In this document: positions 1 through 64,000 of the stretch, in pieces
Layout: every line of letters begins with the position of its first letter
Numbering within the stretch: position 1 is the stretch's first letter
NCBI RefSeq assembly: GCF_000270245.1
Contig: NC_015635.1
Coordinates: 1,240,001 to 1,304,000 of the forward strand
Direction: 5' to 3'
Length of the DNA stretch: 64,000 nt
Source: Microlunatus phosphovorus NM-1
GTDB lineage: Bacteria; Actinomycetota; Actinomycetes; Propionibacteriales; Propionibacteriaceae
The notes under the pieces: model-generated
Database searches by the model: none
The model's input: only the letters and a program-made list of their open reading frames with translations
Told to the model about the DNA's origin: nothing
Made by a program: the position numbers and the translations under genes

Positions 1-93
1 GTCGTCGCGGACATCGACGATCGACTGATCGGGGTAGGGGCGATGACAACCCGTGGTTACGGGACCCTCGAATTGGCTGGGGAGCAGCCGTGA
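1..93 (+). CDS. C-terminal end of a Cas7-type RAMP protein (truncated by window edge)
   Basis: The frame is open from base 1 to a TGA at 91-93 and gives 30 residues. They include DID, LIGVG and TTRGYGTLEL. This lines up with the C-terminus of the tandem RAMP protein at 15672-17174 (DID, LIGLG, TTRGYGTLKV). The GxG...TRGYG pattern is the glycine-rich loop that ends many Cas7/Csm3-type RAMP domains, so this is very likely the tail of a second Cas7-type crRNA-binding subunit. The next gene starts inside its stop codon (GTGA), as happens after the full-length paralog. Only the tail is visible, so the subunit type rests on this alignment by eye. Confidence 0.75.
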   Translation, partial: VVADIDDRLIGVGAMTTRGYGTLELAGEQP

Positions 94-527
94 GCAGCTA
101 CGGCCTACGGGCATTGAGCGACAAGGCATCGGCACAGGCAGTGGCGGGCGTCACGGCTTGGGCATGGGCAGATCATCACGGCTTCCACATCAATCAGAAC
201 TTCCCGACCGGTCATGTGCCGACCGGTTGGGTCTGGGGCTGGGGCGACGGCGTCTGGGTTCGCTGGCGTACGGATGCGTACGCGCCGGCTATTGGCGCCG
301 AGCTCCGGCGGCTGGAGCGCATGCAACCTCCCTACGAAAGGGCCACCGTGGAGGTCGCGCAACCGGCCGACGGGCTCCCCTCGGCGGTCACTGAGCGGCG
401 ATTCCTCAAAATGGTGCCTGGGGAGTTGGATGCTGCCCTCGTCAGGGAGCAGCCGCTCACGCTCGTACGCGTCTACAGCCCGGCGCAACTCACGTTCTAC
501 GCGTTGGATGGACTGGCCGTCACATGA
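90..527 (+). CDS. Small CRISPR-associated protein, Csx19-like position
   Basis: This 145-residue protein has a GTG start overlapping the upstream RAMP stop (GTGA), and its own stop overlaps the next start (ATGA). It is tryptophan-rich in its first half (AWAWADHHG, then GWVWGWGDGVWVRW). I see no catalytic motif, signal peptide or membrane segment. Its length and position, between a Cas7-type RAMP and a two-TM sensor gene, match the 148-residue protein at 17171-17614, so the two are probably diverged paralogs. Type III-D loci often carry an uncharacterised gene of this size, csx19; assigning it here is inference from context and from the Trp/Gly-rich style, not from a recognised signature. Confidence 0.55.
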   Translation: MSSYGLRALSDKASAQAVAGVTAWAWADHHGFHINQNFPTGHVPTGWVWGWGDGVWVRWRTDAYAPAIGAELRRLERMQPPYERATVEVAQPADGLPSAVTERRFLKMVPGELDAALVREQPLTLVRVYSPAQLTFYALDGLAVT

Positions 528-1765
528 CCACAAAGTCGGTGGAGCGATTCCAGCAACCGCGGTGGTGGGAGCGGCCGCCGCAGTGGGCACTCACCTTCGG
601 GGAGTTCAGTCGGCCGCTGCTCTCGTTCTCGATCAACTCGGCGGGCGTCGGGCTGGTCGCAGTCCTGTCCCTACTTCTCGAGAAGGTACTTGTCGGCAGT
701 GACGCTGACACGGCCAGCGTCATCGTGCAGTCAACTCTCATCCTGGTGCTGGCTGCGCTGGCCTGGATTCTCATGCTGGCCAGGGCCGAGCTCGGGCGAA
801 GGCGCGGCACTCGCTACTACGTCCGGTTGCTGCAGCCTTCCATGCCGGATCTGTTCGAGGAGGCTGTCGAGCAGGGGCGGAAGGACTACATCGAGACGAA
901 GCGGATAGTGCGGGCGATCAATCCGCGGAAAGCTGAAACCGTCGTCACGGACATGGCGGCTGAGGTGTCGGATATTGCTGCCGAACTAGAACGCTGCATG
1001 AACGGTGACACTCAGGAGACTGGTTTCCAACTCGTGCCCAACACCGCGTGGTCTGCCGGTCTGGCAGCGGGTTACATGCTCCTATGGGAGACAGACACAG
1101 TCTTTGTCGACCTTACCAGCGGACCTGCATCAACCCGTAGCGTCGAATGGAGCCTAGGCTCGCATGCGGGTGGAACGCGATTCACCCCTCTAGACACGAG
1201 AGTGATTGCTGGCACGAGCGAGTCCGGCCCGGTTCTGGTGCGGATTGATCTGACCGGACCGTCAACCATGCCTGAGTGGCAGGTGTGCAAGACATACTTG
1301 GTCGGCGTTTTGGAGGACGACTCGACGCCTCGTCGTGTGACGGTCGATGTCGATGTGGATACGGCGCAACTGAATCCATCCCCGCACCGCACCCCTGGCG
1401 AACCCCCACGACGGTTCCTGCCGACGGTCGTGCATCCTATGATTGCAGCACAAGCAGGTGCCGCCGCCATTCGCCGGGCGATCCACGAGAACCCCGGCCG
1501 CGACGTTCTGCTGTGCGCTCGTGTGACGAAGACGATCTCCTGGGGAATTGGAGCCTGTCTCACTCGCGACAAGAAGCATAAGGATCCAGGATGCGGGACT
1601 CGTGACTGTCAGAACGCGGACTGCTACGACCCGTGGCGGAGGCTTCTACCGCTGATACCGGATACGCAGACTAGGTGTGGTGAGTATGGCATCGCCCGCG
1701 TGCACCCGGCTCAGCCTCCCGCGGAGATACTGGCACAGAAGTATTCCTGCCAGGATCAGCCATGA
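524..1765 (+). CDS. Two-TM protein with SAVED/CARF-like C-terminal region (candidate type III signalling effector)
   Basis: The product has 413 residues. After about 30 soluble residues there are two hydrophobic segments, roughly residues 33-55 and 64-86, followed by a positively charged stretch (RAELGRRRG). The rest is soluble. Near residues 290-350 comes HPMIAAQAG, then DVLLCARV and ISWGIGACL, then DPWRRLLPLIP. The same layout occurs in the paralog at 17611-18841 (VNLIGMLVP, GLGIGIQV, WPAHLWPLI). It resembles the strand plus 'P..A..LG' region of SAVED/CARF nucleotide sensors, which suggests a membrane effector gated by cyclic oligoadenylate. The start overlaps the upstream stop (ATGA). The sensor assignment is by pattern only; the exact family is unknown. 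Confidence 0.6.
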   Translation: MTTKSVERFQQPRWWERPPQWALTFGEFSRPLLSFSINSAGVGLVAVLSLLLEKVLVGSDADTASVIVQSTLILVLAALAWILMLARAELGRRRGTRYYVRLLQPSMPDLFEEAVEQGRKDYIETKRIVRAINPRKAETVVTDMAAEVSDIAAELERCMNGDTQETGFQLVPNTAWSAGLAAGYMLLWETDTVFVDLTSGPASTRSVEWSLGSHAGGTRFTPLDTRVIAGTSESGPVLVRIDLTGPSTMPEWQVCKTYLVGVLEDDSTPRRVTVDVDVDTAQLNPSPHRTPGEPPRRFLPTVVHPMIAAQAGAAAIRRAIHENPGRDVLLCARVTKTISWGIGACLTRDKKHKDPGCGTRDCQNADCYDPWRRLLPLIPDTQTRCGEYGIARVHPAQPPAEILAQKYSCQDQP

Positions 1766-2127
1766 TCGAGATCGTCAACCTCACGCCGCACGAAGTGACT
1801 GTCATGCCAGGCGATGCCGAGGCAGTCACCTTTCCAGCATCAGGAGAGTTCGCGCGGGTACGTGAGCATCTTGGTGACGAGGTGTGGGTGGCCACCGAAG
1901 GTGGACGGGTCCCGGTTCGACAGCTCACTTATGACGAACAGGTCGATGACCTTCCCGATCCGAGCCCAGGGGTGCTCTATCTTGTCTCCCGCCTGACGGC
2001 ACTATCGGTGCGACGTGACGATCTGATCTTTCCCCAGGGCGAGCTGCGCGATGACAACGGCCAGATCATCGGCTGTCGTGGTCTGGGCACCTTCGCTGAT
2101 CCGGCCTCGATCGCGGGAGGCGAATAA
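1762..2127 (+). CDS. Conserved small protein with 'NLTPHEV' N-terminus
   Basis: This 121-residue protein begins MIEIVNLTPHEVTVMPG and ends with a conserved-looking GQIIGCRGLGTF segment; in between are YLVSRL and an RRDDLIFP stretch. Proteins opening with 'NLTPH' are common in phage and actinobacterial genomes and have no function I can name with confidence. Here it sits between a candidate nucleotide-gated membrane protein and cas6, overlapping both neighbours (ATGA and TAATG junctions), so it is co-translated with the CRISPR genes. A role in tuning or switching off signalling, as small ring nucleases do in other type III loci, is possible but purely positional inference. Confidence 0.5.
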   Translation: MIEIVNLTPHEVTVMPGDAEAVTFPASGEFARVREHLGDEVWVATEGGRVPVRQLTYDEQVDDLPDPSPGVLYLVSRLTALSVRRDDLIFPQGELRDDNGQIIGCRGLGTFADPASIAGGE

Positions 2128-2864
2128 TGCCCAGCCGTTGGTGGATTCCGCTTCAGGGCGCCCGGCCGGATCGGGTTCGGCTGGAGCATCTGCATGCCGC
2201 GGTCTCCCGCTGGTTCGACAGGTCGCCCGAGCAACATGCCGCCGGCACCAAGCCATACGCGATCTCACCGCTGGCACGCGACGCAGATTCTCCCGGCGTC
2301 GGATTCGAACTGGCCACTCTCACCGCAGCCGCCGAGGAGTGCCTTCTCGAGCGGGTGGCACCGCCGGCCACCATCCGGCTGGGACCGGACCAGGTGCTTC
2401 TTGGGGAGCCACGCAAGACAGACACAGAGCAATGGTCATCGCTCGCCAACCCGAGCAGCGCGGGCTCCTGGGATCTGGAGTTCGTCACACCGGTGACGTT
2501 TCGCCGTGGCAATAGGTCGTCGCCGCTGCCGATGGCGGGCTCGGTGCTCCGCGGGCTGCTGGACAGCTGGAACGCCTGGTCAGGCATGCCGATCCGGAAT
2601 CTGACCCGCCAGGACAGCGATGAGATCTGGGTCAGCGACATTGACGGTCGCAGCGAGCCGATGACAGTCTCGGGTGTCCGGCTGTCAGCCTTCGTCGGGA
2701 GGGTCTGTTTCCGGTGCGACAACCAGGCCATCGCTGATCTGGTCGATCCGCTGTTCAGACTGGCCCCGTATGCGGGCGTCGGGTCGGCCAAGGCCAAGGG
2801 GCTGGGCGTCACCCGACTTCATCAGGCGCCCGCACGACGGTCTCGAGCCACTGCGGCAGGCTGA
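2127..2864 (+). CDS. cas6: Cas6-family pre-crRNA endoribonuclease
   Basis: This 245-residue protein shows the double-ferredoxin layout of Cas6. An early histidine-containing helix (RLEHLHAAVSRWF, about residues 19-31) could supply the catalytic base. The C-terminal half has WDLEFVTPVTFRR, then LPMAGSVLRGLL, and ends with the glycine-rich loop YAGVGSAKAKGLGV, a Cas6 hallmark. Cas6 cuts the repeat transcript and leaves an 8-nt 5' handle, here expected to be AUAGAAAC. The start overlaps the upstream TAA (TAATG); RT-Cas1 follows after 10 bases. In some bacteria Cas6 is fused to RT-Cas1; here it is separate but directly adjacent. Confidence 0.85.
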   Translation: MPSRWWIPLQGARPDRVRLEHLHAAVSRWFDRSPEQHAAGTKPYAISPLARDADSPGVGFELATLTAAAEECLLERVAPPATIRLGPDQVLLGEPRKTDTEQWSSLANPSSAGSWDLEFVTPVTFRRGNRSSPLPMAGSVLRGLLDSWNAWSGMPIRNLTRQDSDEIWVSDIDGRSEPMTVSGVRLSAFVGRVCFRCDNQAIADLVDPLFRLAPYAGVGSAKAKGLGVTRLHQAPARRSRATAAG

Positions 2865-2874
2865 GGACTCTCAC

Positions 2875-4752
2875 ATGGGCCAGCTGCTGGAGCGTGCGAC
2901 GAGTGATCGCGCGCTCCGGCGCGCCTGGGAGGACGTGCTCGCAAACGATCGTGAGGATGGCGCATTGTCGCCAGGCGTGGAGCGCTTCGCCGAGGATCCG
3001 AAAGCCGAGCTGGACGAGCTCGGCGAGCAGCTCCGGACGGGCACCTATCGGCCGCGGGACTTGACCGAGGTGGTCATCGACGACGGCGGAGGCTCGCGGA
3101 CGCTGCACATCCCTGCCGTACGCGACCGCGTGGTTGAGCGGAGCCTGCTCAATGTCGTCACCCCCTGGGTCGATCCGGTGCTGGGTTTCACCTCCTACGC
3201 CTATCGTCCCGGTCTCGGGGTCGCCGACGCAGTGCAAGCCCTGGTGACACTGCGTTCGGAGGGCCTCGGCTGGGTGCTGCGGACCGACGTGGACGACTGC
3301 TTTCCCTCGGTGCCCGTGGATCACGCGCGGCGGCTGCTCGGCGCCCTGGTCCCGGATGCGGACTTGCTGGCGATCGTGGATCTGCTGCTGGCCCGCGCAG
3401 CCGTCCGCCCGGGCCGCGGTCGAGGTGTGATGCGTGGACTTGCCCAAGGCTGCGCTCTCTCCCCGCTGCTCACGAACCTGGTGCTGACCGCTCTTGATGA
3501 TGCGCTGCTGGACGAGGGGTTCGCCGTGTTGAGGTACGCGGATGATATTTGCGTCGCCACGGAGACACGGGATGACGCGTGGGAGGCCGCTCGGATCGCC
3601 ACCGCGGCGCTGGAGGTGCTGGGAATGGAACTGGGAGCAGACAAGACGGAAGTGATGTCCTTCGACGAGGGTTTCAGCTTCCTCGGCGAGGACTTCGGGC
3701 CCCGCTATCCGCCGGCCTTGGATGATCACCGAGTCGCGGTGCCGGACCGTCGCGTCCTCTATGCCGGACTTCAGGGCGGGCGGGTTCGCGTCAAGCAGGG
3801 CCGTGTCATTGTCGAGACCGCGGACGACGTCGTCGCCTTGGACGTGCCCACCGATCACGTCAGCCGAGTGGTCTGCTTCGGCTCCGTCGGCTTCTCCGCC
3901 GGTGCCCGGTCCTGGGCCATGAGTAAAGACGTGGACGTCGTCTTCGTGTCGCGTCGGGGAACCTACCAAGGACAGCTGCTGCCGGCGTCGTCGCCGACGC
4001 GAGCCGAGCGTTTGCGTGGGCAACTGGCGTTCAGTGATGATCCGACCCGTACCGTGCCGCTGGCACTGGCGATCGTGGAAGCCAAGATCCGCAAGCAGAT
4101 CGTTCTGCTGCAGCGGTTCGGCCGTCGGGCGCATGCCGAACTTGTCCAGGAGGCAGTGGCAGAGATGCGGAACGTGCTGCGCCTGCTGCCGGACTGCACG
4201 TCGACCGAAGAAGCCATGGGCGTTGAGGGCGCGGCTGCGAGGGTCTACTTCCCGTGTTTAGGCCAACTCTTTCCCGCTGAGCTCCAGTTCACCCTGCGAT
4301 CGCGGCAGCCTCCGATGGACATCGCCAACTCCGCGCTCTCCTATCTGTACACGCTGCTGACCGCCGAGTGTGTGACGGCCCTCGTCGCCGCCGGTTTGGA
4401 TCCGGCGATCGGGTTCCTCCACGCTGACGACAAGGGCAGGCCGAGTCTCGCTCTTGACCTGGTGGAGGAGTTTCGGCCGCACGTGGCCGATCAGGTAGTG
4501 ATCACTGCGGCCCGCAATGGGGAGCTGACCGCTGCCAGCGGCCACACCGAGCCGGGCAAGTCTGGAGTGCTGCTCACCAAGGCCGCGAGGACATCGCTGC
4601 TCGCCGGGTATGAGTTGCGGATGCTGCGCACCACCAAGGGCGCGTTGCCGGACTTCTCCGGGACCTTGCGGAGACATCTGTATCGGCAGGCACAGCGGCT
4701 CTTGGCGACAGTCACTCGTGGCGAACCATGGACTGGTCTCTCGTGGCGCTGA
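2875..4752 (+). CDS. cas1: Reverse transcriptase-Cas1 fusion, CRISPR adaptation integrase
   Basis: I chose ATG 2875 (625 residues): it follows cas6 and has GAGGA seven bases upstream; the open frame extends back to 2674 inside cas6. Residues 1 to about 290 are a group II intron-type reverse transcriptase: motif A TDVDDCFPSVP near 137, motif B QGCALSPLLTN near 195, catalytic RYADD near 220, and SFLGEDF after it. From about residue 300 to the end it is Cas1: YAGLQGG at the start, and the metal-binding set Glu in GVEGAA (about 449), His in GFLHADD (about 515) and Glu in DLVEEF (about 531). RT-Cas1 fusions are known to acquire spacers from RNA by target-primed reverse transcription. It overlaps cas2. 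All catalytic residues appear intact. Confidence 0.95.
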   Translation: MGQLLERATSDRALRRAWEDVLANDREDGALSPGVERFAEDPKAELDELGEQLRTGTYRPRDLTEVVIDDGGGSRTLHIPAVRDRVVERSLLNVVTPWVDPVLGFTSYAYRPGLGVADAVQALVTLRSEGLGWVLRTDVDDCFPSVPVDHARRLLGALVPDADLLAIVDLLLARAAVRPGRGRGVMRGLAQGCALSPLLTNLVLTALDDALLDEGFAVLRYADDICVATETRDDAWEAARIATAALEVLGMELGADKTEVMSFDEGFSFLGEDFGPRYPPALDDHRVAVPDRRVLYAGLQGGRVRVKQGRVIVETADDVVALDVPTDHVSRVVCFGSVGFSAGARSWAMSKDVDVVFVSRRGTYQGQLLPASSPTRAERLRGQLAFSDDPTRTVPLALAIVEAKIRKQIVLLQRFGRRAHAELVQEAVAEMRNVLRLLPDCTSTEEAMGVEGAAARVYFPCLGQLFPAELQFTLRSRQPPMDIANSALSYLYTLLTAECVTALVAAGLDPAIGFLHADDKGRPSLALDLVEEFRPHVADQVVITAARNGELTAASGHTEPGKSGVLLTKAARTSLLAGYELRMLRTTKGALPDFSGTLRRHLYRQAQRLLATVTRGEPWTGLSWR

Positions 4753-5027
4753 CGATCGTTGCTGCCTATGACGTTTCCGATGACAGTCGACGCGCTCGGC
4801 TCGCAGCGCTGCTGCAGACCTGCGGAGACCGGATCCAACTGTCCGTCTTCGTGTTGACCCTCGGTGACGATGAGCTTGATGAGCTTCAGGCACGGGCCCT
4901 GTCGATCATCGACCCGGAGGAGGACTCCCTGTACCTGTTCCGGCAGTGTGGTGGCTGTTGGGAAGCAGCGCGCTGCATCGGCCAGGCCTATCCACCGACG
5001 CAGGAGTACTTCTGGGCAGTGCTATAG
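4728..5027 (+). CDS. cas2: Cas2 adaptation protein
   Basis: The product has 99 residues (94 from GTG 4743, which puts MALTIVAAYDV at the N-terminus and is closer to typical Cas2 starts). The first strand AAYDVSDDSRRARL carries the conserved aspartate after the hydrophobic strand; QLSVFVLTL and DSLYLFRQC follow. Cas2 bridges two Cas1 dimers during spacer integration. The gene overlaps the end of RT-cas1 by 10-25 bases and is the last gene before the leader, so it is surely co-transcribed. The pair CGG...CW near the C-terminus is less typical of the family. Confidence 0.9.
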   Translation: MDWSLVALTIVAAYDVSDDSRRARLAALLQTCGDRIQLSVFVLTLGDDELDELQARALSIIDPEEDSLYLFRQCGGCWEAARCIGQAYPPTQEYFWAVL

Positions 5028-5235
5028 GCTGACCGAAGATCAGCCGTTGCCAGCAGTTGTGGTCGGCTTCGGGTGGTTGGCGGAAGGACACGGCGGCCTA
5101 TCCGTGTGTATGGCACCTGACTAGGTGCGATACAGGGTAGAACGGCGTGAGTGACATTGTTTGGCAAGTCAGCGGAAAGGGGGTGTGCGAAGGGCGCGCA
5201 ACGCTCCTAGTCAGCGGCCTGTTTCTACCGCTGGG
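5028..5235 (+). promoter_or_regulatory. CRISPR leader
   Basis: This 208-bp non-coding stretch joins cas2 to the first repeat. It is assigned as leader because it adjoins the adaptation genes and because repeat decay is at the opposite end of the array. GTCAGCGG, a near copy of the repeat's first eight bases, occurs twice (5168-5175 and 5210-5217). The second copy is part of a hairpin at 5212-5233 (CAGCGG pairs with CCGCTG) whose loop holds GTTTCTA, the complement of the repeat end TAGAAAC. The array promoter should lie here; I could not fix its -35/-10 boxes. Confidence 0.75.
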
Positions 5236-8200
5236 GTCAGCGACCGCATCTCGCGAATGAGCGAATAGAAACCTTAGGGTTTGGTCTGCCCCTACTGCCG
5301 TTCCTCCCAGTCAGCGACCGCATCTCGCGAATGAGCGAATAGAAACACGGTCTGCACATTGGCGAACCGCTTCTGCGAGCGGGGTCAGCGACCGCATCTC
5401 GCGAATGAGCGAATAGAAACGTGAGCGGGTCACGCTTCGCCTGCTCTGCGACGAACTGTCAGCGACCGCATCTCGCGAATGAGCGAATAGAAACAAAAAG
5501 GTCACCTTGTTGGCCTTTCCGTCTTTTCCGAACGTCAGCGACCGCATCTCGCGAATGAGCGAATAGAAACGACGTGCCGGCGTTACCGGCTCCTTGACGG
5601 TGACCGTCAGCGACCGCATCTCGCGAATGAGCGAATAGAAACACAAGGACTACGTCTTTGTAGCCCTCCGTGATAGGGAGGAACGTCAGCGACCGCATCT
5701 CGCGAATGAGCGAATAGAAACTTCCGAGTCTTCGACGCGTCCGAGAGTGTACGATCCGTCAGCGACCGCATCTCGCGAATGAGCGAATAGAAACTCGCGT
5801 CGCGCAGTTGCCTCCAAGGAGACGAAAGTCAGCGACCGCATCTCGCGAATGAGCGAATAGAAACATGACCGTAACGGCGATGGCCATCATGATGAAGTCG
5901 TCAGCGACCGCATCTCGCGAATGAGCGAATAGAAACTTGCTGAGTCCGCCACCTTCTTGCACGTGTTGCGCGAGAGTCAGCGACCGCATCTCGCGAATGA
6001 GCGAATAGAAACCTGACGAACATGCCGGTAACACAGCCATCAGAGGCGTCAGCGACCGCATCTCGCGAATGAGCGAATAGAAACTCGACGGCTCCTGGCT
6101 GGGGCTCGTCGAGCTGGACGTCAGCGACCGCATCTCGCGAATGAGCGAATAGAAACTGCAGCCATCGACCGCGACGGTCACTGTGCCCTCAGGCTTGGTC
6201 AGCGACCGCATCTCGCGAATGAGCGAATAGAAACGTTTGCGGCGGCGGCAGCAACCCTTCAGATGGGGTTGGGTCAGCGACCGCATCTCGCGAATGAGCG
6301 AATAGAAACCTTGACGGGGTTGCCCCAGTATGTGGCGTGCACGTCAGCGACCGCATCTCGCGAATGAGCGAATAGAAACGCTCGACGCGTTGGCCTTGGC
6401 GGATGCCGTAGCCGAGTCAGCGACCGCATCTCGCGAATGAGCGAATAGAAACCAGGTCGGTAGAGCCGATCGCGCCCGAAAGGTCAGCGACCGCATCTCG
6501 CGAATGAGCGAATAGAAACGAAGCAACGCAGAGCTCCTTCTGTAGAAAGGATGCTCGTCAGCGACCGCATCTCGCGAATGAGCGAATAGAAACGTGGTCG
6601 GATCAGCCTTAGGGGCCGAGGAGGTCTCAGCCTCTGTCAGCGACCGCATCTCGCGAATGAGCGAATAGAAACCCCATTGGCGTACCTGAGTGGTCCTCTG
6701 CGCGTCAGCGACCGCATCTCGCGAATGAGCGAATAGAAACCGTCGCCAAGAATGGCTACTCTTGTGGCCTTATGGTCAGCGACCGCATCTCGCGAATGAG
6801 CGAATAGAAACCCGCTGGGCCAGCCTGGCCCGGCCATCCGGCGTGTACCGGTCAGCGACCGCATCTCGCGAATGAGCGAATAGAAACGTGCTGGTTGGGT
6901 TGCTGTATATGTCGCATGTCAGCGACCGCATCTCGCGAATGAGCGAATAGAAACGGGTCGTCAACGCATGCAACAGCGTAAGCGCTGTACAGTGTCAGCG
7001 ACCGCATCTCGCGAATGAGCGAATAGAAACTCAAGCAAAGCCGTGCCTACCAATCGATAAATAGTCAGCGACCGCATCTCGCGAATGAGCGAATAGAAAC
7101 AATCTACCAGCCTCCGTACACGGTGACGTCGATCCGTCAGCGACCGCATCTCGCGAATGAGCGAATAGAAACCGGAAACCACCACACCGTCGATCTCACG
7201 AGTACGGTCAGCGACCGCATCTCGCGAATGAGCGAATAGAAACGGCAGCTGACAGCGGCGCTCGCCGTCAGTGGCGCGTCAGCGACCGCATCTCGCGAAT
7301 GAGCGAATAGAAACCTGGTCTATTATGGGGCTTGATCTTTTGAGGTGGTCAGCGACCGCATCTCGCGAATGAGCGAATAGAAACTCAGTCGTTTGACCTG
7401 ACCAGTTCGGTACCGGTCAGCGACCGCATCTCGCGAATGAGCGAATAGAAACTCAGTCGACGACTGTTCCCTCGACCACTGGGGCGGTCTCGTCAGCGAC
7501 CGCATCTCGCGAATGAGCGAATAGAAACGTCCGAGTATTGGGTCGGCGTGGATGATGTCGATGTTGTGGTCAGCGACCGCATCTCGCGAATGAGCGAATA
7601 GAAACTGTTCAAGACGCCATCAGGCAATGCTGGACAGTCAGCGACCGCATCTCGCGAATGAGCGAATAGAAACGATCCGGTGAGATGACACCAGACCAGC
7701 TTGAGATGTCAGCGACCGCATCTCGCGAATGAGCGAATAGAAACTTTGTTGTCAAATGAGTTGGTTTTTCATGTGGTCAGCGACCGCATCTCGCGAATGA
7801 GCGAATAGAAACAGCTTGCCTCGCAGACGGCCATCCCTCCATCGATGTCCCTGTAGTCAGCGACCGCATCTCGCGAATGAGCGAATAGAAACCATTCATG
7901 CGCTGAGGAACGAGACTGTGCTTGATCAGTCAGCGACCGCATCTCGCGAATGAGCGAATAGAAACGATGCCTGCCGCTTCGGCGATCTTCAGGGCGTTGC
8001 ATGTCAGCGACCGCATCTCGCGAATGAGCGAATAGAAACAGACCATACCGCTTGTTGGGCGATATGGTCTCTCAAGTCAGCGACCGCATCTCGCGAATGA
8101 GCGAATAGAAACGATTCTGGATCGCCCACACAGTGACAGGTTGGGTCAGCGACCGCATCTCGCGAATGAGCGAATAGAAACACGAGGACCGAGCCGCCTT

Positions 8201-9826
8201 GGCGATGGCCTGCCGTCAGCGACCGCATCTCGCGAATGAGCGAATAGAAACTCTCGAAGTTGTCGGCCGCAGTCGACAAGTTCTGGTCAGCGACCGCATC
8301 TCGCGAATGAGCGAATAGAAACGTAGGTCAGAGTGCCGTTGCCGATTCCCGTCCTGAGCTGTCAGCGACCGCATCTCGCGAATGAGCGAATAGAAACGTT
8401 GCGGGATACTTATAGCCTCCCCAACCTTTGGGGTCAGCGACCGCATCTCGCGAATGAGCGAATAGAAACGGCAAACGGTCACACCAGGGGCCAGCCAAAC
8501 ATGTGGTCAGCGACCGCATCTCGCGAATGAGCGAATAGAAACGCCCCCAGCCAGGGGTGGGGTCCTTCAGGTGCTGTCAGCGACCGCATCTCGCGAATGA
8601 GCGAATAGAAACGTGACGCGTTGGTTGAACTCGTCCTTTTCGTGCCGCAGTTGCGTCAGCGACCGCATCTCGCGAATGAGCGAATAGAAACGATCGTCTT
8701 CGCGCGACCTTTCCAGAGGTTCTGGTGGTGTCAGCGACCGCATCTCGCGAATGAGCGAATAGAAACACGACGTCGCCGACCGGTGTCCAGCCCAGGCTGA
8801 GCCGTCAGCGACCGCATCTCGCGAATGAGCGAATAGAAACGCGACGCTCGCGGTGGGCCGTCTCCAACTCCTGGTCAGCGACCGCATCGCGCGAATGAGC
8901 GAATAGAAACACAGCAGAATGATCGCGTCCAGAAGCAACATGTCAGCGACCGCATCTCGCGAATGAGCGAATAGAAACCCCGTACCGCTGGATCAGCGTA
9001 CGGCTGGAGGAGTTCGTCAGCGACCGCATCTCGCGAATGAGCGAATAGAAACGAGACCCCCGGCCTGGACGGTAGGGCTAGAGCGGCGTTGTCAGCGACC
9101 GCATCTCGCGAATGAGCGAATAGAAACGATGTACGGCAGGCTGGTGCCGTTCTGCAGGCGGATCAGGTCAGCGACCGCATCTCGCGAATGAGCGAATAGA
9201 AACCGGCTCTCTACGACGCCGACTGCATTGAAGGCTCGCCAGTGTCAGCGACCGCATCTCGCGAATGAGCGAATAGAAACTGGACTCCGGAGGAGTCCTG
9301 CGTGGTACGGGTGCGTCACCGACCGCATCTCGCGAATGAGCGAATAGAAACCAGAAACCCCACACATAGGGCTTCTTGGGCATCGGGGGTCACCGACCGC
9401 ATCTCGCGAATGAGCGAATAGAAACAGCTGCCGTACCGCACGAGCGTGCCGGACCTCCGGGTCCTTCTGTCACCGACCGCATCTCGCGAATGAGCGAATA
9501 GAAACTGGAGCGGTCTGGGCCGCCGGAGTAGCCTGAGCCGCGCCACCACCGCCAACTTGCCGGTCAGTGACCGCATCTCGCGAATGAGTGAATAGAGACG
9601 CCACGAGAGTCACGGAGATTAGGGCTGCCGCGGCGACGGTTCCAGTGATCGCATTTCGCGAATGAGCGAATAGAAACATGACGCCTTGTCCGCGGGACGT
9701 CGGGCGTGGCAAGTCAGGTCAGTGACCGGATCTCGCGAATGAGCGAATAGAAACAGCCGCTTGGCAGGCGGGGCCCACATCAGCGGGCAGTCAGTGACCG
9801 CATCTCGCGAATGAGCGAATAGAAGC
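5236..9826 (+). CRISPR. CRISPR array, 63 repeats and 62 spacers
   Basis: The repeat is 37 bp, begins GTCAGCGACC and ends GCGAATAGAAAC; the last eight bases (ATAGAAAC) fit a type III 5' handle. I counted 63 units with starts from 5236 to 9790. Spacers are 30-43 nt except one of 57 nt (9506-9562). Units 1-56 are nearly identical; unit 51 at 8874 has one change. Units 57-59 (9315, 9389, 9469) share GTCACCG. Units 60-63 (9563, 9641, 9718, 9790) share a T at position 6 plus extra changes, with unit 63 ending GAAGC. Decay at the right places the leader at the left, and transcription runs on the + strand. Confidence 0.98.
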
Positions 9827-9979
9827 TCTTCGCGGGGGCTCGTGCCGGCCTACTGCTGGCTTGCGTCGTGGATGCATCATGCGATTAAGAGAATGGGAAG
9901 GTGTCCAGGGTAAGAGGGGGTCGTAAATAGCTAGTGAACCTGGGATTGGATCGTGTGAGGGTTAGAGGCTGACATTCTG
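9827..9979 (+). promoter_or_regulatory. Intergenic region between array and effector operon, presumed promoter
   Basis: This 153-bp gap follows the last degenerate repeat and precedes the effector operon. The part after 9880 is less GC-rich than its surroundings (around GATTAAGAGAATGG and GTAAATAGCTAG), as expected for a promoter. No unambiguous -35/-10 pair, terminator or operator was recognised. If the operon's first gene really starts downstream of 9980, the untranslated region is longer. Confidence 0.4.
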
Positions 9980-12712
9980 TTGTTGTCGGCCGGGGCAAGG
10001 ATCGTTCCCACCGGTGGTCTCAACGACATGCCAGCTATGCGATCACGATGCTCACATAGGGAAGGTGTAGCCTCTTCTTGGATTCCTGCCCGGAGGTGCG
10101 GTTTGCGGTGTGATTGGTGTTCAGCTTGTGATGGCGAGGGTGAGTTCTCCTACGAGGGTTGGGTCCTTGCCCGTCCAGAGGGCGCATCATGGCTCGTGTT
10201 TCCATGGCGCGGTGGACTTGGCGGAGCGTCGATTCAGGTTCTTGATGGCGATGTGCCGGAGGAATGGCTGAGTCATGGCTGCGTGGCGGCGAACGTGGAG
10301 ATGATTGCGGACGGGCACGCCGTCAAGTCGCCGATGGAGGGCCTGATCATAGATTCGGCCGCCTTTGTGCCTGCGGAGCGAGTCTCGAGGCTGGAGAGCA
10401 AAGGTGACGAGTGGCGGGCGAGCGCGGCGATCGCCGGAGTTCGTCGCCTTGCGGTCCCTGAGGGGGTCGCGCTTGAGTCGCAAACCCTGGCATCGGCACC
10501 AGTATGGGTGTGGGAAGCGGCCAGCGCCGATGACCCGTCGTGGCAGTTCGAGGACGCATTGGGCTTCCTTGCCCCGAGGATCACCGCACGCGCTCCACGA
10601 CGCTGGCGAAAGCAGCATCACAGTCACTTCGCGGGGCGTGACGCCTTCGTGAATCCGTACAACTTCGTTCCGCTTGGATCTGGCCCGAAGCGGCGAGAGC
10701 CAACCGGTCATCTCGGACTGGCGGACGGCAGATTGAGTGGCCAGGTCTATGTTCGGTGGACCGCCCACACGTCGTTGGCGCTGTCGGGCTCCGGGACTGG
10801 CCGAGATCCTGACAACGCATTTGCCCCGATGGTCATAGACGGCGAGCACACGCTGGCGGGTAGTCAGCTGGCGGGTGCGGTCCGGGCTTTCCACGAGGCA
10901 CTGACCGACAGCTGTCTACGCGTGGTGGATCTCAACTATGCGCCTGTCCACCGGGACCTGGCTCAAGCGCAGGAGCCCGGCCGATGGCGGATGGCAGTCG
11001 TTGACGGGCCTGCGGCTGACGAGGTGCTCCTCTGCCATCCGATCCACAACGGTGGCGAGGAGCACGCCGCCGTTTGGATCGAGGCCCGGAAGTTGGCCGC
11101 GGGTGCAATCGACTCCGGACAGCTCTTCCACTTCGATCTAGCCACGACGACGCTCCAGTATCTGGGGCCTCGGTCGCGTATGGAATGGGTGAGCGGAAGC
11201 GTGCCAGTGCGGTGTGTGGCGCAGCCGGGCACCTGCAATCAGGACCATTGGCGAACCATCGTGACCGAGGCGGTGGGTTTACGCCGACGGAACCCTGGGC
11301 CCAACCAGCATCCATACCATTTGCCGTTTGCCCGTGTCTCGACCGATCGGCGCTCGCTGAGCGAGGCGGCCCGCAAAGGCTATCGCCAGTCCGCGCACGA
11401 CGCCGGCGACGTGGTCAAGCATCGTCGGGGCGAGGAGCTGCGGCTCGCAGTCCCGGGCATCGGGACACGTCAGGAGACAACCGAGGAGATCACTCAAGGG
11501 CAAGTGGTTTGGGTGGAGCTCGACCACGATGAAGTCGCGAAGATATCCCGCTCGGTGCTCTGGCGTTCACCGGGCACTGGAAGGGTCAAGGACAGGATCG
11601 GGGTTTCCAGCAACTCACCTGGCGTAAGCGCCGGATACGAGCCCTGCTCGGATCCGGGCGATCTCTGCCCGAGCTGCCGGCTCTTCGGCATGGTCGAGGA
11701 GCGCATGGACAGGTCGAACGACAAGGCGCGCGTCGCCGCCTACCGAGGACATGTGCGATTTGGGCTTGCGATCGTGAGCGAGGTCGACCCGATTCCAGTG
11801 CACATGCGTGAGTTAGGTGCGCCCCGACCCAGTGCAGGCCAGTTCTACCTGCGAAACGGAAAGTGGACGGGGAAGCAGGCGGCTGAGAAGCAGCGTCCAC
11901 TACGTGAGTGGGGATCTGCTGCGGACCAGCCCACACCTCGGCAGATCGCCGGCCGCAAGTTCTACTGGACTACGAGTCCCGGCGAGCGTCATCTCACGGG
12001 TGACAATTCGAATCCGCACATGACGAGCTACCACAAGTTGACTCCGCCAGGAGCAACCGTCACCTTCCCGGTATGGTTCGACAATCTGACTCCGGTTCAG
12101 TTGGGATCTTTGCTGGTGAGCCTCGACCCCAATCTGTTGCGCGCACCCGACCTGCGGGCGCGGCTGATCGATGGCCAGGGTGAGTCCGCCCTCGGCGCCG
12201 TGCTGGAGTCGACACTCGGACTTCACCTCGGTAAGGGCAAGGGTGTTGGACTCGGTGCGGTGATGCCTCATCTCTCCCTCTATGACGAGGACGACCAGCC
12301 GGTCTGGCCCACTTCGGACGATCACCACGAGGCAATGGTCATGGCATCCGGGGAGGAGCGCTACACGACCACTGACGAGCCTGTTCGAGCTTCATCCGTC
12401 GCGCCGTATGTCGAGCAGTTCGTCAACGAGATTCTCGATTCGGCGACGCGCGCCCGATGGAGCGCGCTGCTCGCTCTGACAGCGGTGGACTGGGTGCCAC
12501 CGAACCTTGTCGACTACCCTCCCGACGACGTCCCTGGTGCGAAGTTCCAGTTCAACTTCTGGCAGCTCTCGTCTGGGGCCCCCGGAACGAAGAAGGTCGC
12601 GCTGGGCAACGGCCAGAAATCCGTCCAGAAGCCTCCACTCCTGGTTAGCTTGCCGGCTCCTGACGCAGTCGATGTCACGGTGAAACGCCCCTGGCTGGAG
12701 GACGGACGCTGA
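9980..12712 (+). CDS. Large TIGR03986-like RAMP protein of the type III effector
   Basis: Up to 910 residues. The motif NPYNFVPL, about a quarter of the way in, is the hallmark of the TIGR03986 RAMP family, part of the Cas7-type backbone in some type III systems. Later come HTLAGSQLAGAVRAF (RAMP helix after the first strand), PGDLCPSCRLFG (a cysteine pair typical of Csm3-like inserts) and a glycine-rich loop, LHLGKGKGVGLGAV. The protein likely holds two RAMP units and binds crRNA or target RNA. The start is uncertain: ATGs at 9980, 10028 and 10037 are in frame without a convincing ribosome site, and the first 50 residues are cysteine/arginine-rich (RRCGLRCDWCSAC). Its stop overlaps the cas10 start (TGATG). 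Confidence 0.85.
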   Translation: MLSAGARIVPTGGLNDMPAMRSRCSHREGVASSWIPARRCGLRCDWCSACDGEGEFSYEGWVLARPEGASWLVFPWRGGLGGASIQVLDGDVPEEWLSHGCVAANVEMIADGHAVKSPMEGLIIDSAAFVPAERVSRLESKGDEWRASAAIAGVRRLAVPEGVALESQTLASAPVWVWEAASADDPSWQFEDALGFLAPRITARAPRRWRKQHHSHFAGRDAFVNPYNFVPLGSGPKRREPTGHLGLADGRLSGQVYVRWTAHTSLALSGSGTGRDPDNAFAPMVIDGEHTLAGSQLAGAVRAFHEALTDSCLRVVDLNYAPVHRDLAQAQEPGRWRMAVVDGPAADEVLLCHPIHNGGEEHAAVWIEARKLAAGAIDSGQLFHFDLATTTLQYLGPRSRMEWVSGSVPVRCVAQPGTCNQDHWRTIVTEAVGLRRRNPGPNQHPYHLPFARVSTDRRSLSEAARKGYRQSAHDAGDVVKHRRGEELRLAVPGIGTRQETTEEITQGQVVWVELDHDEVAKISRSVLWRSPGTGRVKDRIGVSSNSPGVSAGYEPCSDPGDLCPSCRLFGMVEERMDRSNDKARVAAYRGHVRFGLAIVSEVDPIPVHMRELGAPRPSAGQFYLRNGKWTGKQAAEKQRPLREWGSAADQPTPRQIAGRKFYWTTSPGERHLTGDNSNPHMTSYHKLTPPGATVTFPVWFDNLTPVQLGSLLVSLDPNLLRAPDLRARLIDGQGESALGAVLESTLGLHLGKGKGVGLGAVMPHLSLYDEDDQPVWPTSDDHHEAMVMASGEERYTTTDEPVRASSVAPYVEQFVNEILDSATRARWSALLALTAVDWVPPNLVDYPPDDVPGAKFQFNFWQLSSGAPGTKKVALGNGQKSVQKPPLLVSLPAPDAVDVTVKRPWLEDGR

Positions 12713-14100
12713 TGCCCGCGTACATCGATGTCGGTGTCGTTCGGATCCAGGAGTACATCACCCGAACCAGCGGTGCCGCGGAAGGTCAACTCCGGAAGCG
12801 TCGCGGGGCATCTCGCATGGTCGCGAACGCGGCCGCAGCCTCCTATCTCGACCTCGGGCTGGAGCCGAATCCCGAGTCGTATCACGTCGAGGGAGTGGCT
12901 CACTTGAGGAGCATCGGGACCCTCTCCGGCGCTGAAGCCGCCGATCGTGCCGGAGCAGCCATCGAGCGGATGCGAGCACAGCTGCCGTACGCGTATCTGC
13001 GCGCATCATGGGCGTTGGCCGACACCTACTCGACCGCCTTCACCTTGCTCGACGCCGCCCGACGTGGCGAAACAGCCGAGGGCGTCTCGGGTGTACTCGA
13101 CTATCTGCCTCCCCCAAGGGACACGCCGTTCTCCAAGCGATGCAAGTCGTGTGGGCTCGGTGAGGTGATCACCGGCGATACCTGCGGGGACTGTCGGCGT
13201 CGCGATCAGGCGGGCAAGGCTCAGACGACGAGCGACGCGCCCACGCCTGAGGAACGGGTCCTCGCGGAGGTCAATCACCGGGCGCATCTCAGTCTGACAG
13301 CGGTAACTGATCTGACCGGGCTGGCGCGGCTTCCGGTCGATCCGCACGCGAAGCGCAACCACCTCGCCACGATCTATGCGGACGGCAACGGCGTCGGGAA
13401 GCTCTTCGAGTCCATCGGCGACCGGACGGCGGCACAGACCACAAGCAAGGATCTGGACTCGGCCATCCGCGGTGCTGGACGAGACGCGCTGGTGTCTCTG
13501 CTGCCCTATTGCCGAGATAAGTCCCTGCCCGCAGTCGTCACCGTGCTCGCCGCGGACGACGCACTCATCACTGTGCCAGCGCAACTGGGCTGGACCTTCA
13601 CCGAGACGCTCCTGACCGGGTTCGCGCAGCAGGTCAGCGGATACGAGAGCCTCTCGCTGACAGCCGGGATCGTCTTCAGCCATGTGAAATCGCCGATTGA
13701 GGCAGCCATTTCAGCAGCCGACGAAGCGATGCGTGACGCCAAGCGGGCCCGACATGGACAAGCTGCCATCGGGTGGGCTGACCTGACTCACCCGGGTGGG
13801 GAGGACGCCAAGATCTGTGACTTGGCATGGTTGCGCGATCGACGGCAGGTGCTGGATTTGGTGTCCGGATTGCCGGCGAGCCAGCGCTCGGGCTGGGAGC
13901 GGATCATTGCCGAGGCCGCGGCAGCCGAGGTCGACGCTGCGGACCTGATGGTGTTCTTCCGGCGTGAGTTCAACCGGCTCGGCTCTGTGCTCGCCGACCT
14001 GGACCTGACGTTGGACGAGTTCCAAGACATGTTGGACCTGGCCCGTTGGTGGGCCCCGCCGCGTCGTCGTGACCAGCTTGCTGTGGATGGTGACCAATGA
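12712..14100 (+). CDS. cas10: Cas10-like large subunit, HD-less, with AADD in place of GGDD
   Basis: At 462 residues this is short for Cas10. It begins directly with the first palm region (VVRIQEYITRTSG, then RKRRGASRMVANAA), so there is no N-terminal HD nuclease. A zinc-finger pair, CKSC then CGDC, lies near 143-158. The second half has IYADGNGVGKLF near 222-233 and the Palm2 motif VLAADDALI, with AADD at residues 280-283 (bases 13549-13560). Cyclase-active Cas10 proteins have GGDD here; both aspartates remain but both glycines are alanine. A C-terminal helical domain follows. Lack of HD fits type III-D. It should hold the 5' handle of crRNA; whether it still makes cyclic oligoadenylate is open. 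Confidence 0.88.
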   Translation: MPAYIDVGVVRIQEYITRTSGAAEGQLRKRRGASRMVANAAAASYLDLGLEPNPESYHVEGVAHLRSIGTLSGAEAADRAGAAIERMRAQLPYAYLRASWALADTYSTAFTLLDAARRGETAEGVSGVLDYLPPPRDTPFSKRCKSCGLGEVITGDTCGDCRRRDQAGKAQTTSDAPTPEERVLAEVNHRAHLSLTAVTDLTGLARLPVDPHAKRNHLATIYADGNGVGKLFESIGDRTAAQTTSKDLDSAIRGAGRDALVSLLPYCRDKSLPAVVTVLAADDALITVPAQLGWTFTETLLTGFAQQVSGYESLSLTAGIVFSHVKSPIEAAISAADEAMRDAKRARHGQAAIGWADLTHPGGEDAKICDLAWLRDRRQVLDLVSGLPASQRSGWERIIAEAAAAEVDAADLMVFFRREFNRLGSVLADLDLTLDEFQDMLDLARWWAPPRRRDQLAVDGDQ

Positions 14101-14660
14101 AGACGATCACGTTCTCGGTGCGGTTCCATCAGCCGTTTCTGGTGCGCAGCGGGCTGGCGCGTGGTGGAGTCGACTCCGTCGCGCGGATCGACGCGCCATT
14201 GCCGGCTTCGTCGCTGAAGGGAGCCATGCGGGCCGCAAGCGTTCAGGTGCTCGAGATCCCCGACGCCCTGGTGAACGCAATCTACGGCCGATCGGGTGAG
14301 GACGGTGAAGCCTCGAAGCAAGGTGCCTGGGCATGGACAGACGCGGGACCAAGTGATGCCTTCGTACGGCAGGTCCGCGTGCGCAATCGTGTCGATCCGA
14401 CATCTGGCGTCGCGTTGGCGGAGGCGCTCACCTTCAGCGAGGAATACTGGCACCGCACCGAGCAGACCGTGACCTTCTGTGTTGAGCAGATTCGTGTGCT
14501 GGACGCATCGACGCTCGATCAGCATGTGCTCGCGATCCAGGCGGCCAGCTACGCAGTGACCGCCCTCGGCTCCTGGCGAAACCGCGGCATGGGTGCGGTC
14601 ACCATCCGCCCCATTGAGCCGCTCGACCGGCTCGCGGAACGAGGGGAGGAACTGCGGTGA
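14097..14660 (+). CDS. Small Cas7/Csm3-like RAMP subunit
   Basis: This 187-residue protein has one RAMP fold: first strand TFSVRFHQPFLVRSG, then RIDAPLPASSLKGAMRAA (the conserved 'P.SSLKG..R' helix after the thumb), and the C-terminal glycine-rich loop GSWRNRGMGAVTI. Cas7-type subunits polymerise along crRNA and may cut target RNA; the aspartate in RIDAPLP is the likeliest residue at the usual catalytic position, though this is inference. Start and stop both overlap neighbours (ATGA and GTGA), so it is made in step with cas10 and csx10. Confidence 0.85.
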   Translation: MKTITFSVRFHQPFLVRSGLARGGVDSVARIDAPLPASSLKGAMRAASVQVLEIPDALVNAIYGRSGEDGEASKQGAWAWTDAGPSDAFVRQVRVRNRVDPTSGVALAEALTFSEEYWHRTEQTVTFCVEQIRVLDASTLDQHVLAIQAASYAVTALGSWRNRGMGAVTIRPIEPLDRLAERGEELR

Positions 14661-15679
14661 CCAACGGATTGCACATGATCGTCATGGATCCTAAGCAAAC
14701 GATGCATCTGGGTGTCGGTCGAGGCTCGGGATTCAGTGCGGAAACGCGAAAGTACGTGCCAGGCTCGGCCGTCCGCGGAGCCTTGAGCGCAGCCTGGTGG
14801 CGCGCGCATCCGAGCGCCAGCCAAGCGGACTTCGACAGTCTGATCGCCACGATCTCGTGCAGCGACGCGGTGGTGAGCTGGGATGCCGGGGTGAGCGGAC
14901 CGTCCTTACAGTGGACTGCGGGTGCGGCGGCACTCGACCGCAAGATCTGCAAGCTCTGCAAACCGAACGACCCAGGCGTTCCGATAGAAGGACTCCCCTG
15001 GGACGCCACCGAATGCCGCGTCTGCCGCGGGCCGCTGGAGCCGTCCAAGGGAAATCGAGTCCTTCCACGCGGTGCGGAGGTGCTGTCCGCTACCCGGGTC
15101 GAACTCAACGAGCGCGAGCAGGCGAAGGATGACCACCTGTACGAGCGCGAAGGGCTGAACACGGGCAGTCGGGCACTCGTCGCTCTCGCCGCTGGTCGCG
15201 TCAAGGAGTTGGCGAAGACGGGACAGGTGTTGCGGATCGGTGCGGCCACCAGCGTGGCGGGACGGCTCGCGATCGCTGATGTTGTGCCGTACGCCCCGCC
15301 CTCCCTCGCTATCTCGCCAGGGAAGAGCCGGCTGCGGGTCGAGATGTTGACACCTGGCGTGTTCGTGGACGAGTTCGGTTGCGCCGTGAATCGGCCGACG
15401 ACGCATGATCTTCGGTGGTCGTTTCAGCTACCAGAGACGGCGGGGATCACTGTCGAGCGCGCTTTCACTCGCTGGACGACCTCTTCCGGATGGCACACCA
15501 TGGCGAATCGGCCTAAGCCGGAGGACATCGCCGTCGTCGCACATAGCTGCTTCTACGTCCGCGTTGAGGTCGATGAGCCGATCACCGTGCCAACGATCGT
15601 CCACGATCTCGGTATCCGAACTGGCGAAGGCTGTGGTTGGGCCAGCCTGTCAACCCTTTTGGAGAGCGCCGATGCGTAG
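14657..15679 (+). CDS. csx10: Csx10-like Cas5-type RAMP protein
   Basis: The product has 340 residues from a GTG that overlaps the upstream stop. Near the start is KYVPGSAVRGALSAAWW, the RAMP helix typical of Csx10. Two cysteine pairs (CKLC, CRVC, about residues 98-122) could bind zinc. The middle carries SATRVELNEREQAKDDHLYEREGL, matching the conserved Csx10 stretch before the second ferredoxin fold (given here as a landmark), then RIGAATSVAGRLAI, and near the end RTGEGCGWASL. Csx10 takes the Cas5 role at the 5' end of crRNA and marks subtype III-D. The assignment is from motif order and neighbourhood. Confidence 0.82.
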   Translation: MTNGLHMIVMDPKQTMHLGVGRGSGFSAETRKYVPGSAVRGALSAAWWRAHPSASQADFDSLIATISCSDAVVSWDAGVSGPSLQWTAGAAALDRKICKLCKPNDPGVPIEGLPWDATECRVCRGPLEPSKGNRVLPRGAEVLSATRVELNEREQAKDDHLYEREGLNTGSRALVALAAGRVKELAKTGQVLRIGAATSVAGRLAIADVVPYAPPSLAISPGKSRLRVEMLTPGVFVDEFGCAVNRPTTHDLRWSFQLPETAGITVERAFTRWTTSSGWHTMANRPKPEDIAVVAHSCFYVRVEVDEPITVPTIVHDLGIRTGEGCGWASLSTLLESADA

Positions 15680-17174
15680 CCCGAGGTTTGCCGCCATCAG
15701 CTTTCGACTGATGGCAGTCGAGCCTTTGACGGTGGGCGATCCGGTGGGAGCCGACATTCTCGATCGGATCAGTCGCGTCTTGTCGGAAAAGCACCCAGAC
15801 GAGGTTGCGGTCGATATCCCGGTCGCTCAGGATCCCTTTGATCAGCCGATCGTGCGGGGCACCTCGATCTTCGGAGCTCTGCGAGCGCATCTGGCTGACT
15901 ATCGCCTGTTGGCGGCGCGGGAACTGCGGTTCCGCTCGATCAGCTCGACCGAGCCTGTTGCTCGGACAACCAAACGTCAGGCGACTCTGGCCGATCTACT
16001 TTGTGGCTCCGACCCGGAGGAGATCGATGGAACCGGGGCACGGATGCTTCGTCCGAGTGCGCTCCGGTTGGTGAGTTCGCAGTTGACCGCCGGCGAGGTG
16101 AGCGACGGTATGGCCCGGACCGCGATCAGTCGTGAGCGTGGGGCGGCAGAGCCGAACAAGCTGTTCCGTCGCGGCCAACTCTTGGGCGCGACCATTGAGG
16201 TGCTGCTGCAGATCGATCTGGCGATTCTGGACGCTGTGCTGAGCGAATGGGGGACCGCCGCAGTCACCACAGGTCCGACCGCGGCTCGGCAGGTTATCGA
16301 TGATCTCTCACGTGCGCTGGGAGCGTGGAAGCCCTTCATCGGTGGCCAGACCTGTGTCGGGTCAGGTCGCTGCCAGATCGCGGGCATCACCCTCCGATGG
16401 GCCGATCCGTTGCCGATTCAACAGCTGCTTAGCAGCTCGGACACGCTCGGACTGCTGAGGTCGGCGACACGTCAGCCGGTACCCGTTGGGGAACTGCAGC
16501 TGAGCACCAGGTCTCAGGGTGAGCGCTGGAGCATCGACGTGCCCCTGAAGTGCGTGGATCCGCTGCTTGTTTCGCCCGTCGCATCGTCCGATGGAACGCA
16601 CGATAATCTCGCCACGACGCTGGACATCGTGCCCGGCTCTTCCTGGCGGGGCCTGTTCCGCGCCCGAGCCGAGTACATCCTGCGCTCGTGCGGTGTCGCC
16701 GAGGTGTGCGAGTCATCGGTAGGGACGTGTGGCCGGTGTGCCACCTGCGAACTGTTCGGCTGGGTGCCCAGACCGACTGATCCGGCTGGTCGGGCTGGCG
16801 CTCAAGGACTGATCCGATTCTCGGACTCCGTTGTCGAGGGTAGTCCAATCACGTTGAGCCATGCGCCAATCGACCGTTTCACCGGCGGCGCGGCCGATGC
16901 GAAGTTCTTCAAGCGTAAGGCGTGGGCGCCAGGCGCCCAACTCACGATGGTGGTCGAACAGACACCTGGTCGCCCGCCGGTTCCGGCTTGGGCCCGCGCG
17001 CTGCTGAGCCTGGTTCTGCGTGATATTGATGCTGGGCTGATTGGTCTCGGAAACTCCACCACCAGGGGGTACGGAACGCTGAAGGTCGCCGATCACGGTG
17101 TGCTTCCCGCCATCCCGGCCGGTTGGTTGGGCGGCGTCCCCCGAGTCGAGGGAGCGGAGGTAGGGCAGCGATGA
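15672..17174 (+). CDS. Tandem RAMP (double Cas7-type) protein
   Basis: I chose ATG 15672, overlapping the csx10 stop by 8 bases, giving 500 residues; the open frame extends upstream inside csx10. Two RAMP units follow each other. The first has PIVRGTSIFGALRAH near 60 and ends with CVGSGRCQIAG near 230. The second has DIVPGSSWRGLFRARAEY near 320, a cysteine cluster TCGRCATCELFGW near 358-368, DAKFFKRKAW, and the loop IGLGNSTTRGYGTL. It is probably a fused pair of Cas7-type backbone subunits. Its C-terminus matches the truncated protein at the left edge of the window, so a paralog exists across the array. Confidence 0.83.
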   Translation: MRSPRFAAISFRLMAVEPLTVGDPVGADILDRISRVLSEKHPDEVAVDIPVAQDPFDQPIVRGTSIFGALRAHLADYRLLAARELRFRSISSTEPVARTTKRQATLADLLCGSDPEEIDGTGARMLRPSALRLVSSQLTAGEVSDGMARTAISRERGAAEPNKLFRRGQLLGATIEVLLQIDLAILDAVLSEWGTAAVTTGPTAARQVIDDLSRALGAWKPFIGGQTCVGSGRCQIAGITLRWADPLPIQQLLSSSDTLGLLRSATRQPVPVGELQLSTRSQGERWSIDVPLKCVDPLLVSPVASSDGTHDNLATTLDIVPGSSWRGLFRARAEYILRSCGVAEVCESSVGTCGRCATCELFGWVPRPTDPAGRAGAQGLIRFSDSVVEGSPITLSHAPIDRFTGGAADAKFFKRKAWAPGAQLTMVVEQTPGRPPVPAWARALLSLVLRDIDAGLIGLGNSTTRGYGTLKVADHGVLPAIPAGWLGGVPRVEGAEVGQR

Positions 17175-17614
17175 CGACCGAGCAGGACGCCGCGGTCAGC
17201 GTCAGACCATCGGAGTGCGGCGTGGAGTTGGCGACCTACGGCTGGTGCACCTGGCCAAAGGCGGTGGAGTTGCTCACGGACAGTGAGGGCGTGTGGCTAG
17301 GAACGGCCGGCATCGTCGAGTGCGCCGCCTCGGCCTGGCCGGCCGACATGCCCGTCACCACCCGGATTCATGCCTGGGGAACTGGGCCCGCACCTGTCCT
17401 TTGGAGACTCATTCCGCGGCCGACAGCGCAGACAGTGCTGGTCACAGGGTTGATCCTTTCGCCGACGACGCCCCAGCCGGCAACTCCTGGTGCGAAACGG
17501 GCCGCCGTTGTCTCGACCGAACACAGTCTGGGTTGGTTACGCTACCGGGTCGGCGGGCCATCGACGCTGACGTTTCTGCGGCGGATGCCGCTCGATACAG
17601 CGGACCCGTGGTGA
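17171..17614 (+). CDS. Small CRISPR-associated protein, Csx19-like position (second copy)
   Basis: The product has 148 residues from ATG 17171, which overlaps the tandem-RAMP stop (ATGA); its own stop overlaps the next GTG (GTGA). No recognised motif. Tryptophans are spread through the protein (YGWCTW, SAWPAD, HAWGTG, LWRLIP, LGWLRYR). Its place after a tandem RAMP and before a two-TM sensor is identical to that of 90-527, and both end in an 'L-T-F' strand (LTFYALDGL there, LTFLRRMPL here). Csx19 of type III-D is the natural comparison, held only at the level of size, order and composition. Confidence 0.55.
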   Translation: MTTEQDAAVSVRPSECGVELATYGWCTWPKAVELLTDSEGVWLGTAGIVECAASAWPADMPVTTRIHAWGTGPAPVLWRLIPRPTAQTVLVTGLILSPTTPQPATPGAKRAAVVSTEHSLGWLRYRVGGPSTLTFLRRMPLDTADPW

Positions 17615-18841
17615 GAACCGGTGGAGGTGAGCATCTCCGGCAGTTGGGACGGTATGCCAACATCTGTCTGGCGGTCTTCACGGCCTTCACCGGTGCCGCT
17701 CTGGGTGTCGTGGAGAACCTGTTCGCAGGCGTCCGCGGGACGTTGGACTTCACCATCCGCCTGTGGGTGACGGTCGGCCTAGCCGTCATCGCCGGGGTGG
17801 CTTTGGTGGGATACGGATGGCTCAGCAAGCGACGCAGCTTTCTTCTGTCGCAACGAGGAACGTCGTACGTCGTCGACTCGCCTGCGGAGACGTGGACGCC
17901 TGACGACAAGAACGCCTACATGATCGAGGGGGCGAACGCAGTTCGCGGATGTCCTCGAGGTTGCGGGTCCGACTGGACTCTCGTCGTGGCGGTGGCCACT
18001 CACCGACGGCGCCGACCGCTGGAGCAATGCAGTTGACGATTTGGTCATCTCCTTTCGCAGTGTTATGGCGAACGATGACCCGCGTACGCCGAACTCCATC
18101 GTCTGCTGGGCCTGGTATCCGGTGGCAATCGCGTGGACTGCCCGCACACGTGCGCAGCAGCGCAATCTGCCGATCGCCATCCGTCAGCGGCCGAGCACAG
18201 GCAGAACCAAGAGCATCGACATGCCTGACTGGAGTCAGCCTGTCTACTCATTCGCTCCGACTCCTGCCCCTGAAAGGCCCCGTAGAACGGTGATGCGTGA
18301 TCGTGCCACAGGATTGCGGCTCGCGGGCGCTGACCCAGCCAACCCGATCGACGCGGAGGTGAGCTTCGACGGAACCAATGTGACTGATGCGGCTCCGATC
18401 AACATTCTGTTGGTCCGATTGCATGACAAAGAGTGGGCAGGGTTGAGCCCAGACAAAGACGGAGAGCCGGTCACTCTGAATGTCGCTAACTGGTCGGGCC
18501 AGCCACTTGGCCTCCCCGGCAGCGCAGTCCTGCACGAATGGCGCTGCCTTCCCAAGTCGGCGATCCATCCCTGGACCGACTACCCGAGTCTTACTTCCGA
18601 AATAGTCAGATGGATAGCCCGCACGGCCGACCCGGATGGTGTCAACCTGATTGGCATGCTCGTGCCGCAGGAGGTCGGGCTCGGTATCGGGATTCAGGTC
18701 GCAGATCTGACCAAGTCCCAGTGGCCAGCCCACCTCTGGCCCTTGATCCAGCCGTCAGCTAGAGCAGAGCATCTGACTATTCCCGGACTCGACCTCGGCT
18801 GGGATTCGCTTCACCGCGGATATCGCGTCGGATCTCGATAA
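17611..18841 (+). pseudogene. Two-TM SAVED/CARF-like sensor gene, second copy, with apparent frameshift
   Basis: A GTG at 17611, overlapping the upstream stop, opens a frame with two hydrophobic segments (ICLAVFTAFTGAALGVV and LWVTVGLAVIAGVALVGYGW) and a KRR stop-transfer. That frame closes at 18036. A second open frame (18041 in its reading, but coding-like back to 17942: FADVLEVAG, SSWRWPL) continues to 18841. Joining them by a one-base shift at the G5 run 17928-17932 restores about 410 residues, equal to the paralog at 524-1765, with matching late motifs VNLIGMLVP, GLGIGIQV and WPAHLWPLI. It may be a true mutation, a programmed slip or a sequencing error. If broken, the membrane part could still be made alone. 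Confidence 0.7.
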
Positions 18842-18963
18842 GGGAGCAGAAGATCGGAGTTGGGCCTGCGGTCCCTCTGACCGGCAGGCTGGCAAAGTCC
18901 CCACAGTTGCTGGTGGCGAAAGCGGCCTGCCAACGGACCTCGGTGCTGCAACTAACCGGTCAA

Positions 18964-20124
18964 TCAGGCGTACACGACGGCGCGACCTGCGCCTGCGCGG
19001 TCGAGATACCCGAGCTGACTCATCAGCGCGCAAACCACCGCTTTACCGAGTTCCAGCGGGACGGCGTTGCCGAGTTGCCGCTGCACGTCGGCGCGGGTGC
19101 CGTCGATGGTGAAGTCGTCGGGGAAGGACATCAGCCGCAGCATCTCGTTGACGCGGAGTCGCCGAGCACGCTCCCGACCGGAGGCCGTGCGGACGTTCTC
19201 CCAGTGGAACGGACCGACCCACGGGCCAGGCTGGGCCTGGAGCGTGGTGGAGGGTCGATCGGGATCGAGGCGGAGCAGAAAGGTCCAATAGCGGCTGCGC
19301 CACTCGAAGTGGTTGCGGCCGTCGTAGCGCTCGGTGTGCCAGAGGTAGTTCTGGCCGGGCGGGACCTCGGCCGCAAGCTCGCCGTAGTTGCCGTCGACGA
19401 TCTCGTCCTCGGACGCTCGGACAAGTCGGGGCAGTCCCTCGAACGCCTGCGCCGCAGTGACATGTGGGATCTTGCTCGTGTCGAAGGTGCGGGTGTGCTC
19501 GCTCCAGCCGGAGTGGGTGGGTTCGGGGAACTCGAACCGCTCCCCGTCGCGCCGGCCGACGACGAACACGCGACGGCGCAGTTGGGGGACGCCATAGTCG
19601 GCGGCGAGCAGCACCTTCCATTGCGGGTTATAGCCCAACTCGCCGAGGCCTTTGAGGAGGCGCTCGAACTGCGCGGTGTGGGTCTTGTAGGTCAGACCCT
19701 GCACGTTCTCCAGGATGAACGCCTCCGGCTGAGACTCACGGACCACGCGCACGTACTCGTCCAGCAGGGAGGCGTTGGGGTCGCGGCTCTCGCGCTTCTG
19801 CTCCAGCCAGAAGCCCGACTTGCTGAATGGGGTGCACGGCGGGCCGCCGACGACGAGCACCGGTTCCGCGGACCGCAGCCCGGCGGCGGCCAGGATCTCC
19901 TCGGTTGAGACCGCTCGGATGTCGCCGGTGAGCGTCCTGGTGTCACCGAAGTTGGCCTTGAGAGTCTTCAGAGCAGGGTCGTTGTAGTCGGTCGCGACGG
20001 ACACCCGCAGCAGGCCGCTGCCAGGATCGCCGGGTGCCAAGGGTTCGGCATCGGCCCGCTCGACGGCGAGGTCGAGCCCGCCTGCCCCGGAGAACAGGCT
20101 CACCACCGGAAGCCGCTCACCCAT
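18964..20124 (-). CDS. DNA (cytosine-5)-methyltransferase
   Basis: At 386 residues this is a complete C5-methyltransferase. Motif I is LFSGAGGLDLA near residue 10 (SAM binding), motif IV is GGPPCTPFSKSG with the catalytic Cys near 96, motif VI is ILENVQG, motif VIII is QLRRRVFVVG and motif X is RQLGNAVP near 355. It should protect the host site cut by the endonuclease encoded divergently at 20271. The target recognition region between motifs VIII and X (about 210-330) is of ordinary length; specificity cannot be read. The gene ends about 120 bases from the second CRISPR sensor gene, convergent with it. Confidence 0.93.
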   Translation of the reverse strand: MGERLPVVSLFSGAGGLDLAVERADAEPLAPGDPGSGLLRVSVATDYNDPALKTLKANFGDTRTLTGDIRAVSTEEILAAAGLRSAEPVLVVGGPPCTPFSKSGFWLEQKRESRDPNASLLDEYVRVVRESQPEAFILENVQGLTYKTHTAQFERLLKGLGELGYNPQWKVLLAADYGVPQLRRRVFVVGRRDGERFEFPEPTHSGWSEHTRTFDTSKIPHVTAAQAFEGLPRLVRASEDEIVDGNYGELAAEVPPGQNYLWHTERYDGRNHFEWRSRYWTFLLRLDPDRPSTTLQAQPGPWVGPFHWENVRTASGRERARRLRVNEMLRLMSFPDDFTIDGTRADVQRQLGNAVPLELGKAVVCALMSQLGYLDRAGAGRAVVYA

Positions 20125-20270
20125 CTGTCACCTCAATTCCTTTGGACGCACATCACCCATCCTGCGGGCTGCGCGTGCTCGACCAGTATCGTCGGGACGA
20201 GTCTGACGCAGGCCACTGACACCCCAGTGGTGAGCGAGCAGTCAGCGCGTTCAGCACCGATGGGAGGCTC

Positions 20271-21443
20271 GTGGAGGAACGGTTGCTCGCCGGACGCGCC
20301 TTCGGCGAGGTCTATCGAGTGCGGGGCCGAGATCTGCACGCCTTCCTCGTACGTGCCGTCGAAGCCTCCGGTGGCCGTGTCCTTTATGCCAGCGATCCCG
20401 GCCGGGCGCCGGTCTATCTCGGCGTGCAGCTGGACTCCGACGAGCGGATCGGGATGCTGGTCTACCCCTTTCGAGTAACGAGCGTGAAGACCAGAGGCAG
20501 GCCGGCGGATGAGGTCCGCGGGCAGCTCCGCTATGGCTCTGAGGAGAGCTGGGAACGGGAGCATCCTGTCGGCCGTGACATCGCCGGCGTCGACGTCACC
20601 ATGATCCTCGGCATCGACCTCGCCGACGGCGTGATCCTCGGGCTTGACGCCAATTTGTGGGACCCGCTGCCGATGGGCATCTCCTTCTACGCCAAGAGCG
20701 CCGAGATCGAGCGGGCGAAGAGCGTCGGCTGGCATGTCTGGGAGAAAGTCAACCGTGGCGGCACCAAGCGAGCCGAGGCGCGCTCGCCTACGAATCTGGA
20801 GACCGTCGTGGCGTTCACGCCCGACCGGCTCCTCGACTACGCCAGGTTGGAGCGTCGCGCCTCCTCATTGCGGCTGGACCCGGCACTGCGATACGTCACC
20901 GCGGCCAGCATCGGTGCCATGAAGCCGGCTGAGCTGTCAAGGCGGCATACGCTTGAGGACCAGTTCGCGCTGACCAGCGAGCAGATCCTCGACATCATCA
21001 GCGGTCGCAACCGGCTCTCTGTCGCCGTACGCGGTGGGGTGGCTGAATACCACCTGGAGCAGCAGCTGACCGGCGCGCCCGGTATCGCCTCCGTAGAGCG
21101 GCTCGACGTCGACGCCATGCACGACTTCGATGTCACCCTCGACGACGGCACGGTGTTGCGGGTCGAATGCAAGAACGCCAGTCCCAAGACATCCGCCAGT
21201 GGCGCGTTCAAGGTCGAGGTGCAGAAGACCCGTGCCTCCAAGGGCGACCCGGCGTCCCGCTTCTATCCGGCCGACGGATTCGACGTTGTCGCCGCCTGTC
21301 TGTTCTCGCCCACGGGGCGCTGGAAGTTCCGCTTCGGACGTACTGCGGACATGGCCCGGCACAAAGACTTCCCTGACCGGCTCGCCCCGATCCAGACCAT
21401 CACTGACGACTGGACAGACACCCTGCCTGCGCTCAGCCGCTGA
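20271..21443 (+). CDS. Type II restriction endonuclease, PD-(D/E)XK-like
   Basis: The product has 390 residues from GTG 20271, with GGGAGG just upstream. I do not recognise the N-terminal 230 residues. The C-terminal third carries HDFDVTLDDGTVLRVECKN (landmark, about residues 284-302), a D...ExK arrangement characteristic of PD-(D/E)XK nucleases, followed by FDVVAACLF and WKFRFGR. The gene is divergent from a C5-methyltransferase and convergent with a vsr gene, which completes a classic type II restriction set. The cleavage site is unknown. Its 3' end overlaps the vsr 3' end by 11 bases on the opposite strand. Confidence 0.8.
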   Translation: MEERLLAGRAFGEVYRVRGRDLHAFLVRAVEASGGRVLYASDPGRAPVYLGVQLDSDERIGMLVYPFRVTSVKTRGRPADEVRGQLRYGSEESWEREHPVGRDIAGVDVTMILGIDLADGVILGLDANLWDPLPMGISFYAKSAEIERAKSVGWHVWEKVNRGGTKRAEARSPTNLETVVAFTPDRLLDYARLERRASSLRLDPALRYVTAASIGAMKPAELSRRHTLEDQFALTSEQILDIISGRNRLSVAVRGGVAEYHLEQQLTGAPGIASVERLDVDAMHDFDVTLDDGTVLRVECKNASPKTSASGAFKVEVQKTRASKGDPASRFYPADGFDVVAACLFSPTGRWKFRFGRTADMARHKDFPDRLAPIQTITDDWTDTLPALSR

Positions 21444-21864
21444 CCGCCGCACGCCTCGCCCGGACCAGCCGGCCGATCTCCTCTGCGACGGCTGCGGGTG
21501 TCTCGTGCTCCCAGAATCGCAACACGAGCCAGCCGCGATCCTCGAGCCGGGAGGTCGTCTCCCGATCGCGCGCCTGATTGCGTCCGATCTTGGTGCTCCA
21601 GTAGTCGGAGTTCGTCGTCGGCATGGTGAAGTGCTCCGGACAGCCGTGCCAGTAGCAGCCGTCGATGAACACGGCGACCCGCACTCGAGTGAACAGCAGG
21701 TCGGCGGTGCGACGCAGATCTGCCTCCGGCTGGGCGTTGACTCGATATCGGAGACCTTGGGCGTGAACCAGCTGGCGTACCGCGATCTCCGCCTTGGTGT
21801 CGCGGCCGTGGTTGCCCTGCATCGTCTTGCGCGCCGCCGAGCTGGATGCCCAGGACTGGTACAC
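21433..21864 (-). CDS. vsr: Very-short-patch mismatch repair endonuclease (Vsr)
   Basis: This 143-residue protein has GNHGRDTKAEIAVRQLVHA (landmark near residues 17-35), the catalytic region DLLFTRVRVAVFIDGCYWHGCP near 54-76 with the Vsr Asp and His residues, and WSTKIGRNQARD. Vsr nicks next to T:G mismatches made when 5-methylcytosine deaminates, so it normally accompanies C5-methyltransferases such as the one at 18964. It is on the same strand as that methyltransferase but separated by the endonuclease gene. Confidence 0.92.
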   Translation of the reverse strand: MYQSWASSSAARKTMQGNHGRDTKAEIAVRQLVHAQGLRYRVNAQPEADLRRTADLLFTRVRVAVFIDGCYWHGCPEHFTMPTTNSDYWSTKIGRNQARDRETTSRLEDRGWLVLRFWEHETPAAVAEEIGRLVRARRAAVSG

Positions 21865-22058
21865 ATCCTGAGGCTACGCCTCAGAGCGACCACCACGCAG
21901 TCGGCGGCCACCGCCCCTGGGCTGTAGACGACTGAAGTGGCTTTGGCGCCACGTCACTCATCACCAGGCAGCCGCGCAGCTCGCGAGAAGTAGCTAGCGG
22001 TGCCAACCCCGATTTTGCCCCAGAACCTACTTCTCGATGAGCGATCGAGTGACACCGA

Positions 22059-24800
22059 TTATCGGGTGACGTGGACGAGCCCGTGCGCACCCCGCTCGGC
22101 GTCGATCATCAGGTGTGAGACCACGGGGTAGTCGCCGGCTTCCGGGAAGCTGAGTTCGACGAAGCCACCTTGCGCTGCCTGCAGGCCCAGACTCTGGGCG
22201 CCACCAGAACCGCCGGGTCCACCACGAAGCAGGTAAGTGCCTTCGGCGTACGTGGTGTCGAATTGAGCACCGACGATGTGGAAAGAGCTGGGCCGGTTCG
22301 GCCCGGCGTCGAGCAGCCAGATCCGGACTCGTTCACCAACCTTGGCGGTCAGCGGGCGGTGATCGTACTGGTTGACGTACCCGTTGAACACCACCGCATC
22401 AGGTCGCTCGGCCTGGAGCTTGGCGGCATCGGCGGAGCCGCCCTGGGGACCGAGATAGAGCTCGGACTGGACCAGCACATAGCTGCGGTCGACCTTCGGC
22501 AGGTCCGGCGGCTCGATCACCACGGCGCCGAACAGCCCGCTGGCGATGTGCGCCGACATCGGCATCGTGGAGCAGTGATACATCCAGATCCCGGCCCGCT
22601 TGGCCCGGAATCGATACACCAACGACTCCCCGGGCGCGATGGTGCGCATCGGCTTCTGCGGCGACAGCGCGCTGGCGTGGAAGTCGATCGAGTGCCCGAC
22701 CGTGCCGCGGTTCACCAGGGTGATCACGAATTCGTCGCCGACTCGGCCGTGCAGCACTGGTCCGGGCGCCTGCCCGTCGTAGGTCCACTGCGCCTGCTTG
22801 ACGCCTGGCGCCACCTCGCTGACGACATCGCGGACGGTGAACGTACGCCGGTGCACCTTGGCCTTGCCGAGTGGCGGCAGCACGGCGTCATGAGCCGTGA
22901 AATCGGCCGGCGGTTTGGCCATGAAGTCGAGGTCGTCGGCTGCGCTGGGTGAGTCGTCCCCCGTCGAGTCCTCCGGATGGGTGGAGCCTCCATGGTTGGT
23001 CGCGTGTTCATGGTCGTCCGCACGCGGCGCACCTGACTCCATGCGGTCTGACTCCGATCCACCGGAGGCAGGCAGACCCGTCACCTGAATGTGCAGCACC
23101 ATGCCCATCTGGCGATGACCGAGCATTGAGCACCAGCCCTCGATCGGCCGCCCGACCACCCCGACGTCGATGGTCGCGGTGCCGTCACGCGCCAGTCGGC
23201 CGCTCTGCTGGCCGGTGTCCAGGACGAGATCGTGTACGTCGGTGTCGGTGTTGGTCAGCCGGATGATGAGCCGGTTCCCGGCGGGCACGGTGATGGTCGA
23301 GGGCTCGAACCGCATGCCTTGGGCCGTGACGTCCACTGTGGTCACCTGGCCGGTGGGCTGCACGTCAGCAGCGGTGGTCGCGCCTGACCCCGCACCGGCG
23401 GCGGCCGGGTCCACGGCGACGCCGGTCGCCACCGCCAGCACGATCAGGGCCAGGCCCAACGCGGCGAAGCCAGCGGTCTGCCCGGCCGGCCGGCCGGTGT
23501 GTGCCCCCGCGTGCGTACCCGCCACACCGGGCGCAGCTGCCACACTCGGTGCACCCGGCTCAGCTCGCATCAGCCGTCGGGCGGTCTTGACGGTGATCAC
23601 GAACAGGACCAGCCAGGACACCAGGGCGACCATGACCATCATCGAGGCGAGTACACGGACCACGCTCGGCACCGGCAACACACAGACGAGCAGCCCGGCG
23701 TTGGTCACGGTAATCCGCAACGGCCCGCCACGATCCATCACCGCATTGAGGGCGCGTACGCGACTCGGTCCGCGGCTCAGCTTGACGGGCACCAGATAGG
23801 CCAAGGCGCCGAACAGCACCTGGAGCCCGAAGCCGACGGCGAGATAGGGCGTCAACCAGGTCAGCGCCGATCCGGCCGCCGTCCACGACGAGGCAGTGCC
23901 GATTCCCACCGTCAGCGCGATCAGGCAGCCGACCAGCCAGATCACACCGACCAGCACGGACCAGCCGGGGAACGTCGTCGGCGGACGGCGCCGCAGTGTG
24001 TCGACGAACGACGGCCCGATCAGTCCGACCCCCAACAGATAGATCGCGAGTCCGGCAGCGGCCACCATCGACTGGTCGGCCAGCGCCCCGGCGACCACAG
24101 CACCGATCGCCACCACCAGCACCGGCAGCGCACGGGCGGCGTCTCGCTCGGCTCGGTCGCTGATCCTGGTCCGCAGGATGGTCGGCCACAGGGTGATCAG
24201 GGTGCCGATGACGGTCAGACCGATCCAGCCCAGCAGGTTGACCGCGGCATGCGCGAGCTCCAGCCGGGCATGCCAGGGCTCTTCCGGCGAGCGGGCCAGC
24301 AGCACCCCGAAGACTGCCCCGACAGGCAGGAAGCAGGCCGCCGCAATGTAGTAGCGCACGCTCCGCCCGAACCGGGCCGGCAATGTCGTGCGGAGCAGGC
24401 GTGCCAGGGTCCAGCCATGCCAGCCGACCGCGACCGCGACGGCGGTGGCGCCGAGCAAGGTGATCAACCAGATCTCCGAGAGGACCCCGCCGACGACGGC
24501 GACCACCCCGGCGTTGAGCAAGCTCAAGCGCACCTGTTCGCCGCGGCGATCCTCGTCGGCTACATGCAGCAGGGTATGAGTGAAGTGGTTGCTCCACACG
24601 ACGATGGCGTTGCTGATCGCTCCCAGCAGCACCAGATGCAGCATCAGCCATCTTGGTGCGGGGACCAGCGGGTGGATCAGCGCCACCATGACGGCGGCGG
24701 CCAGCCAGGTCAGCACCGGAAGGTCGACCAGCGGTCGGAAACCGCGTTTGCGTCTCGAGGTCGTCGGCGGCTTGGGACTCGGCGGGAGCAGGGTGCTCAT
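22059..24800 (-). CDS. Membrane-cupredoxin-NirK-like multicopper oxidase fusion
   Basis: I chose ATG 24800, which overlaps the upstream stop (ATGA) and gives 913 residues. Residues about 25-440 are a chain of roughly ten to twelve hydrophobic segments with EIWLITLLG and HAAVNLLGWIG. A cupredoxin domain follows (about 470-570; VHDLVLDTG, EGWCSMLGHRQMGM for type 1 copper), then a His/Asp-rich linker (ADDHEHATNHGG). The last 300 residues are a two-domain copper nitrite reductase/laccase-like unit: HSIDFHAS near 703, YHCSTMPMSAHIASG near 742 and SSFHIVG near 850. Nitrite or another small molecule could be reduced or copper oxidised outside the membrane; the substrate is not certain. Confidence 0.8.
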   Translation of the reverse strand: MSTLLPPSPKPPTTSRRKRGFRPLVDLPVLTWLAAAVMVALIHPLVPAPRWLMLHLVLLGAISNAIVVWSNHFTHTLLHVADEDRRGEQVRLSLLNAGVVAVVGGVLSEIWLITLLGATAVAVAVGWHGWTLARLLRTTLPARFGRSVRYYIAAACFLPVGAVFGVLLARSPEEPWHARLELAHAAVNLLGWIGLTVIGTLITLWPTILRTRISDRAERDAARALPVLVVAIGAVVAGALADQSMVAAAGLAIYLLGVGLIGPSFVDTLRRRPPTTFPGWSVLVGVIWLVGCLIALTVGIGTASSWTAAGSALTWLTPYLAVGFGLQVLFGALAYLVPVKLSRGPSRVRALNAVMDRGGPLRITVTNAGLLVCVLPVPSVVRVLASMMVMVALVSWLVLFVITVKTARRLMRAEPGAPSVAAAPGVAGTHAGAHTGRPAGQTAGFAALGLALIVLAVATGVAVDPAAAGAGSGATTAADVQPTGQVTTVDVTAQGMRFEPSTITVPAGNRLIIRLTNTDTDVHDLVLDTGQQSGRLARDGTATIDVGVVGRPIEGWCSMLGHRQMGMVLHIQVTGLPASGGSESDRMESGAPRADDHEHATNHGGSTHPEDSTGDDSPSAADDLDFMAKPPADFTAHDAVLPPLGKAKVHRRTFTVRDVVSEVAPGVKQAQWTYDGQAPGPVLHGRVGDEFVITLVNRGTVGHSIDFHASALSPQKPMRTIAPGESLVYRFRAKRAGIWMYHCSTMPMSAHIASGLFGAVVIEPPDLPKVDRSYVLVQSELYLGPQGGSADAAKLQAERPDAVVFNGYVNQYDHRPLTAKVGERVRIWLLDAGPNRPSSFHIVGAQFDTTYAEGTYLLRGGPGGSGGAQSLGLQAAQGGFVELSFPEAGDYPVVSHLMIDAERGAHGLVHVTR

Positions 24801-25972
24801 CGGCTGCCACCCGAGACCTTGCCGCTCGAGGACCTGGCACCCGGGGAACTCGTCGGGACCTGCTTCCCACGCCCGACCAGGAACACGGCGATCACCAGGA
24901 AGCTCAACAGGGCAAGGACATTGAGCACGCCGCTGATCAGCCAGGCCTGCTGCTGACCGAGCGCGTCGCCGATCCACACTCGAGCGATCAGCGAGACCTG
25001 CAACGCTACTACCGGGACATACAGCACAGCGTGATAGGGGAAGGGACGGCGCAGCACGGCAGGCAGGATCACCGGCGCATGAGCCATGATCATCGAGATG
25101 GTGAAGCCGAGGAAGATGGCGTGCACGACCGCGTCGTAGCGATAGCCGTCGACCGCCGGCCCGCCGATCAGCCAAATGCCTGCCGCGATGCCGAGCCAGG
25201 CATAGCCGGCGAGCATGCAGACCGCCGCCAGTCGCGGTAGACCGACACTGCGCACCGTGGCGCGGGCGACGTCGTGCCAAGCCAGCCATCCGGTCAGTAC
25301 GGTCAGCACCAAACCCAGCAGCGGCGTCCCAACTCGGGGCCAGAGCAGGGCGGCGACGATGGCGACCAGGATGCCGGCGGCCAGCAACACCAGCACCGTG
25401 CCGGCCCGTGGTCCCATCGCCAGCCGGGCCAGCTCGAGTCGCTCGCCGCTGATGGTCAAGATCACGAAGGCCGCCAGCCAGGGGAGCAGTAGCGGAGCGG
25501 GTACGCCACCCAGCCACAGCACGGCCGCGCCGGTTGCCGCGACTGCGCCGAGCGACTGGACCAGGACGGCGGGATCGCGTTGTCGCCGCCAGAGCGGCAG
25601 ATAGAGCAACGTCAGGGCAGCCGTACCGGCCACCAGCAAGATCTTCCCGACCAGCAGCGGAGCGGGGGAGATCAACGTCAGCGCTCCCAGACCGAGCAAG
25701 GCCGGCGCGGCGAACCCGGCCCGGCGTCGGGCGGCGACCGCTCGCTCGAGAGCGATCAGGGTGCCGACAAAACCGAGCACCAGCAGCACACCATGGATGT
25801 CGGGCAGCCGATCGGTCGTGACCGGAGCGGGGAGGCCGAGCAGCAGGAGGGCGGCGTCGAGACCAGCCAGCATGGCGATTCCGGCCGGGAGCAGGAAGAC
25901 CAGCCGGCGTAGCGTGGTGGCGCTGGAGCGGGTGCCGGGGACGACCCGGGCCAGCGAGGCCTCGCGATCCAT
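24797..25972 (-). CDS. NnrS-like polytopic membrane protein
   Basis: This 391-residue protein is hydrophobic throughout, with about eleven to twelve membrane segments. It shows HGVLLVLGFVGTLIALERAVA near residues 60-80, VVHAIFLGFTISMIMAHAPVILP near 285-307 and HAVLYVPVVALQ. The histidines at the ends of helices recall the NnrS family linked to nitric oxide and denitrification. The stop overlaps the start of the NirK-like fusion, and its own start abuts the regulator, so the three genes form one operon. Heme or copper binding is inference. Confidence 0.6.
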   Translation of the reverse strand: MDREASLARVVPGTRSSATTLRRLVFLLPAGIAMLAGLDAALLLLGLPAPVTTDRLPDIHGVLLVLGFVGTLIALERAVAARRRAGFAAPALLGLGALTLISPAPLLVGKILLVAGTAALTLLYLPLWRRQRDPAVLVQSLGAVAATGAAVLWLGGVPAPLLLPWLAAFVILTISGERLELARLAMGPRAGTVLVLLAAGILVAIVAALLWPRVGTPLLGLVLTVLTGWLAWHDVARATVRSVGLPRLAAVCMLAGYAWLGIAAGIWLIGGPAVDGYRYDAVVHAIFLGFTISMIMAHAPVILPAVLRRPFPYHAVLYVPVVALQVSLIARVWIGDALGQQQAWLISGVLNVLALLSFLVIAVFLVGRGKQVPTSSPGARSSSGKVSGGSR

Positions 25973-26718
25973 CAGGCAGACCCCAGCCGCAGCAGGCAGG
26001 CGCCTGGTTCGGCGAACGGCACTAGGTCGGTGCCCTGAGTATCGGCCCCGTACGCGGTCAATGCGCCGCGAACCAGGCCGAGGTGGACGCCGCAGACGAC
26101 GTCGGGGAATTGGTGAGCGGCTGCCAGCAGCGGGCAGCGAGTGAGTCGCACGACGGTGTTGCTGGGGTCGGAGTCCGCGCCGAAACCCAGCTCGTCGAGC
26201 AGGTCCACCACCTCTCCGCGAGCCGTCGTGGCGTCCGCAACGGGCCGCGCCCCGCGCTCGTCCGCCAGCCGGCGGCCCCAGTCTTCGCCGGCCTCGGCTG
26301 CGTCCTCGGTGGGGGTGTCACTCGTGCGGTGGATCGTGGCTGCCAGCGCGGCGGCCAGTCCGGCGTACTCCGAGGGCGCCCCCTCCGCGCCGGTAGCGAG
26401 ATACAGCCACGCCGGCCGACCGCGTCCGTTCGGGGCGGAAGCGTGCCGATGAACGAGCCCCAACCGAGTCAGCGCCTCGAGGTGCTCGCGCACCGTGTTG
26501 ACGTGGAGCCCCGACAAGGCGGCGAGAGCAGCCATGGTGACCGGTTCGGTCTGGTCGCGGAGCGTGGCCAGCAGCGCGGAGCGGGAGGCCGACAATCGTG
26601 CTGCAGACAGGCCCGAGCCGGCGACGGGACCGTAGCCGGGACGTCGTGACCGAGCACCGACGTCGCCGCTATTTTTCACGGAATTTACTGTAGTAAAATC
26701 CTGATCAAGAATCCACAC
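25972..26718 (-). CDS. HTH transcriptional regulator with C-terminal cysteine site
   Basis: Up to 248 residues. The first half has a winged helix-turn-helix (PVTMAALAALSGLHVNTVREHLEAL, about 58-82, ArsR/DeoR style) followed by wing RGRPAWLYL. The C-terminal half ends with RCPLLAAAHQFPDVVCGVHLGL and a late Cys (GACLLRL), the pattern of regulators that bind an Fe-S cluster or metal through three cysteines. Two GTG starts are possible, 26718 and 26679; the second leaves the palindrome at 26684-26697 outside the gene and is more likely. It probably senses nitric oxide, oxygen or copper and controls both this operon and the divergent hemerythrin gene. Confidence 0.75.
   Translation of the reverse strand: MWILDQDFTTVNSVKNSGDVGARSRRPGYGPVAGSGLSAARLSASRSALLATLRDQTEPVTMAALAALSGLHVNTVREHLEALTRLGLVHRHASAPNGRGRPAWLYLATGAEGAPSEYAGLAAALAATIHRTSDTPTEDAAEAGEDWGRRLADERGARPVADATTARGEVVDLLDELGFGADSDPSNTVVRLTRCPLLAAAHQFPDVVCGVHLGLVRGALTAYGADTQGTDLVPFAEPGACLLRLGSA
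26684..26697. promoter_or_regulatory. Palindromic operator candidate
   Basis: TTTACT GT AGTAAA is a perfect 6-bp inverted repeat in an AT-rich island within otherwise GC-rich DNA. It sits between the regulator gene and the divergent hemerythrin-like gene, so it is the natural binding site for the regulator. It lies inside the regulator ORF only if the upstream GTG 26718 is used. Confidence 0.6.
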
Positions 26719-26788
26719 GGCGGGTGACCGCAGTGCCAGACGACCCCAGATTGATCAACACAGAGTGATGACCTCAGAAGGGACCACA

Positions 26789-27607
26789 ATGTCCGAGCTT
26801 CTCCTTGCCTCGACCGAGGCCGATGCGCGCGCGGCCGAAGCGGTCGAACAGCACCATGCAGCCATGGCTGGTGCGCTCCGCCTCGCGGTCGACACCGTGC
26901 TCGCCGAAGCCGTGCGCTCCGATGCCGCCGCCGCAGAGGCAGCCCGCCGGGATCTGGTGGCCTGGTGCGATCGCGAGTTGCTGCCGCACGCGCTCGCCGA
27001 AGAGGGGGCGCTCTATCCCTCGGGCCTGGCGAACCTCACTGGCCGGCTGCTCGTGGAGGGCATGCTGGCCGAGCACGGGTTGATCCTTCAGCTGGTCCAG
27101 GACCTGCGAACGGCGGCCGACCCGGTCACTGCGGCGGCCACGGCCGTCGCGCTGCGGACGGTGTTCGAATCCCATCTGGACAAGGAGAATTCGCTCCTGC
27201 TGCCGCTGTTGGCCGGCGATCCCTCGGTCTCGGTGGCCGAACTGCTGGGCGGGATGCACGAGTTGCTCGGTGCGGCAGATGCCTCAGCAGCCGACGCCGT
27301 GGGCGACCATGATCAAGAGCAGAGCCAGGCGGGCGGCTGCGGTGGACACACCTGCGCGTGCGGGGAGACCGATGATTCGGGTCTGCCGGAACTGGACGTC
27401 CGGAGTGTCCCGCATGTCATCCGGCATGCGACCGTGTTCGGTGCCCTCGAGTCGGTGTCACCCGGTGGTGGCGTCGTGCTGGTCGCGCCGCATGATCCGC
27501 TGCCGCTGCTGAACCAGATCGGCCAGCGCTGGCCCGGAGTCTTCGACGTCGCCTATTTGCAGCAGGGCCCGGACGCCTGGCGGCTCTCCCTGACCCGCGC
27601 CGCTTGA
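26789..27607 (+). CDS. Hemerythrin-like / DUF2249 protein
   Basis: I chose ATG 26789 because AGAAGGGA lies seven bases upstream; GTG 26765 and ATG 26768 are weaker. The product has 272 residues. Residues 20-150 form a hemerythrin-type four-helix bundle with EQHHAAM, LLPHALAEE, MLAEHGLIL and FESHLDKEN supplying diiron ligands. A Cys/His linker (GGCGGHTCACGE) follows. The C-terminal 75 residues (LDVRSVPHVIRHATVFGAL, then PHDPLPLL) are a DUF2249 domain. Such proteins accompany nitric oxide and Fe-S stress responses, which fits the divergent NnrS/NirK-like operon. Confidence 0.85.
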   Translation: MSELLLASTEADARAAEAVEQHHAAMAGALRLAVDTVLAEAVRSDAAAAEAARRDLVAWCDRELLPHALAEEGALYPSGLANLTGRLLVEGMLAEHGLILQLVQDLRTAADPVTAAATAVALRTVFESHLDKENSLLLPLLAGDPSVSVAELLGGMHELLGAADASAADAVGDHDQEQSQAGGCGGHTCACGETDDSGLPELDVRSVPHVIRHATVFGALESVSPGGGVVLVAPHDPLPLLNQIGQRWPGVFDVAYLQQGPDAWRLSLTRAA

Positions 27608-27612
27608 CGGGT

Positions 27613-27870
27613 TGAATGGTCGTGCTCGCTGGGATCGCCCTTCGAGCCCGGCTACTTCGTCGTCGTTCGGAGAGGAAAAAGACGCCTCTCCTCTCTCCTC
27701 CTCAGCACGCCGGCGGGCGATCCCAGCCGCTCGCACTCCGGCTGAATGGTCGTGCTCGCTGGGATCGCCCTTCGAGCCCGGCTACTTCGTCGTCGTTCGG
27801 AGAGGAAAAAGACGCCTCTCCTCTCCTCCTCAGCACGCCGGCGGGCGATCCCAGCCGCTCGCACTCCGGC
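27613..27870. repeat. Tandem duplication of a ~130-bp structured element
   Basis: This 333-bp gap between genes (27608-27940) is mostly two direct copies, 27613-27742 and 27743-27870, differing by two bases in a CT-rich tract. Each copy has outer arms GCTGGGATCGCCC and GGGCGATCCCAGC about 90 bases apart, and an inner hairpin (GGAGAGG pairs with CCTCTCC) around an A-run on the + strand, a T-run on the other. No protein is supported. The layout recalls the elements at 37938 and 54588. It could end transcription from the hemerythrin gene or from the converging 27941 gene. Confidence 0.85.
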
Positions 27871-27940
27871 GCCCGAACTTCTGCACCGCTATCCACACCT
27901 GCCGTGGGTCTTGCGCCTAAAGATCCGCGAGGTCGGGCGA

Positions 27941-28612
27941 TCAGCGCGCCGTGAACACATGCCAGATGATCACTGCGCCGCCGAGGAAGCAGGCGCCGAT
28001 GGAGATCTGCTGGGTGGCCCGCTGAATCCGGGCCCGCAGCTGTGGGCTCAGTCCGGACTTGGCTGGCGCGATCGCGTGCAACAGCATCGGGAGCCAGGTC
28101 GGGGTCACCACGATCGCGATCACCACGATCAGCAACAGACTCCGGAGTGCCCAGTCGATCGACACGGCACCGAGTCGCTGGGCAACGCTGAGGAACAGCG
28201 GCAGGGTGGTGAAGTTGGTGATCATGCCGAGCAGTCCGGCTGCGAACAGTCCGCGGCCGTCTTTGGGCAGCGCAGCGTCCTGGCTGGCACCCGACGTCTT
28301 CGACGGGGAATGCGGTCGACGGCTCTTGACGAGCTGCTGTACGCCGTACCCGATCAGCACTGCGGCAAGCACCAGGTCAACACCGCGAGAGGTGAGCTCA
28401 GCGGTGATCTTCTGCGACGTGGCCGCGCCCATCAGCCCCATCGCGGGGACGCCGAGAGCCAGCAGGCAACAGGCTGCGCCGGCCGCAAAGAAGGCGCCTG
28501 CTTTGGCTCCTGCCGACTCGACGACGCGCGAGGCGTTCAGGAAGAGCACTGGGCTGACGGCGGCGAGCAGGACGAGCGGAAGGCTGTGCGCCACGAAGGC
28601 CGACAGAGTCAT
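27941..28612 (-). CDS. GAP/LysE-like membrane transport protein
   Basis: This 223-residue protein has about six hydrophobic segments: AFVAHSLPLVLLAAVSPVLFL at the N-terminus, AFFAAGAACCLLALGVPAMGL, VDLVLAAVLIGYGV, a charged loop (KSRRPHSPSKTS), LFAAGLLGMITNFTTLPLFL, SLLLIVVIAIVVTPTWLPMLL and a last helix. The pattern of three helices, a hydrophilic loop, then three helices is that of the LysE/GAP (Sap) families that export amino acids or lipid-linked compounds in actinobacteria. The substrate cannot be told. Confidence 0.6.
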   Translation of the reverse strand: MTLSAFVAHSLPLVLLAAVSPVLFLNASRVVESAGAKAGAFFAAGAACCLLALGVPAMGLMGAATSQKITAELTSRGVDLVLAAVLIGYGVQQLVKSRRPHSPSKTSGASQDAALPKDGRGLFAAGLLGMITNFTTLPLFLSVAQRLGAVSIDWALRSLLLIVVIAIVVTPTWLPMLLHAIAPAKSGLSPQLRARIQRATQQISIGACFLGGAVIIWHVFTAR

Positions 28613-28885
28613 CGGATGATCCTAGAGACCTTGCGCCTGCTGCAGCGGCCAACTGGCTATGGTGACTGACCAGCGAGCAGGTGACTAATGCAGATAGTTG
28701 GCTCCTGCCCGTCGTGGGTGTTGTCGATGGAATTTCACCCTTCAGATTGCCTCCGAGAGGATTGTTATCTCCGATCGTCGTATTTCTTGTCGCGCAGGAC
28801 CCTCCTACAGGCTAGTGTCCGGCAATCGAGTGCCGACCGGCGGCGCTGTCGATTCGGATTTATCAAGTCAGAGAGGACTGGAAGC

Positions 28886-30766
28886 GTGAAACTGGGAGAC
28901 CGATCGGCCTCGCGGCGACGACGTGCAGCCGTCGCCTTGTCAGCAGCGTTCGTCGTAGGGGCAGGTGCATTGGCGACGCCCGCCTACGCTCAGCCGGACA
29001 CCACAAAGCGGGTCACGGCCCAGGCTGAAGATCCCTGCCCGACACCGGTCTCGATCGCCGACGTCAAGCAGGATCTGGCCGATGGAAAGCCGGTTGTCGG
29101 CACGGGCTGGACGGTGGTCAAGGGCACTACGCCCGAGTCGTTCAAGGTGGAAGTGCTTGCGGTCATCCCAGATGGGATCGGTGCCGGACGTGACCTGGTG
29201 ATGATCGAGGTCTCCGATCTCCCGAGCCAGAATGTGATCGGTTCCAATGGCATCTGGGCCGGTATGTCCGGATCGCCGGTGTATGTCGACGGCAAGCTCT
29301 TGGGTGCGATCTCGTACGGATTCACCTGGTCGGCGTCGCCGATCGGTGGACTCACCCCCGCGACGGACATGATGGAGTTGCTCAACGCGCCGACAGCCGG
29401 CCAGGCGAAGACCAAGGGTGCCGCCAAGAACAAGGTGACGCTGAGCGCTGGGCAGCGTCAGGCCGCGGAGGCTCGCGCTACGGCGGCGATTCCTCGTTCG
29501 CTGGAGAAGCTGCCGACTCCGGTGTCGGTGAGCGGGCTGAGCGACAAGCGCCTGGCGAGCCTGCAGAAGACCTTCGACAAATCGGGCCGCTCCTTCATCG
29601 CCTACCGGGGCGCCAGCGGCGGGAAGCCGGTCAGTTCGTCGGCGGTGCCGACTGCCCCCGTGCCCGGAGGAAACTTCGCCGCGGTGCAGATCTACGGCGA
29701 CCTCACGGTTGCGGGCATTGGCACGACCACAGCTGTCTGTGGCGACAAGGTGCTGGCCTTTGGTCATCCGATGGACTTCGCTGGCAAGGTGAGCTACGGC
29801 GCGAACCACGCGAGCGCGTTGCGGATCATGAATGACGGAGCCGATGGTTCCTTCAAGATGGCCAATCTCGGCGAGAACTTCGGCATCGTCGACCAGGACC
29901 GGTTGGCCGCCATCCGAGCCACGATCGGCAGCGGCCCGGTGACGACCCCGATCAAGTCGAAGATCACCAACCTCGACAACGGGAAGTCGCGGACCGGCAC
30001 CACGGAGTCCGCGGTGCCGGAATACACGGCCGCGGCGACCGTGTACGGGTTGTGGGCCAACTACGACTCGACGTTCGACAAGTGGGGCAAGGGGCTCGCC
30101 ACCTCCTCCTGGACGATCAAGGGCACTCGGGCCGGTGGCAAAGCGTTCTCGGTGTCCCGCAGCGACATGTGGTCCGATCTCGGTGATCCGACCATCGATC
30201 CTGCGATCGAGGCTGCCGATGCGGTCGACGCACTGCTCTCGAACGAGTACGAGCCGGTCAAGATCACCAGTGTTGATTTCAATTCTTCGGTGAAGTCGGC
30301 GTACGAGCGGTATCGGATCACCAAGCTCGCCGTCTCGGTGAATGGTGGCAAGTACAAGAATGTCTCCTCCATCACGGTGAAGCCGAAGGCGAAGCTGAAG
30401 GTGCGGGTCACGATGCGTGGCTACCAGAGCACCGTCGACAGGAATGTCGTGCTGAATCTGAAGGTGGCGAAGCGGTATGCGAAGCAGATCGGAACCATCA
30501 CGGTTCAGGGCGGTCTTTCCGCGGGATCATCGAGCTTCTTGGACGATGAGGACCTCAGCTGTCTGCTGATGGACTGCGATGAGTCCGAGGGCAGTCTGAA
30601 CTCGATCATCTCCGACATCACGTCACCGCCGAAGAACAACGTGGTGCGTGCCGACCTGGACTTCGGCGAGAACGACGAGGGTGAGTTCAGCGGTGATGCG
30701 AGGACCTTCGCGGCTGCGCCGGTGACCGGCGAGAAGGTCATCGTGATCAAGGTCAAGAAGAAGTAG
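28886..30766 (+). CDS. Secreted SpoIVB-type S55 peptidase-domain protein
   Basis: I chose GTG 28886 (626 residues; GAGAGGA upstream); the open frame runs back to 28688. A signal peptide is clear: SRRRRAAVALS, then a hydrophobic core, then PAYAQ. The S55 domain shows GIWAGMSGSPVYVDG near 120-135 with the nucleophile Ser, and VLAFGHPMDF near 290, both typical of SpoIVB-like peptidases. The last 250 residues look like a beta-rich surface domain with an acidic DDEDLSC...DCDES stretch. SpoIVB acts in sporulation of Bacillus; actinobacterial members have no settled role. It stands alone, ending before a palindromic repeat. Confidence 0.78.
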   Translation: MKLGDRSASRRRRAAVALSAAFVVGAGALATPAYAQPDTTKRVTAQAEDPCPTPVSIADVKQDLADGKPVVGTGWTVVKGTTPESFKVEVLAVIPDGIGAGRDLVMIEVSDLPSQNVIGSNGIWAGMSGSPVYVDGKLLGAISYGFTWSASPIGGLTPATDMMELLNAPTAGQAKTKGAAKNKVTLSAGQRQAAEARATAAIPRSLEKLPTPVSVSGLSDKRLASLQKTFDKSGRSFIAYRGASGGKPVSSSAVPTAPVPGGNFAAVQIYGDLTVAGIGTTTAVCGDKVLAFGHPMDFAGKVSYGANHASALRIMNDGADGSFKMANLGENFGIVDQDRLAAIRATIGSGPVTTPIKSKITNLDNGKSRTGTTESAVPEYTAAATVYGLWANYDSTFDKWGKGLATSSWTIKGTRAGGKAFSVSRSDMWSDLGDPTIDPAIEAADAVDALLSNEYEPVKITSVDFNSSVKSAYERYRITKLAVSVNGGKYKNVSSITVKPKAKLKVRVTMRGYQSTVDRNVVLNLKVAKRYAKQIGTITVQGGLSAGSSSFLDDEDLSCLLMDCDESEGSLNSIISDITSPPKNNVVRADLDFGENDEGEFSGDARTFAAAPVTGEKVIVIKVKKK

Positions 30767-30791
30767 CCGGGTCACCGCTACCTCAACCCAC

Positions 30792-30859
30792 GATCTGCTC
30801 GGGTTCGTCGGCTTCGCTCTATCTACAGATGGAGCAAGTCCGACGAACCCGAGCAGATC
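30792..30859. repeat. 68-bp palindromic element P1, possible bidirectional terminator
   Basis: A perfect 20-bp inverted repeat begins GATCTGCTCGGG at 30792 and mirrors at 30840-30859, around a 28-nt centre holding TCGCTCTATCT. It lies between two converging genes, 124 bases apart, so a terminator role is plausible, although there is no T-run. The related P2 at 35525 has the same arm length and the same centre motif. Confidence 0.8.
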
Positions 30860-30889
30860 TGCGTTGGGGGCGGGGAGCGCGGTGGCCGG

Positions 30890-33800
30890 TCAGCGGGTGA
30901 AGCGCAGGGTGACCAACTGGAAGGGACGCAACCGCAAGTCAGCCACGCCGTCGACGAGGGTGCCGCAATCGCGAACCCCGTACGTGCCGGTGCGCTCCAA
31001 CAGATCGGTCGCGACGACCGCGGAGGCGCCGTCGCCGAGTTGCACCCGGGCGGAGGCGCGCGCACCAAGAGACTCGTACAGCCGAACCACGACATCACCC
31101 GAGCGGTCGTTGGCGAGCTTGACCGACTCGACCACGACGGCCGGGTTGTCCACGGTGACCAGCGGCGTGAAGCCCTGTCCGCCCTGAACTGACCGGAGCG
31201 GCAGATTGGTCCGATAGCCCTCCTCGACGCCATCGCCGATCGCGGCCCCGGGCCTGACAGACACCGTCAACGTGTGCTCGCCCTGGTCTGCGTCGGGGTC
31301 GGGATAGAGCGGCGCCCGGATCAGCGACAGGCTCACCGTCGTGGTCGTACCGCGATCGGCGCGAGTGTGCCGATGGGCGCCGAACCCGTACGTGGAGTCG
31401 TTGGTCACCGCCACTCCGAAGCCTGGCTCGCCCACCCAGACGAATCGGTGCGCGCACGTCTCGAACTTCGCCTCTTCCCAGGACGTGTTGGTGTGCGTCG
31501 GCCGGAACAGGTGGCCGAACTGTGTTTCGGCGGCCACCTCATTCGCATGCACATCGAAGCCGAAAACCAGCTTGAGCAGCTTCTGCTGCTCGTGCCAGTC
31601 GATGTCGTGCTCGATGCGGACGGCCTCCGCGCCCGGGGCAAGCACGATCCGTTGTTCGATCACCGACCCGGCAGGGGTACGCCGGACGGTGGTCACCGTT
31701 GCGGCGCCGTCGGTCTCGGAGACCGTCAGGGAGTCGACCTCGTCGAGTTCGAGCACGGTACGTCGGTAGTACTCGTCGATGTCCCAGGCGTCCCAGTTGG
31801 CCGGCTCATCGCGATGCAGTCGCAGTACGTTCGACGGCTGCTCGGGACCCAGCGCCTCTCGTCCGGTGGCGTGCTCGACCAGCGAGACCAGTTGACCGTG
31901 AGCGTCGATGACGGCACGCACGATCGAGTTGTCGAGCACGATCCGGCTGCCGGTGTCGCCATCGATCGTGGACACCGTGGCCGGTGCGACGGTCGGCAGG
32001 TCGGTGCGGGCGACCGCCCCCAGAGCCGGTACGCCGTCGCGACCGTGCGGGGCAGCGTTCACCAGGATCTGCCCCTCCCCGGGGCCGACCAGCGCCGCCA
32101 ACGCCTCCTCGATGATTGCGGTTGCCCCGGCGGTGATGGCCGCATGATTGCGCTCGGCATCGTGATGCACCCAGGCGATCGACGACCCGGGCAGGATGTC
32201 GTGGAACTGGTGCAGCAGCAACAACTCCCACAGTTCGGCGAGCCGCTGGTAGGGGTAGTCGTAGCCGGTTCGGACCGCGGCCGTGGCCGCGTACAGCTCG
32301 GCCTCGCGGAGCAGGTGCTCGTTGCGCCGGTTGCCCTGCTTGGTCTTGAGCTGACTGGTCAGGGTGCCGCGGTGCAGCTCCAGATACATCTCGCCCCGCC
32401 AGACGGGTGCGTTGCCGTACTCCGCTTCAGCGCGGGAGAAGAAGTCGCGCGGAGTCGACAGCTCAACTCGAGGTGAGCCGTCCAGGTCCGCCGTGCGATG
32501 GGCGGCGGCGATCATCTCGCGGGTGGGGCCGCCGCCGCCGTCGCCGTGTCCGTACGGCAGCAGCGACAGGTTGGCCGCGCCCTTCTCGGCGTACTGCCGG
32601 GAGGCGCGGGCGAGTTCCTCCCCGGAGACGATCGAGTTGTAGGTGTCCGCCGGCGGGAAGTGGGTGAAGACCCGGGTGCCGTCGATGCCCTCCCACCAGA
32701 ACGTGTGATGCGGCATCCGGTTGACCTGGTTCCAGGAGATCTTCTGGGTGAGAAACCAGCGCGATGCGGAGGCGGCGACGATCTGCGGCAGCGCCGCGGA
32801 GTAGCCGAAGGAGTCCGGCAGCCAGACCTCCTCGGTCTCCACCCCGAACTCGTCGAGGAAGAACTGCTTGCCGGCCACGAACTGGCGGGCCATGGCCTCG
32901 CCGCCGGGCATGTTGGTGTCCGACTCGACCCACATGCCGCCGACCGGCGCGAACTGGCCGCGAGCGACCAGTCCCTTGATCCGCTCGAACAGAGCGGGGT
33001 AGTGCTGCTTCATCCACTGGTACTGCTGCGCCGAGGAGCAGGCGAACACGAAGTCAGAGTGCCGGTCGGCCAGGTCGGCGACGTTGCTCCAGGTCCGGGC
33101 CACCTTGCGTACCGTCTCGCGGAGCGGCCACAGCCACGCCGAGTCGATGTGCGCGTGGCCGACCGCGACCATCCGATGAGCCGAGGCGGCAGCTGGGGCT
33201 GCGAGGACCTCGGCCAGCTGCTCCCTGCCGGCGTCAGTGGTGCCGGCGACATCGGTCGGGTCGACCACATCCACCATCCGGCTGAGAGCGTGCAGGATCT
33301 CGTACCGGCGGGCATCTGTCGCACTCAGCTGCCCCATCAGGCCGCGCAGGGACCAGATGTCGCGCAGCAGTTCGTAGACCCCGACGTCCAGCAGGGTGAC
33401 GTCGACAGCGCGCAGCTCATACTGCGGGTCGTCGCCGGCGGTCGCCTTGTCGCCCAGCAGGGTGGGCTGGAAGGCGCCGCGGGACATCGTCGCGCCGACG
33501 TCGGGGTTGGCGGCCGCCTCCAGATAGAAGTCGATCTTGTCCCCATCTGCCGGTGAGGCCGATAGGTCGACCGGCAGCCAGCGGTTGTCCGGCGAGATCG
33601 CCTTGATGATCGTGCCGTCGGTACGCCAGGCCAGCCCTTCGGCGTTGAAGCCCGGTCCGCCGGTGAACCCGAGATCGATATCGATCTCGATCCGAGTGCC
33701 GGGGACGTCCCGCCACTCCGCGGGCACCGTGCCCTGGGCGCGGAGCCACAGTGTCGACCACGGCCGTCCCCACCGGGATCCGATCTCGACCGGCTGGTAG

Positions 33801-33955
33801 GTCGCCGCCGCAGCCTCCTCGAACGGCACCGGTTCGTCGGGGACCGACCAGCCCAGCAGGGTCAGCGGACGGCGCTCGCGATAGAGGGCCGGTGTGAGGT
33901 GATCGCGTACGAAACGGTCGAGCCGCTGGGTCAGAAGATCGCCATGATCATGCAC
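30890..33955 (-). CDS. GH38 alpha-mannosidase
   Basis: This 1021-residue protein starts at GTG 33955. GH38 landmarks are in order: VGHAHIDSAWLWPL near 263-276 (zinc His/Asp), CSSAQQYQWMKQHYP, PVGGMWVESDTNMPGGEAMARQF near 340-362 (nucleophile Asp region), and WLPDSFGYSAALPQI. A beta-rich C-terminal half completes the length expected for bacterial cytoplasmic alpha-mannosidases. There is no signal peptide. It releases alpha-mannose from imported oligosaccharides. It follows the GH51 gene by 9 bases in the same operon. Confidence 0.93.
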   Translation of the reverse strand: MHDHGDLLTQRLDRFVRDHLTPALYRERRPLTLLGWSVPDEPVPFEEAAAATYQPVEIGSRWGRPWSTLWLRAQGTVPAEWRDVPGTRIEIDIDLGFTGGPGFNAEGLAWRTDGTIIKAISPDNRWLPVDLSASPADGDKIDFYLEAAANPDVGATMSRGAFQPTLLGDKATAGDDPQYELRAVDVTLLDVGVYELLRDIWSLRGLMGQLSATDARRYEILHALSRMVDVVDPTDVAGTTDAGREQLAEVLAAPAAASAHRMVAVGHAHIDSAWLWPLRETVRKVARTWSNVADLADRHSDFVFACSSAQQYQWMKQHYPALFERIKGLVARGQFAPVGGMWVESDTNMPGGEAMARQFVAGKQFFLDEFGVETEEVWLPDSFGYSAALPQIVAASASRWFLTQKISWNQVNRMPHHTFWWEGIDGTRVFTHFPPADTYNSIVSGEELARASRQYAEKGAANLSLLPYGHGDGGGGPTREMIAAAHRTADLDGSPRVELSTPRDFFSRAEAEYGNAPVWRGEMYLELHRGTLTSQLKTKQGNRRNEHLLREAELYAATAAVRTGYDYPYQRLAELWELLLLHQFHDILPGSSIAWVHHDAERNHAAITAGATAIIEEALAALVGPGEGQILVNAAPHGRDGVPALGAVARTDLPTVAPATVSTIDGDTGSRIVLDNSIVRAVIDAHGQLVSLVEHATGREALGPEQPSNVLRLHRDEPANWDAWDIDEYYRRTVLELDEVDSLTVSETDGAATVTTVRRTPAGSVIEQRIVLAPGAEAVRIEHDIDWHEQQKLLKLVFGFDVHANEVAAETQFGHLFRPTHTNTSWEEAKFETCAHRFVWVGEPGFGVAVTNDSTYGFGAHRHTRADRGTTTTVSLSLIRAPLYPDPDADQGEHTLTVSVRPGAAIGDGVEEGYRTNLPLRSVQGGQGFTPLVTVDNPAVVVESVKLANDRSGDVVVRLYESLGARASARVQLGDGASAVVATDLLERTGTYGVRDCGTLVDGVADLRLRPFQLVTLRFTR

Positions 33956-33964
33956 TTGAGGAGC

Positions 33965-35491
33965 CTATCGGGAGGTATGGAGTTCGAGGACGGTCCAGGA
34001 GAGGGCCGGCAATCTGGCGGTGAGGCGGCCGTCTCGTACCGTGTGATCATCGAACCGCACGGGCACGACCGCATCGTGCTGGACCGCGTTGGTGGCATGC
34101 CGGTCCTGTCCCGCGCCGGCATGCAGGGTGGTTGCGGCCAGTACTGAGGTGCCGCCGATCCCGCGCAGGTCCACCTCGAGCCGGGCGGTCTCGGTAAGAC
34201 TTCGGTTGGCCACGAAGAGCGCTGCTCGACCGGACTCGGTGTCATAGGTCGCGGTCGCATCGACCAGCGGTACGTCGGTGTAGGCCGCGGAGTCGAACAG
34301 GTCCGAGGCGCCCACCACCTGAAGGATCTGCCCCCGCGCCAGCCGGCGCACCTGCTCGAACGGGTACGCGATGGTCTGCTTCCACGCTTCGCCACCGGGC
34401 TCGGAGCGCAGCAGTCCGATGACGTTGACCAGTTGAGCCTGACAGGCAACCGTGACCCGGTCGCCGTGCCGCAGCAGCGAGTTGAGCAGCGTCCCGACGA
34501 CCACCGCATCGGTGACCGTGTAGTCATCTTCGATCAGCCGTGGATGTTTCTCCCAGGGAATGCCGGCGGGCTGGGGACCATCGCCGCTGAACCGCTGCTG
34601 GTACCAGACGTTCCACTCGTCGAAGCTCAGGTTGATCCGCTTCTTCCGGCCCAGCCGTGCCCGCACGGCATCCGCGGTCGCGACCACCGACTCGATGAAG
34701 CGGTCCATGTTGACCGCGCTGGCCAGGAAGGACAGGGCGTCGTCGCCCTGCTCCTCGTAGTAGGCGTGCAGCGAGATGTAGTCGACGGTGTCGTAGCAGT
34801 GCTCCAGCACCTCCGACTCCCAGGCGCCGAAGGTCGGCATCGAGGAGTTCGACGAACCGCACGCCACCAATTCGATGTCGCCGTCGACCAGCCGCATCGC
34901 CTTGCCGGTCTCGTTGGCCAGCCGGCCGTACTCGGTTGCGGTCTTGTGACCGACCTGCCACGGTCCGTCCATCTCGTTGCCCAGACACCACAGCTTGACG
35001 CCGAACGGATCAGCCGCGCCGTTGGCAATTCGCCGATCGGACCACGCGGTGCCACCGGGGTGGTTGGCGTACTCGATCAGATCGCAGGCCTCCTGCAGCC
35101 CGCGGGTGCCGAGGTTGACCGCCATCATCGGCTCAGTGCCGATCTTCTTGGTCCAGCTGAGGAAGTCGTGCAACCCGAACTGGTTGGTCTCGATCGAGTG
35201 CCAGGCCAGGTCCAGCCGAGTCGGTCGCTGGTCGCGGGGACCGATGCCGTCCTCCCAGCGGTAGTTGGAGACGAAGTTGCCGCCGGGGTAGCGGACGACG
35301 GTCGGCCCGAGCTCACGAGTCAGCTCGAGCACGTCGGTCCGCAGTCCGTCGGTATCAGCACTGGGGTGGTCGGGCTCGTAGATACCGGTGTAGACGCAGC
35401 GACCCAGGTGCTCGACGAAGGAGCCGAACAGTCGACGGGGGACCGGCGCCACGGCGTACGCGGCATCGAGGACGAGACGGGCGGCGGGCAC
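33965..35491 (-). CDS. GH51 alpha-L-arabinofuranosidase
   Basis: At 508 residues this is a complete, intracellular-type GH51 enzyme. The N-terminus has FGSFVEHLGRCVYTGIYEP; VRYPGGNFVSNYRWEDG follows near 65-81; the acid/base Glu is in CLGNEMDGPWQ near 170; LHAYYEEQ comes later; and the nucleophile Glu is in LSFDEWNVWYQ near 293. It removes terminal arabinofuranose from arabinan or arabinoxylan fragments. With the mannosidase downstream it suggests use of plant polysaccharide fragments. The P2 palindrome sits 33 bases upstream of the start. Confidence 0.94.
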   Translation of the reverse strand: MPAARLVLDAAYAVAPVPRRLFGSFVEHLGRCVYTGIYEPDHPSADTDGLRTDVLELTRELGPTVVRYPGGNFVSNYRWEDGIGPRDQRPTRLDLAWHSIETNQFGLHDFLSWTKKIGTEPMMAVNLGTRGLQEACDLIEYANHPGGTAWSDRRIANGAADPFGVKLWCLGNEMDGPWQVGHKTATEYGRLANETGKAMRLVDGDIELVACGSSNSSMPTFGAWESEVLEHCYDTVDYISLHAYYEEQGDDALSFLASAVNMDRFIESVVATADAVRARLGRKKRINLSFDEWNVWYQQRFSGDGPQPAGIPWEKHPRLIEDDYTVTDAVVVGTLLNSLLRHGDRVTVACQAQLVNVIGLLRSEPGGEAWKQTIAYPFEQVRRLARGQILQVVGASDLFDSAAYTDVPLVDATATYDTESGRAALFVANRSLTETARLEVDLRGIGGTSVLAATTLHAGAGQDRHATNAVQHDAVVPVRFDDHTVRDGRLTARLPALSWTVLELHTSR

Positions 35492-35524
35492 GGGCGCTCT
35501 CCTGGGTGTGATCCTGGGTCTGGC

Positions 35525-35592
35525 GATCTGCTCGAGCTTGTCGGTCTCGCTCTATCTGTAGGTAGTGCAGATCCGACAAGATCGAGCAGATC
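35525..35592. repeat. 68-bp palindromic element P2
   Basis: Arms GATCTGCTCGAG...GTCGG (35525-35544) and their complement (35573-35592, one mismatch) enclose a 28-nt centre with TCGCTCTATCT. It is closely related to P1 at 30792. It lies directly upstream of the glycosidase operon and of the divergent 35646 gene, so it could also act as an operator or attenuator. Confidence 0.8.
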
Positions 35593-35645
35593 TGGGGACG
35601 TCTCTGCAATCAGATCCCTATCTTGCAGGCACTACGCTGGGCGAG

Positions 35646-36011
35646 GTGAGTGAGTTGCCGATCTCGTCGCCCTACCGGAGCACTCCCGACGCGCCGGTCA
35701 CCAACGAGGTGCGTGATCAACTGAGCAGGCAGCTGAATGACGCCTATTCGGCTGGGAAGATCGGGGAGGACGACTTCCGCGCGCGACTCGACACGCTGTT
35801 CGGAGCCCATCGGCTGGGCGAGCTGATCCCGGTCGTGCAGGGCCTGCCCCCGCTCCAGACGTACGCAGCGCCGGAGATCGTGGTCAGCAATGGCGGTCAG
35901 CCTGGCGAACTCACGACGGCGCGGGACGGCAGCAAGCTGACACTGGTCACTGGGGGAGCGCTGATCGGTGCTGTGATCCTGATCGTGATCCTGCTGGTGA
36001 TCCTGCTGTAG
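35646..36011 (+). CDS. DUF1707 membrane-anchored small protein
   Basis: The product has 121 residues from GTG 35646. Residues 20-65 form the DUF1707 region (VTNEVRDQLSRQLNDAYSAGKIGEDDFRARLD, typical charged two-helix stretch), followed by LFGAHRLGELIPVVQGLP. A single C-terminal membrane helix ends the protein (GGALIGAVILIVILLVILL). Such proteins are abundant in actinobacteria and may act as membrane-tethered adaptors; no specific job is known. The upstream in-frame extension to 35565 runs into the P2 palindrome and is unlikely. Confidence 0.8.
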   Translation: MSELPISSPYRSTPDAPVTNEVRDQLSRQLNDAYSAGKIGEDDFRARLDTLFGAHRLGELIPVVQGLPPLQTYAAPEIVVSNGGQPGELTTARDGSKLTLVTGGALIGAVILIVILLVILL

Positions 36012-36018
36012 ATCCGCC

Positions 36019-36891
36019 TCAGTCGGCGGTGCCGGCGCCTCGTGCGGCGGCTCGCAGCTGGGCCGCCAGGTTGGCACCGGCTCCGAGCGGCCAGCGATGC
36101 ATCACATAGTCGACCGCCTCGTCCACCTTCAGCTGCCGGGTCGAGTTGCCGGTCCTTACCCAGAGCTCCGTGCTGGCCGGGCCCTTGGACGCGCGGACGT
36201 ACACCGGTCGTGGCGAGGACGGACAGGTCACCCGACAGATGTGGGTGCTCGCGCCCGCCACGTCCACGGCGCTGAAGCCGATGGCCGGCAGTGCGGCGGC
36301 GTTCTGGCCCAGGGCCTGGGTGAGGAAGTCGCGCAGCCACAGCTCGAACCGGTCGGGATCCGGCGACTTGACCACAGCGAAGTCGGCTGCCAGGCCGACA
36401 GCCTCGCCGTTGTCGTTGACACCGATCAGCAGGGTCCCGCCATCGGCGTTGAGGAAACCCGCCACGGTCTTGGCAATGACCTGTTCGATTCGGTCATCGC
36501 GAGCTTGGGTGTGCAGATTCCAGCGCGCGCTGGACTTGAACTCCAGCCGATCGGACTCGCCGCGCCGGATCAGCTCGGCGAGATCCGCGCTCGGCGCCGG
36601 AGGCTGCAACCGGCTCGCCAGCGCGGCGAATCCGGCCAGCAGAACGACTGTCAGGCCGAGGGCGAGCAGCACCACGCCGGGGCTCCACAGCCGCGGGCTG
36701 TCGAAGAGCAACGCGGCGACGAGCAGTCCGCCGGACAGGCCGAGGACGGCCAGCACGGTCGTCGTGCTGGTGCTCAGCCGGACCCGACCGCGTAGCAGCC
36801 AGCGCGCCAACCGGCCGAGAATGTACGCGGTCAGCAAGACAACCGGCAGCGCGAGCGACACCAGGATGACCGACTGTTGTCCTTGGATCAC
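36019..36891 (-). CDS. Membrane protein with Schlafen/AlbA_2 domain
   Basis: I prefer GTG 36891 (290 residues) over the longer frame to 36987, because residues before it look non-coding. Three or so hydrophobic segments occupy residues 5-105. The soluble part has LIRRGESDRLEFKSSARW near 120-137 and VAGFLNADGGTLLIGVNDNGEAVGL near 158-182, the AlbA_2 (Schlafen) signature found in predicted nucleic-acid-binding regulators. It runs convergently into the DUF1707 gene, 7 bases apart. Confidence 0.75.
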   Translation of the reverse strand: MIQGQQSVILVSLALPVVLLTAYILGRLARWLLRGRVRLSTSTTTVLAVLGLSGGLLVAALLFDSPRLWSPGVVLLALGLTVVLLAGFAALASRLQPPAPSADLAELIRRGESDRLEFKSSARWNLHTQARDDRIEQVIAKTVAGFLNADGGTLLIGVNDNGEAVGLAADFAVVKSPDPDRFELWLRDFLTQALGQNAAALPAIGFSAVDVAGASTHICRVTCPSSPRPVYVRASKGPASTELWVRTGNSTRQLKVDEAVDYVMHRWPLGAGANLAAQLRAAARGAGTAD

Positions 36892-36952
36892 GTGCCGGAC
36901 CCTAGCCTGTCCTGCGGTCCCGGTTGCCCCTACCCATCGGGCCGTTCTTGTG

Positions 36953-36966
36953 TTAGGGCAACCTAA
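36953..36966. promoter_or_regulatory. DtxR/IdeR-like iron box candidate
   Basis: TTAGG GCAA CCTAA matches the first 14 positions of the actinobacterial iron-box pattern (TTAGG, four bases, CCTAA). It lies 66 bases before the start of the ferritin-like gene at 37032 and about 60 bases from the divergent membrane-protein gene. The third half-site is not conserved. Confidence 0.5.
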
Positions 36967-37031
36967 ATTCTGTGGTGGGAACCACACAGGCTGTGAAGCC
37001 GAGATCGGGTTGCCTTGGCTAGAGTGGGCTG

Positions 37032-37907
37032 ATGCCGCGGCAACCCATTACGCAGCAAAAGATCGCCGAACACGTCCAGCGGCTGGGCGACCTCTACCCG
37101 CCGATCCCGCTGGGCTCGGTCGACCGCACGATCAAGGATCCGCGCGCGGTCGCCGCGAAGTTCGGGCACGTCATCGACTATCTGGCGCGGGTCGAACTGG
37201 AGGTCGACCGCAATGTGTTGGAGTTGCTCTGTCTGCTCCCCGATGTCGACGACACCAACAAGACGTTCTACGCCGATGTGTGGCAGCCCCAGGAGATCCA
37301 GCATGGGCTGATCCTCGACCGACTCCAGCAAGACCTCGGACGGACCGCCGCGGAGCCGCACCTGGAGGTCTCGTTCAAGATCAAGATCTTGGGCGCGCTG
37401 GCCAACTTGCCGGCCATCCAGGATGTCGCCAAGCTGCTCTACTTCTTGACCGGGGCCAGCACCGAGCGGCAGGCCGTGCTGGCGTACAACCAGATCAACA
37501 CCGGTCTGCAGGAGCTCGGTGAGACTGCCATCACCGAGACGATCATCACCCCGATCAAGCAGCAGGAGCCGGGGCACTTCGCCTTCTACCAGATGTCGGC
37601 GACGGCGATGATCCAGGACAACGTGCTCCAGCCCTGGCAGCTCTATGTGGCGCGATTGATGCGGGAGAAGTCGTACAACCTGGTCGGCACCAATGCGATG
37701 GACCGCTACAAGGCGGACATGGGCGGCGTGATCGTCGATCTGGGGCTGAACGCGGACCTGGAGGGGTATGCCCGCGAGGTCGGCCGACTCGAAGCCCGAC
37801 TGCTGTGGGCCAACCGCAACGGCATGGAGTTCCCGCCCTACATCCTCAAAGCCCTCCGCGAGAGCGTCGACCTCTACGAAGAGAGGTTGAAGCGCGAGGG
37901 CGCGTAG
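37032..37907 (+). CDS. Ferritin-like diiron protein (acyl-ACP desaturase-like)
   Basis: This 291-residue, mainly helical protein carries repeated carboxylate/histidine pairs: VELEVDRN near 57, WQPQEIQHGL near 87-96, TERQAVLAYN near 147, and IKQQEPGHFAFYQM near 176-189. E..H pairs of this kind ligate two irons in ferritin-like enzymes, among them acyl-ACP desaturases. No transit or signal sequence. An iron-box candidate stands upstream. The precise reaction is unknown; other helical families cannot be excluded. Confidence 0.6.
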   Translation: MPRQPITQQKIAEHVQRLGDLYPPIPLGSVDRTIKDPRAVAAKFGHVIDYLARVELEVDRNVLELLCLLPDVDDTNKTFYADVWQPQEIQHGLILDRLQQDLGRTAAEPHLEVSFKIKILGALANLPAIQDVAKLLYFLTGASTERQAVLAYNQINTGLQELGETAITETIITPIKQQEPGHFAFYQMSATAMIQDNVLQPWQLYVARLMREKSYNLVGTNAMDRYKADMGGVIVDLGLNADLEGYAREVGRLEARLLWANRNGMEFPPYILKALRESVDLYEERLKREGA

Positions 37908-37937
37908 TTTCGAGCGAGGCGCCAGCCGAGCGAGCCC

Positions 37938-38068
37938 GTCGCGAGCGACCGCGCAGCGGAGCGCCCGGATCCGTCTGGACTGAGGAGAGAGCAGACGCGC
38001 TTTTTTGTCTGCGATCGACGAGGGAAGACGGATTCAATCGGCGCGCAGCGGAGCAGCGAGTGACGACC
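37938..38068 (+). repeat. ~130-bp structured repeat element, single copy
   Basis: This element fills much of the gap between 37907 and infA. Outer arms TCCGTCT (37970-37976) and AGACGGA (38026-38032) enclose an inner hairpin GCAGAC/GTCTGC (37991-38012) with a six-T loop. The reverse complement of the tandem block at 54588-54900 aligns along its whole length, with an inner stem GCAAAC/GTTTGC, that is, a compensating base-pair change. The infA promoter must lie after it (38070-38165), where I see no certain boxes. Confidence 0.75.
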
Positions 38069-38169
38069 AGCACAGCCAATTTGGGTCTGCTCAGCATTTG
38101 GACTAGCATTGCCCGTCGGCCACTTCGTCGGTGGTCCGTTTCCGTATGTAGTCGATAGTAAGTGAGTTC

Positions 38170-38391
38170 ATGGCGAAGAAAGAGGGAGCACTCGAGCTCG
38201 AGGGGACCGTCGTCGAGGCATTGCCGAACGCGATGTTCCGGGTCGAGTTGGCCAACGGTCACAAGGTGCTTGCCACCATCAGCGGCAAGATGCGGCAGCA
38301 CTACATCCGCATCCTTCCGTCGGACCGCGTGGTCGTCGAACTCTCCGCCTACGATCTCACTCGCGGACGGATCGTCTACCGGCACAAGTGA
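38170..38391 (+). CDS. infA: Translation initiation factor IF-1
   Basis: This 73-residue single S1/OB-fold protein reads [19 protein letters not shown] and ends RGRIVYRHK, matching IF-1 along its whole length. It occupies the A site of the 30S subunit during initiation. It opens the cluster leading to rpoA. Confidence 0.97.
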
Positions 38392-38486
38392 GCCGGCCCT
38401 TCCCGTATGTCCACCATCGCATCGAGTTCCGCTGAAGCCTGCATGCAGGCTGGGGCGGGCTTGAGGCCGAGTCAGAAAGTAGCTCG

Positions 38487-38600
38487 ATGAAGGTCCAGCC
38501 GAGCGTCAAGAGGATCTGCGACAAGTGCAAGGTCATTCGCCGGCACGGTCGCGTGATGGTGATCTGCGAGAACCCGCGGCACAAGCAGCGCCAGGGCTAG
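38487..38600 (+). CDS. rpmJ: Ribosomal protein L36
   Basis: A 37-residue protein starting [17 protein letters not shown] and ending HKQRQG. The zinc ligands Cys, Cys, Cys, His of the L36 knuckle are present (CDKC near 11-14, ICENPRH near 27-33). It is in the expected place after infA. Confidence 0.97.
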
Positions 38601-38912
38601 TCCCCGGCCAGGCCCGCCGGGGTTCCGCTCAGGTCGCCCTCGCAAGAGGCGCCTGCGCGACAGGTCACCGGCAAGCGCGTCGTCCGACGTACGTCCTGAC
38701 TGCGGTCACGACGACAGACAACTGAATAGACAACCAACGTGATGGCACCCCAGGCGTAACAGCTTGGGTCCACCCCCGGTCGGAGGCCGGGGCCCTACCG
38801 CCCGGACCAGATCCGGGAAGCCACGGTCGGGGACGCATCACGCAGACACCTCCGCGGCGGCTCCCCGGCAGTCCCGGGCCCGACCGACAGCTACGAAAGG
38901 CAGTACCGCCTG
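38601..38912 (+). other. Non-coding gap between rpmJ and rpsM
   Basis: This stretch of 312 bp holds no supported gene. A small hairpin, CCCCGG and CCGGGG around TCGGAGG, lies near 38773-38791. A promoter or attenuator for the rpsM-rplQ genes could sit here, but no clear boxes were recognised. An AGGCAG about a dozen bases before the rpsM start may serve as its ribosome site. Confidence 0.5.
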
Positions 38913-39287
38913 ATGGCACGTCTCATCGGGGTCGACCTCCCGCGCGACAAGCGCCTCGAGGTCGCACTCACCTACATCTACGGCATCGGCCACACCCGTG
39001 CCCTGGAGACTCTCGCCGCCACCGAGATCAGTGGCGACACTCGCGTTCACCAGCTGACCGAGGACCAGCTCGTCGTGCTCCGCGACTGGATCGAGGCCAA
39101 CTACCAGACCGAAGGTGATCTGCGCCGCGAGGTCGCCGCCGACATCCGCCGCAAGGTCGAGATCGGCTCCTACCAGGGCCGTCGTCACCGCAGCGGTCTG
39201 CCCGTCCGCGGGCAGCGTACGCGGACCAACGCTCGCTCTCGCAAGGGTGCGCGCAAGCCCGTCGCCGGCAAGAAGAAGGCCCGCTGA
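38913..39287 (+). CDS. rpsM: 30S ribosomal protein S13
   Basis: The product has 124 residues: [30 protein letters not shown], then [24 protein letters not shown] near the C-terminus, all standard S13 features. The basic tail GKKKAR contacts 16S rRNA and tRNA. It is followed by rpsK 51 bases later. Confidence 0.98.
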
Positions 39288-39338
39288 ACCGGCCTCGGCT
39301 GATCAGCGCGAGTAGAGACCAGGAGAGATAGAGCACGC

Positions 39339-39743
39339 ATGGCTACAGCAGGCCGCAATACCGGCGCCAAGAAGGTGCGCCGCAAGGAGAAGAAGAACGT
39401 CGTCGCCGGTCAGGCGCACATCAAGAGCACGTTCAACAACACCGTCATCTCGATCACCGATCCCACCGGTGCGGTGATCGCGTGGGCGTCCGCCGGCACC
39501 GTCGGCTTCAAGGGCTCCCGCAAGTCCACCCCGTTCGCCGCCCAGATGGCCGCCGAGGCCGCGGGCCGTCGGGCCATGGAGCACGGCATGAAGCGGGTCG
39601 ACGTGTTCGTGAAGGGTCCGGGTTCGGGCCGCGAGACCGCCATCCGGTCCCTCGGTGCGGTCGGTCTCGAGGTCGGCGCGATCTCCGACGTGACCCCCGT
39701 CCCACACAACGGGTGCCGCCCGCCCAAGCGGCGTCGCGTCTAG
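39339..39743 (+). CDS. rpsK: 30S ribosomal protein S11
   Basis: A 134-residue protein with the usual S11 core: [54 protein letters not shown] and a C-terminal [16 protein letters not shown]. The long lysine/arginine-rich N-terminus ([14 protein letters not shown]) is typical of actinobacteria. Confidence 0.98.
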
Positions 39744-39784
39744 TCACCCCGGCCCAGAGAAACACGTAAGGACACAAGAAACAG

Positions 39785-40390
39785 ATGGCTCGCTATACCG
39801 GTCCCATGACCAAGAAGTCGCGTCGGCTGGGTGTTGACCTGGTCGGTGGCGATACGGCGTTCGAGCGCCGCCCCTACCCGCCCGGCGTGCACGGCCGTGG
39901 CCGCACCAAGGAGTCGGAGTACTCGCTCCAGCTCCGCGAGAAGCAGAAGGCCCGTTTCTCCTACGGCGTGCTGGAGAAGCAGTTCCGCCGCTACTACGAA
40001 GAGGCCAACCGGATGCAGGGCAAGACGGGTGACAACCTGTTGCAGATCCTGGAGTCCCGGCTGGACAACGTGGTCTACCGCGCCGGCTTCGCCCGGACCC
40101 GTCGGCAGGCCCGTCAGCTGGTCTCGCACGGCCACTTCCTGGTCAACGGCCAGAAGGTGAACATCCCGTCGTACCGGGTCAGCCCGCACGACGTGATCGA
40201 CCTCAAGGAGAAGTCCCACAACGTGACCCCGCTCGTCGTCGCCCGGGAGACCCACGGCGACCGCTCGGTGCCGGGTTGGATGGACGCGCTGCCGAACAAG
40301 ATGCGGATCCTGATCCACCAGCTGCCCACTCGGGAGCAGATCGTGATCGACGTCCAGGAGCAGCTGATCGTCGAGCTCTACTCGAAGTAA
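39785..40390 (+). CDS. rpsD: 30S ribosomal protein S4
   Basis: The product has 201 residues. MARYTGPMTKKSRRLGVDL opens it, REKQKARFSYGVLEKQFRRYY follows, and an S4 RNA-binding fold is seen as RLDNVVYRAGFARTRRQARQLVSHGHFLVNGQ. S4 lacks the zinc-binding cysteines of some homologues, as is common in this phylum. Confidence 0.98.
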   Translation: MARYTGPMTKKSRRLGVDLVGGDTAFERRPYPPGVHGRGRTKESEYSLQLREKQKARFSYGVLEKQFRRYYEEANRMQGKTGDNLLQILESRLDNVVYRAGFARTRRQARQLVSHGHFLVNGQKVNIPSYRVSPHDVIDLKEKSHNVTPLVVARETHGDRSVPGWMDALPNKMRILIHQLPTREQIVIDVQEQLIVELYSK

Positions 40391-40531
40391 GACCTCGTAC
40401 GCCGGTCGATGGGCACCGGTTCGTTCGGTGCCCATCCGACGGTGTGCGAGGCAAGCAAGACCCGTACGCGTCGGATACGCGTGCGGTGCTGCGAGATCAA
40501 ATAGCGGTTCTCGCAGGGAAGGAAGAACACC

Positions 40532-41557
40532 ATGCTGATCGCTCAGCGCCCCACCCTGTCGGAGGATGTGCTCTCCGACTACCGCTCCAAGTTCGTCATC
40601 GAGCCGCTGGAGCCGGGCTTCGGCTACACCCTCGGCAACTCGCTGCGTCGTACGCTGCTGTCGTCCATCCCGGGCGCGGCGGTGACCAGCATCAAGATCG
40701 ACGGCAACCTGCACGAGTTCTCGACCATCGAGGGCGTCGTCGAGGACGTCACCGAGATCATCTTGAACCTCAAGGGCCTGGTCGTCTCCTCCGAGGAGGA
40801 CGAGCCCGTCACCATGTACCTGCGCAAGGCCGGTGCCGGTGCGGTGACCGCAGCCGATATCGCCCCGCCCGCCGGGGTTGAGGTGCACAATCCCGAGCTG
40901 CACATCGCCACCTTGAACGAGAACGGTCGGCTTGAGATGGAGCTGGTCGTCGAGCGTGGCCGTGGCTACGTCTCCGCGGTCCAGAACAAGGCCATCGACG
41001 CCGAGATCGGCCGGATCCCGGTCGACTCGATCTATTCGCCGGTGCTCAAGGTCACCTACAAGGTGGAGGCCACCCGTGTCGAGCAGCGGACCGACTTCGA
41101 TCGGCTGATCCTCGACGTCGAGACCAAGCCGGCACTCCAGCCGCGGGACGCCGTCGCCTCGGCCGGCCGGACCCTGGTCGAGCTGTTCGGTCTGGCCCGT
41201 GAGCTGAACGTCGAGGCCGAGGGCATCGAGATCGGCCCGTCGCCGATCGACGAGCAGCTCGCCGCCGACCTGGCCCTGCCCGTGGAGGACCTCAACCTGA
41301 CCGTGCGGTCGTACAACTGCCTGAAGCGGGAGGGCATCCACACGGTGTCCGAGCTCGTCTCCCGCAGCGAGCAGGACCTGCTCGACATCCGCAACTTCGG
41401 CTCCAAGTCGATCGACGAGGTCAAGCTGAAGCTGCACGAGATGGGCCTGTCGTTGAAGGACAGCGCGCCCGGCTTCGATCCGCTGAGCGCCATCGGTCGT
41501 TACGACGACCTCGACGAGGACGATGACGCCGACTACAGCGAGACGGAGCAGTACTGA
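40532..41557 (+). CDS. rpoA: RNA polymerase alpha subunit
   Basis: At 341 residues it has both domains: the N-terminal dimerisation domain ([28 protein letters not shown] near 23-50) and the C-terminal promoter-contact domain ([34 protein letters not shown] near 255-305). GGAAGGAAG precedes the ATG at about eight bases. It ends in an acidic tail. Confidence 0.98.
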
Positions 41558-41622
41558 TCGCGCCCTCGGGCCGCGCAGTACCGAGTTCGGATCGACCCAC
41601 CTGAGAAACCTGGAGAACTGAG

Positions 41623-42183
41623 ATGCCTACACCTGCCAAGGGCGCACGCCTGGGCGGCAGCCCCGCTCACGAGCGGATCATCCTGGCGAATCTGGCCAGC
41701 CAGCTGTTCGAGCACGGCAAGATCGTCACCACCGAGGCCAAGGCCAAGCGCCTGCGCCCCGTCGCGGAGAAGCTGATCACCAAGGCGAAGCGGGGTGACA
41801 TCCACGCCCGGCGCGAGGTGCTGAAGACCGTCCGTGACAAGGGTGTGGTGCATGTCCTGTTCACCGAGATCGCCCCGACCTTCGAGAACCGTGAGGGTGG
41901 CTACACCCGGATCACCAAGGTCGGCCCTCGCAAGGGCGACAATGCCCCGATGGCAGTGATCGAGCTCGTCACCGAGCCGGTCGCCGCCAAGAAGGCGACG
42001 CCGTCTCCGGTCGGCGGTTCGGCTGCGGCCACCGCCCCGGTGTCCGAGGCCAGCCCGGCTTCTCCCGCCAGCCCGGAGAGCGCCGATTCCGCGGCCAGCG
42101 CGGACAGCGCTGATTCCGCGGACAGCCCGGAGTCGCCGGCCAGCGCCGACGAGTCGCCCGCCGAGGAGAACAAGCAGGCCTGA
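41623..42183 (+). CDS. rplQ: 50S ribosomal protein L17 with low-complexity tail
   Basis: The first 120 residues are L17 ([64 protein letters not shown]). Residues 125-186 are an Ala/Ser/Pro/Glu-rich extension with repeats of SADSA and ASP, ending EENKQA. Such acidic tails occur in actinobacterial L17 and are probably disordered. It closes the ribosomal cluster; 209 bp of non-coding sequence follow. Confidence 0.97.
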
Positions 42184-42392
42184 GTCTCGGCTCCGGTTCT
42201 CCCGGTCGGCCTAGCCGGCTTGTACGAACGGACGGCGTCCATTCCTTCGGGGGTGGGCGCCGTTTCGGCTGTGCCGGGGTTCTCGGTCGTTGTTGGCCCG
42301 GGGGCGGAAGGCGTACGCGCCTGCTGCCTGGCTCGCGGTCGTCCTTGGCCCGAGGGCGCAAGACGTTCTCGGATCACTCTCAACGGACCTGC

Positions 42393-43055
42393 TCAGGCGA
42401 GATAGAGGGTGATCTGCCGAGTGTCCGGGTCCACGGAGACCTGGGGGAGGGCGTCGACCAGCGGGTTTGCGCCAGCGAGGATGCTCGCATCATAGGTGTG
42501 GGTCACGCCGATCACGGTGGCACCCGCGGCCAAACCAGAAGCGACACCCGCTGGGGCGTCTTCGATCACCACGCAGTCGGTGGGGGCGACCTCGAGCAAC
42601 TCGGCCGCACGCAGGTAGGGCTCGGGATCCGGCTTGCCCACCGACACATCGTCACTGGTGAGAAAGACCGGCGGGGGCGCCATGCCGGCCTTGCGCATGC
42701 TGGAGGTCGCCAGCAGGGTGTTGCCGCTCGTCGCCACGGCCCACCGAGCGCCACCGGCGCTCAGCGTCTCGACCAGCTGCCGTGCTCCCGGCAGCCACAC
42801 CACCGGCGCATCCGCTCGAGCCATGTCCGCGAGTGCCTCCTCGGCCAGCTGGGAGCGTTTGGCAACGGGCAGCCCCGGAATGAGTTCCTCGATCACCTGC
42901 CAGGCCGGGATGCCGTGCATCAACGGGCGGACGCGATCTGCCGGCACGCCGACGCGGTCTGCGAAGCGTAGCCAGGCGGATTCCACGGCAGCAGTGCTGT
43001 CGAGCAGTGTCCCGTCGAGGTCCAGCAGCAGGGCAGCAGCGGTCAGCTCAGTCAC
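42393..43055 (-). CDS. HAD-superfamily (subfamily IA) phosphatase
   Basis: A 220-residue protein beginning at GTG 43055. HAD motif I is LLLDLDGTLLDS near 9-20 (nucleophile Asp), motif II is VATSGN, motif III the Lys in VGKPDPEPYL, and motif IV VIEDAPAGV near 165. The cap region lies between motifs I and II. It resembles small sugar- or glycerol-phosphate phosphatases; the substrate is not determined. Confidence 0.88.
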   Translation of the reverse strand: MTELTAAALLLDLDGTLLDSTAAVESAWLRFADRVGVPADRVRPLMHGIPAWQVIEELIPGLPVAKRSQLAEEALADMARADAPVVWLPGARQLVETLSAGGARWAVATSGNTLLATSSMRKAGMAPPPVFLTSDDVSVGKPDPEPYLRAAELLEVAPTDCVVIEDAPAGVASGLAAGATVIGVTHTYDASILAGANPLVDALPQVSVDPDTRQITLYLA

Positions 43056-43181
43056 GCCGTCATTCCACCGGACAGCACCGGGCCGCGTCCACTCGAGGAC
43101 TTCTGGTCAGAACCCCATGGCGAACGGATACCTGATCAGGAGCCCGGCGGACGGGGCCAGATGCCGCTGGGAGAACGCAGC

Positions 43182-44153
43182 CTAGACCAGGACCTCGCTC
43201 TCAAGCCGGGCGTAGCTGGTCTCCATGCCGTCGGTCATGCCGGTGGCCAGGATCGTGTCGCGCAGTTCCCGGCTCGGGTAGGTGATGAGCAAGGACAGCA
43301 GGGTCCCACCCTCGACGGAGGTGAGAGTCAGCTCATTCGTGGTGCCGGGCCCGTCCATGCCGATCATCCGTTCGGTGGTGACCTCGCGCGTCGGCGGATC
43401 GTGCTCGATCAGTTCGCCGGTGAATCCGAACCGTCCGGTGCCGTCCGCCTGCTGCCATTCGTACGTGTACGTCCCGCCGACCTCGGTCGCGACCTCGCAC
43501 ACCGGCATGGTCCAGCCGTCTGGGCCGAGCAGCCAGCGCTGCAGCAACTCCGGCTCGTGGTGGGCGTGCCACACCTGCTCGACGGTGCCGCGGATCACCC
43601 GGCTGACCCGGACATGGGTGTCGTCCAGGAGCTGCGCGTGCGTACCGGAGTCGGCGGCGAACGCGGCGAGATCGGCCAGCACCGTGTCCATCTGGCCCAT
43701 CGCCGCGCGCATCCCCTCCTCCATGCCCATCTCGACCAGTTGCGCTAGTTGCTCGAGCGAGCCGAAGGTCGTCACGGTGGTGACCCGCGAGCCCGACTCG
43801 GTCGGTTCGAACGCGAAACGCATCTGCATCGACGGCATGTCGGGGTTCGGCACCCCGGGTGCGATCGCGAAGCCGTCCTCGACCTCGAACGACTTCTCCT
43901 CGTCGACGGCGAGGAACTCCCAGTAACCGTGGCTCTGGTCACCATCGGGCCCGGTCATCAAGTAGTGGGATCGGCCGCCGACAGCCATGTCGTGCCGGCT
44001 GAACGTGGCCGGCCAGGTCGGCGGGCCCCAGAACCGCTCGAGCTGGCGTGGATCGGCGTACGCATCCCAGAGCCGGCGGACCGGGACTCCGAAGTCGGCG
44101 ACGACGGTCATCGTCAGTGCCTCGGTGTCTTTGGTGATGGAGGTGATGGGCAT
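43182..44153 (-). CDS. Tandem SRPBCC (AHSA1-like) protein
   Basis: I chose ATG 44153 (323 residues; AAAGGCAGC upstream). Two SRPBCC folds follow each other: the first has VPVRRLWDAYADPRQLERFWGPPTWP near 22-47 and YWEFLAVDEEKSFEVED; the second has GTVEQVWHAHHEPELLQRWLLGPDGW near 187 and GFTGELIEHDPP. These domains bind hydrophobic ligands and typically pair with an ArsR regulator, as here: the arsR-type gene lies 55 bases upstream in the same operon. Confidence 0.85.
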   Translation of the reverse strand: MPITSITKDTEALTMTVVADFGVPVRRLWDAYADPRQLERFWGPPTWPATFSRHDMAVGGRSHYLMTGPDGDQSHGYWEFLAVDEEKSFEVEDGFAIAPGVPNPDMPSMQMRFAFEPTESGSRVTTVTTFGSLEQLAQLVEMGMEEGMRAAMGQMDTVLADLAAFAADSGTHAQLLDDTHVRVSRVIRGTVEQVWHAHHEPELLQRWLLGPDGWTMPVCEVATEVGGTYTYEWQQADGTGRFGFTGELIEHDPPTREVTTERMIGMDGPGTTNELTLTSVEGGTLLSLLITYPSRELRDTILATGMTDGMETSYARLESEVLV

Positions 44154-44208
44154 GATGCTGCCTTTCTGGAGTGGGGTCCGTTGGAAAGTGGACTCGTCGG
44201 AAGTGGGC

Positions 44209-44541
44209 TCAGGTTCGGTCCTCGGCGAGGAGGGCGTCGAGCCGATCAATGCGCGAGCGCCACAGTTGCTCGAACTCGTCAAGCAGCCGTTGCGCACGCC
44301 CGATGGCCTCCGGGTTGCCGCGGACGAGTCGTTCGCGGCCACTGCGATGCTTCGTCACCAGCCCGGCCCCTTCCAGAACGGCCACGTGCTTCTGCACCGC
44401 GGCGAACGACATCGCATAGGCCTCGGCCAGCCGCGACACCGATGCTTCGCCGACGAGGGTCCGTCGCACGATGTCTCGGCGGGTGGCATCCGCGAGCGCG
44501 TGGAAGATCCGGTCGACCTCCGCGTCACTGAGCTTCTGCAT
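44209..44541 (-). CDS. ArsR-family transcriptional regulator
   Basis: From ATG 44541 it has 110 residues (ATG 44553 adds four). A winged helix occupies most of it: FHALADATRRDIVRRTL, SVSRLAEAYAMSFAAVQKHVAVLEGAGLVTKH (recognition helix about 45-57), then wing GRERLV. It lacks the cysteine metal site of SmtB/ArsR proper. It probably represses its own operon through the palindrome at 44544-44563, which would overlap the start codon if 44553 were used; this favours 44541. Confidence 0.9.
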   Translation of the reverse strand: MQKLSDAEVDRIFHALADATRRDIVRRTLVGEASVSRLAEAYAMSFAAVQKHVAVLEGAGLVTKHRSGRERLVRGNPEAIGRAQRLLDEFEQLWRSRIDRLDALLAEDRT

Positions 44542-44543
44542 AT

Positions 44544-44563
44544 CTACAACCATTTGGTTGTAG
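44544..44563. promoter_or_regulatory. ArsR operator candidate
   Basis: CTACAACCA TT TGGTTGTAG is a perfect 9-bp inverted repeat with a 2-base centre immediately upstream of the arsR-type gene. The TACAACCA...TGGTTGTA form is what regulators of ArsR-SRPBCC pairs typically bind. Confidence 0.75.
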
Positions 44564-44711
44564 GTTAGCCCGGCGTTCGCGGTCCGTCAACCATCGAGCG
44601 GGATCTTCTGCCGGGAGCCATGGACCTCAGTGTCCGTGTGTGGCCCGGGGGCCAAGAACGCACCCAACCCGCACCCCGCACGCACACCCGACAACGGGCG
44701 AGCGGACAGCA

Positions 44712-44745
44712 CAAGGCCCCGTCCACCGAAGTGGACGGGGCCTTG
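44712..44745. terminator. Terminator of the ABC importer operon
   Basis: A 15-bp stem (CAAGGCCCCGTCCAC and its complement) with a four-base CGAA loop lies 19-52 bases past the last ABC gene, which is read on the minus strand. The loop is a stable tetraloop. Confidence 0.85.
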
Positions 44746-44763
44746 GGATGGACCAGGCCAAGG

Positions 44764-45570
44764 CTAGAGCGATTCGACCTCTTCGTGCTCGCCCACGTTG
44801 AGGTCGATCTTGGAGTGCAGCTTGGGCACATCGGCCACCAGCTTCTTGGTGTACTCGTGCTGCGGGTTGAAGATCACCTCGTCGACGGTGCCCTGCTCGA
44901 CCATGACGCCGTGCTCCATCACCAGGACCTGGTCGGCCAGATAACAGGCCTGGCCGATGTCGTGGGTGATGAACAGCACGGTCATCCCGAGCTCGTCGCG
45001 GAGATCGGTGAGCACATTGAGGATGTTCACCCGCAACGAGGCGTCCAGCATCGAGGTCGCTTCGTCGGCGATCAGCAGTCGAGGCCGCAACATCAGCGCA
45101 CGGGCGATCATCACCCGCTGCCGCTGACCGCCGGACATCTGGTGCGGATAGCGATCGAGCACCGAGGTGTCCATCCCCACGTGGCCGAGCGCCTCCACCA
45201 GTCGGTCCTGCCCGATGTTCTCGTCCAGCAGCCGCAAGGACCGGTAGAGCAGGGTCTTCACGGTGAAGAACTGGTTGAACGAGGAGAACGGGTCCTGGAA
45301 CACCGCCTGCACGTTGCGCCAGTAGGCGTTGCGATCGCGGCCGGTCGGGTTGGTGAAGTCCTTCCCGTCGAAGGTGACCTTGCCGGAGGTGATCGGCAGC
45401 AGACCGAGCACCATCCGGGCGATGGTCGACTTCCCAGAACCGCTCTCACCCACGATCGTGGTGATCGTTCCCGGCTGCAGGGCGAAGGTGGCCTCCTTGA
45501 CCGCCGTGACCGCCGTCTTGCCCGACCCGAAGGTCTTGGTCAGCTTCTCGGCTTTGAAGAGCTCGGCCAT
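44764..45570 (-). CDS. Dpp/Opp-type ABC transporter ATPase (second)
   Basis: A 268-residue ATPase with Walker A VGESGSGKSTIARM near 38-51, Q-loop AVFQDPFSSFNQ, signature MSGGQRQRVMIARAL near 143-157 and Walker B LLIADEATSMLD near 163-174. It is the DppF/OppF-like partner, ending with VADVPKLHS before a short acidic tail. It starts one base inside the stop of the upstream ATPase gene (TGATG). It powers import with the other ATPase and two permeases. Confidence 0.92.
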   Translation of the reverse strand: MAELFKAEKLTKTFGSGKTAVTAVKEATFALQPGTITTIVGESGSGKSTIARMVLGLLPITSGKVTFDGKDFTNPTGRDRNAYWRNVQAVFQDPFSSFNQFFTVKTLLYRSLRLLDENIGQDRLVEALGHVGMDTSVLDRYPHQMSGGQRQRVMIARALMLRPRLLIADEATSMLDASLRVNILNVLTDLRDELGMTVLFITHDIGQACYLADQVLVMEHGVMVEQGTVDEVIFNPQHEYTKKLVADVPKLHSKIDLNVGEHEEVESL

Positions 45571-46442
45571 CAGTGCTTCACCTCCGGGGCGTCGAACAGC
45601 GAGCGGTCGTACGAGCTCATGCCTTCGATCCTGATCTTGGCGTATTTGGGTTCGGGCGTGAGCACCGAGCTCAGCAGCGCCTGGGTGTACGGGTGTTCCG
45701 GGTTGTCCACGATCACGTCGGTCGGTCCGGTCTCCACCATCCGGCCCTGATACATGACCCCGATGTGGGTGGCAACCGTACGAAGCGCCGGCAGATCGTG
45801 GGTGATGAAGATGACGCCGGACATGATCCGCTTGTCCAGCATCTCCAGCAGCATCTCGATCAGTGCCTTCTGCGACGAGACGTCCAGCGCGGACGTCGGC
45901 TCGTCGGCGATCAGCAGCCGAGGGTTGAGCAGGGTGCTGATGATCGTCACCACCCGCTGCTTCATGCCGCCGGACAGCTGGTGCGGGTACGCGTCCAGCG
46001 CACGAGGCGGTAGCCCCAGGCTGACCAGCCGGTCCCGGGCCCGGTCCAGCGCCTCGTCCTTGCTGACCTTGCCGTCATGGGCCCGCATCACGTCGAAGAC
46101 GAGATCGCGGATCCGCATCGTGGCGCTCACCGAGTTCATCGCGCCCTGCGGCAGCATCGAGACGACGGCGCCTCGCCAGGTCCGGGGGATCCGATCCATC
46201 CGGGCCAGGTTCTGTCGTTCGCCATCGATCTCGACCGTGCCGCTCTCCACGACCAGCGGCGAGCGCGCGGTCAGCGAGATGATCGAGCCGAGCGTGGACT
46301 TGCCGCTGCCGGATTCGCCGGCCAGCCCGAGCACCTCGCCTTCCTGGATCGTGACCGAGACGTGGTTGACGCCGACGACAGGCTTGCCATTGGGTGTGTA
46401 GTAGACGCCGAGAATGTCCTGGGCGTCGAGCAGAGTCCCCAT
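45570..46442 (-). CDS. Dpp/Opp-type ABC transporter ATPase (first)
   Basis: A 290-residue ATPase: Walker A GLAGESGSGKSTLGSI near 37-52, VSMLPQGAMNSVSATMRI, signature LSGGMKQRVVTIISTLL near 158, Walker B LLIADEPTSALD near 179-190, then the NPEHPYTQALLSSV segment typical of the DppD/OppD family. The start overlaps the permease stop (TGATG). It forms a heterodimer with the 44764 product. Confidence 0.92.
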   Translation of the reverse strand: MGTLLDAQDILGVYYTPNGKPVVGVNHVSVTIQEGEVLGLAGESGSGKSTLGSIISLTARSPLVVESGTVEIDGERQNLARMDRIPRTWRGAVVSMLPQGAMNSVSATMRIRDLVFDVMRAHDGKVSKDEALDRARDRLVSLGLPPRALDAYPHQLSGGMKQRVVTIISTLLNPRLLIADEPTSALDVSSQKALIEMLLEMLDKRIMSGVIFITHDLPALRTVATHIGVMYQGRMVETGPTDVIVDNPEHPYTQALLSSVLTPEPKYAKIRIEGMSSYDRSLFDAPEVKH

Positions 46443-47401
46443 CAGGCCTTGTCCTCCTGGTTCTCGACGGGTGCCGGCCCCTCCACCACGCCGGCGGCGG
46501 TGAGGGAGGGCGCGGGCCCTTCAGCGGCCGGGACCAGATACTTGGGATCGAGCGGCTTCTTCTTGATCTTGCCGCGCCGCAGCCGCGGGTTGAAGATCTC
46601 GTCGAGGCTGGACTGCAGCAGCAACAGCGAGAACGAGATCGTGGTCAGCATCAGGGTCGGCGGCACGAAAGCCCACCAGGCGCCGGTGCGGACCGAGCCC
46701 CAGGCGATCGCCCAATAGAGCATGATGCCCAGGCTGACCGCGTTCGACGGGCCGAGGCCCAGCATGCTGAGCGTCGACTCCAGCAGAATTGCCCCGGACA
46801 CTTGCAGCACGAAGGCCATCACCACGTACGACAGCAGGTACGGCAGCACGTCCCGCAGCAGGATCGACCAGAATCCCGCCCCCGAGAGCAACGCGACATC
46901 GATGTGCTCACGGGTCCGGACACTGGTCGTCTGGGCCCGGACAGCTCGAGCGAGCCATGGCCACGACGTGATGCCCATGACGAAGGCCAGCGTGAAGATG
47001 CTGCGGTTGTCCAGCGCGACGCTGAGCAGCACCACCACGATGATCACCGGGATGACCAGGAAGATGTTCGTGAGGGCTGACAGCAGGTTGTCGACCAGAC
47101 CACCCCGGAAACCGGCCACGATGCCGATGATGAGGCCGATGATGGTCGCGAGCGTGCCGGCCAGCAGCCCGACGATCAGTGAGGTCCGGGTGCCATAGAC
47201 CAGGTTGGCGATCACGCTCTGGCCCTCGTTGTCGGTGCCCAGCAGGAGTGGTCCCCAGCCGGCGGGCCGGTCATAGAGCCCACCGACCGTGGCGTTCGGG
47301 TCGGTTTGCACGACCAGCGGGCCGACCAGGCCGACCAACAGGACGGCGATGATCAGGACTGCGGCAACATAGAAGCGAGGGCCGAAGTTCGAGAGTTTCA
47401 T
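46442..47401 (-). CDS. Dpp/Opp-type ABC permease (DppC-like)
   Basis: A 319-residue protein. One N-terminal membrane helix (FYVAAVLIIAVLLVGLVGPLVV) is followed by LLGTDNEGQSVIANLVYGTRTSLIVGLLAG and four more helices. The EAA-type coupling region appears as GFWSILLRDVLPYL. The C-terminal 45 residues are charged and extend past the usual end (RRGKIKKKPLDPKY). Start and stop are coupled to its neighbours by TGATG. Confidence 0.9.
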   Translation of the reverse strand: MKLSNFGPRFYVAAVLIIAVLLVGLVGPLVVQTDPNATVGGLYDRPAGWGPLLLGTDNEGQSVIANLVYGTRTSLIVGLLAGTLATIIGLIIGIVAGFRGGLVDNLLSALTNIFLVIPVIIVVVLLSVALDNRSIFTLAFVMGITSWPWLARAVRAQTTSVRTREHIDVALLSGAGFWSILLRDVLPYLLSYVVMAFVLQVSGAILLESTLSMLGLGPSNAVSLGIMLYWAIAWGSVRTGAWWAFVPPTLMLTTISFSLLLLQSSLDEIFNPRLRRGKIKKKPLDPKYLVPAAEGPAPSLTAAGVVEGPAPVENQEDKA

Positions 47402-48411
47402 CAGCGGTCTCCACTCTGGGCGGCTCGGATGCGGGGGTCGATGATGCCGTACAGCAGATCAACGGCGAAGTTCGCGACCAGCATCGCCAGCGTCAGGATC
47501 AGCATGATCGCCTGGATCACCGGATAGTCGTTCTGCCCGATGGCGTTGAACAACAAGGTGCCCAACCCGGGATAGGAGAACACCAGCTCGATCACCAGAG
47601 CGCCGGTGATCATGCCGGCGATGGCCAGGGCCAGACCGGTGATCTGCGGCAGCATCGCGTTCCGGAAGATGTAACGGACGGTGGTCCGGTCCCGCAGACC
47701 GAGACCGCGCCCGTAGTTGACGTAGTCCGCGCCCAACTCGTAGATGGCCATCGATCGCATGCCGACTGCCTGACCGCCGATGAACACCAGCACGATCGAC
47801 CAGAACGGCAGCCAGAAGTAGGTGATCGCGTCACCGAAGAAGGTCAGCGAGAACTCCGGCGACATGCCGAACGAGTACGCGCCGCCCACGGGGAAGAAAC
47901 CGCCCTTCACCGCAGCGAGGAACAGCAGGATGATCGCCAGGCAGTAGGGCGGGATGGAGGAGAGGAAGAGGGCGCCGAGGAAGATTCCCCGGTCGAACCA
48001 ACCGCCCTTGAAGGCGGCGATGGCACCCACGATGTTGCCGACGACCCAGCCGACGATGATCGCCGGCAACTGGAGCGCGATGCTCCAGGGCAGCGCTTGG
48101 CCGATCAGTGAGTTCACCGATGCGGGGTACTGCGCGAACGAGGTGCCCAGGTTGCCCTGTAACACGTTGCCCACGTAGGTCAAGAACTGCCGCCACATCG
48201 GCTGATCGAGACCGAACTCCCGCATGTAGTTCTCGTAGATTGCCTTGACCGCGTCTCCACTGGCTCCCCCGCCCCGGGTCATGTTGGCGACAAGTGCGTC
48301 AACCGGGTTGCCCGGGATCAGCCGGGGGAGAATGAAGTTCAGGATCAGCGCGACAAAAAGTACCAGCAGGTACCAGCCGATCTTGCGCATGAAATAGCGC
48401 ACCATGTTCAT
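47401..48411 (-). CDS. Dpp/Opp-type ABC permease (DppB-like)
   Basis: A 336-residue protein. The N-terminal helix (YLLVLFVALILNFILPRLIPGNPVD) has the family's PG-P-D ending. Five further helices and the coupling stretch RDRTTVRYIFRNAMLPQITGLAL near 246-268 follow, then VFSYPGLGTLLFNAI. It lies 36 bases after the binding-protein gene. Confidence 0.92.
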   Translation of the reverse strand: MNMVRYFMRKIGWYLLVLFVALILNFILPRLIPGNPVDALVANMTRGGGASGDAVKAIYENYMREFGLDQPMWRQFLTYVGNVLQGNLGTSFAQYPASVNSLIGQALPWSIALQLPAIIVGWVVGNIVGAIAAFKGGWFDRGIFLGALFLSSIPPYCLAIILLFLAAVKGGFFPVGGAYSFGMSPEFSLTFFGDAITYFWLPFWSIVLVFIGGQAVGMRSMAIYELGADYVNYGRGLGLRDRTTVRYIFRNAMLPQITGLALAIAGMITGALVIELVFSYPGLGTLLFNAIGQNDYPVIQAIMLILTLAMLVANFAVDLLYGIIDPRIRAAQSGDR

Positions 48412-48447
48412 CTGGGTGCCACCGCCTCCTCGTTGTCGATCAGTCCG

Positions 48448-50283
48448 TCAGCTGCCGACCTTCTTGATCTTGAAGAACCAGGTCATGCCGGCACCGGACC
48501 ACATCGGCGGGGCGTACGGGTTCTCCTCGGTCGGGAAGTTCTCCCAGTTGGACTGGTTGAACTGATAGAAGCTGAGCGGGCGATACATCAGCGGGACGCA
48601 GGGGATCTCCTGGCGGAAGATCTTGTCCAGCTCGGCGTACGCCGCCTTGGCCTCGTCGTCGGTCTTGGCGCCGGCCGCGGTGTCCAGCAGAGCAGCCACG
48701 CTGGAGTTCTCGTAGCGACCGAAGTTCCAGTCGGCCCGCTTGCCGATGTCCGGCACCCCGCGCTTGTCCATGGCATCGCGGAACCGACGCCACGGGCTGG
48801 CCGGGCTGACGCCGGCGTAGGTGTTCATGATCAGATCGAAGTCGCCGCTCTGGATCCGCTGGGTCCAGGTCGGTGCCTGCGGGAACTCGGTGGAGATGCC
48901 GATGCCGATCTCCGCGCAGGACTTCGACACGATCTCCAGCGAGGTGTTCCAGTCGGTCCAGCCGGTCGGACAGGACGCCTTCCAGCCGCCCAGCTTGGTG
49001 CCGTCGGGCAGCACATAGATGCCGTCGGAGCCCTTCTTGGCCTTCAGGTCGCCCTCGAGGATCTCGACGGCCTTCTCCTTGTTGTACTTCCAACCCTCCG
49101 CCTCAGCGGCCGCCTGATCGAAGAACTTGGACTCGTAGCCCTCCGGGATCATCAGGGACGGCTGGACCGCGGCGGAGTAGTCCGACATGGCGGTAGAGGC
49201 GATGTTCGGGGTGTTGATCGCGTACGCGATCGCCAACCGCACCTTCGGGTTGTCCAGGCCCTTCTTGGTGGTGTTGAAGATCAACAGCGGAATATTGCCG
49301 GGCAGGTAGTACGGCTTCTCCTTCAGCCAGGTGCCGACCGGCTTCTTCTTGTCCTCCCACATCTTCCAGATCTGAGCGGTGAACTGCTGCGAGGCGTCGA
49401 TCTCACCGCTCTCCAGCTTGAGGTCGCCGTCGTTGTTGCTCTTGAAGATCGGGTGGTTGACGGTGGCCATCGGCGGCGTGCCGAACACGGCGTTGCCCCA
49501 GTAGTTGTCGTCCCGGGTGAGGTTGACCTGCGTCTGGTCGGCCTTGTCCAGCTTGAACGGGCCGGAGCCGACCGGCTCCATGTTGGGCTCGGAGACGATC
49601 TTGTCCGGGGAGATCTTGCTCCAGATCGCCTTCGGCAGGATCGAGGTGCTGGACAGAATGCCCTTGACGAAGAGCGGGTTGTACGGCTTCGCCTTGAGCT
49701 TGACGGTCACCGTCCGGGGATCGGTCGCCTCGATGCTGTCGACGTAGTCCCACACCGTGCTGAAGGTCAGCGCCGTCTGCTTGCCGAGGTCGAAGGTGAA
49801 GGCCACGTCCTCCGCCGTCAGCTCGCTGCCGTCGGACCACTTGGTGCCGTCCTGCAACGGCAGCACGAACGTGTCGTCGTCGGGCTGCTGCAGTTCCTTG
49901 GCCAGGCCCGGCGCGAGCGTGCCATCCAGCATGTTGAACCGGACCAGGCACTCATAGATCAGCTCCGGCTGGTTGCCGGCCGGGTTGGACGGGAAGGCCG
50001 GTGTGGCGCCGTACGGGTTGAAGCTGGTCGGCGCGCCCCACTGGAAGCCCGCGACGAACAGCGTCTCGCCGGCGGCGCCGGCGCGACCACCACCGCCGCC
50101 ACCGCCACCTCCACCACTGTTGCCGGTCTGCGCCGTGCCGCAGCCGGCGGCCGTCGTGCCGATGACCGCGCCGCCGACGGCGAGGCCGGCGACGGAGAGG
50201 AACCGACGACGGTTCGGGGACCAGCCGGTCACCGCGGAGCGGATCTCCGCCGTGAGGCTCTCGTGATCTTGCTGATCGTTCAT
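48448..50283 (-). CDS. Extracellular solute-binding lipoprotein (SBP family 5)
   Basis: At 611 residues this is a full family 5 binding protein. ATG 50283 has a strong GGAAGGAAG site. The N-terminus has a twin-arginine-like NRRRFLSVAG and a lipobox ending TAAGC near 44-48, so it is a surface lipoprotein; a run of about ten glycines follows. Core features include YECLVRFNMLDGTLAPGLA, DDTFVLPLQDGTKWSDG and GPFKLDKADQ. Family members bind peptides, oligosaccharides or glycosides; which one is not visible. The glycosidase operon 13 kb away does not prove a sugar ligand. Confidence 0.92.
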   Translation of the reverse strand: MNDQQDHESLTAEIRSAVTGWSPNRRRFLSVAGLAVGGAVIGTTAAGCGTAQTGNSGGGGGGGGGGRAGAAGETLFVAGFQWGAPTSFNPYGATPAFPSNPAGNQPELIYECLVRFNMLDGTLAPGLAKELQQPDDDTFVLPLQDGTKWSDGSELTAEDVAFTFDLGKQTALTFSTVWDYVDSIEATDPRTVTVKLKAKPYNPLFVKGILSSTSILPKAIWSKISPDKIVSEPNMEPVGSGPFKLDKADQTQVNLTRDDNYWGNAVFGTPPMATVNHPIFKSNNDGDLKLESGEIDASQQFTAQIWKMWEDKKKPVGTWLKEKPYYLPGNIPLLIFNTTKKGLDNPKVRLAIAYAINTPNIASTAMSDYSAAVQPSLMIPEGYESKFFDQAAAEAEGWKYNKEKAVEILEGDLKAKKGSDGIYVLPDGTKLGGWKASCPTGWTDWNTSLEIVSKSCAEIGIGISTEFPQAPTWTQRIQSGDFDLIMNTYAGVSPASPWRRFRDAMDKRGVPDIGKRADWNFGRYENSSVAALLDTAAGAKTDDEAKAAYAELDKIFRQEIPCVPLMYRPLSFYQFNQSNWENFPTEENPYAPPMWSGAGMTWFFKIKKVGS

Positions 50284-50623
50284 TGCTTCCTTCCTTTGGA
50301 ATGCGTGATGAAACTATCGGCGCGGCCGGCGGCCGATCCGAGACTGGGTCGGCCGGAGGCCGAGTGAGGAGGGAGTCACAGCAGTGGTGACGTCGCGTCG
50401 GGGCACCGCACAGCAGACACGTCGGAGCAGGTCCGTGGTCTGCGTCATCGCGTCCCCTGGGGTCAATGATCGTGCTAGCGGCCAATCATCGTTCAGCCGA
50501 CAAGACACCACTTAACCGGTTCGGTGTCAATGCCTAACGCCCACTTAGTGACCACATCGTTGCGAGCCGAGCGAGAGAAGTGCTGCCGGAGGGGGTGTCA
50601 GAAGCACGGGAGAAGATGGGTGA
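50284..50623. promoter_or_regulatory. Promoter region of the ABC importer operon with palindrome AACCGGTT
   Basis: This 340-bp gap separates the divergent SBP and ligase genes. AACCGGTT at 50514-50521, with wider symmetry CACTTAACCGGTTCGGTG, is a CG-centred palindrome of the kind bound by LacI-family sugar regulators in actinobacteria. No regulator gene is adjacent. The rest holds no supported gene; a promoter for each direction must lie here but I cannot place it. Confidence 0.5.
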
Positions 50624-52216
50624 ATGCTGCTCGATCGCCTCGCCGAGACCTGGACCGCGGTGGCCGCCACCAGATCACGAAACGCCAAACGAGATCTGCT
50701 GGCTGCAACGCTCGCCGATGCCGGTCCCGATGACCTGGAGATCGCCGTCAGCTACCTCGGTGGAGCGCTGCGGCAACGTCGTACGGGGCTGGGCTGGCGT
50801 GGGCTGGCCGAGCTCCCGGAGCCAGCGGCGACACCGATCTTGACGTTGCTCGAGGTCGATGCGGCGTTCGAGCTGATGGCCGGGCTGTCCGGCCCCGGTT
50901 CGTCGACTCGGCGCACCGCGGTGGCGGCCGAGCTGTTCGGGCAGGCCACGGCACGGGAGCAGGCTTTCCTGCGTGGCCTGGTGCTCGGTGATCTGCGCCA
51001 AGGGGCGATGGACGCGCTGGTTCAGGAAGGCCTGGCGAAGGCGTACGCGGTCGATCCGGCGGTGCTGCGTCGGGCGGCGATGCTGCTGTCCTCGACCACC
51101 GAGGCCGCCCGGCTGCTGGTCCGGGAGGGCAGGGACGCGTTGGCTGCGGTCGGACCGACGGTCGGCACGGGTGTCCAGCCGATGCTTGCGGCCAGCGCTC
51201 CCGACCCGTCGTCGGCGCTGGCGAAAGTGGGCAGCCCGGCGTACGCGGACGTCAAGCTCGACGGCATCCGCGTCCAGGTGCACCGGCTCGGCGACGAGGT
51301 ACGGATCTTCAGTCGTTCGCTGGACGACATCACCGAGCGGCTGCCCGAGGTGGTCGAAGCGGTACGGGAGTTGCCGGCCCGGGAGCTGGTGCTCGATGGT
51401 GAGGTGCTCGCGTTGCGACAGGACGGCAGGCCGGAGGCGTTCCAGCTGATCGCCGCCCAAGCAGCGACCCAGGCAGCGGTGACTCAGGTTGCAGCGGCCG
51501 ACCAGAGTGCCCAGCTCGGCACCCAGGTGCCGGAAAGCCTGGCCTTGCGGGCCTTCTTCTTCGACCTGCTCTATCTCGACGGGCGGAGTCTGCTGGAGGC
51601 CCCGCTCCGTGACCGGATCGCCGAGCTCGAACGCCAACTGCCGGCCGAGCTGCGGGTGGAGCGGGCCCTGGTCGATACCGCCGACGAGCTGGCCGCGTTC
51701 TTCGACGCTGCCGTGGCCCGAGGGTTCGAAGGGGTGGTGGTGAAAGCACCCGACGCCGGGTACGCGGCCGGGCGCCGTCAGGCATCGTGGGTCAAGGTCA
51801 AGCCGCGGCACACCTTCGATCTGCTGGTGACCGGTGTCGAGTGGGGGTATGGCCGCCGCCAGGGCTGGCTGTCGAACATCCACCTGGCAGCCCGCGATGA
51901 GCGAACCGGGGAACCGGTGATGCTCGGTAAGACCTTCAAGGGGATGACCGACGAACTGCTGCGCTGGCAGACCGAGCACTTCTCCTCGATCGCCACCGAG
52001 CGTACGGACCATGTGGTCACGGTGGAGCCGACCACGGTGGTCGAGATCGCCTGCGACGGTTTGCAGGTCTCCACCCGCTATCCGGGTGGGGTGGCGCTGC
52101 GGTTCGCCCGAGTGCTGCGCTACCGGCCGGACAAGACCGCCGCCGAGGCGGACACGCTGGCCGATGTCAAGCGCCTGCTGGGGCCTCCGGTGGAGGCTCC
52201 GGACGAGACGAGCTGA
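50624..52216 (+). CDS. lig: ATP-dependent DNA ligase
   Basis: A 530-residue protein. The N-terminal 200 residues are the helical DNA-binding domain (ELFGQATAREQAFLRGLVLGDLRQGAMDALV). The active-site Lys is in YADVKLDGIRVQVH near 210; motif III is ELVLDGEVLAL, motif IV GFEGVVVKAP near 373 and motif V ASWVKVKPRH. An OB-fold C-terminal domain follows (GYGRRQGWLSNIHLAARD). The length fits actinobacterial LigB-type enzymes that act in repair alongside the NAD-dependent ligase. It converges with, and overlaps by 50 bases, the FAD gene. Confidence 0.95.
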   Translation: MLLDRLAETWTAVAATRSRNAKRDLLAATLADAGPDDLEIAVSYLGGALRQRRTGLGWRGLAELPEPAATPILTLLEVDAAFELMAGLSGPGSSTRRTAVAAELFGQATAREQAFLRGLVLGDLRQGAMDALVQEGLAKAYAVDPAVLRRAAMLLSSTTEAARLLVREGRDALAAVGPTVGTGVQPMLAASAPDPSSALAKVGSPAYADVKLDGIRVQVHRLGDEVRIFSRSLDDITERLPEVVEAVRELPARELVLDGEVLALRQDGRPEAFQLIAAQAATQAAVTQVAAADQSAQLGTQVPESLALRAFFFDLLYLDGRSLLEAPLRDRIAELERQLPAELRVERALVDTADELAAFFDAAVARGFEGVVVKAPDAGYAAGRRQASWVKVKPRHTFDLLVTGVEWGYGRRQGWLSNIHLAARDERTGEPVMLGKTFKGMTDELLRWQTEHFSSIATERTDHVVTVEPTTVVEIACDGLQVSTRYPGGVALRFARVLRYRPDKTAAEADTLADVKRLLGPPVEAPDETS

Positions 52217-53558
52217 GCTGGTCCAGCACCGTTGGCCGAGGCAGTCTCCGGGTGGGCAGCGGTCGCGCGGCAGCAGCCAACAGGCTCGGCCGGAGGAACG
52301 CGGTCGGCGGCGCCATCAGGTGGTAGACGTCGCTGAACGCCTTGGTGGCCCGCAGGTCTCCGGTCGCGGCCAGCTGTCCCAGCCGGCTGGTGAACGCGGC
52401 GCTCAGCTGTTGGCTGGCCGACGGCGTGGCGGGGCAGCTCGGATAGCGCAGATCGTTGCCGGTGGCGATCGACCACGGGAGTTCGGTCACGGCCAGCAGC
52501 TGGCGTTGCAGCCGGCGGTCGACCGGTCGTCCGGCAGACAGGGCGTCATGGAGCCGCTCGGCCTGCATCGCGGCCACAGTGATCCCTTGCCCGTAGATCG
52601 GATCCAGCGAACAGAGCGCGTCGCCGAGCACCAGCAGCCCGGCCGGCCAGTCGGCGTGGCGCCCCCAAGCAAAACGACGGTTGCTGGTCTGGCGATGCAC
52701 GGTGATCTCACCGGCGGGCTCGAGCACGTGCAACAGATCAACGATCGCGGGATCGCGGAGTCCCGCGAAGAAGCCCCGGTAGCCCGCGAGATCTCGTGGT
52801 GGCCGGAAGTCGCCCATGCCGGCCGCGGAGATCATCCAGCGACCCTGCTCCACCGGGAGCGCCAGCCCGGAGGCTCCGTCGGGCAGTCGGCCGATGATCG
52901 CCAGTCCGGTCTGCAACGGTGGTTCGCCGCGAGCGACGTGGAGCTGGCCCGCATAGCCGACGCGAGCGTCGACCAGCTGGGCTTCTGGTTGACGCAACTG
53001 GGGCAGCCAGTGGCTCAGCCGCGAGCTGCGTCCCGACGCGTCGACCACCACGGGTGCGCTGACACTCACCTCGGGCCCGTCCGCGGAGTCGGCCAGCACC
53101 CGCCAGGCGCCTGGCACCGACTCGAGGCCGTGCACCCGGAGGCCGTCGCGGATCGTGATCCCGGGCAGCCGGCGGAGGAGATCGCGGGCCACCGCGTCCA
53201 TCAGCGGTCGGGTCGCTGACACCACTTCCCAGCTGGGCTGGTCGTTGGAGAGCCAGCCGTGCTCACTCAGCCAAGGCATCCGGCCGGAGTCGAACGGCAC
53301 CGCGTCGCGCGCGAGCAGTTCGGCCCGGAACCCGGGCAGCAGCCCGTCGATGGCTTGCAGGCCCCGATGCAAGAGGATGTGCGCCTGACGATCCTGGGGC
53401 ACTCCGCGTCGATACTGGGCGCTGGTCGGCAACACGTCGCGTTCCAGCACCGTGACGCTCCAGCCGGTTCTGGCGAAGGCGGCTGCGGTGAGGATCCCGC
53501 CGAGCCCTGCACCGATCACGATCGCCTGCTGATCGGTGGCGCCAGCTCTGCCGGTCAC
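52167..53558 (-). CDS. FAD-dependent oxidoreductase/monooxygenase
   Basis: I chose GTG 53558, overlapping the corA stop (GTGA), giving 463 residues. The Rossmann motif AIVIGAGLGGILTAAAFARTGWSVTVLERD (landmark from about residue 11) binds FAD. VVVDASGRSSRLSHWLP near 170 and LLVLGDALCSLDPIYGQGITVAAMQA near 300-325 (GD motif) complete a PHBH-like fold. The substrate is unknown. Co-translation with a magnesium channel gene has no obvious functional reason. Confidence 0.88.
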   Translation of the reverse strand: MTGRAGATDQQAIVIGAGLGGILTAAAFARTGWSVTVLERDVLPTSAQYRRGVPQDRQAHILLHRGLQAIDGLLPGFRAELLARDAVPFDSGRMPWLSEHGWLSNDQPSWEVVSATRPLMDAVARDLLRRLPGITIRDGLRVHGLESVPGAWRVLADSADGPEVSVSAPVVVDASGRSSRLSHWLPQLRQPEAQLVDARVGYAGQLHVARGEPPLQTGLAIIGRLPDGASGLALPVEQGRWMISAAGMGDFRPPRDLAGYRGFFAGLRDPAIVDLLHVLEPAGEITVHRQTSNRRFAWGRHADWPAGLLVLGDALCSLDPIYGQGITVAAMQAERLHDALSAGRPVDRRLQRQLLAVTELPWSIATGNDLRYPSCPATPSASQQLSAAFTSRLGQLAATGDLRATKAFSDVYHLMAPPTAFLRPSLLAAAARPLPTRRLPRPTVLDQLSSSRPEPPPEAPAGA

Positions 53559-54547
53559 CACCAGCCGAGCCGCTTCGTCCAGTGCAGCAAGATCCCGCAC
53601 ATGGTGCCCATCACTGCCAGCAGCAGGATCAGCCAGGTCCAGTGTGTCGAGTCGTTGACGATGACGTTCATGCCCATCACCGATGAGATGGCGGTCACCG
53701 GCAGCGTCACGGCGGCGATCACGGCCAGCCGCTCAGCGGCGATCGTCATCTTCGTATCGGTCCGCGCCCGGTAGAACTCGGTCACACCCATCAAGAATTC
53801 GAGCTGGCTGTGGCTGATACGTTCGACGCGTTCGTATTGACTTCGCAAGTCATGCAGGAAGCGCAACTCCTCCGGCGGTGCGAACTCGACGAGCTCGACG
53901 GCCCGTTGGAAGATCTCCCCGCCCTGAGACGCCATGGTGCGGATCGTCAGCAGTTCGTGCCGAGCCGTGAACAGCTCGTTCAGGAAGTCCTCGGGTGCGG
54001 TGTTCACCGCCGCCATCACCCGCTGCTCGAGACGCCCCACCTGCTCGGCGAGCTCGGCGATCTGGGCTGCCTCGTTGCGCACCATCGTCGACACGATGGC
54101 GTACGCGAGTGCGAACGGCGAAGCCGGCCGGAGCCTGCCGCTCTCCACTCGTTCGATGACGGAGTCCACCTCGCGCCGAGCGGCAGCCGGATCCACCGCC
54201 GGGTTGAGCGGACCGTGCACGCTCACCAGGAAACGCTGTCCGATGAACTGGTCCAACTCCAGGTAGTGGACGTGGCCCCGCTCGCCGATCTCGGGCGCAT
54301 GCACGACCACGAAGAGGTGATCACTGTAGACATGGATCCGGGGCACGTGATTGCGCTCCCGGCAGGCGCGCACCGCCATCGGGTGGAACCCGAACTCCTC
54401 GCTCAGCAGTTGCTCGGCCGCGTCCGACCAGCTGGGGATGTCGACCCAGCAGAAGCCATCTGCCCGCCGGTGCAATGCAGGAAGCTCCGCCACCGTGCAC
54501 CTGTTGACGCCCTCGCTGTCGAACCACCAGAGCTCGATCTCGCTCAC
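53555..54547 (-). CDS. corA: CorA-family Mg2+/Co2+ transporter
   Basis: I chose GTG 54547 (330 residues); the open frame extends to 54697 only because it runs into a repeat element. The soluble N-terminal funnel has LHYLELDQFIGQRFLVSVHGP. Long helices follow (RHELLTIRTMASQGGEIFQRAVEL). The two C-terminal membrane helices bracket the signature SSVMGMNVIVNDSTHW near 288-303, whose GMN triplet is the selectivity filter. It should be a pentameric inner-membrane channel. Confidence 0.95.
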   Translation of the reverse strand: MSEIELWWFDSEGVNRCTVAELPALHRRADGFCWVDIPSWSDAAEQLLSEEFGFHPMAVRACRERNHVPRIHVYSDHLFVVVHAPEIGERGHVHYLELDQFIGQRFLVSVHGPLNPAVDPAAARREVDSVIERVESGRLRPASPFALAYAIVSTMVRNEAAQIAELAEQVGRLEQRVMAAVNTAPEDFLNELFTARHELLTIRTMASQGGEIFQRAVELVEFAPPEELRFLHDLRSQYERVERISHSQLEFLMGVTEFYRARTDTKMTIAAERLAVIAAVTLPVTAISSVMGMNVIVNDSTHWTWLILLLAVMGTMCGILLHWTKRLGWW

Positions 54548-54587
54548 GAGGCAAGTGTGCCGCACGCCTCCGACAGCGTTGTCGTCG

Positions 54588-54900
54588 CTCGCTGTTCGGC
54601 TGCGCTCCCTAGGACTCCGTCTTCCCGCGTCGCTCGCAAACGAAAAGGCGTTGTTTGCTCGCTCCTTGGTCCAGACGGAGCCCTCGCTGCGCCTCACGGC
54701 CGCTCGCGACGGGGGTCGCCACTCGCTGTTCGGCTGCGCTCCCTAGGACTCCGTCTTCCCGCGTCGCTCACAAACGAAAAGGCGTTGTTTGGTCGCTCCT
54801 TGGTCCAGAGGGAGCCCTCGCTCCGCCTCACGGCCGCTCGCGACGGGGGTCGTCGCTCGCTGTTCGGCTGCGCTCCCTAGGACTCCGTCTTCCCGCGTCA
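54588..54900 (-). repeat. Tandem array of ~134-bp structured repeats
   Basis: Two full copies and one partial copy begin at 54588, 54722 and 54856, with a period of 134 bp. On the minus strand each full copy has outer arms TCCGTCT and AGACGGA and an inner hairpin (GCAAAC/GTTTGC in the first) with loop AACGCCTTTTC. Copy two carries changes in the inner stem that weaken it. The same element occurs once at 37938-38068. The array lies upstream of corA and explains the false N-terminal extension of that ORF. The rest of the 530-bp gap to the SOD gene (54901-55077) holds only the terminator at 55024. Confidence 0.85.
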
Positions 54901-55023
54901 CTGACAGAACGCGCCCCGACCAGCCCGTCGATACTCACCTGACACGATTCAGGGCCCGGGTCGTGGTTGATATATCACCCTCTTGGGGTTCAGGGAAAGG
55001 CCTTGGAGCGCAAGAAGACACGG

Positions 55024-55055
55024 ACGGCGCCTGCCCGGATGGGGGCAGGCGCCGT
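55024..55055. terminator. Terminator of the superoxide dismutase gene
   Basis: A 13-bp stem, ACGGCGCCTGCCC and its complement, with a short GGATGG-type loop, lies about 23-54 bases past the sod stop (read on the minus strand). There is no T-run, as is usual in high-GC actinobacteria. Confidence 0.8.
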
Positions 55056-55077
55056 ACGGATTGCTAGGTCGAGACGA

Positions 55078-55701
55078 TCAGGGCTTGATCAGACCAGGGG
55101 ACTGGGCGACCGCGGTGGCGAACCGCTGCTGGGCATCGGCCCAGTTGACCACGTTCCACCAGGCCTTCACATAGTCGGCCTTGACGTTCTTGTACTGCAG
55201 GTAGAACGCGTGCTCCCACATGTCGAGCAGCACGATCGGGATCTGGCCCAACGGCAGGTTGGCCTGCTGATCGTAGAGCTGCACGATGTTCAGCCGCTGA
55301 CCCAGTGAGTCCCAGACCAGCATGGACCAGCCGGAGCCCTGGATGGTGTTCGCGACGTTCTCGAAGTGTGCCCGGAACTTGTCGAAGCTGCCGAAGTACT
55401 CGTCGAGCGCGGCCGCCAGGTCACCAGTCGGCTTGTCGCCGCCATCCGGGGACATGTTGGGCCAGAACACGGAGTGGTTGATGTGACCACCCAGGTTGAA
55501 GGCGAGCGTCTTCTCCAAGCCACCGACGCTGCCGTACGCGTTGTTCTCCCGGGCCTCCGCGAGCTGCTCGAGCGCGGTGTTCAGACCCTTGACGTACGTC
55601 GCGTGGTGCTTGTCGTGGTGCAGCTCCATGATCTCGCCGGAGATGTGCGGCGCCAGTGCGCTGTAGTCGTAGGGCAGATCGGGAAGGACGTAGTCAGCCA
55701 T
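55078..55701 (-). CDS. sod: Superoxide dismutase (Fe/Mn family)
   Basis: I chose ATG 55701 with AGGAG six bases upstream; 207 residues. Metal ligands are visible: His in [17 protein letters not shown] near 27, His in [10 protein letters not shown] near 74, and Asp and His in [16 protein letters not shown] near 160-168. It detoxifies superoxide in the cytoplasm. Metal preference (Fe or Mn) cannot be settled by eye; actinobacterial enzymes are often Mn or cambialistic. Confidence 0.96.
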
Positions 55702-55798
55702 AACACTCCTCGTTGTGGACCTTGTGGTGGATGTCGAATCGGTCTCCATCCTAGTCCGGGCCTCAGCTGGTGGCGTCGGCGGTCAATCTCAGATCTCC

Positions 55799-55899
55799 AC
55801 TTCGCACCATTTCGTGTGGCCCAATCCCGACTTCGCACCAACTGCTGCGACTTCGCACCAGGCGTGCTTGATGCGCAGCGACAGCAGCCGGTGCGAAGT
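55799..55899. repeat. Cluster of ACTTCGCACC motifs upstream of an ABC transporter
   Basis: ACTTCGCACCA occurs three times in direct orientation (55799-55809, 55830-55840, 55850-55860) and once inverted as GGTGCGAAGT near 55890-55899. The set lies between the divergent sod and ABC-exporter genes. Spacing is 31 and 20 bases. It may be a multi-site operator or just a local duplication. Confidence 0.6.
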
Positions 55900-55934
55900 G
55901 AGGGATGGGCCGAGCGACCGTGTTCACTGGGACC

Positions 55935-56738
55935 ATGAGCGAGTTCCCCGTCAACGGTCCAGGCGACAGCCCAGCAGCCTTGGAGCTGACCGGGCTGGTG
56001 AAACGGTTCGGAACCAAGGTCGCGGTCGACAATCTGCAGCTGAGGGTGCGCCCCGGCTGCCTGTTCGGGTTGGTCGGGCCCAACGGCGCCGGCAAGACCA
56101 CCACCTTGTCGATGGCCACCGGCCTGCTGCGACCCGATGCCGGTCGAGCCGCGATCCTCGGTCATGACGTGTGGCAGGACCCGGCCAGGGCCAAGGCACT
56201 GATCGGGGTGCTGCCCGACGGGATGCGACTCTTCGATCGGCTGAGCGGTGCCGAGCTGCTCCGCTATGTGGGCCTGTTGCGGAGGGTGCCGGAGCGGGAC
56301 ATCGCGACCAGATCGACCGAGCTGCTGGCCGCCCTCGGGCTGAGCGATGATGCGAATACCCTGGTGGTGGAGTATTCAGCGGGCATGACCAAGAAGATCG
56401 GTTTGGCCTGTGCGCTGATCCACGCGCCTCGGCTGGTGATCTTGGACGAGCCGTTCGAGGCGGTCGACCCGGTGTCCGGCGAGCACATCCGGACAATCCT
56501 GCGCGGATACGTGGCATCGGGCGGCACCGTGGTGTTGTCCAGTCACGTGATGGAACTGGTCGAGAGTCTGTGCGACGAGCTCGCCGTGGTGGCACAGGGC
56601 AGAGTGCTGGCCGCCGGGACCCTGGATCAGGTCCGCGCCGGCAGCAGTCTGCAGCAGCGCTTCCTGGATCTGGTCGGCTACACCGCAGCAGGGGAGGGGG
56701 CGCTGGCATGGTTGCGATCCTCGTCAAGCTCAAGCTGA
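55935..56738 (+). CDS. ABC exporter ATPase
   Basis: I chose ATG 55935 (267 residues). Walker A is LVGPNGAGKTTTLSM near 42-56, the signature is the variant YSAGMTKKIGLACAL near 143, Walker B is LVILDEPFEAVDP near 164, and the H-loop is LSSHVMEL. It pairs with the membrane protein whose gene overlaps its 3' end by 31 bases. The YSAGM signature is found in ABC-2 systems of the CcmA type. The substrate is unknown. Confidence 0.88.
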   Translation: MSEFPVNGPGDSPAALELTGLVKRFGTKVAVDNLQLRVRPGCLFGLVGPNGAGKTTTLSMATGLLRPDAGRAAILGHDVWQDPARAKALIGVLPDGMRLFDRLSGAELLRYVGLLRRVPERDIATRSTELLAALGLSDDANTLVVEYSAGMTKKIGLACALIHAPRLVILDEPFEAVDPVSGEHIRTILRGYVASGGTVVLSSHVMELVESLCDELAVVAQGRVLAAGTLDQVRAGSSLQQRFLDLVGYTAAGEGALAWLRSSSSSS

Positions 56739-58291
56739 CCCTGCTGCGCAACGCCCTGCGTCGCAGCGTCTGGCGGATCATCGGCCTGATCCTCGGGCTG
56801 CTCTATGCGCTCGCCATCGTGGTGTTCGTGGTCGCCGGTCTGGTGGCGCTGCGCTGGACCTCGGTCGAGCTGACCGCCGATGTCACGGTGCTCGCGTTCA
56901 CGGCCCTGACCGCCGGCTGGCTGGCCTTGTCGCTGCTGGTCTTCGGCATCGACGAGACGCTCGATCCGTCCCGATTCGCGTTGCTGCCGGTCCGAGCGCG
57001 CGAGATCATGCCAGGGCTCTTGGTGTCCGGGCTGGTCGGCAGCACAGGTATCGCCACCGTGCTGGTCTCACTAGGTCTGCTCGCCAGCTGGTCGCGTGGC
57101 CTCGGACCGGTGCTCGCCACGGTGGCTGCGATCCCCATCGGGGTCGCGACCTGCTTCCTGCTTTCCCGCGCCGGGACCGCCGCCTTCGCCTCCGCGCTCA
57201 ACTCGCGTCGCTTCCGTGACTTCGCCTTCGTCGGCATCGCGCTGATCGGGATGAGCATCGGCATCGTCGCGAACCTGGCCGGCAATCTCGCCGGAGGCCA
57301 GTTGGGTAATGCGCGCGCGATCTTGGCGCAGACGGCTGGCGTGGCCGGCTGGACACCGTTCGGCTGGATCTGGGCGGTGCCGGCCGATGCGGCTCGCGGT
57401 CAGTGGCTGCTTGCCGGCGTACGGTTGCTGCTGGCCTGTCTCTTGGTCGTCGGGTTATGGCTGGCCTGGGGTCATTATCTGGATCGACGGCTGACCGAGC
57501 CGCTGGAGTCGGCGCGAGGTGGTGGCCGGGTCCGCGCCGGAGGGCTGGTCGACCGGCTCTATCCAGCCTCGCCGGCAGGTGGTGTGGCTGCCCGGACGCT
57601 GCACTACTGGCGGCGCGATCCGCGCTATGTGGCTGGGATCGCGGGCTTTCTGATCGGTCCGGTGATCTTGATGGTGACCCAGGTGGTGAACCCGGAGGGG
57701 TTGCCACTGCTGATCGCCTTCGCGCCGGCTCTGTTGTGCTGGCTGATCGGGGCCAGCGTCGCCCAGGACCTCAGCTACGACGGCACCGCACTCTGGCTGC
57801 ACGCTTCCAGTGGGCTGCGCGGGGCCGAGGACCGAATTGGCCGGCTGTGGTCGACCTGCACGGTGTTCCTGCCGATCCTGGTCGTGCTCACGGTGTTGGG
57901 GTTGGGGCTCTCCGGTGCCTGGCAGCTCTGGCTGCCGGTCGTCGCCGTCAGCATTCCGCTGATCCTGGTGAGCCTCGGAGTCGGTACCTTCGTCGGGACG
58001 TTGTGGCAGTGGCCGGCACCACCGCCGGGAGCGAATCCGTTCCAGAAGGGCAGCAGCGGTGGCTTTCCGGCATTGGCCTCCTTCAGCGTGACCGGCCTGG
58101 TCAGCTTGATCTTGTCGACGCCAACCATCGGTTTGGTGATCGCATCCTTCTGGACCGGCTGGCTGGCCTGGCTCGGTCTGGTGATCGGGCTGGCGATCGG
58201 AGCGATCACCGTGTGGCAGGGCGTGGTGCGAGGTGGTGCCCGGCTGGACCGGCGATGGCCGGAGGTGCTGGCGGCGATCTCGGAGCGCTGA
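56708..58291 (+). CDS. ABC exporter permease, large membrane protein
   Basis: I chose ATG 56708 (527 residues), inside the end of the ATPase gene. About twelve hydrophobic segments alternate with short loops; RAREIMPGLLVSG near 97 and a central cytoplasmic loop (YLDRRLTEPLESARGGGRVRAGG, about 256-278) separate two halves. HYWRRDPRYVAGIAGFLIGPVIL follows. It forms the membrane part of the preceding ATPase. Similar permeases occur widely in actinobacteria without a known cargo. Confidence 0.8.
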   Translation: MVAILVKLKLTLLRNALRRSVWRIIGLILGLLYALAIVVFVVAGLVALRWTSVELTADVTVLAFTALTAGWLALSLLVFGIDETLDPSRFALLPVRAREIMPGLLVSGLVGSTGIATVLVSLGLLASWSRGLGPVLATVAAIPIGVATCFLLSRAGTAAFASALNSRRFRDFAFVGIALIGMSIGIVANLAGNLAGGQLGNARAILAQTAGVAGWTPFGWIWAVPADAARGQWLLAGVRLLLACLLVVGLWLAWGHYLDRRLTEPLESARGGGRVRAGGLVDRLYPASPAGGVAARTLHYWRRDPRYVAGIAGFLIGPVILMVTQVVNPEGLPLLIAFAPALLCWLIGASVAQDLSYDGTALWLHASSGLRGAEDRIGRLWSTCTVFLPILVVLTVLGLGLSGAWQLWLPVVAVSIPLILVSLGVGTFVGTLWQWPAPPPGANPFQKGSSGGFPALASFSVTGLVSLILSTPTIGLVIASFWTGWLAWLGLVIGLAIGAITVWQGVVRGGARLDRRWPEVLAAISER

Positions 58292-58304
58292 GTCGCCGCC
58301 GGGC

Positions 58305-58907
58305 TCAGTCGCGGGGACGTACATCGAGCACCCGGAACCCCTTGGCGCTGGCCAGCCGGGCGCAGTCATAGCCCGCACTGATCAGCCAGCCGGCCAGGGT
58401 GTCGGCACCCAGGTTCTTGCCGACGACCAGGTAGGCGACACCCTCCGGCGTGAGCCGCGCCAGCCAGGTCTGGAGCAGTTCGTGCAGGGCCTGCTTGCCG
58501 ATCCGGATCGGCGGGTTGGACCAGATCTGGTCGTAGGTCGCGTCCTCGGCGATCTGGTCGGGGCGCAGGGCCCGGATGCGCCCGCCGGCGCCGAGCCGGT
58601 CCGCGTTGTCGCGGCACAGAGCCAGCGCCCGTTCGTTGACGTCGACAGCGTCGATCCGTGCACCCGGGGTCGCCAGCGCGAGGCCGAGCGCGATCGATCC
58701 CCAACCGCAGCCGAGATCCAGGACGCGTGGACTGCCGAGCGGCGGCGGCACCTCGCGCAACAGCACCGCGGTGCCCTTGTCCAGTCCGTCGCCGGCGAAC
58801 ACGCCACTGGCCGTCTCGACCGTCACCGTGCGCCCGAACAACTCGACACTCACCGTACGCCGGCGCTCCGGGCCGGTCGGGGCGCCGCTGAAGTAGTGCT
58901 CATTCAC
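58305..58907 (-). CDS. RsmC-like class I SAM methyltransferase
   Basis: I chose GTG 58907, overlapping the truA stop (GTGA), giving 200 residues that begin NEHYFSG. The SAM motif is VLDLGCGWGSIALGLAL near 61-77, followed by IDAVDVNERAL, and the catalytic motif IWSNPPIRIGK near 125-135 (NPP-type for base amino groups). Such proteins methylate guanine N2 in rRNA. Its pairing with truA and trmB supports an RNA-modification role. Confidence 0.85.
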   Translation of the reverse strand: MNEHYFSGAPTGPERRRTVSVELFGRTVTVETASGVFAGDGLDKGTAVLLREVPPPLGSPRVLDLGCGWGSIALGLALATPGARIDAVDVNERALALCRDNADRLGAGGRIRALRPDQIAEDATYDQIWSNPPIRIGKQALHELLQTWLARLTPEGVAYLVVGKNLGADTLAGWLISAGYDCARLASAKGFRVLDVRPRD

Positions 58908-59827
58908 GGGTGCGGTGTCTCCAGTCTCGCGGACGCGGTCGCCTGGCTCGGATCGGGCAGCGTGCGGAGGGTACGCGCCTCGCTGACCCGGGCGGCCAGC
59001 TGGTCGTCCGGTGGATAGCCGACTTCCTCCAAGGTGAGTCCCCGGGCGGGCAGCACCGGGACCACGCTGCTCCGGGTGGCGGCGGCCATCCGGGTGAGTA
59101 GCCAGTCGGCGGTGCGCCGGCCGGAGCCGACCTCGACCAGCCCGCCGACCAGGCAACGCACCATCGAGTGGCAGAAGGCGTCGGCGCGGACCGTCACCTC
59201 GACCAGCCCACCGGCCTCAGTGGTGCGGACCGCGCCGAGCTCGAGCAGGGTGCGGACGGTGGTCGCCCCCTCTCGTCGCTTGCAGAAGGCGCCGAAGTCT
59301 CGCAGGCCGAGCAAGGCTGGGGCCACGGCGTTGAGCCGGGGCAGGTCCAGCTGACCGCGTAGGGGAGTGACCATGGTGCGCGACAGCGGATCGGGCACTG
59401 TCGCGGCGTCCGCGATCCGATAGCAGTAGCGTCGCCAGATCGCCGCGAACCGTGCGTCGAACCCCTCCGGCGCAACCCGCAGACCGGTCACCGCCAGGTC
59501 TTCGGGCAGCGCCCGTCGGAGTCGGCCGAGCAACCGCTCGGGATCTGGGACCAACGCGGCAGGCAGATCGAGATGGACGACCTGGCCGCGAGCATGGACG
59601 CCTGCGTCGGTGCGGCCGGCGCACACCACCTTCGGCGGCTCCGGCAGGGACAGGACCCGCCCCAGCCAGAGCTCGAGCTCGCCTTGTACGGTCCGGCGGC
59701 CCCGCTGCTCGGCCCAGCCGGAGAACGCCGTACCGTCATAGCGGACATCCAGCCGCCATCGCATTGTCCGGGGCGCCGCCGAACTCACGACCGCGGAGCG
59801 CGGAGCGCGACCATCGGACTCGACCAT
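58904..59827 (-). CDS. truA: tRNA pseudouridine(38-40) synthase
   Basis: From ATG 59827, right after the trmB stop, it has 307 residues; ATG 59764 would give a more usual N-terminus (MRWRLDVRYDGTAFSGWAEQ). The catalytic Asp lies in CAGRTDAGVHARGQVVHLD near 70. FCHSMVRCLVGGLVEVG is the conserved C-terminal motif. It modifies the anticodon stem of many tRNAs. Confidence 0.95.
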   Translation of the reverse strand: MVESDGRAPRSAVVSSAAPRTMRWRLDVRYDGTAFSGWAEQRGRRTVQGELELWLGRVLSLPEPPKVVCAGRTDAGVHARGQVVHLDLPAALVPDPERLLGRLRRALPEDLAVTGLRVAPEGFDARFAAIWRRYCYRIADAATVPDPLSRTMVTPLRGQLDLPRLNAVAPALLGLRDFGAFCKRREGATTVRTLLELGAVRTTEAGGLVEVTVRADAFCHSMVRCLVGGLVEVGSGRRTADWLLTRMAAATRSSVVPVLPARGLTLEEVGYPPDDQLAARVSEARTLRTLPDPSQATASARLETPHP

Positions 59828-60571
59828 CTAGCACGCCCGCCGATAGTGCAGGTCGCGCACTGTCCGGCCGGCATCGAGGCCACGCTGCTCGAACCTGGTC
59901 AGCGGCCGGTCCGCGAGCCGCTCCGCCCAACCGTCCGGGGCGCCGGCGGCGCTCTCGAAGGCAGGGTGTGGATCGAGCACTGCGCGGATCTGATCGGCAT
60001 AGTCGGCCCAGTCGGTGGCCAACCGCCAGCTGCCCCCGGATTTCAGGCCGGTGGCGACGAGATCGGCGAAGGCGGTGTCAACCAGGCGCCGCTTGTGGTG
60101 CCGGGCCTTCGGCCACGGATCGGGGAAGAAGGTCCAGAGCTCGGTGATGCTGCTCGGACCGAGGAGCTGGGTGAGTCCGGCGACGGCATCGGCCTGCACC
60201 AGCCGTACGTTGCCGATCTGCTCCTCGTGCAGCCGGCTCACCGTCCGAGCGATCCCGGGCAGGTAGACCTCGAAGGCCAACACATTTGCGTCGGCACGCG
60301 CGGCCGCCATCGCGACCAGGGATTCGCCGGTTCCGGAACCGATCTCGACGATCAGCGGGGCCGTACGGCCGAAGGCTCCGGCGAGGTCGAGCCGATGGCC
60401 GGTGGCAACCGACGTGCTGCTGGCGCGACGCGGCACCTCGATCACGTACGCGTGTCGCAACCGTTCCCAGGCCCGCAACTGTTGGGGTCGCATTCGGGTG
60501 CTGCGCCGGACGAAGGAGACGACCTCGCGCCGGACCCGCGGCTCGGTGGCGGGGTGGGTCGACTCGGGCAC
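59828..60571 (-). CDS. trmB: tRNA (guanine-N7)-methyltransferase
   Basis: A 247-residue protein with SAM motif IVEIGSGTGESLVAMA near 74-89, FEVYLPGIARTV, and the family signature FFPDPWPKARHHKRRLV near 148-164. DDP-like residues and DWADYADQI follow. It makes m7G46 in the tRNA variable loop. First gene of the trmB-truA-methyltransferase operon. Confidence 0.95.
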   Translation of the reverse strand: MPESTHPATEPRVRREVVSFVRRSTRMRPQQLRAWERLRHAYVIEVPRRASSTSVATGHRLDLAGAFGRTAPLIVEIGSGTGESLVAMAAARADANVLAFEVYLPGIARTVSRLHEEQIGNVRLVQADAVAGLTQLLGPSSITELWTFFPDPWPKARHHKRRLVDTAFADLVATGLKSGGSWRLATDWADYADQIRAVLDPHPAFESAAGAPDGWAERLADRPLTRFEQRGLDAGRTVRDLHYRRAC

Positions 60572-60609
60572 GGCGGTAACCCTACTTGCGGTGACTTATG
60601 GATGATGAA

Positions 60610-60627
60610 ATCCCCAACATCGGGGAT
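60610..60627. terminator. Small hairpin past the ABC-2 permease gene
   Basis: ATCCCC and GGGGAT form a 6-bp stem with a six-base loop, 45-62 bases beyond the permease stop (minus strand), just before trmB on the same strand. On the minus strand it is followed by TTTC. It may end the exporter transcript before the RNA-modification operon. Confidence 0.55.
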
Positions 60628-60671
60628 CTTGTCCTCCATGACGTGTCAGATGCCCACTCGCCGGGCCTGGA

Positions 60672-61553
60672 TCAGCTGGTGATGTCCTTGGTGGTGAAGC
60701 GGGCCCAGGCCAGCAGCCAGAACACGAGCGCGTAGGCACCGAAGGTCAGCAGACCACGCTGGAGATCGGCGGTGGCGATCGGGTCGCGCAGCAGACCGCC
60801 GAAGGCGGTCCACCACGTGGTCAGCAGCCAGGGATGCAACCAGGACAGCTGATCGACCGACCCGCAGATGAGCATCATCAGGTTCACCAGGACGACCGCG
60901 ACGGTGGCGCCGATCGGCTGCTCGGTGAGGGTCGAGACGAACAGGCCAAGGGCGCCCAGGGCAGCCAGGCCGCAGCCGAGGTAGCCACAGGTCAGCAGCA
61001 GTCTTCCCAGGGCCTCGGCGAAGCCGACGGTGGTGCCGGAGAACAAGATCATGTCGCCACCGCCGAACAGGGCCAGCCCCAGCACGCTGCCCACCAAGGC
61101 GATCAGCGCAATCGCCGCGAAGCCGAAGATCACAATCGCCGCGTACTTGACGGCCAGCAGCCGGGTCCGCCCCGCCGGCACCGTGAGCAGATAGCGCAGC
61201 GTGCCGATGTTCGCTTCGCCGGCCACCGCATCGCCGGCGATGGTCGCCACCGCAAGCGGCAGGAACAGCGGCAGCTGGACAGTGAGCGCGGCGAAGGCGA
61301 CGAACAGCCCGTTCCCGACGATCGAGGACACGAAGTCGGGTCCGCCGCCTCCGCCACCCGAGGTCTTCACCGCGATGGCCAGGATCACGGGCACGGCGGC
61401 CAGCACCCCCAGGCCGGCGATGTTGCGCCGGCGGTGGAAGATCAGCCCGAGTTCGGAGGTCAAGAATCGGAGCGGCAGCCAGCGTGCGGTGCCGGAGTCG
61501 CGGACGGGTTCCTCGGTGTCGGGATGGTCGAGGGAGTCTCGAAGCTCAACCAC
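60672..61553 (-). CDS. ABC-2 type exporter permease
   Basis: I prefer GTG 61553 (293 residues), which overlaps the ATPase stop by 8 bases; GTG/ATG 61571 adds six residues. Six hydrophobic segments are visible, beginning IAGLGVLAAVPVILAIAV near 45-62 and ending FGAYALVFWLLAWARF. DAVAGEANIGTLRYLLTVPAGRTRLLAVKY near 105-134 is the typical coupling loop of ABC-2 permeases. It works with the ATPase at 61546. Confidence 0.87.
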   Translation of the reverse strand: MVELRDSLDHPDTEEPVRDSGTARWLPLRFLTSELGLIFHRRRNIAGLGVLAAVPVILAIAVKTSGGGGGGPDFVSSIVGNGLFVAFAALTVQLPLFLPLAVATIAGDAVAGEANIGTLRYLLTVPAGRTRLLAVKYAAIVIFGFAAIALIALVGSVLGLALFGGGDMILFSGTTVGFAEALGRLLLTCGYLGCGLAALGALGLFVSTLTEQPIGATVAVVLVNLMMLICGSVDQLSWLHPWLLTTWWTAFGGLLRDPIATADLQRGLLTFGAYALVFWLLAWARFTTKDITS

Positions 61554-62589
61554 TGATCTCGAACCCCTCACCGGTGAGTCCGACGAAGACGTCCTCCAGG
61601 CTCGGCTCGACGATCTCGAACCCGAGGACCGGTACGTCGGCGGCGACCAGGGCCGGGACCACGGCGGCCAGCGCTACCTCGCGGAGACTGGCAGTCACCG
61701 TCGCGACCTCGGTGTCGGTGCTCGCATCGACGGCGGGACCGACGCCGCTGGCGATGGCCGGTTCACCGGTGCCGAGGCAGCTCAGCACCGCGGCCGCGTC
61801 CGGTGCGGCACCGCTTGTGGTCCGCAGACGCACCGCGGGCTCCGTGCCGGCGCGCAGCTCGGTCAGTGGCTGCTGGGTGACCAGCCGACCCTCGTACATG
61901 ACTCCCACGTGGCTGCACATCTGCTCGACCTCACTGAGCAGGTGGCTGGACACCAGCACAGTGGTGCCATCGGCGGCGAGGTCGGTGACCAGATGCCGAA
62001 CCTCTCGGGTGCCCTGCGGGTCGAGGCCGTTGGTCGGCTCATCGAGCACCAGCAGGTCGCGCGGTACCAGCAGCGCACTGGCGATAGCGAGCCGCTGTCG
62101 CATGCCGAGCGAGTACGCGCGGTAGCGCTTGCGGGCGGCGTTCAGCAATCCGACTCGATCGAGGGCAGTGTCGACCCGGCGGGCGCTGGTGTGAGGGTCG
62201 GCGTACGGGTCGGCCGCTTCGAGGCGGTTCAGATTCGCTCGGCCGGACAGATAGGGGTGGAACGCCGGGCCCTCGACCAGGGCGCCGACCCGGCGGAGAA
62301 CCGATACGTCGAGGCGCCTTCCGGCTCCGGCCATCGGCGCGCCGAGCAGATCGACCTCACCCGCCGACGGACCGATGAGGCCGAGCAGCATCCGGATCGT
62401 GGTGGTCTTCCCAGAGCCGTTGGGACCGAGGAACCCGTACACCGATCCGGCGGGCACCACCAAGTCGACCTCGTTCACGGCAACTTGGTGGCCGAATCGC
62501 TTGGTCAGCCTCCGCGTCACCACTGGCGCCGAGTTGTCAGGGTCGGTGGTTGCTCCGCCGACCACCGCGTCTGACAACTCGAGTGTCAT
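61546..62589 (-). CDS. ABC-2 type exporter ATPase
   Basis: A 347-residue ATPase: Walker A FLGPNGSGKTTTIRML near 53-68, signature YSLGMRQRLAIASALL near 159, Walker B LLVLDEPTNGLDP near 179, H-loop VLVSSHLLSEVEQ. The last 110 residues form a regulatory extension typical of drug/bacitracin-type exporters. The start overlaps the stop of the upstream lipoprotein-like gene (ATGA), tying the two. Confidence 0.92.
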   Translation of the reverse strand: MTLELSDAVVGGATTDPDNSAPVVTRRLTKRFGHQVAVNEVDLVVPAGSVYGFLGPNGSGKTTTIRMLLGLIGPSAGEVDLLGAPMAGAGRRLDVSVLRRVGALVEGPAFHPYLSGRANLNRLEAADPYADPHTSARRVDTALDRVGLLNAARKRYRAYSLGMRQRLAIASALLVPRDLLVLDEPTNGLDPQGTREVRHLVTDLAADGTTVLVSSHLLSEVEQMCSHVGVMYEGRLVTQQPLTELRAGTEPAVRLRTTSGAAPDAAAVLSCLGTGEPAIASGVGPAVDASTDTEVATVTASLREVALAAVVPALVAADVPVLGFEIVEPSLEDVFVGLTGEGFEISG

Positions 62590-63713
62590 CCGAGGGCGGC
62601 GTAGAGCAACTCAGGAGCCACTGCGCCGACCGCGACCCTGCCGTCGTCGGTGATCACCAAGGAGAATGCCTTCCCGGCCAGCAGACGCCCCGAGCCCCAC
62701 GAGCCGGAGACCTTCGGTAGCTGGTTGAGATAGGCCTGCAGTTCGGCTTGACCCTGGTCGCGGCCGCGGGTTCGATCGCTCGGAGCGCTGTCCGCGGACT
62801 GCCGCTCGTCGGGCAGCTTCGCCACCACGACACTGGTCCAGCCTTCGCCGACCACGGCGGGCCTCGTCTCGTCGGAGGACTCTCCGTCCTTGCCGGTGCC
62901 CAACTTGTGAGTCCCGTCCTTCTTCTGGCTCTGCGGGGTGAGCTCGGTGACCTTGGCGCCCTTCGGCGGGGAGAACTCGAAGGTCGAAACAGGTGGCGTG
63001 CTGAAGTCGACCTCGCTGAAGCCGATCTCGGCCACCGGGGCAGTGGCGGCACCGGCGTACACCTGCACTCGGGTGGCGACGTGCTCAGCACCATCCACGG
63101 CAATCCGGACGCTGCTGATCAGGGAACGCGAGTCCTTGGGCTTGAGCACCAGCTCGTAGGCCGCCCGGCCCGCGACCTTCGTGTCGGTCGCGACGCTCAC
63201 GTCGGTGCTGCTGCCGACCGCCGTCAGGATGCGCTGGGCGGCTTCCTGCGGAGTCTTCGGGGCATCGGTCGGGAGGTCTTCCGGATCCGATGATTCGTCG
63301 TGCTTGTCGACCGTGGTGTGGGTGGCTGCGTTCTCCTTGCTGGACCAGGTCCAGACGTCGGTACCGTGCCGGATCACCGAGGACTCGGAGAGTTCGCCGA
63401 GCAACGACACCTTCGCCGAGTCCGGCGCCGCGTACGCGACACGCAACGTATGGCTGCCCGAGATGAGAGAGGAGAAGTCCGATCCGTGCTCGCTCACCCC
63501 GGGTAGCGCCGGGATACCGAGGTCGGCGGACTGCTCGACCGTGCCGGAGAAACCGTCGACCTGTGCCTGTTGGAGATCGACCAGCAGTTGCTCGGCGCTA
63601 CGCGGCGGCAGCTTTTCGTCGGCCGATGCGTTTCCAGCGACCAGGACGGTCGCGATGACGGTGAAGAGGGCAGCCAGCGGTACGAGCCAGCGCAGCCACG
63701 GACGAGTGGGCAT
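62586..63713 (-). CDS. LolA-like secreted/lipoprotein-sorting family protein
   Basis: A 375-residue protein with an N-terminal membrane/signal segment (RWLVPLAALFTVIATVLVAGNASA, cleavage expected near 30). No lipobox cysteine. The LolA/LppX-like beta-barrel portion contains SAEQLLVDLQQAQVDGFSGTVEQ near 39-61, HGTDVWTWSSKENAA and AYELVLKPKDSRSLI. Such proteins in actinobacteria are found next to ABC exporters or sigma-factor regulators and may bind a lipid. It is first in a three-gene operon with the ATPase and permease. Confidence 0.8.
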   Translation of the reverse strand: MPTRPWLRWLVPLAALFTVIATVLVAGNASADEKLPPRSAEQLLVDLQQAQVDGFSGTVEQSADLGIPALPGVSEHGSDFSSLISGSHTLRVAYAAPDSAKVSLLGELSESSVIRHGTDVWTWSSKENAATHTTVDKHDESSDPEDLPTDAPKTPQEAAQRILTAVGSSTDVSVATDTKVAGRAAYELVLKPKDSRSLISSVRIAVDGAEHVATRVQVYAGAATAPVAEIGFSEVDFSTPPVSTFEFSPPKGAKVTELTPQSQKKDGTHKLGTGKDGESSDETRPAVVGEGWTSVVVAKLPDERQSADSAPSDRTRGRDQGQAELQAYLNQLPKVSGSWGSGRLLAGKAFSLVITDDGRVAVGAVAPELLYAALG

Positions 63714-63770
63714 GGGGTCATTGTTGCTCGCCGATCCAACCGGCGCATCAGACCGTGGTCCTACGATGGT

Positions 63771-64000
63771 TCACCAATAGCTGTCTCGCCCCCGTACGTC
63801 GGTGAGGGTCTTGTCCTTGATCGCGTCCCACAGTTTCGCCACACCCTTGGGTGCCAGCACGTCGCGCTGGGCATCGGTGTGCTCGGCACTTTGGTGGTCG
63901 AGGTAGGAGGCGTACCACTCCGTGGAGTCCTCTCGGGTGTCATGGATCCTCAGGCCGCCATCGGACAGGTGATCGAAGCCCAGATTGACCACTTCGCTGG
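63771..64000 (-). CDS. Unidentified protein, cut by the right window edge
   Basis: The frame stays open from 64000 to a stop at 63771-63773 and gives about 75 residues, ending LTDVRGRDSYW. VNLGFDHLSDGGLRIHD and EWYASYLDHQSAEHTDAQRD are visible. A GTG at 63992 is possible, but the frame continues past the edge, so the gene is probably longer. I do not recognise the family. It is separated from the LolA-like gene by 57 bases and lies on the same strand. Confidence 0.5.
   Translation of the reverse strand, partial: SEVVNLGFDHLSDGGLRIHDTREDSTEWYASYLDHQSAEHTDAQRDVLAPKGVAKLWDAIKDKTLTDVRGRDSYW

Follow-up and report, generated by a model that had tools for sequence, protein, structure and literature searches.

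Two complete type III-D-like effector modules flank cas6, an RT-Cas1 fusion gene, cas2 and a 63-repeat CRISPR array at one chromosomal locus of Microlunatus phosphovorus NM-1. Features within the window (the whole 64,000-nucleotide stretch analysed) are listed in Table 1. Module 1 has the order TIGR03986-type cas7, cas10, small cas7, csx10, cas7, csx19-like gene and SAVED-TM sensor, and this order recurs in module 2. The earlier note on this DNA had predicted a second cas10/RAMP set left of base 1 and proposed a leftward extension as the check; that extension uncovered a complete cas10/csx10/TIGR03986-type module directly to the left, starting at G000:C1:1233468 and ending at window position 93, with a TIGR03986-type Cas7 of 694 aa, a Cas10 of 504 aa, a small Cas7 of 183 aa, a Csx10 of 422 aa and a Cas7 of 423 aa.

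Table 1. Positions of the CRISPR-Cas features in the window.
Feature	Position	Strand	Evidence
Module 1 cas7 end (423-aa RAMP)	1..93	+	remainder left of window
Module 1 csx19-like small subunit (145 aa)	90..527	+	PADLOC Csx19 E 4e-8
Module 1 SAVED-TM membrane sensor (413 aa)	524..1765	+	PADLOC C3a205 E 4e-156, SAVED6--SAVED_TM E 1e-89
Unk_01 small protein (121 aa)	1762..2127	+	PADLOC C3a69, Unk_01
cas6	2127..2864	+	Pfam CRISPR_Cas6 E 1e-14
RT-Cas1 fusion	2875..4752	+	Pfam RVT_1 E 2e-24, Cas_Cas1 E 1e-80
cas2	4728..5027	+	Pfam CRISPR_Cas2 E 9e-17
CRISPR array	5236..9826	+	63 repeats of 37 bp, 62 spacers
Module 2 cas7, TIGR03986 type (longest ORF 910 aa)	9980..12712	+	TIGR03986 E 4.5e-43, below curated cut-off
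Module 2 cas10 (462 aa)	12712..14100	+	Pfam Cas10-Cmr2_palm2 E 4e-7; AADD at residues 280-283
Module 2 small cas7 (187 aa)	14097..14660	+	PADLOC Csm3 (PDLC01404) E 1e-76
Module 2 csx10/Cmr3-like Cas5 (340 aa)	14657..15679	+	Pfam Cas_Cmr3 E 6e-8; Csx10 TIGR02674 E 1e-5
Module 2 cas7 (500 aa)	15672..17174	+	Pfam RAMPs E 2e-21; PADLOC Cas7_IIId E 2e-25
Module 2 small subunit, Cas11-like (147 aa)	17171..17614	+	PADLOC Cas11 E 8e-4 only
Module 2 membrane sensor, two frames	17611..18841	+	17611-18036, then other frame to 18841

Gene content of the two modules and the shared adaptation genes

The adaptation module consists of a reverse transcriptase fused to Cas1 together with cas2 and the array. The start tabulated for RT-Cas1 is the first in-frame ATG past cas6, and the Pfam search used 2866-4752. 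RT-Cas1 is the sole Cas1 found in the genome and the chromosome has one array carrying the 37-bp repeat, in agreement with the single array and single RT-Cas1 adaptation module described earlier; with a single Cas1 and a single such array, the two modules must rely on a common crRNA pool, provided that both are in use. A comparison of the array with phage records gave no match. Next to cas6, the Unk_01 gene has relatives that adjoin SAVED effectors or are fused to them, TIR-SAVED proteins included.

Membership in type III follows from the Cas10 palm2 domain in both modules (Pfam Cas10-Cmr2_palm2 E 7e-11 in module 1) and from the predicted fold of the module 2 Cas10. The fit to subtype III-D, defined by csx10, csx19 and a TIGR03986-type Cas7, is looser: against a curated cut-off of 161.35 bits, TIGR03986 scores 158.6 in module 1 (E 4e-46 over nearly the whole profile, just under the cut-off) and 148.5 in module 2; Csx10 scores 51.9 and 24.4 against an NCBIfam cut-off of 177.3; and one of the two Cas10s has AADD in its palm motif. 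The module 1 Csx10 matches TIGR02674 at E 6e-14 and PADLOC Cas5_IIId at E 3e-19, and the best PADLOC match of its module 2 counterpart is Cmr3 (E 5e-9). Alignment with the homologue in L053 suggests that the TIGR03986-type cas7 of module 2 starts near 10103; its protein has an N-terminal extension of about 190 aa that the module 1 counterpart is missing. The module 2 small subunit is 44% identical to the same gene in L053.

From the window alone, the earlier note had recognized a RAMP tail, a protein of about 146 aa and a two-TM sensor of about 410 aa at both sites. The RAMP tails do share DID, LIG and TTRGYGTL, the alignment of the whole proteins spans 490 columns (29% identity, E 1e-30) and greatly exceeds chance similarity, and the small proteins are of 145 and 147 aa. 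The sensor half of that description fits sensor 1 (413 aa), but sensor 2 is not a single ORF. Likewise, both types of the reported GTGA/ATGA junctions are present at each site, but their order is swapped (GTGA then ATGA in module 1, ATGA then GTGA in module 2).

Ancestry of the modules and their sensors

The description of the modules as paralogous is correct in a deep sense only, there being no local duplication. Identical gene order on both sides of the array is what a recent tandem duplication around it would produce, but the five core genes are 23–33% identical between modules, and in Cas10 trees the two Cas10s fall in separate old lineages, each grouping with database proteins (94% identical, P0001, and 74%, P0028) and not with the Cas10 of the other module. 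Thus the modules are not a recent duplication, an origin that we regard as ruled out and give next to no probability.

The two sensors are distant relatives. Sensor 1 has a SAVED domain with N-terminal hydrophobic stretches and is thus a SAVED-TM effector; it had no Pfam match at E 0.1. Between sensors 1 and 2 there is no meaningful BLAST similarity, which leaves close paralogy unsupported, and the similarity stands at profile level (probability 91, E 1e-6). At E 1, a sequence search of solved structures matched neither sensor family. The SAVED-TM tree picked out no single nearest relative for sensor 1.

Sensor 2 changes frame near 17930-17940, and matches a profile of its intact relatives in two pieces (window 17623-17940 and 17930-18838). 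Since the pieces jointly span the family profile and intact relatives are known, one of them 74% identical, the split could be a sequencing error, with both modules having working sensors. A 258-aa database cluster covers only the C-terminal part of sensor 2, however, and its representative differs at 1 of 258 residues, so the split is seemingly shared by another sequence; we consider a sequencing error rather doubtful. Contig truncation may also account for the short length of that cluster. Across 391 genomes of the order, sensor 2 was found in its own genome only. Two of its relatives (P0068 and P0074) had no PADLOC hit and a third (P0076) had a weak SAVED6 hit (E 0.005).

The split sensor also bears on whether module 2 is used at all. 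Module 2 could be a recently acquired, decaying passenger, with only module 1 in use: besides the split, the array repeats at the module 2 end are degenerate, and 198 genomes of the family held no other close match to the module 2 Cas10 (own E 5e-197, next E 9e-51). On the other hand, each of the six module 2 core genes reads as a long frame uninterrupted by stop codons, and leader-distal repeats are usually degenerate in CRISPR arrays. We find a passenger module unlikely.

At E 1e-5, the module 2 Cas10 was found only in its own genome among 57 genomes of a sample of relatives, and a contig scan with the protein gave no match. Phylum and class samples gave little: PDLC01404 occurred in 2 of 396 genomes and PDLC01093 in 2 of 394, own genome included. 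Viral contigs yielded no relative; plasmids yielded two Streptomyces records (29% identity). A motif pattern search returned 17 stretches, 14 of them with BLAST-level relatives of the module genes; the other three (L014, L018 and L024) had neither such relatives nor a whole-genome match and were dropped.

The palm motif of the module 2 Cas10

The palm motif of the module 1 Cas10 is GGDD. In module 2 it is AADD, with both aspartates kept, so we do not class this Cas10 among the canonical GGDD cyclases. Among the matches listed, AADD occurs in 35 of 40 homologues of the module 2 Cas10, own included, and the Cas10 tree places the change once. Of loci L068-L097, the motif was read in a minority, with a narrow regular expression. 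Across the AADD clade the palm aspartates, an asparagine and a lysine are invariant or nearly so. P0057, sister to the clade, is GGDD, yet already has T at two other changed positions, so that AADD and these changes need not go together. The predicted fold of the module 2 Cas10 is that of a normal III-D Cas10, although such a fold does not demonstrate function. Pfam at E 0.1 found an HD domain in neither Cas10, and the alignable part of the module 2 model begins, against Cmr2/Csm1 chains, no earlier than residue 218-265; a Cas10 lacking the HD nuclease domain is usual in III-D.

Judging from this conservation in sequence, we interpret the module 2 Cas10 as specialized and probably still signalling. 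The AADD clade may instead have lost cyclase activity, leaving module 2 only to bind and cut RNA and any intact sensor to answer the signals of another Cas10. Both motif glycines are replaced in most of the homologues listed, the window genome and several relatives have more than one Cas10 each, the sensor 2 gene of the window is broken into two frames, and signalling between loci is discussed in the available part of PMC11229360. Decay would not be expected to keep the near-invariant aspartates, asparagine and lysine, however, and in G807 (a metagenome-assembled genome, perhaps incomplete) the AADD module supplies the only Cas10 found by either profile, yet this module carries an intact SAVED-TM gene. 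We give loss of activity a real, though minority, chance. Against the signalling reading, the links of sensor-2 relatives are indirect, with none in six of nine.

The list of probably active GGDD variants in the portion available of PMC11229360 does not include AADD, and published subtypes, in the part available of PMC12669027, are described with palm-residue replacement taken as inactivation. Our literature search returned nothing on a Cas10 with AADD, on degenerate GGDD in type III-D Cas10s or on a type III-D Cas10 with RT-Cas1 in Actinobacteria, and papers on M. phosphovorus CRISPR, judged from titles and the starts of abstracts, held nothing on the locus. The earlier note did not mention the altered motif.

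Should the AADD Cas10 be active, the glycine pair by which a Cas10 is called active is not required, and motif-based Cas10 surveys may misjudge a whole lineage. Should it be inactive, the lineage has retained its metal site and its sensor genes despite an altered turn, and that would have to be explained separately. In both cases the locus is a natural side-by-side test of two kinds of Cas10 with the same guides.

Proposed working and comparison with known systems

On balance we think it probable that modules of separate ancestry share RT-Cas1, Cas2, Cas6 and the array, and that the module 2 Cas10 still signals in altered form. From gene content we infer a common set of crRNAs in the two complexes: Cas6 would cut a single pre-crRNA, and both complexes would take guides from that pool and bind and cut matching phage RNA via Cas7. 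The GGDD Cas10 of module 1 would then produce a cyclic nucleotide and so switch on the SAVED-TM membrane effector, and the module 2 Cas10, with AADD fixed in its clade and the palm aspartates and lysine kept, would make a nucleotide signal that differs in its product, rate or control and is addressed to the two-TM sensor of its own module. That each module has its own membrane sensor, as had been proposed, holds by gene content, but the sensor 2 gene is split in this genome. Module 2 may thus act here by RNA cutting alone or through the SAVED-TM effector of module 1; the split also fits decay of the module 2 signalling branch, which counts against the signalling reading. A bolder version, in which the AADD clade makes a second messenger unlike those of GGDD Cas10s, both kinds of Cas10 in this genome share the crRNA pool and a single infection of a strain with both sensors whole could set off two distinct alarms via the two membrane sensors, we regard as speculative and not likely.

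A single processing enzyme serving several complexes is known from Sulfolobus islandicus REY15A, where, according to the sections available of PMC4041471, one Cas6 serves one I-A and two III-B complexes. A single crRNA supply for several type III complexes has been described in that source, making the arrangement less novel than the AADD Cas10. Here, in contrast to S. islandicus, the two modules both belong to one broad subtype and share one locus, one RT-Cas1 and one array. Inactivated-palm Cas10s of III-C, III-G and III-H likewise depart from GGDD; unlike these, the AADD Cas10 keeps its aspartates, and a sensor gene lies beside AADD modules. A further paired locus occurs in one relative, on a Propionibacterium sp. 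metagenome-assembled contig (JALHFX010000016.1; L051/L052), where RT-Cas1-Cas2 and an array of 11 repeats lie between a pair of III-D-like modules. Its modules belong to other lineages and, unlike module 2 of the window, both of its Cas10s have GGDD. The contig carries two more short arrays that share the repeat core.

Two effector modules around one array

The earlier note had proposed that two type III-D-like effector modules flank one array and one RT-Cas1, with a cas10/RAMP set expected left of base 1. The 18 kb examined there (locus L002, in which positions equal window positions plus 18000, and which agrees with the window across the window's first 2000 bases) contains cas10, csx10 and TIGR03986 homologues, and by gene content and order the arrangement is real. 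The genome is a single contig of 5,683,123 bases, of which the window spans 1240001-1304000. The 423-aa cas7 of module 1 is the gene whose tail opens the window, and module 2 repeats the gene order of module 1. Identity between the modules (BLAST) is 28% for cas7, 25% for cas10, 33% for small cas7, 23% for csx10 and 29% for the second cas7; for the small subunits and for the sensors, BLAST found no match between modules at E 1.

Genes of the two modules and adjoining features (module 1 genes left of base 1 lie on the same strand as those inside the window)
Feature	Position	Length (aa)
Module 1 TIGR03986-type cas7	left of base 1	694
Module 1 cas10	left of base 1	504
Module 1 small cas7	left of base 1	183
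Module 1 csx10	left of base 1	422
Module 1 cas7	left of base 1	423
Module 1 Csx19-like protein	inside window	
Module 1 SAVED-TM sensor	inside window	
Module 1 Unk_01	window 1762-2127	
Module 2 cas7	window 9980-12712	
Cys-pair extension of module 2 cas7	window 10103-10700	
Module 2 cas10	window 12712-14100	
Module 2 small cas7	window 14097-14660	
Module 2 csx10	window 14657-15679	
Module 2 second cas7	window 15672-17174	
Module 2 small subunit	window 17171-17614	
Module 2 sensor	window 17611-18841	
Kinase-domain protein	L002 9372-11342	656
Methyltransferase and endonuclease stretch	window 18964-21864	

The two modules enclose cas6, an RT-Cas1 fusion, cas2 and a CRISPR array. The array comprises 63 repeats of 37 bp, separated by 62 spacers, and the repeats at its module-2 end are degenerate. 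All 63 genome-wide occurrences of the 35-base repeat core (at most 3 mismatches; a count for this repeat only) fall within this array, and the genome has one Cas1. An excerpt of PMC5513706 reports that RT phylogeny and effector modules are virtually unlinked, in keeping with a single RT-Cas1 for two modules; excerpts of PMC5541045 and PMC4041471, respectively, list an actinobacterial RT-CRISPR clade and describe several complexes served by one Cas6.

The TIGR03986-type Cas7 of module 2 is extended at its N-terminus by a stretch containing Cys pairs, also present in its homologue at L053 (a Micrococcales MAG contig) and missing in module 1. A kinase-domain protein (Pfam Pkinase, E 9e-29) is encoded some 125 nt to the left of module 1; it matches PADLOC PD-T4-6 (E 1e-42) and kinase family C3a189 (E 1.5e-23). 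Right of module 2 are a DNA cytosine-5 methyltransferase (TIGR00675, E 4e-52), an MTaX1-domain protein (E 1e-17) and a Vsr-type endonuclease (E 5e-17).

Paired modules in related genomes

A motif pattern scan of genome contigs picked out 17 stretches, of which 14 had relatives at BLAST level; whole-genome searches with module 2 and module 1 profiles came next. This Cas10 family occurs in 17 of the 198 genomes of the window genome's family (E 1e-8); among the 198, a close match to the module 2 Cas10 was found in the window's genome only (E 5e-197; next 9e-51). At least two separate Cas10 places were found in six of the 17 genomes (the window's, G000, and G822, G825, G831, G835 and G867), the second place in G867 (= G799) being a weaker match. 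In two of the 17, a pair of modules was seen to flank a single RT-Cas1 and array. One is the window's genome. The other is G867, whose two modules belong to other lineages and enclose RT-Cas1-Cas2 with an 11-repeat array; two more short arrays there have the same repeat core. In G825, some 57 kb separate the two modules, which have a cas1, a cas2 and an array each, and the repeat cores differ. The pairing is an uncommon form of known type III organisation. According to an excerpt of PMC11229360, hybrid loci bearing more than one cas10 were removed from that paper's set.

In Tessaracoccus bendigoensis (L054-L057; G806/G822) this Cas10 family is represented by four modules, each on a contig of its own; two are of module-1 type. 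Adjoining the second module of a Propionibacterium MAG (L052 6089-6694) is a 201-aa protein with hydrophobic-looking N-terminal stretches and no PADLOC match.

A Cas10 lineage with an AADD palm motif

The fixed AADD Cas10 lineage is more surprising than the paired arrangement. The palm motif was GGDD in all 26 module 1 Cas10 homologs, while the module 2 list (n = 40, own included) held 35 AADD and five GGDD proteins (P0057, P0063-P0066). In a tree of 57 Cas10s the AADD rows formed one group of 23, sister to the GGDD protein P0057 (SH-aLRT 98 and 99), and a more careful tree, built from 39 of these rows after masking the motif, needs a single change to account for it (AADD group 98/94).

We compared columns across 78 aligned Cas10 rows grouped by motif (36 AADD, 42 GGDD), setting a separating column at ≥ 90% in AADD and ≥ 70% in GGDD rows. 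Three further columns separated the groups: H283 to T, S293 to T and D78 to E (module 1 numbering). As P0057 already has T at 283 and 293, those two changes arose no later than AADD and are not coupled to it. D231, N233, D288 and D289 are invariant across all 78 rows, and K372 is conserved in 76; these positions correspond to the catalytic residues of Cas10 and GGDEF enzymes. The predicted fold of the module 2 Cas10 is ordinary. Judged from sequence, the changed glycines, kept aspartates and kept sensor genes would fit specialisation better than decay, and an AADD lineage beside a GGDD module makes a direct test possible.

Excerpts of PMC11229360 predict about 97% of Cas10s to be active and list GGDD variants occurring with known effectors, AADD not being among those listed there. 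Among the matches listed (mostly non-subscription literature), no publication dealt with this locus or with AADD.

Membrane sensors and a proposed mechanism

Sensor 1 matches PADLOC C3a205 (E 4e-156) and SAVED6--SAVED_TM (E 1e-89), a strength that suggests the window's genome is among the C3a205 seeds. Sensor 2 has nine relatives outside its own cluster (397-419 aa, one 74% identical), and their profile matches the window copy in two frames, with the junction at window 17930-17940, so the gene is split here, with intact copies elsewhere. The expectation that each module has its own membrane sensor holds for the presence of a sensor gene in both, but that of module 2 is interrupted. A 258-aa database cluster covers only the C-terminal part of sensor 2, its representative differing from the window at one residue, a sign that the split may extend beyond this assembly; contig truncation is another possible cause of the short form.

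The two sensor families are related by profile comparison (probability 91, E 1e-6). For three of the nine sensor-2 relatives the longest contig equals in size that of an AADD Cas10 (24966, 16748 and 32463 bases), the other six differing, and none of the contigs of the 26 module-1 Cas10 relatives equals those of the nine, which indirectly suggests that sensor 2 accompanies module 2. At L053, all six core genes of an AADD module have module 2 as their best match (40-53% identity), and a SAVED-TM gene, Unk_01 and cas6 come after them, so an AADD Cas10 can adjoin a sensor of module 1's kind. On a SAVED tree, no single SAVED-TM stood out as the closest to that of the window.

The observed steps of the mechanism are gene content, the single Cas1, the single array of this repeat, separate lineages, the split sensor 2, AADD fixed in its clade and the ordinary predicted fold. 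Both modules would draw on a common crRNA pool, and their complexes would probably cut target RNA: an Asp in the small-Cas7 loop, presumably with the RNA-cutting role that it has in Csm3, is kept in 14 of 14 rows. A cyclic nucleotide made by module 1 would act on SAVED-TM; the least certain step is that module 2 may have a cyclase that is altered yet still works. An excerpt of PMC12657230 describes a Cas10-like enzyme that makes a different product and has a two-TM effector, which offers precedent for a change of product.

Unk_01 is a separate gene after SAVED-TM genes, and in relatives TIR-SAVED effectors carry it as a C-terminal fusion (places outside the window: loci L098 3367-5055, L101 1966-3780 and L102 12185-14071), so it looks like a partner of SAVED effectors.
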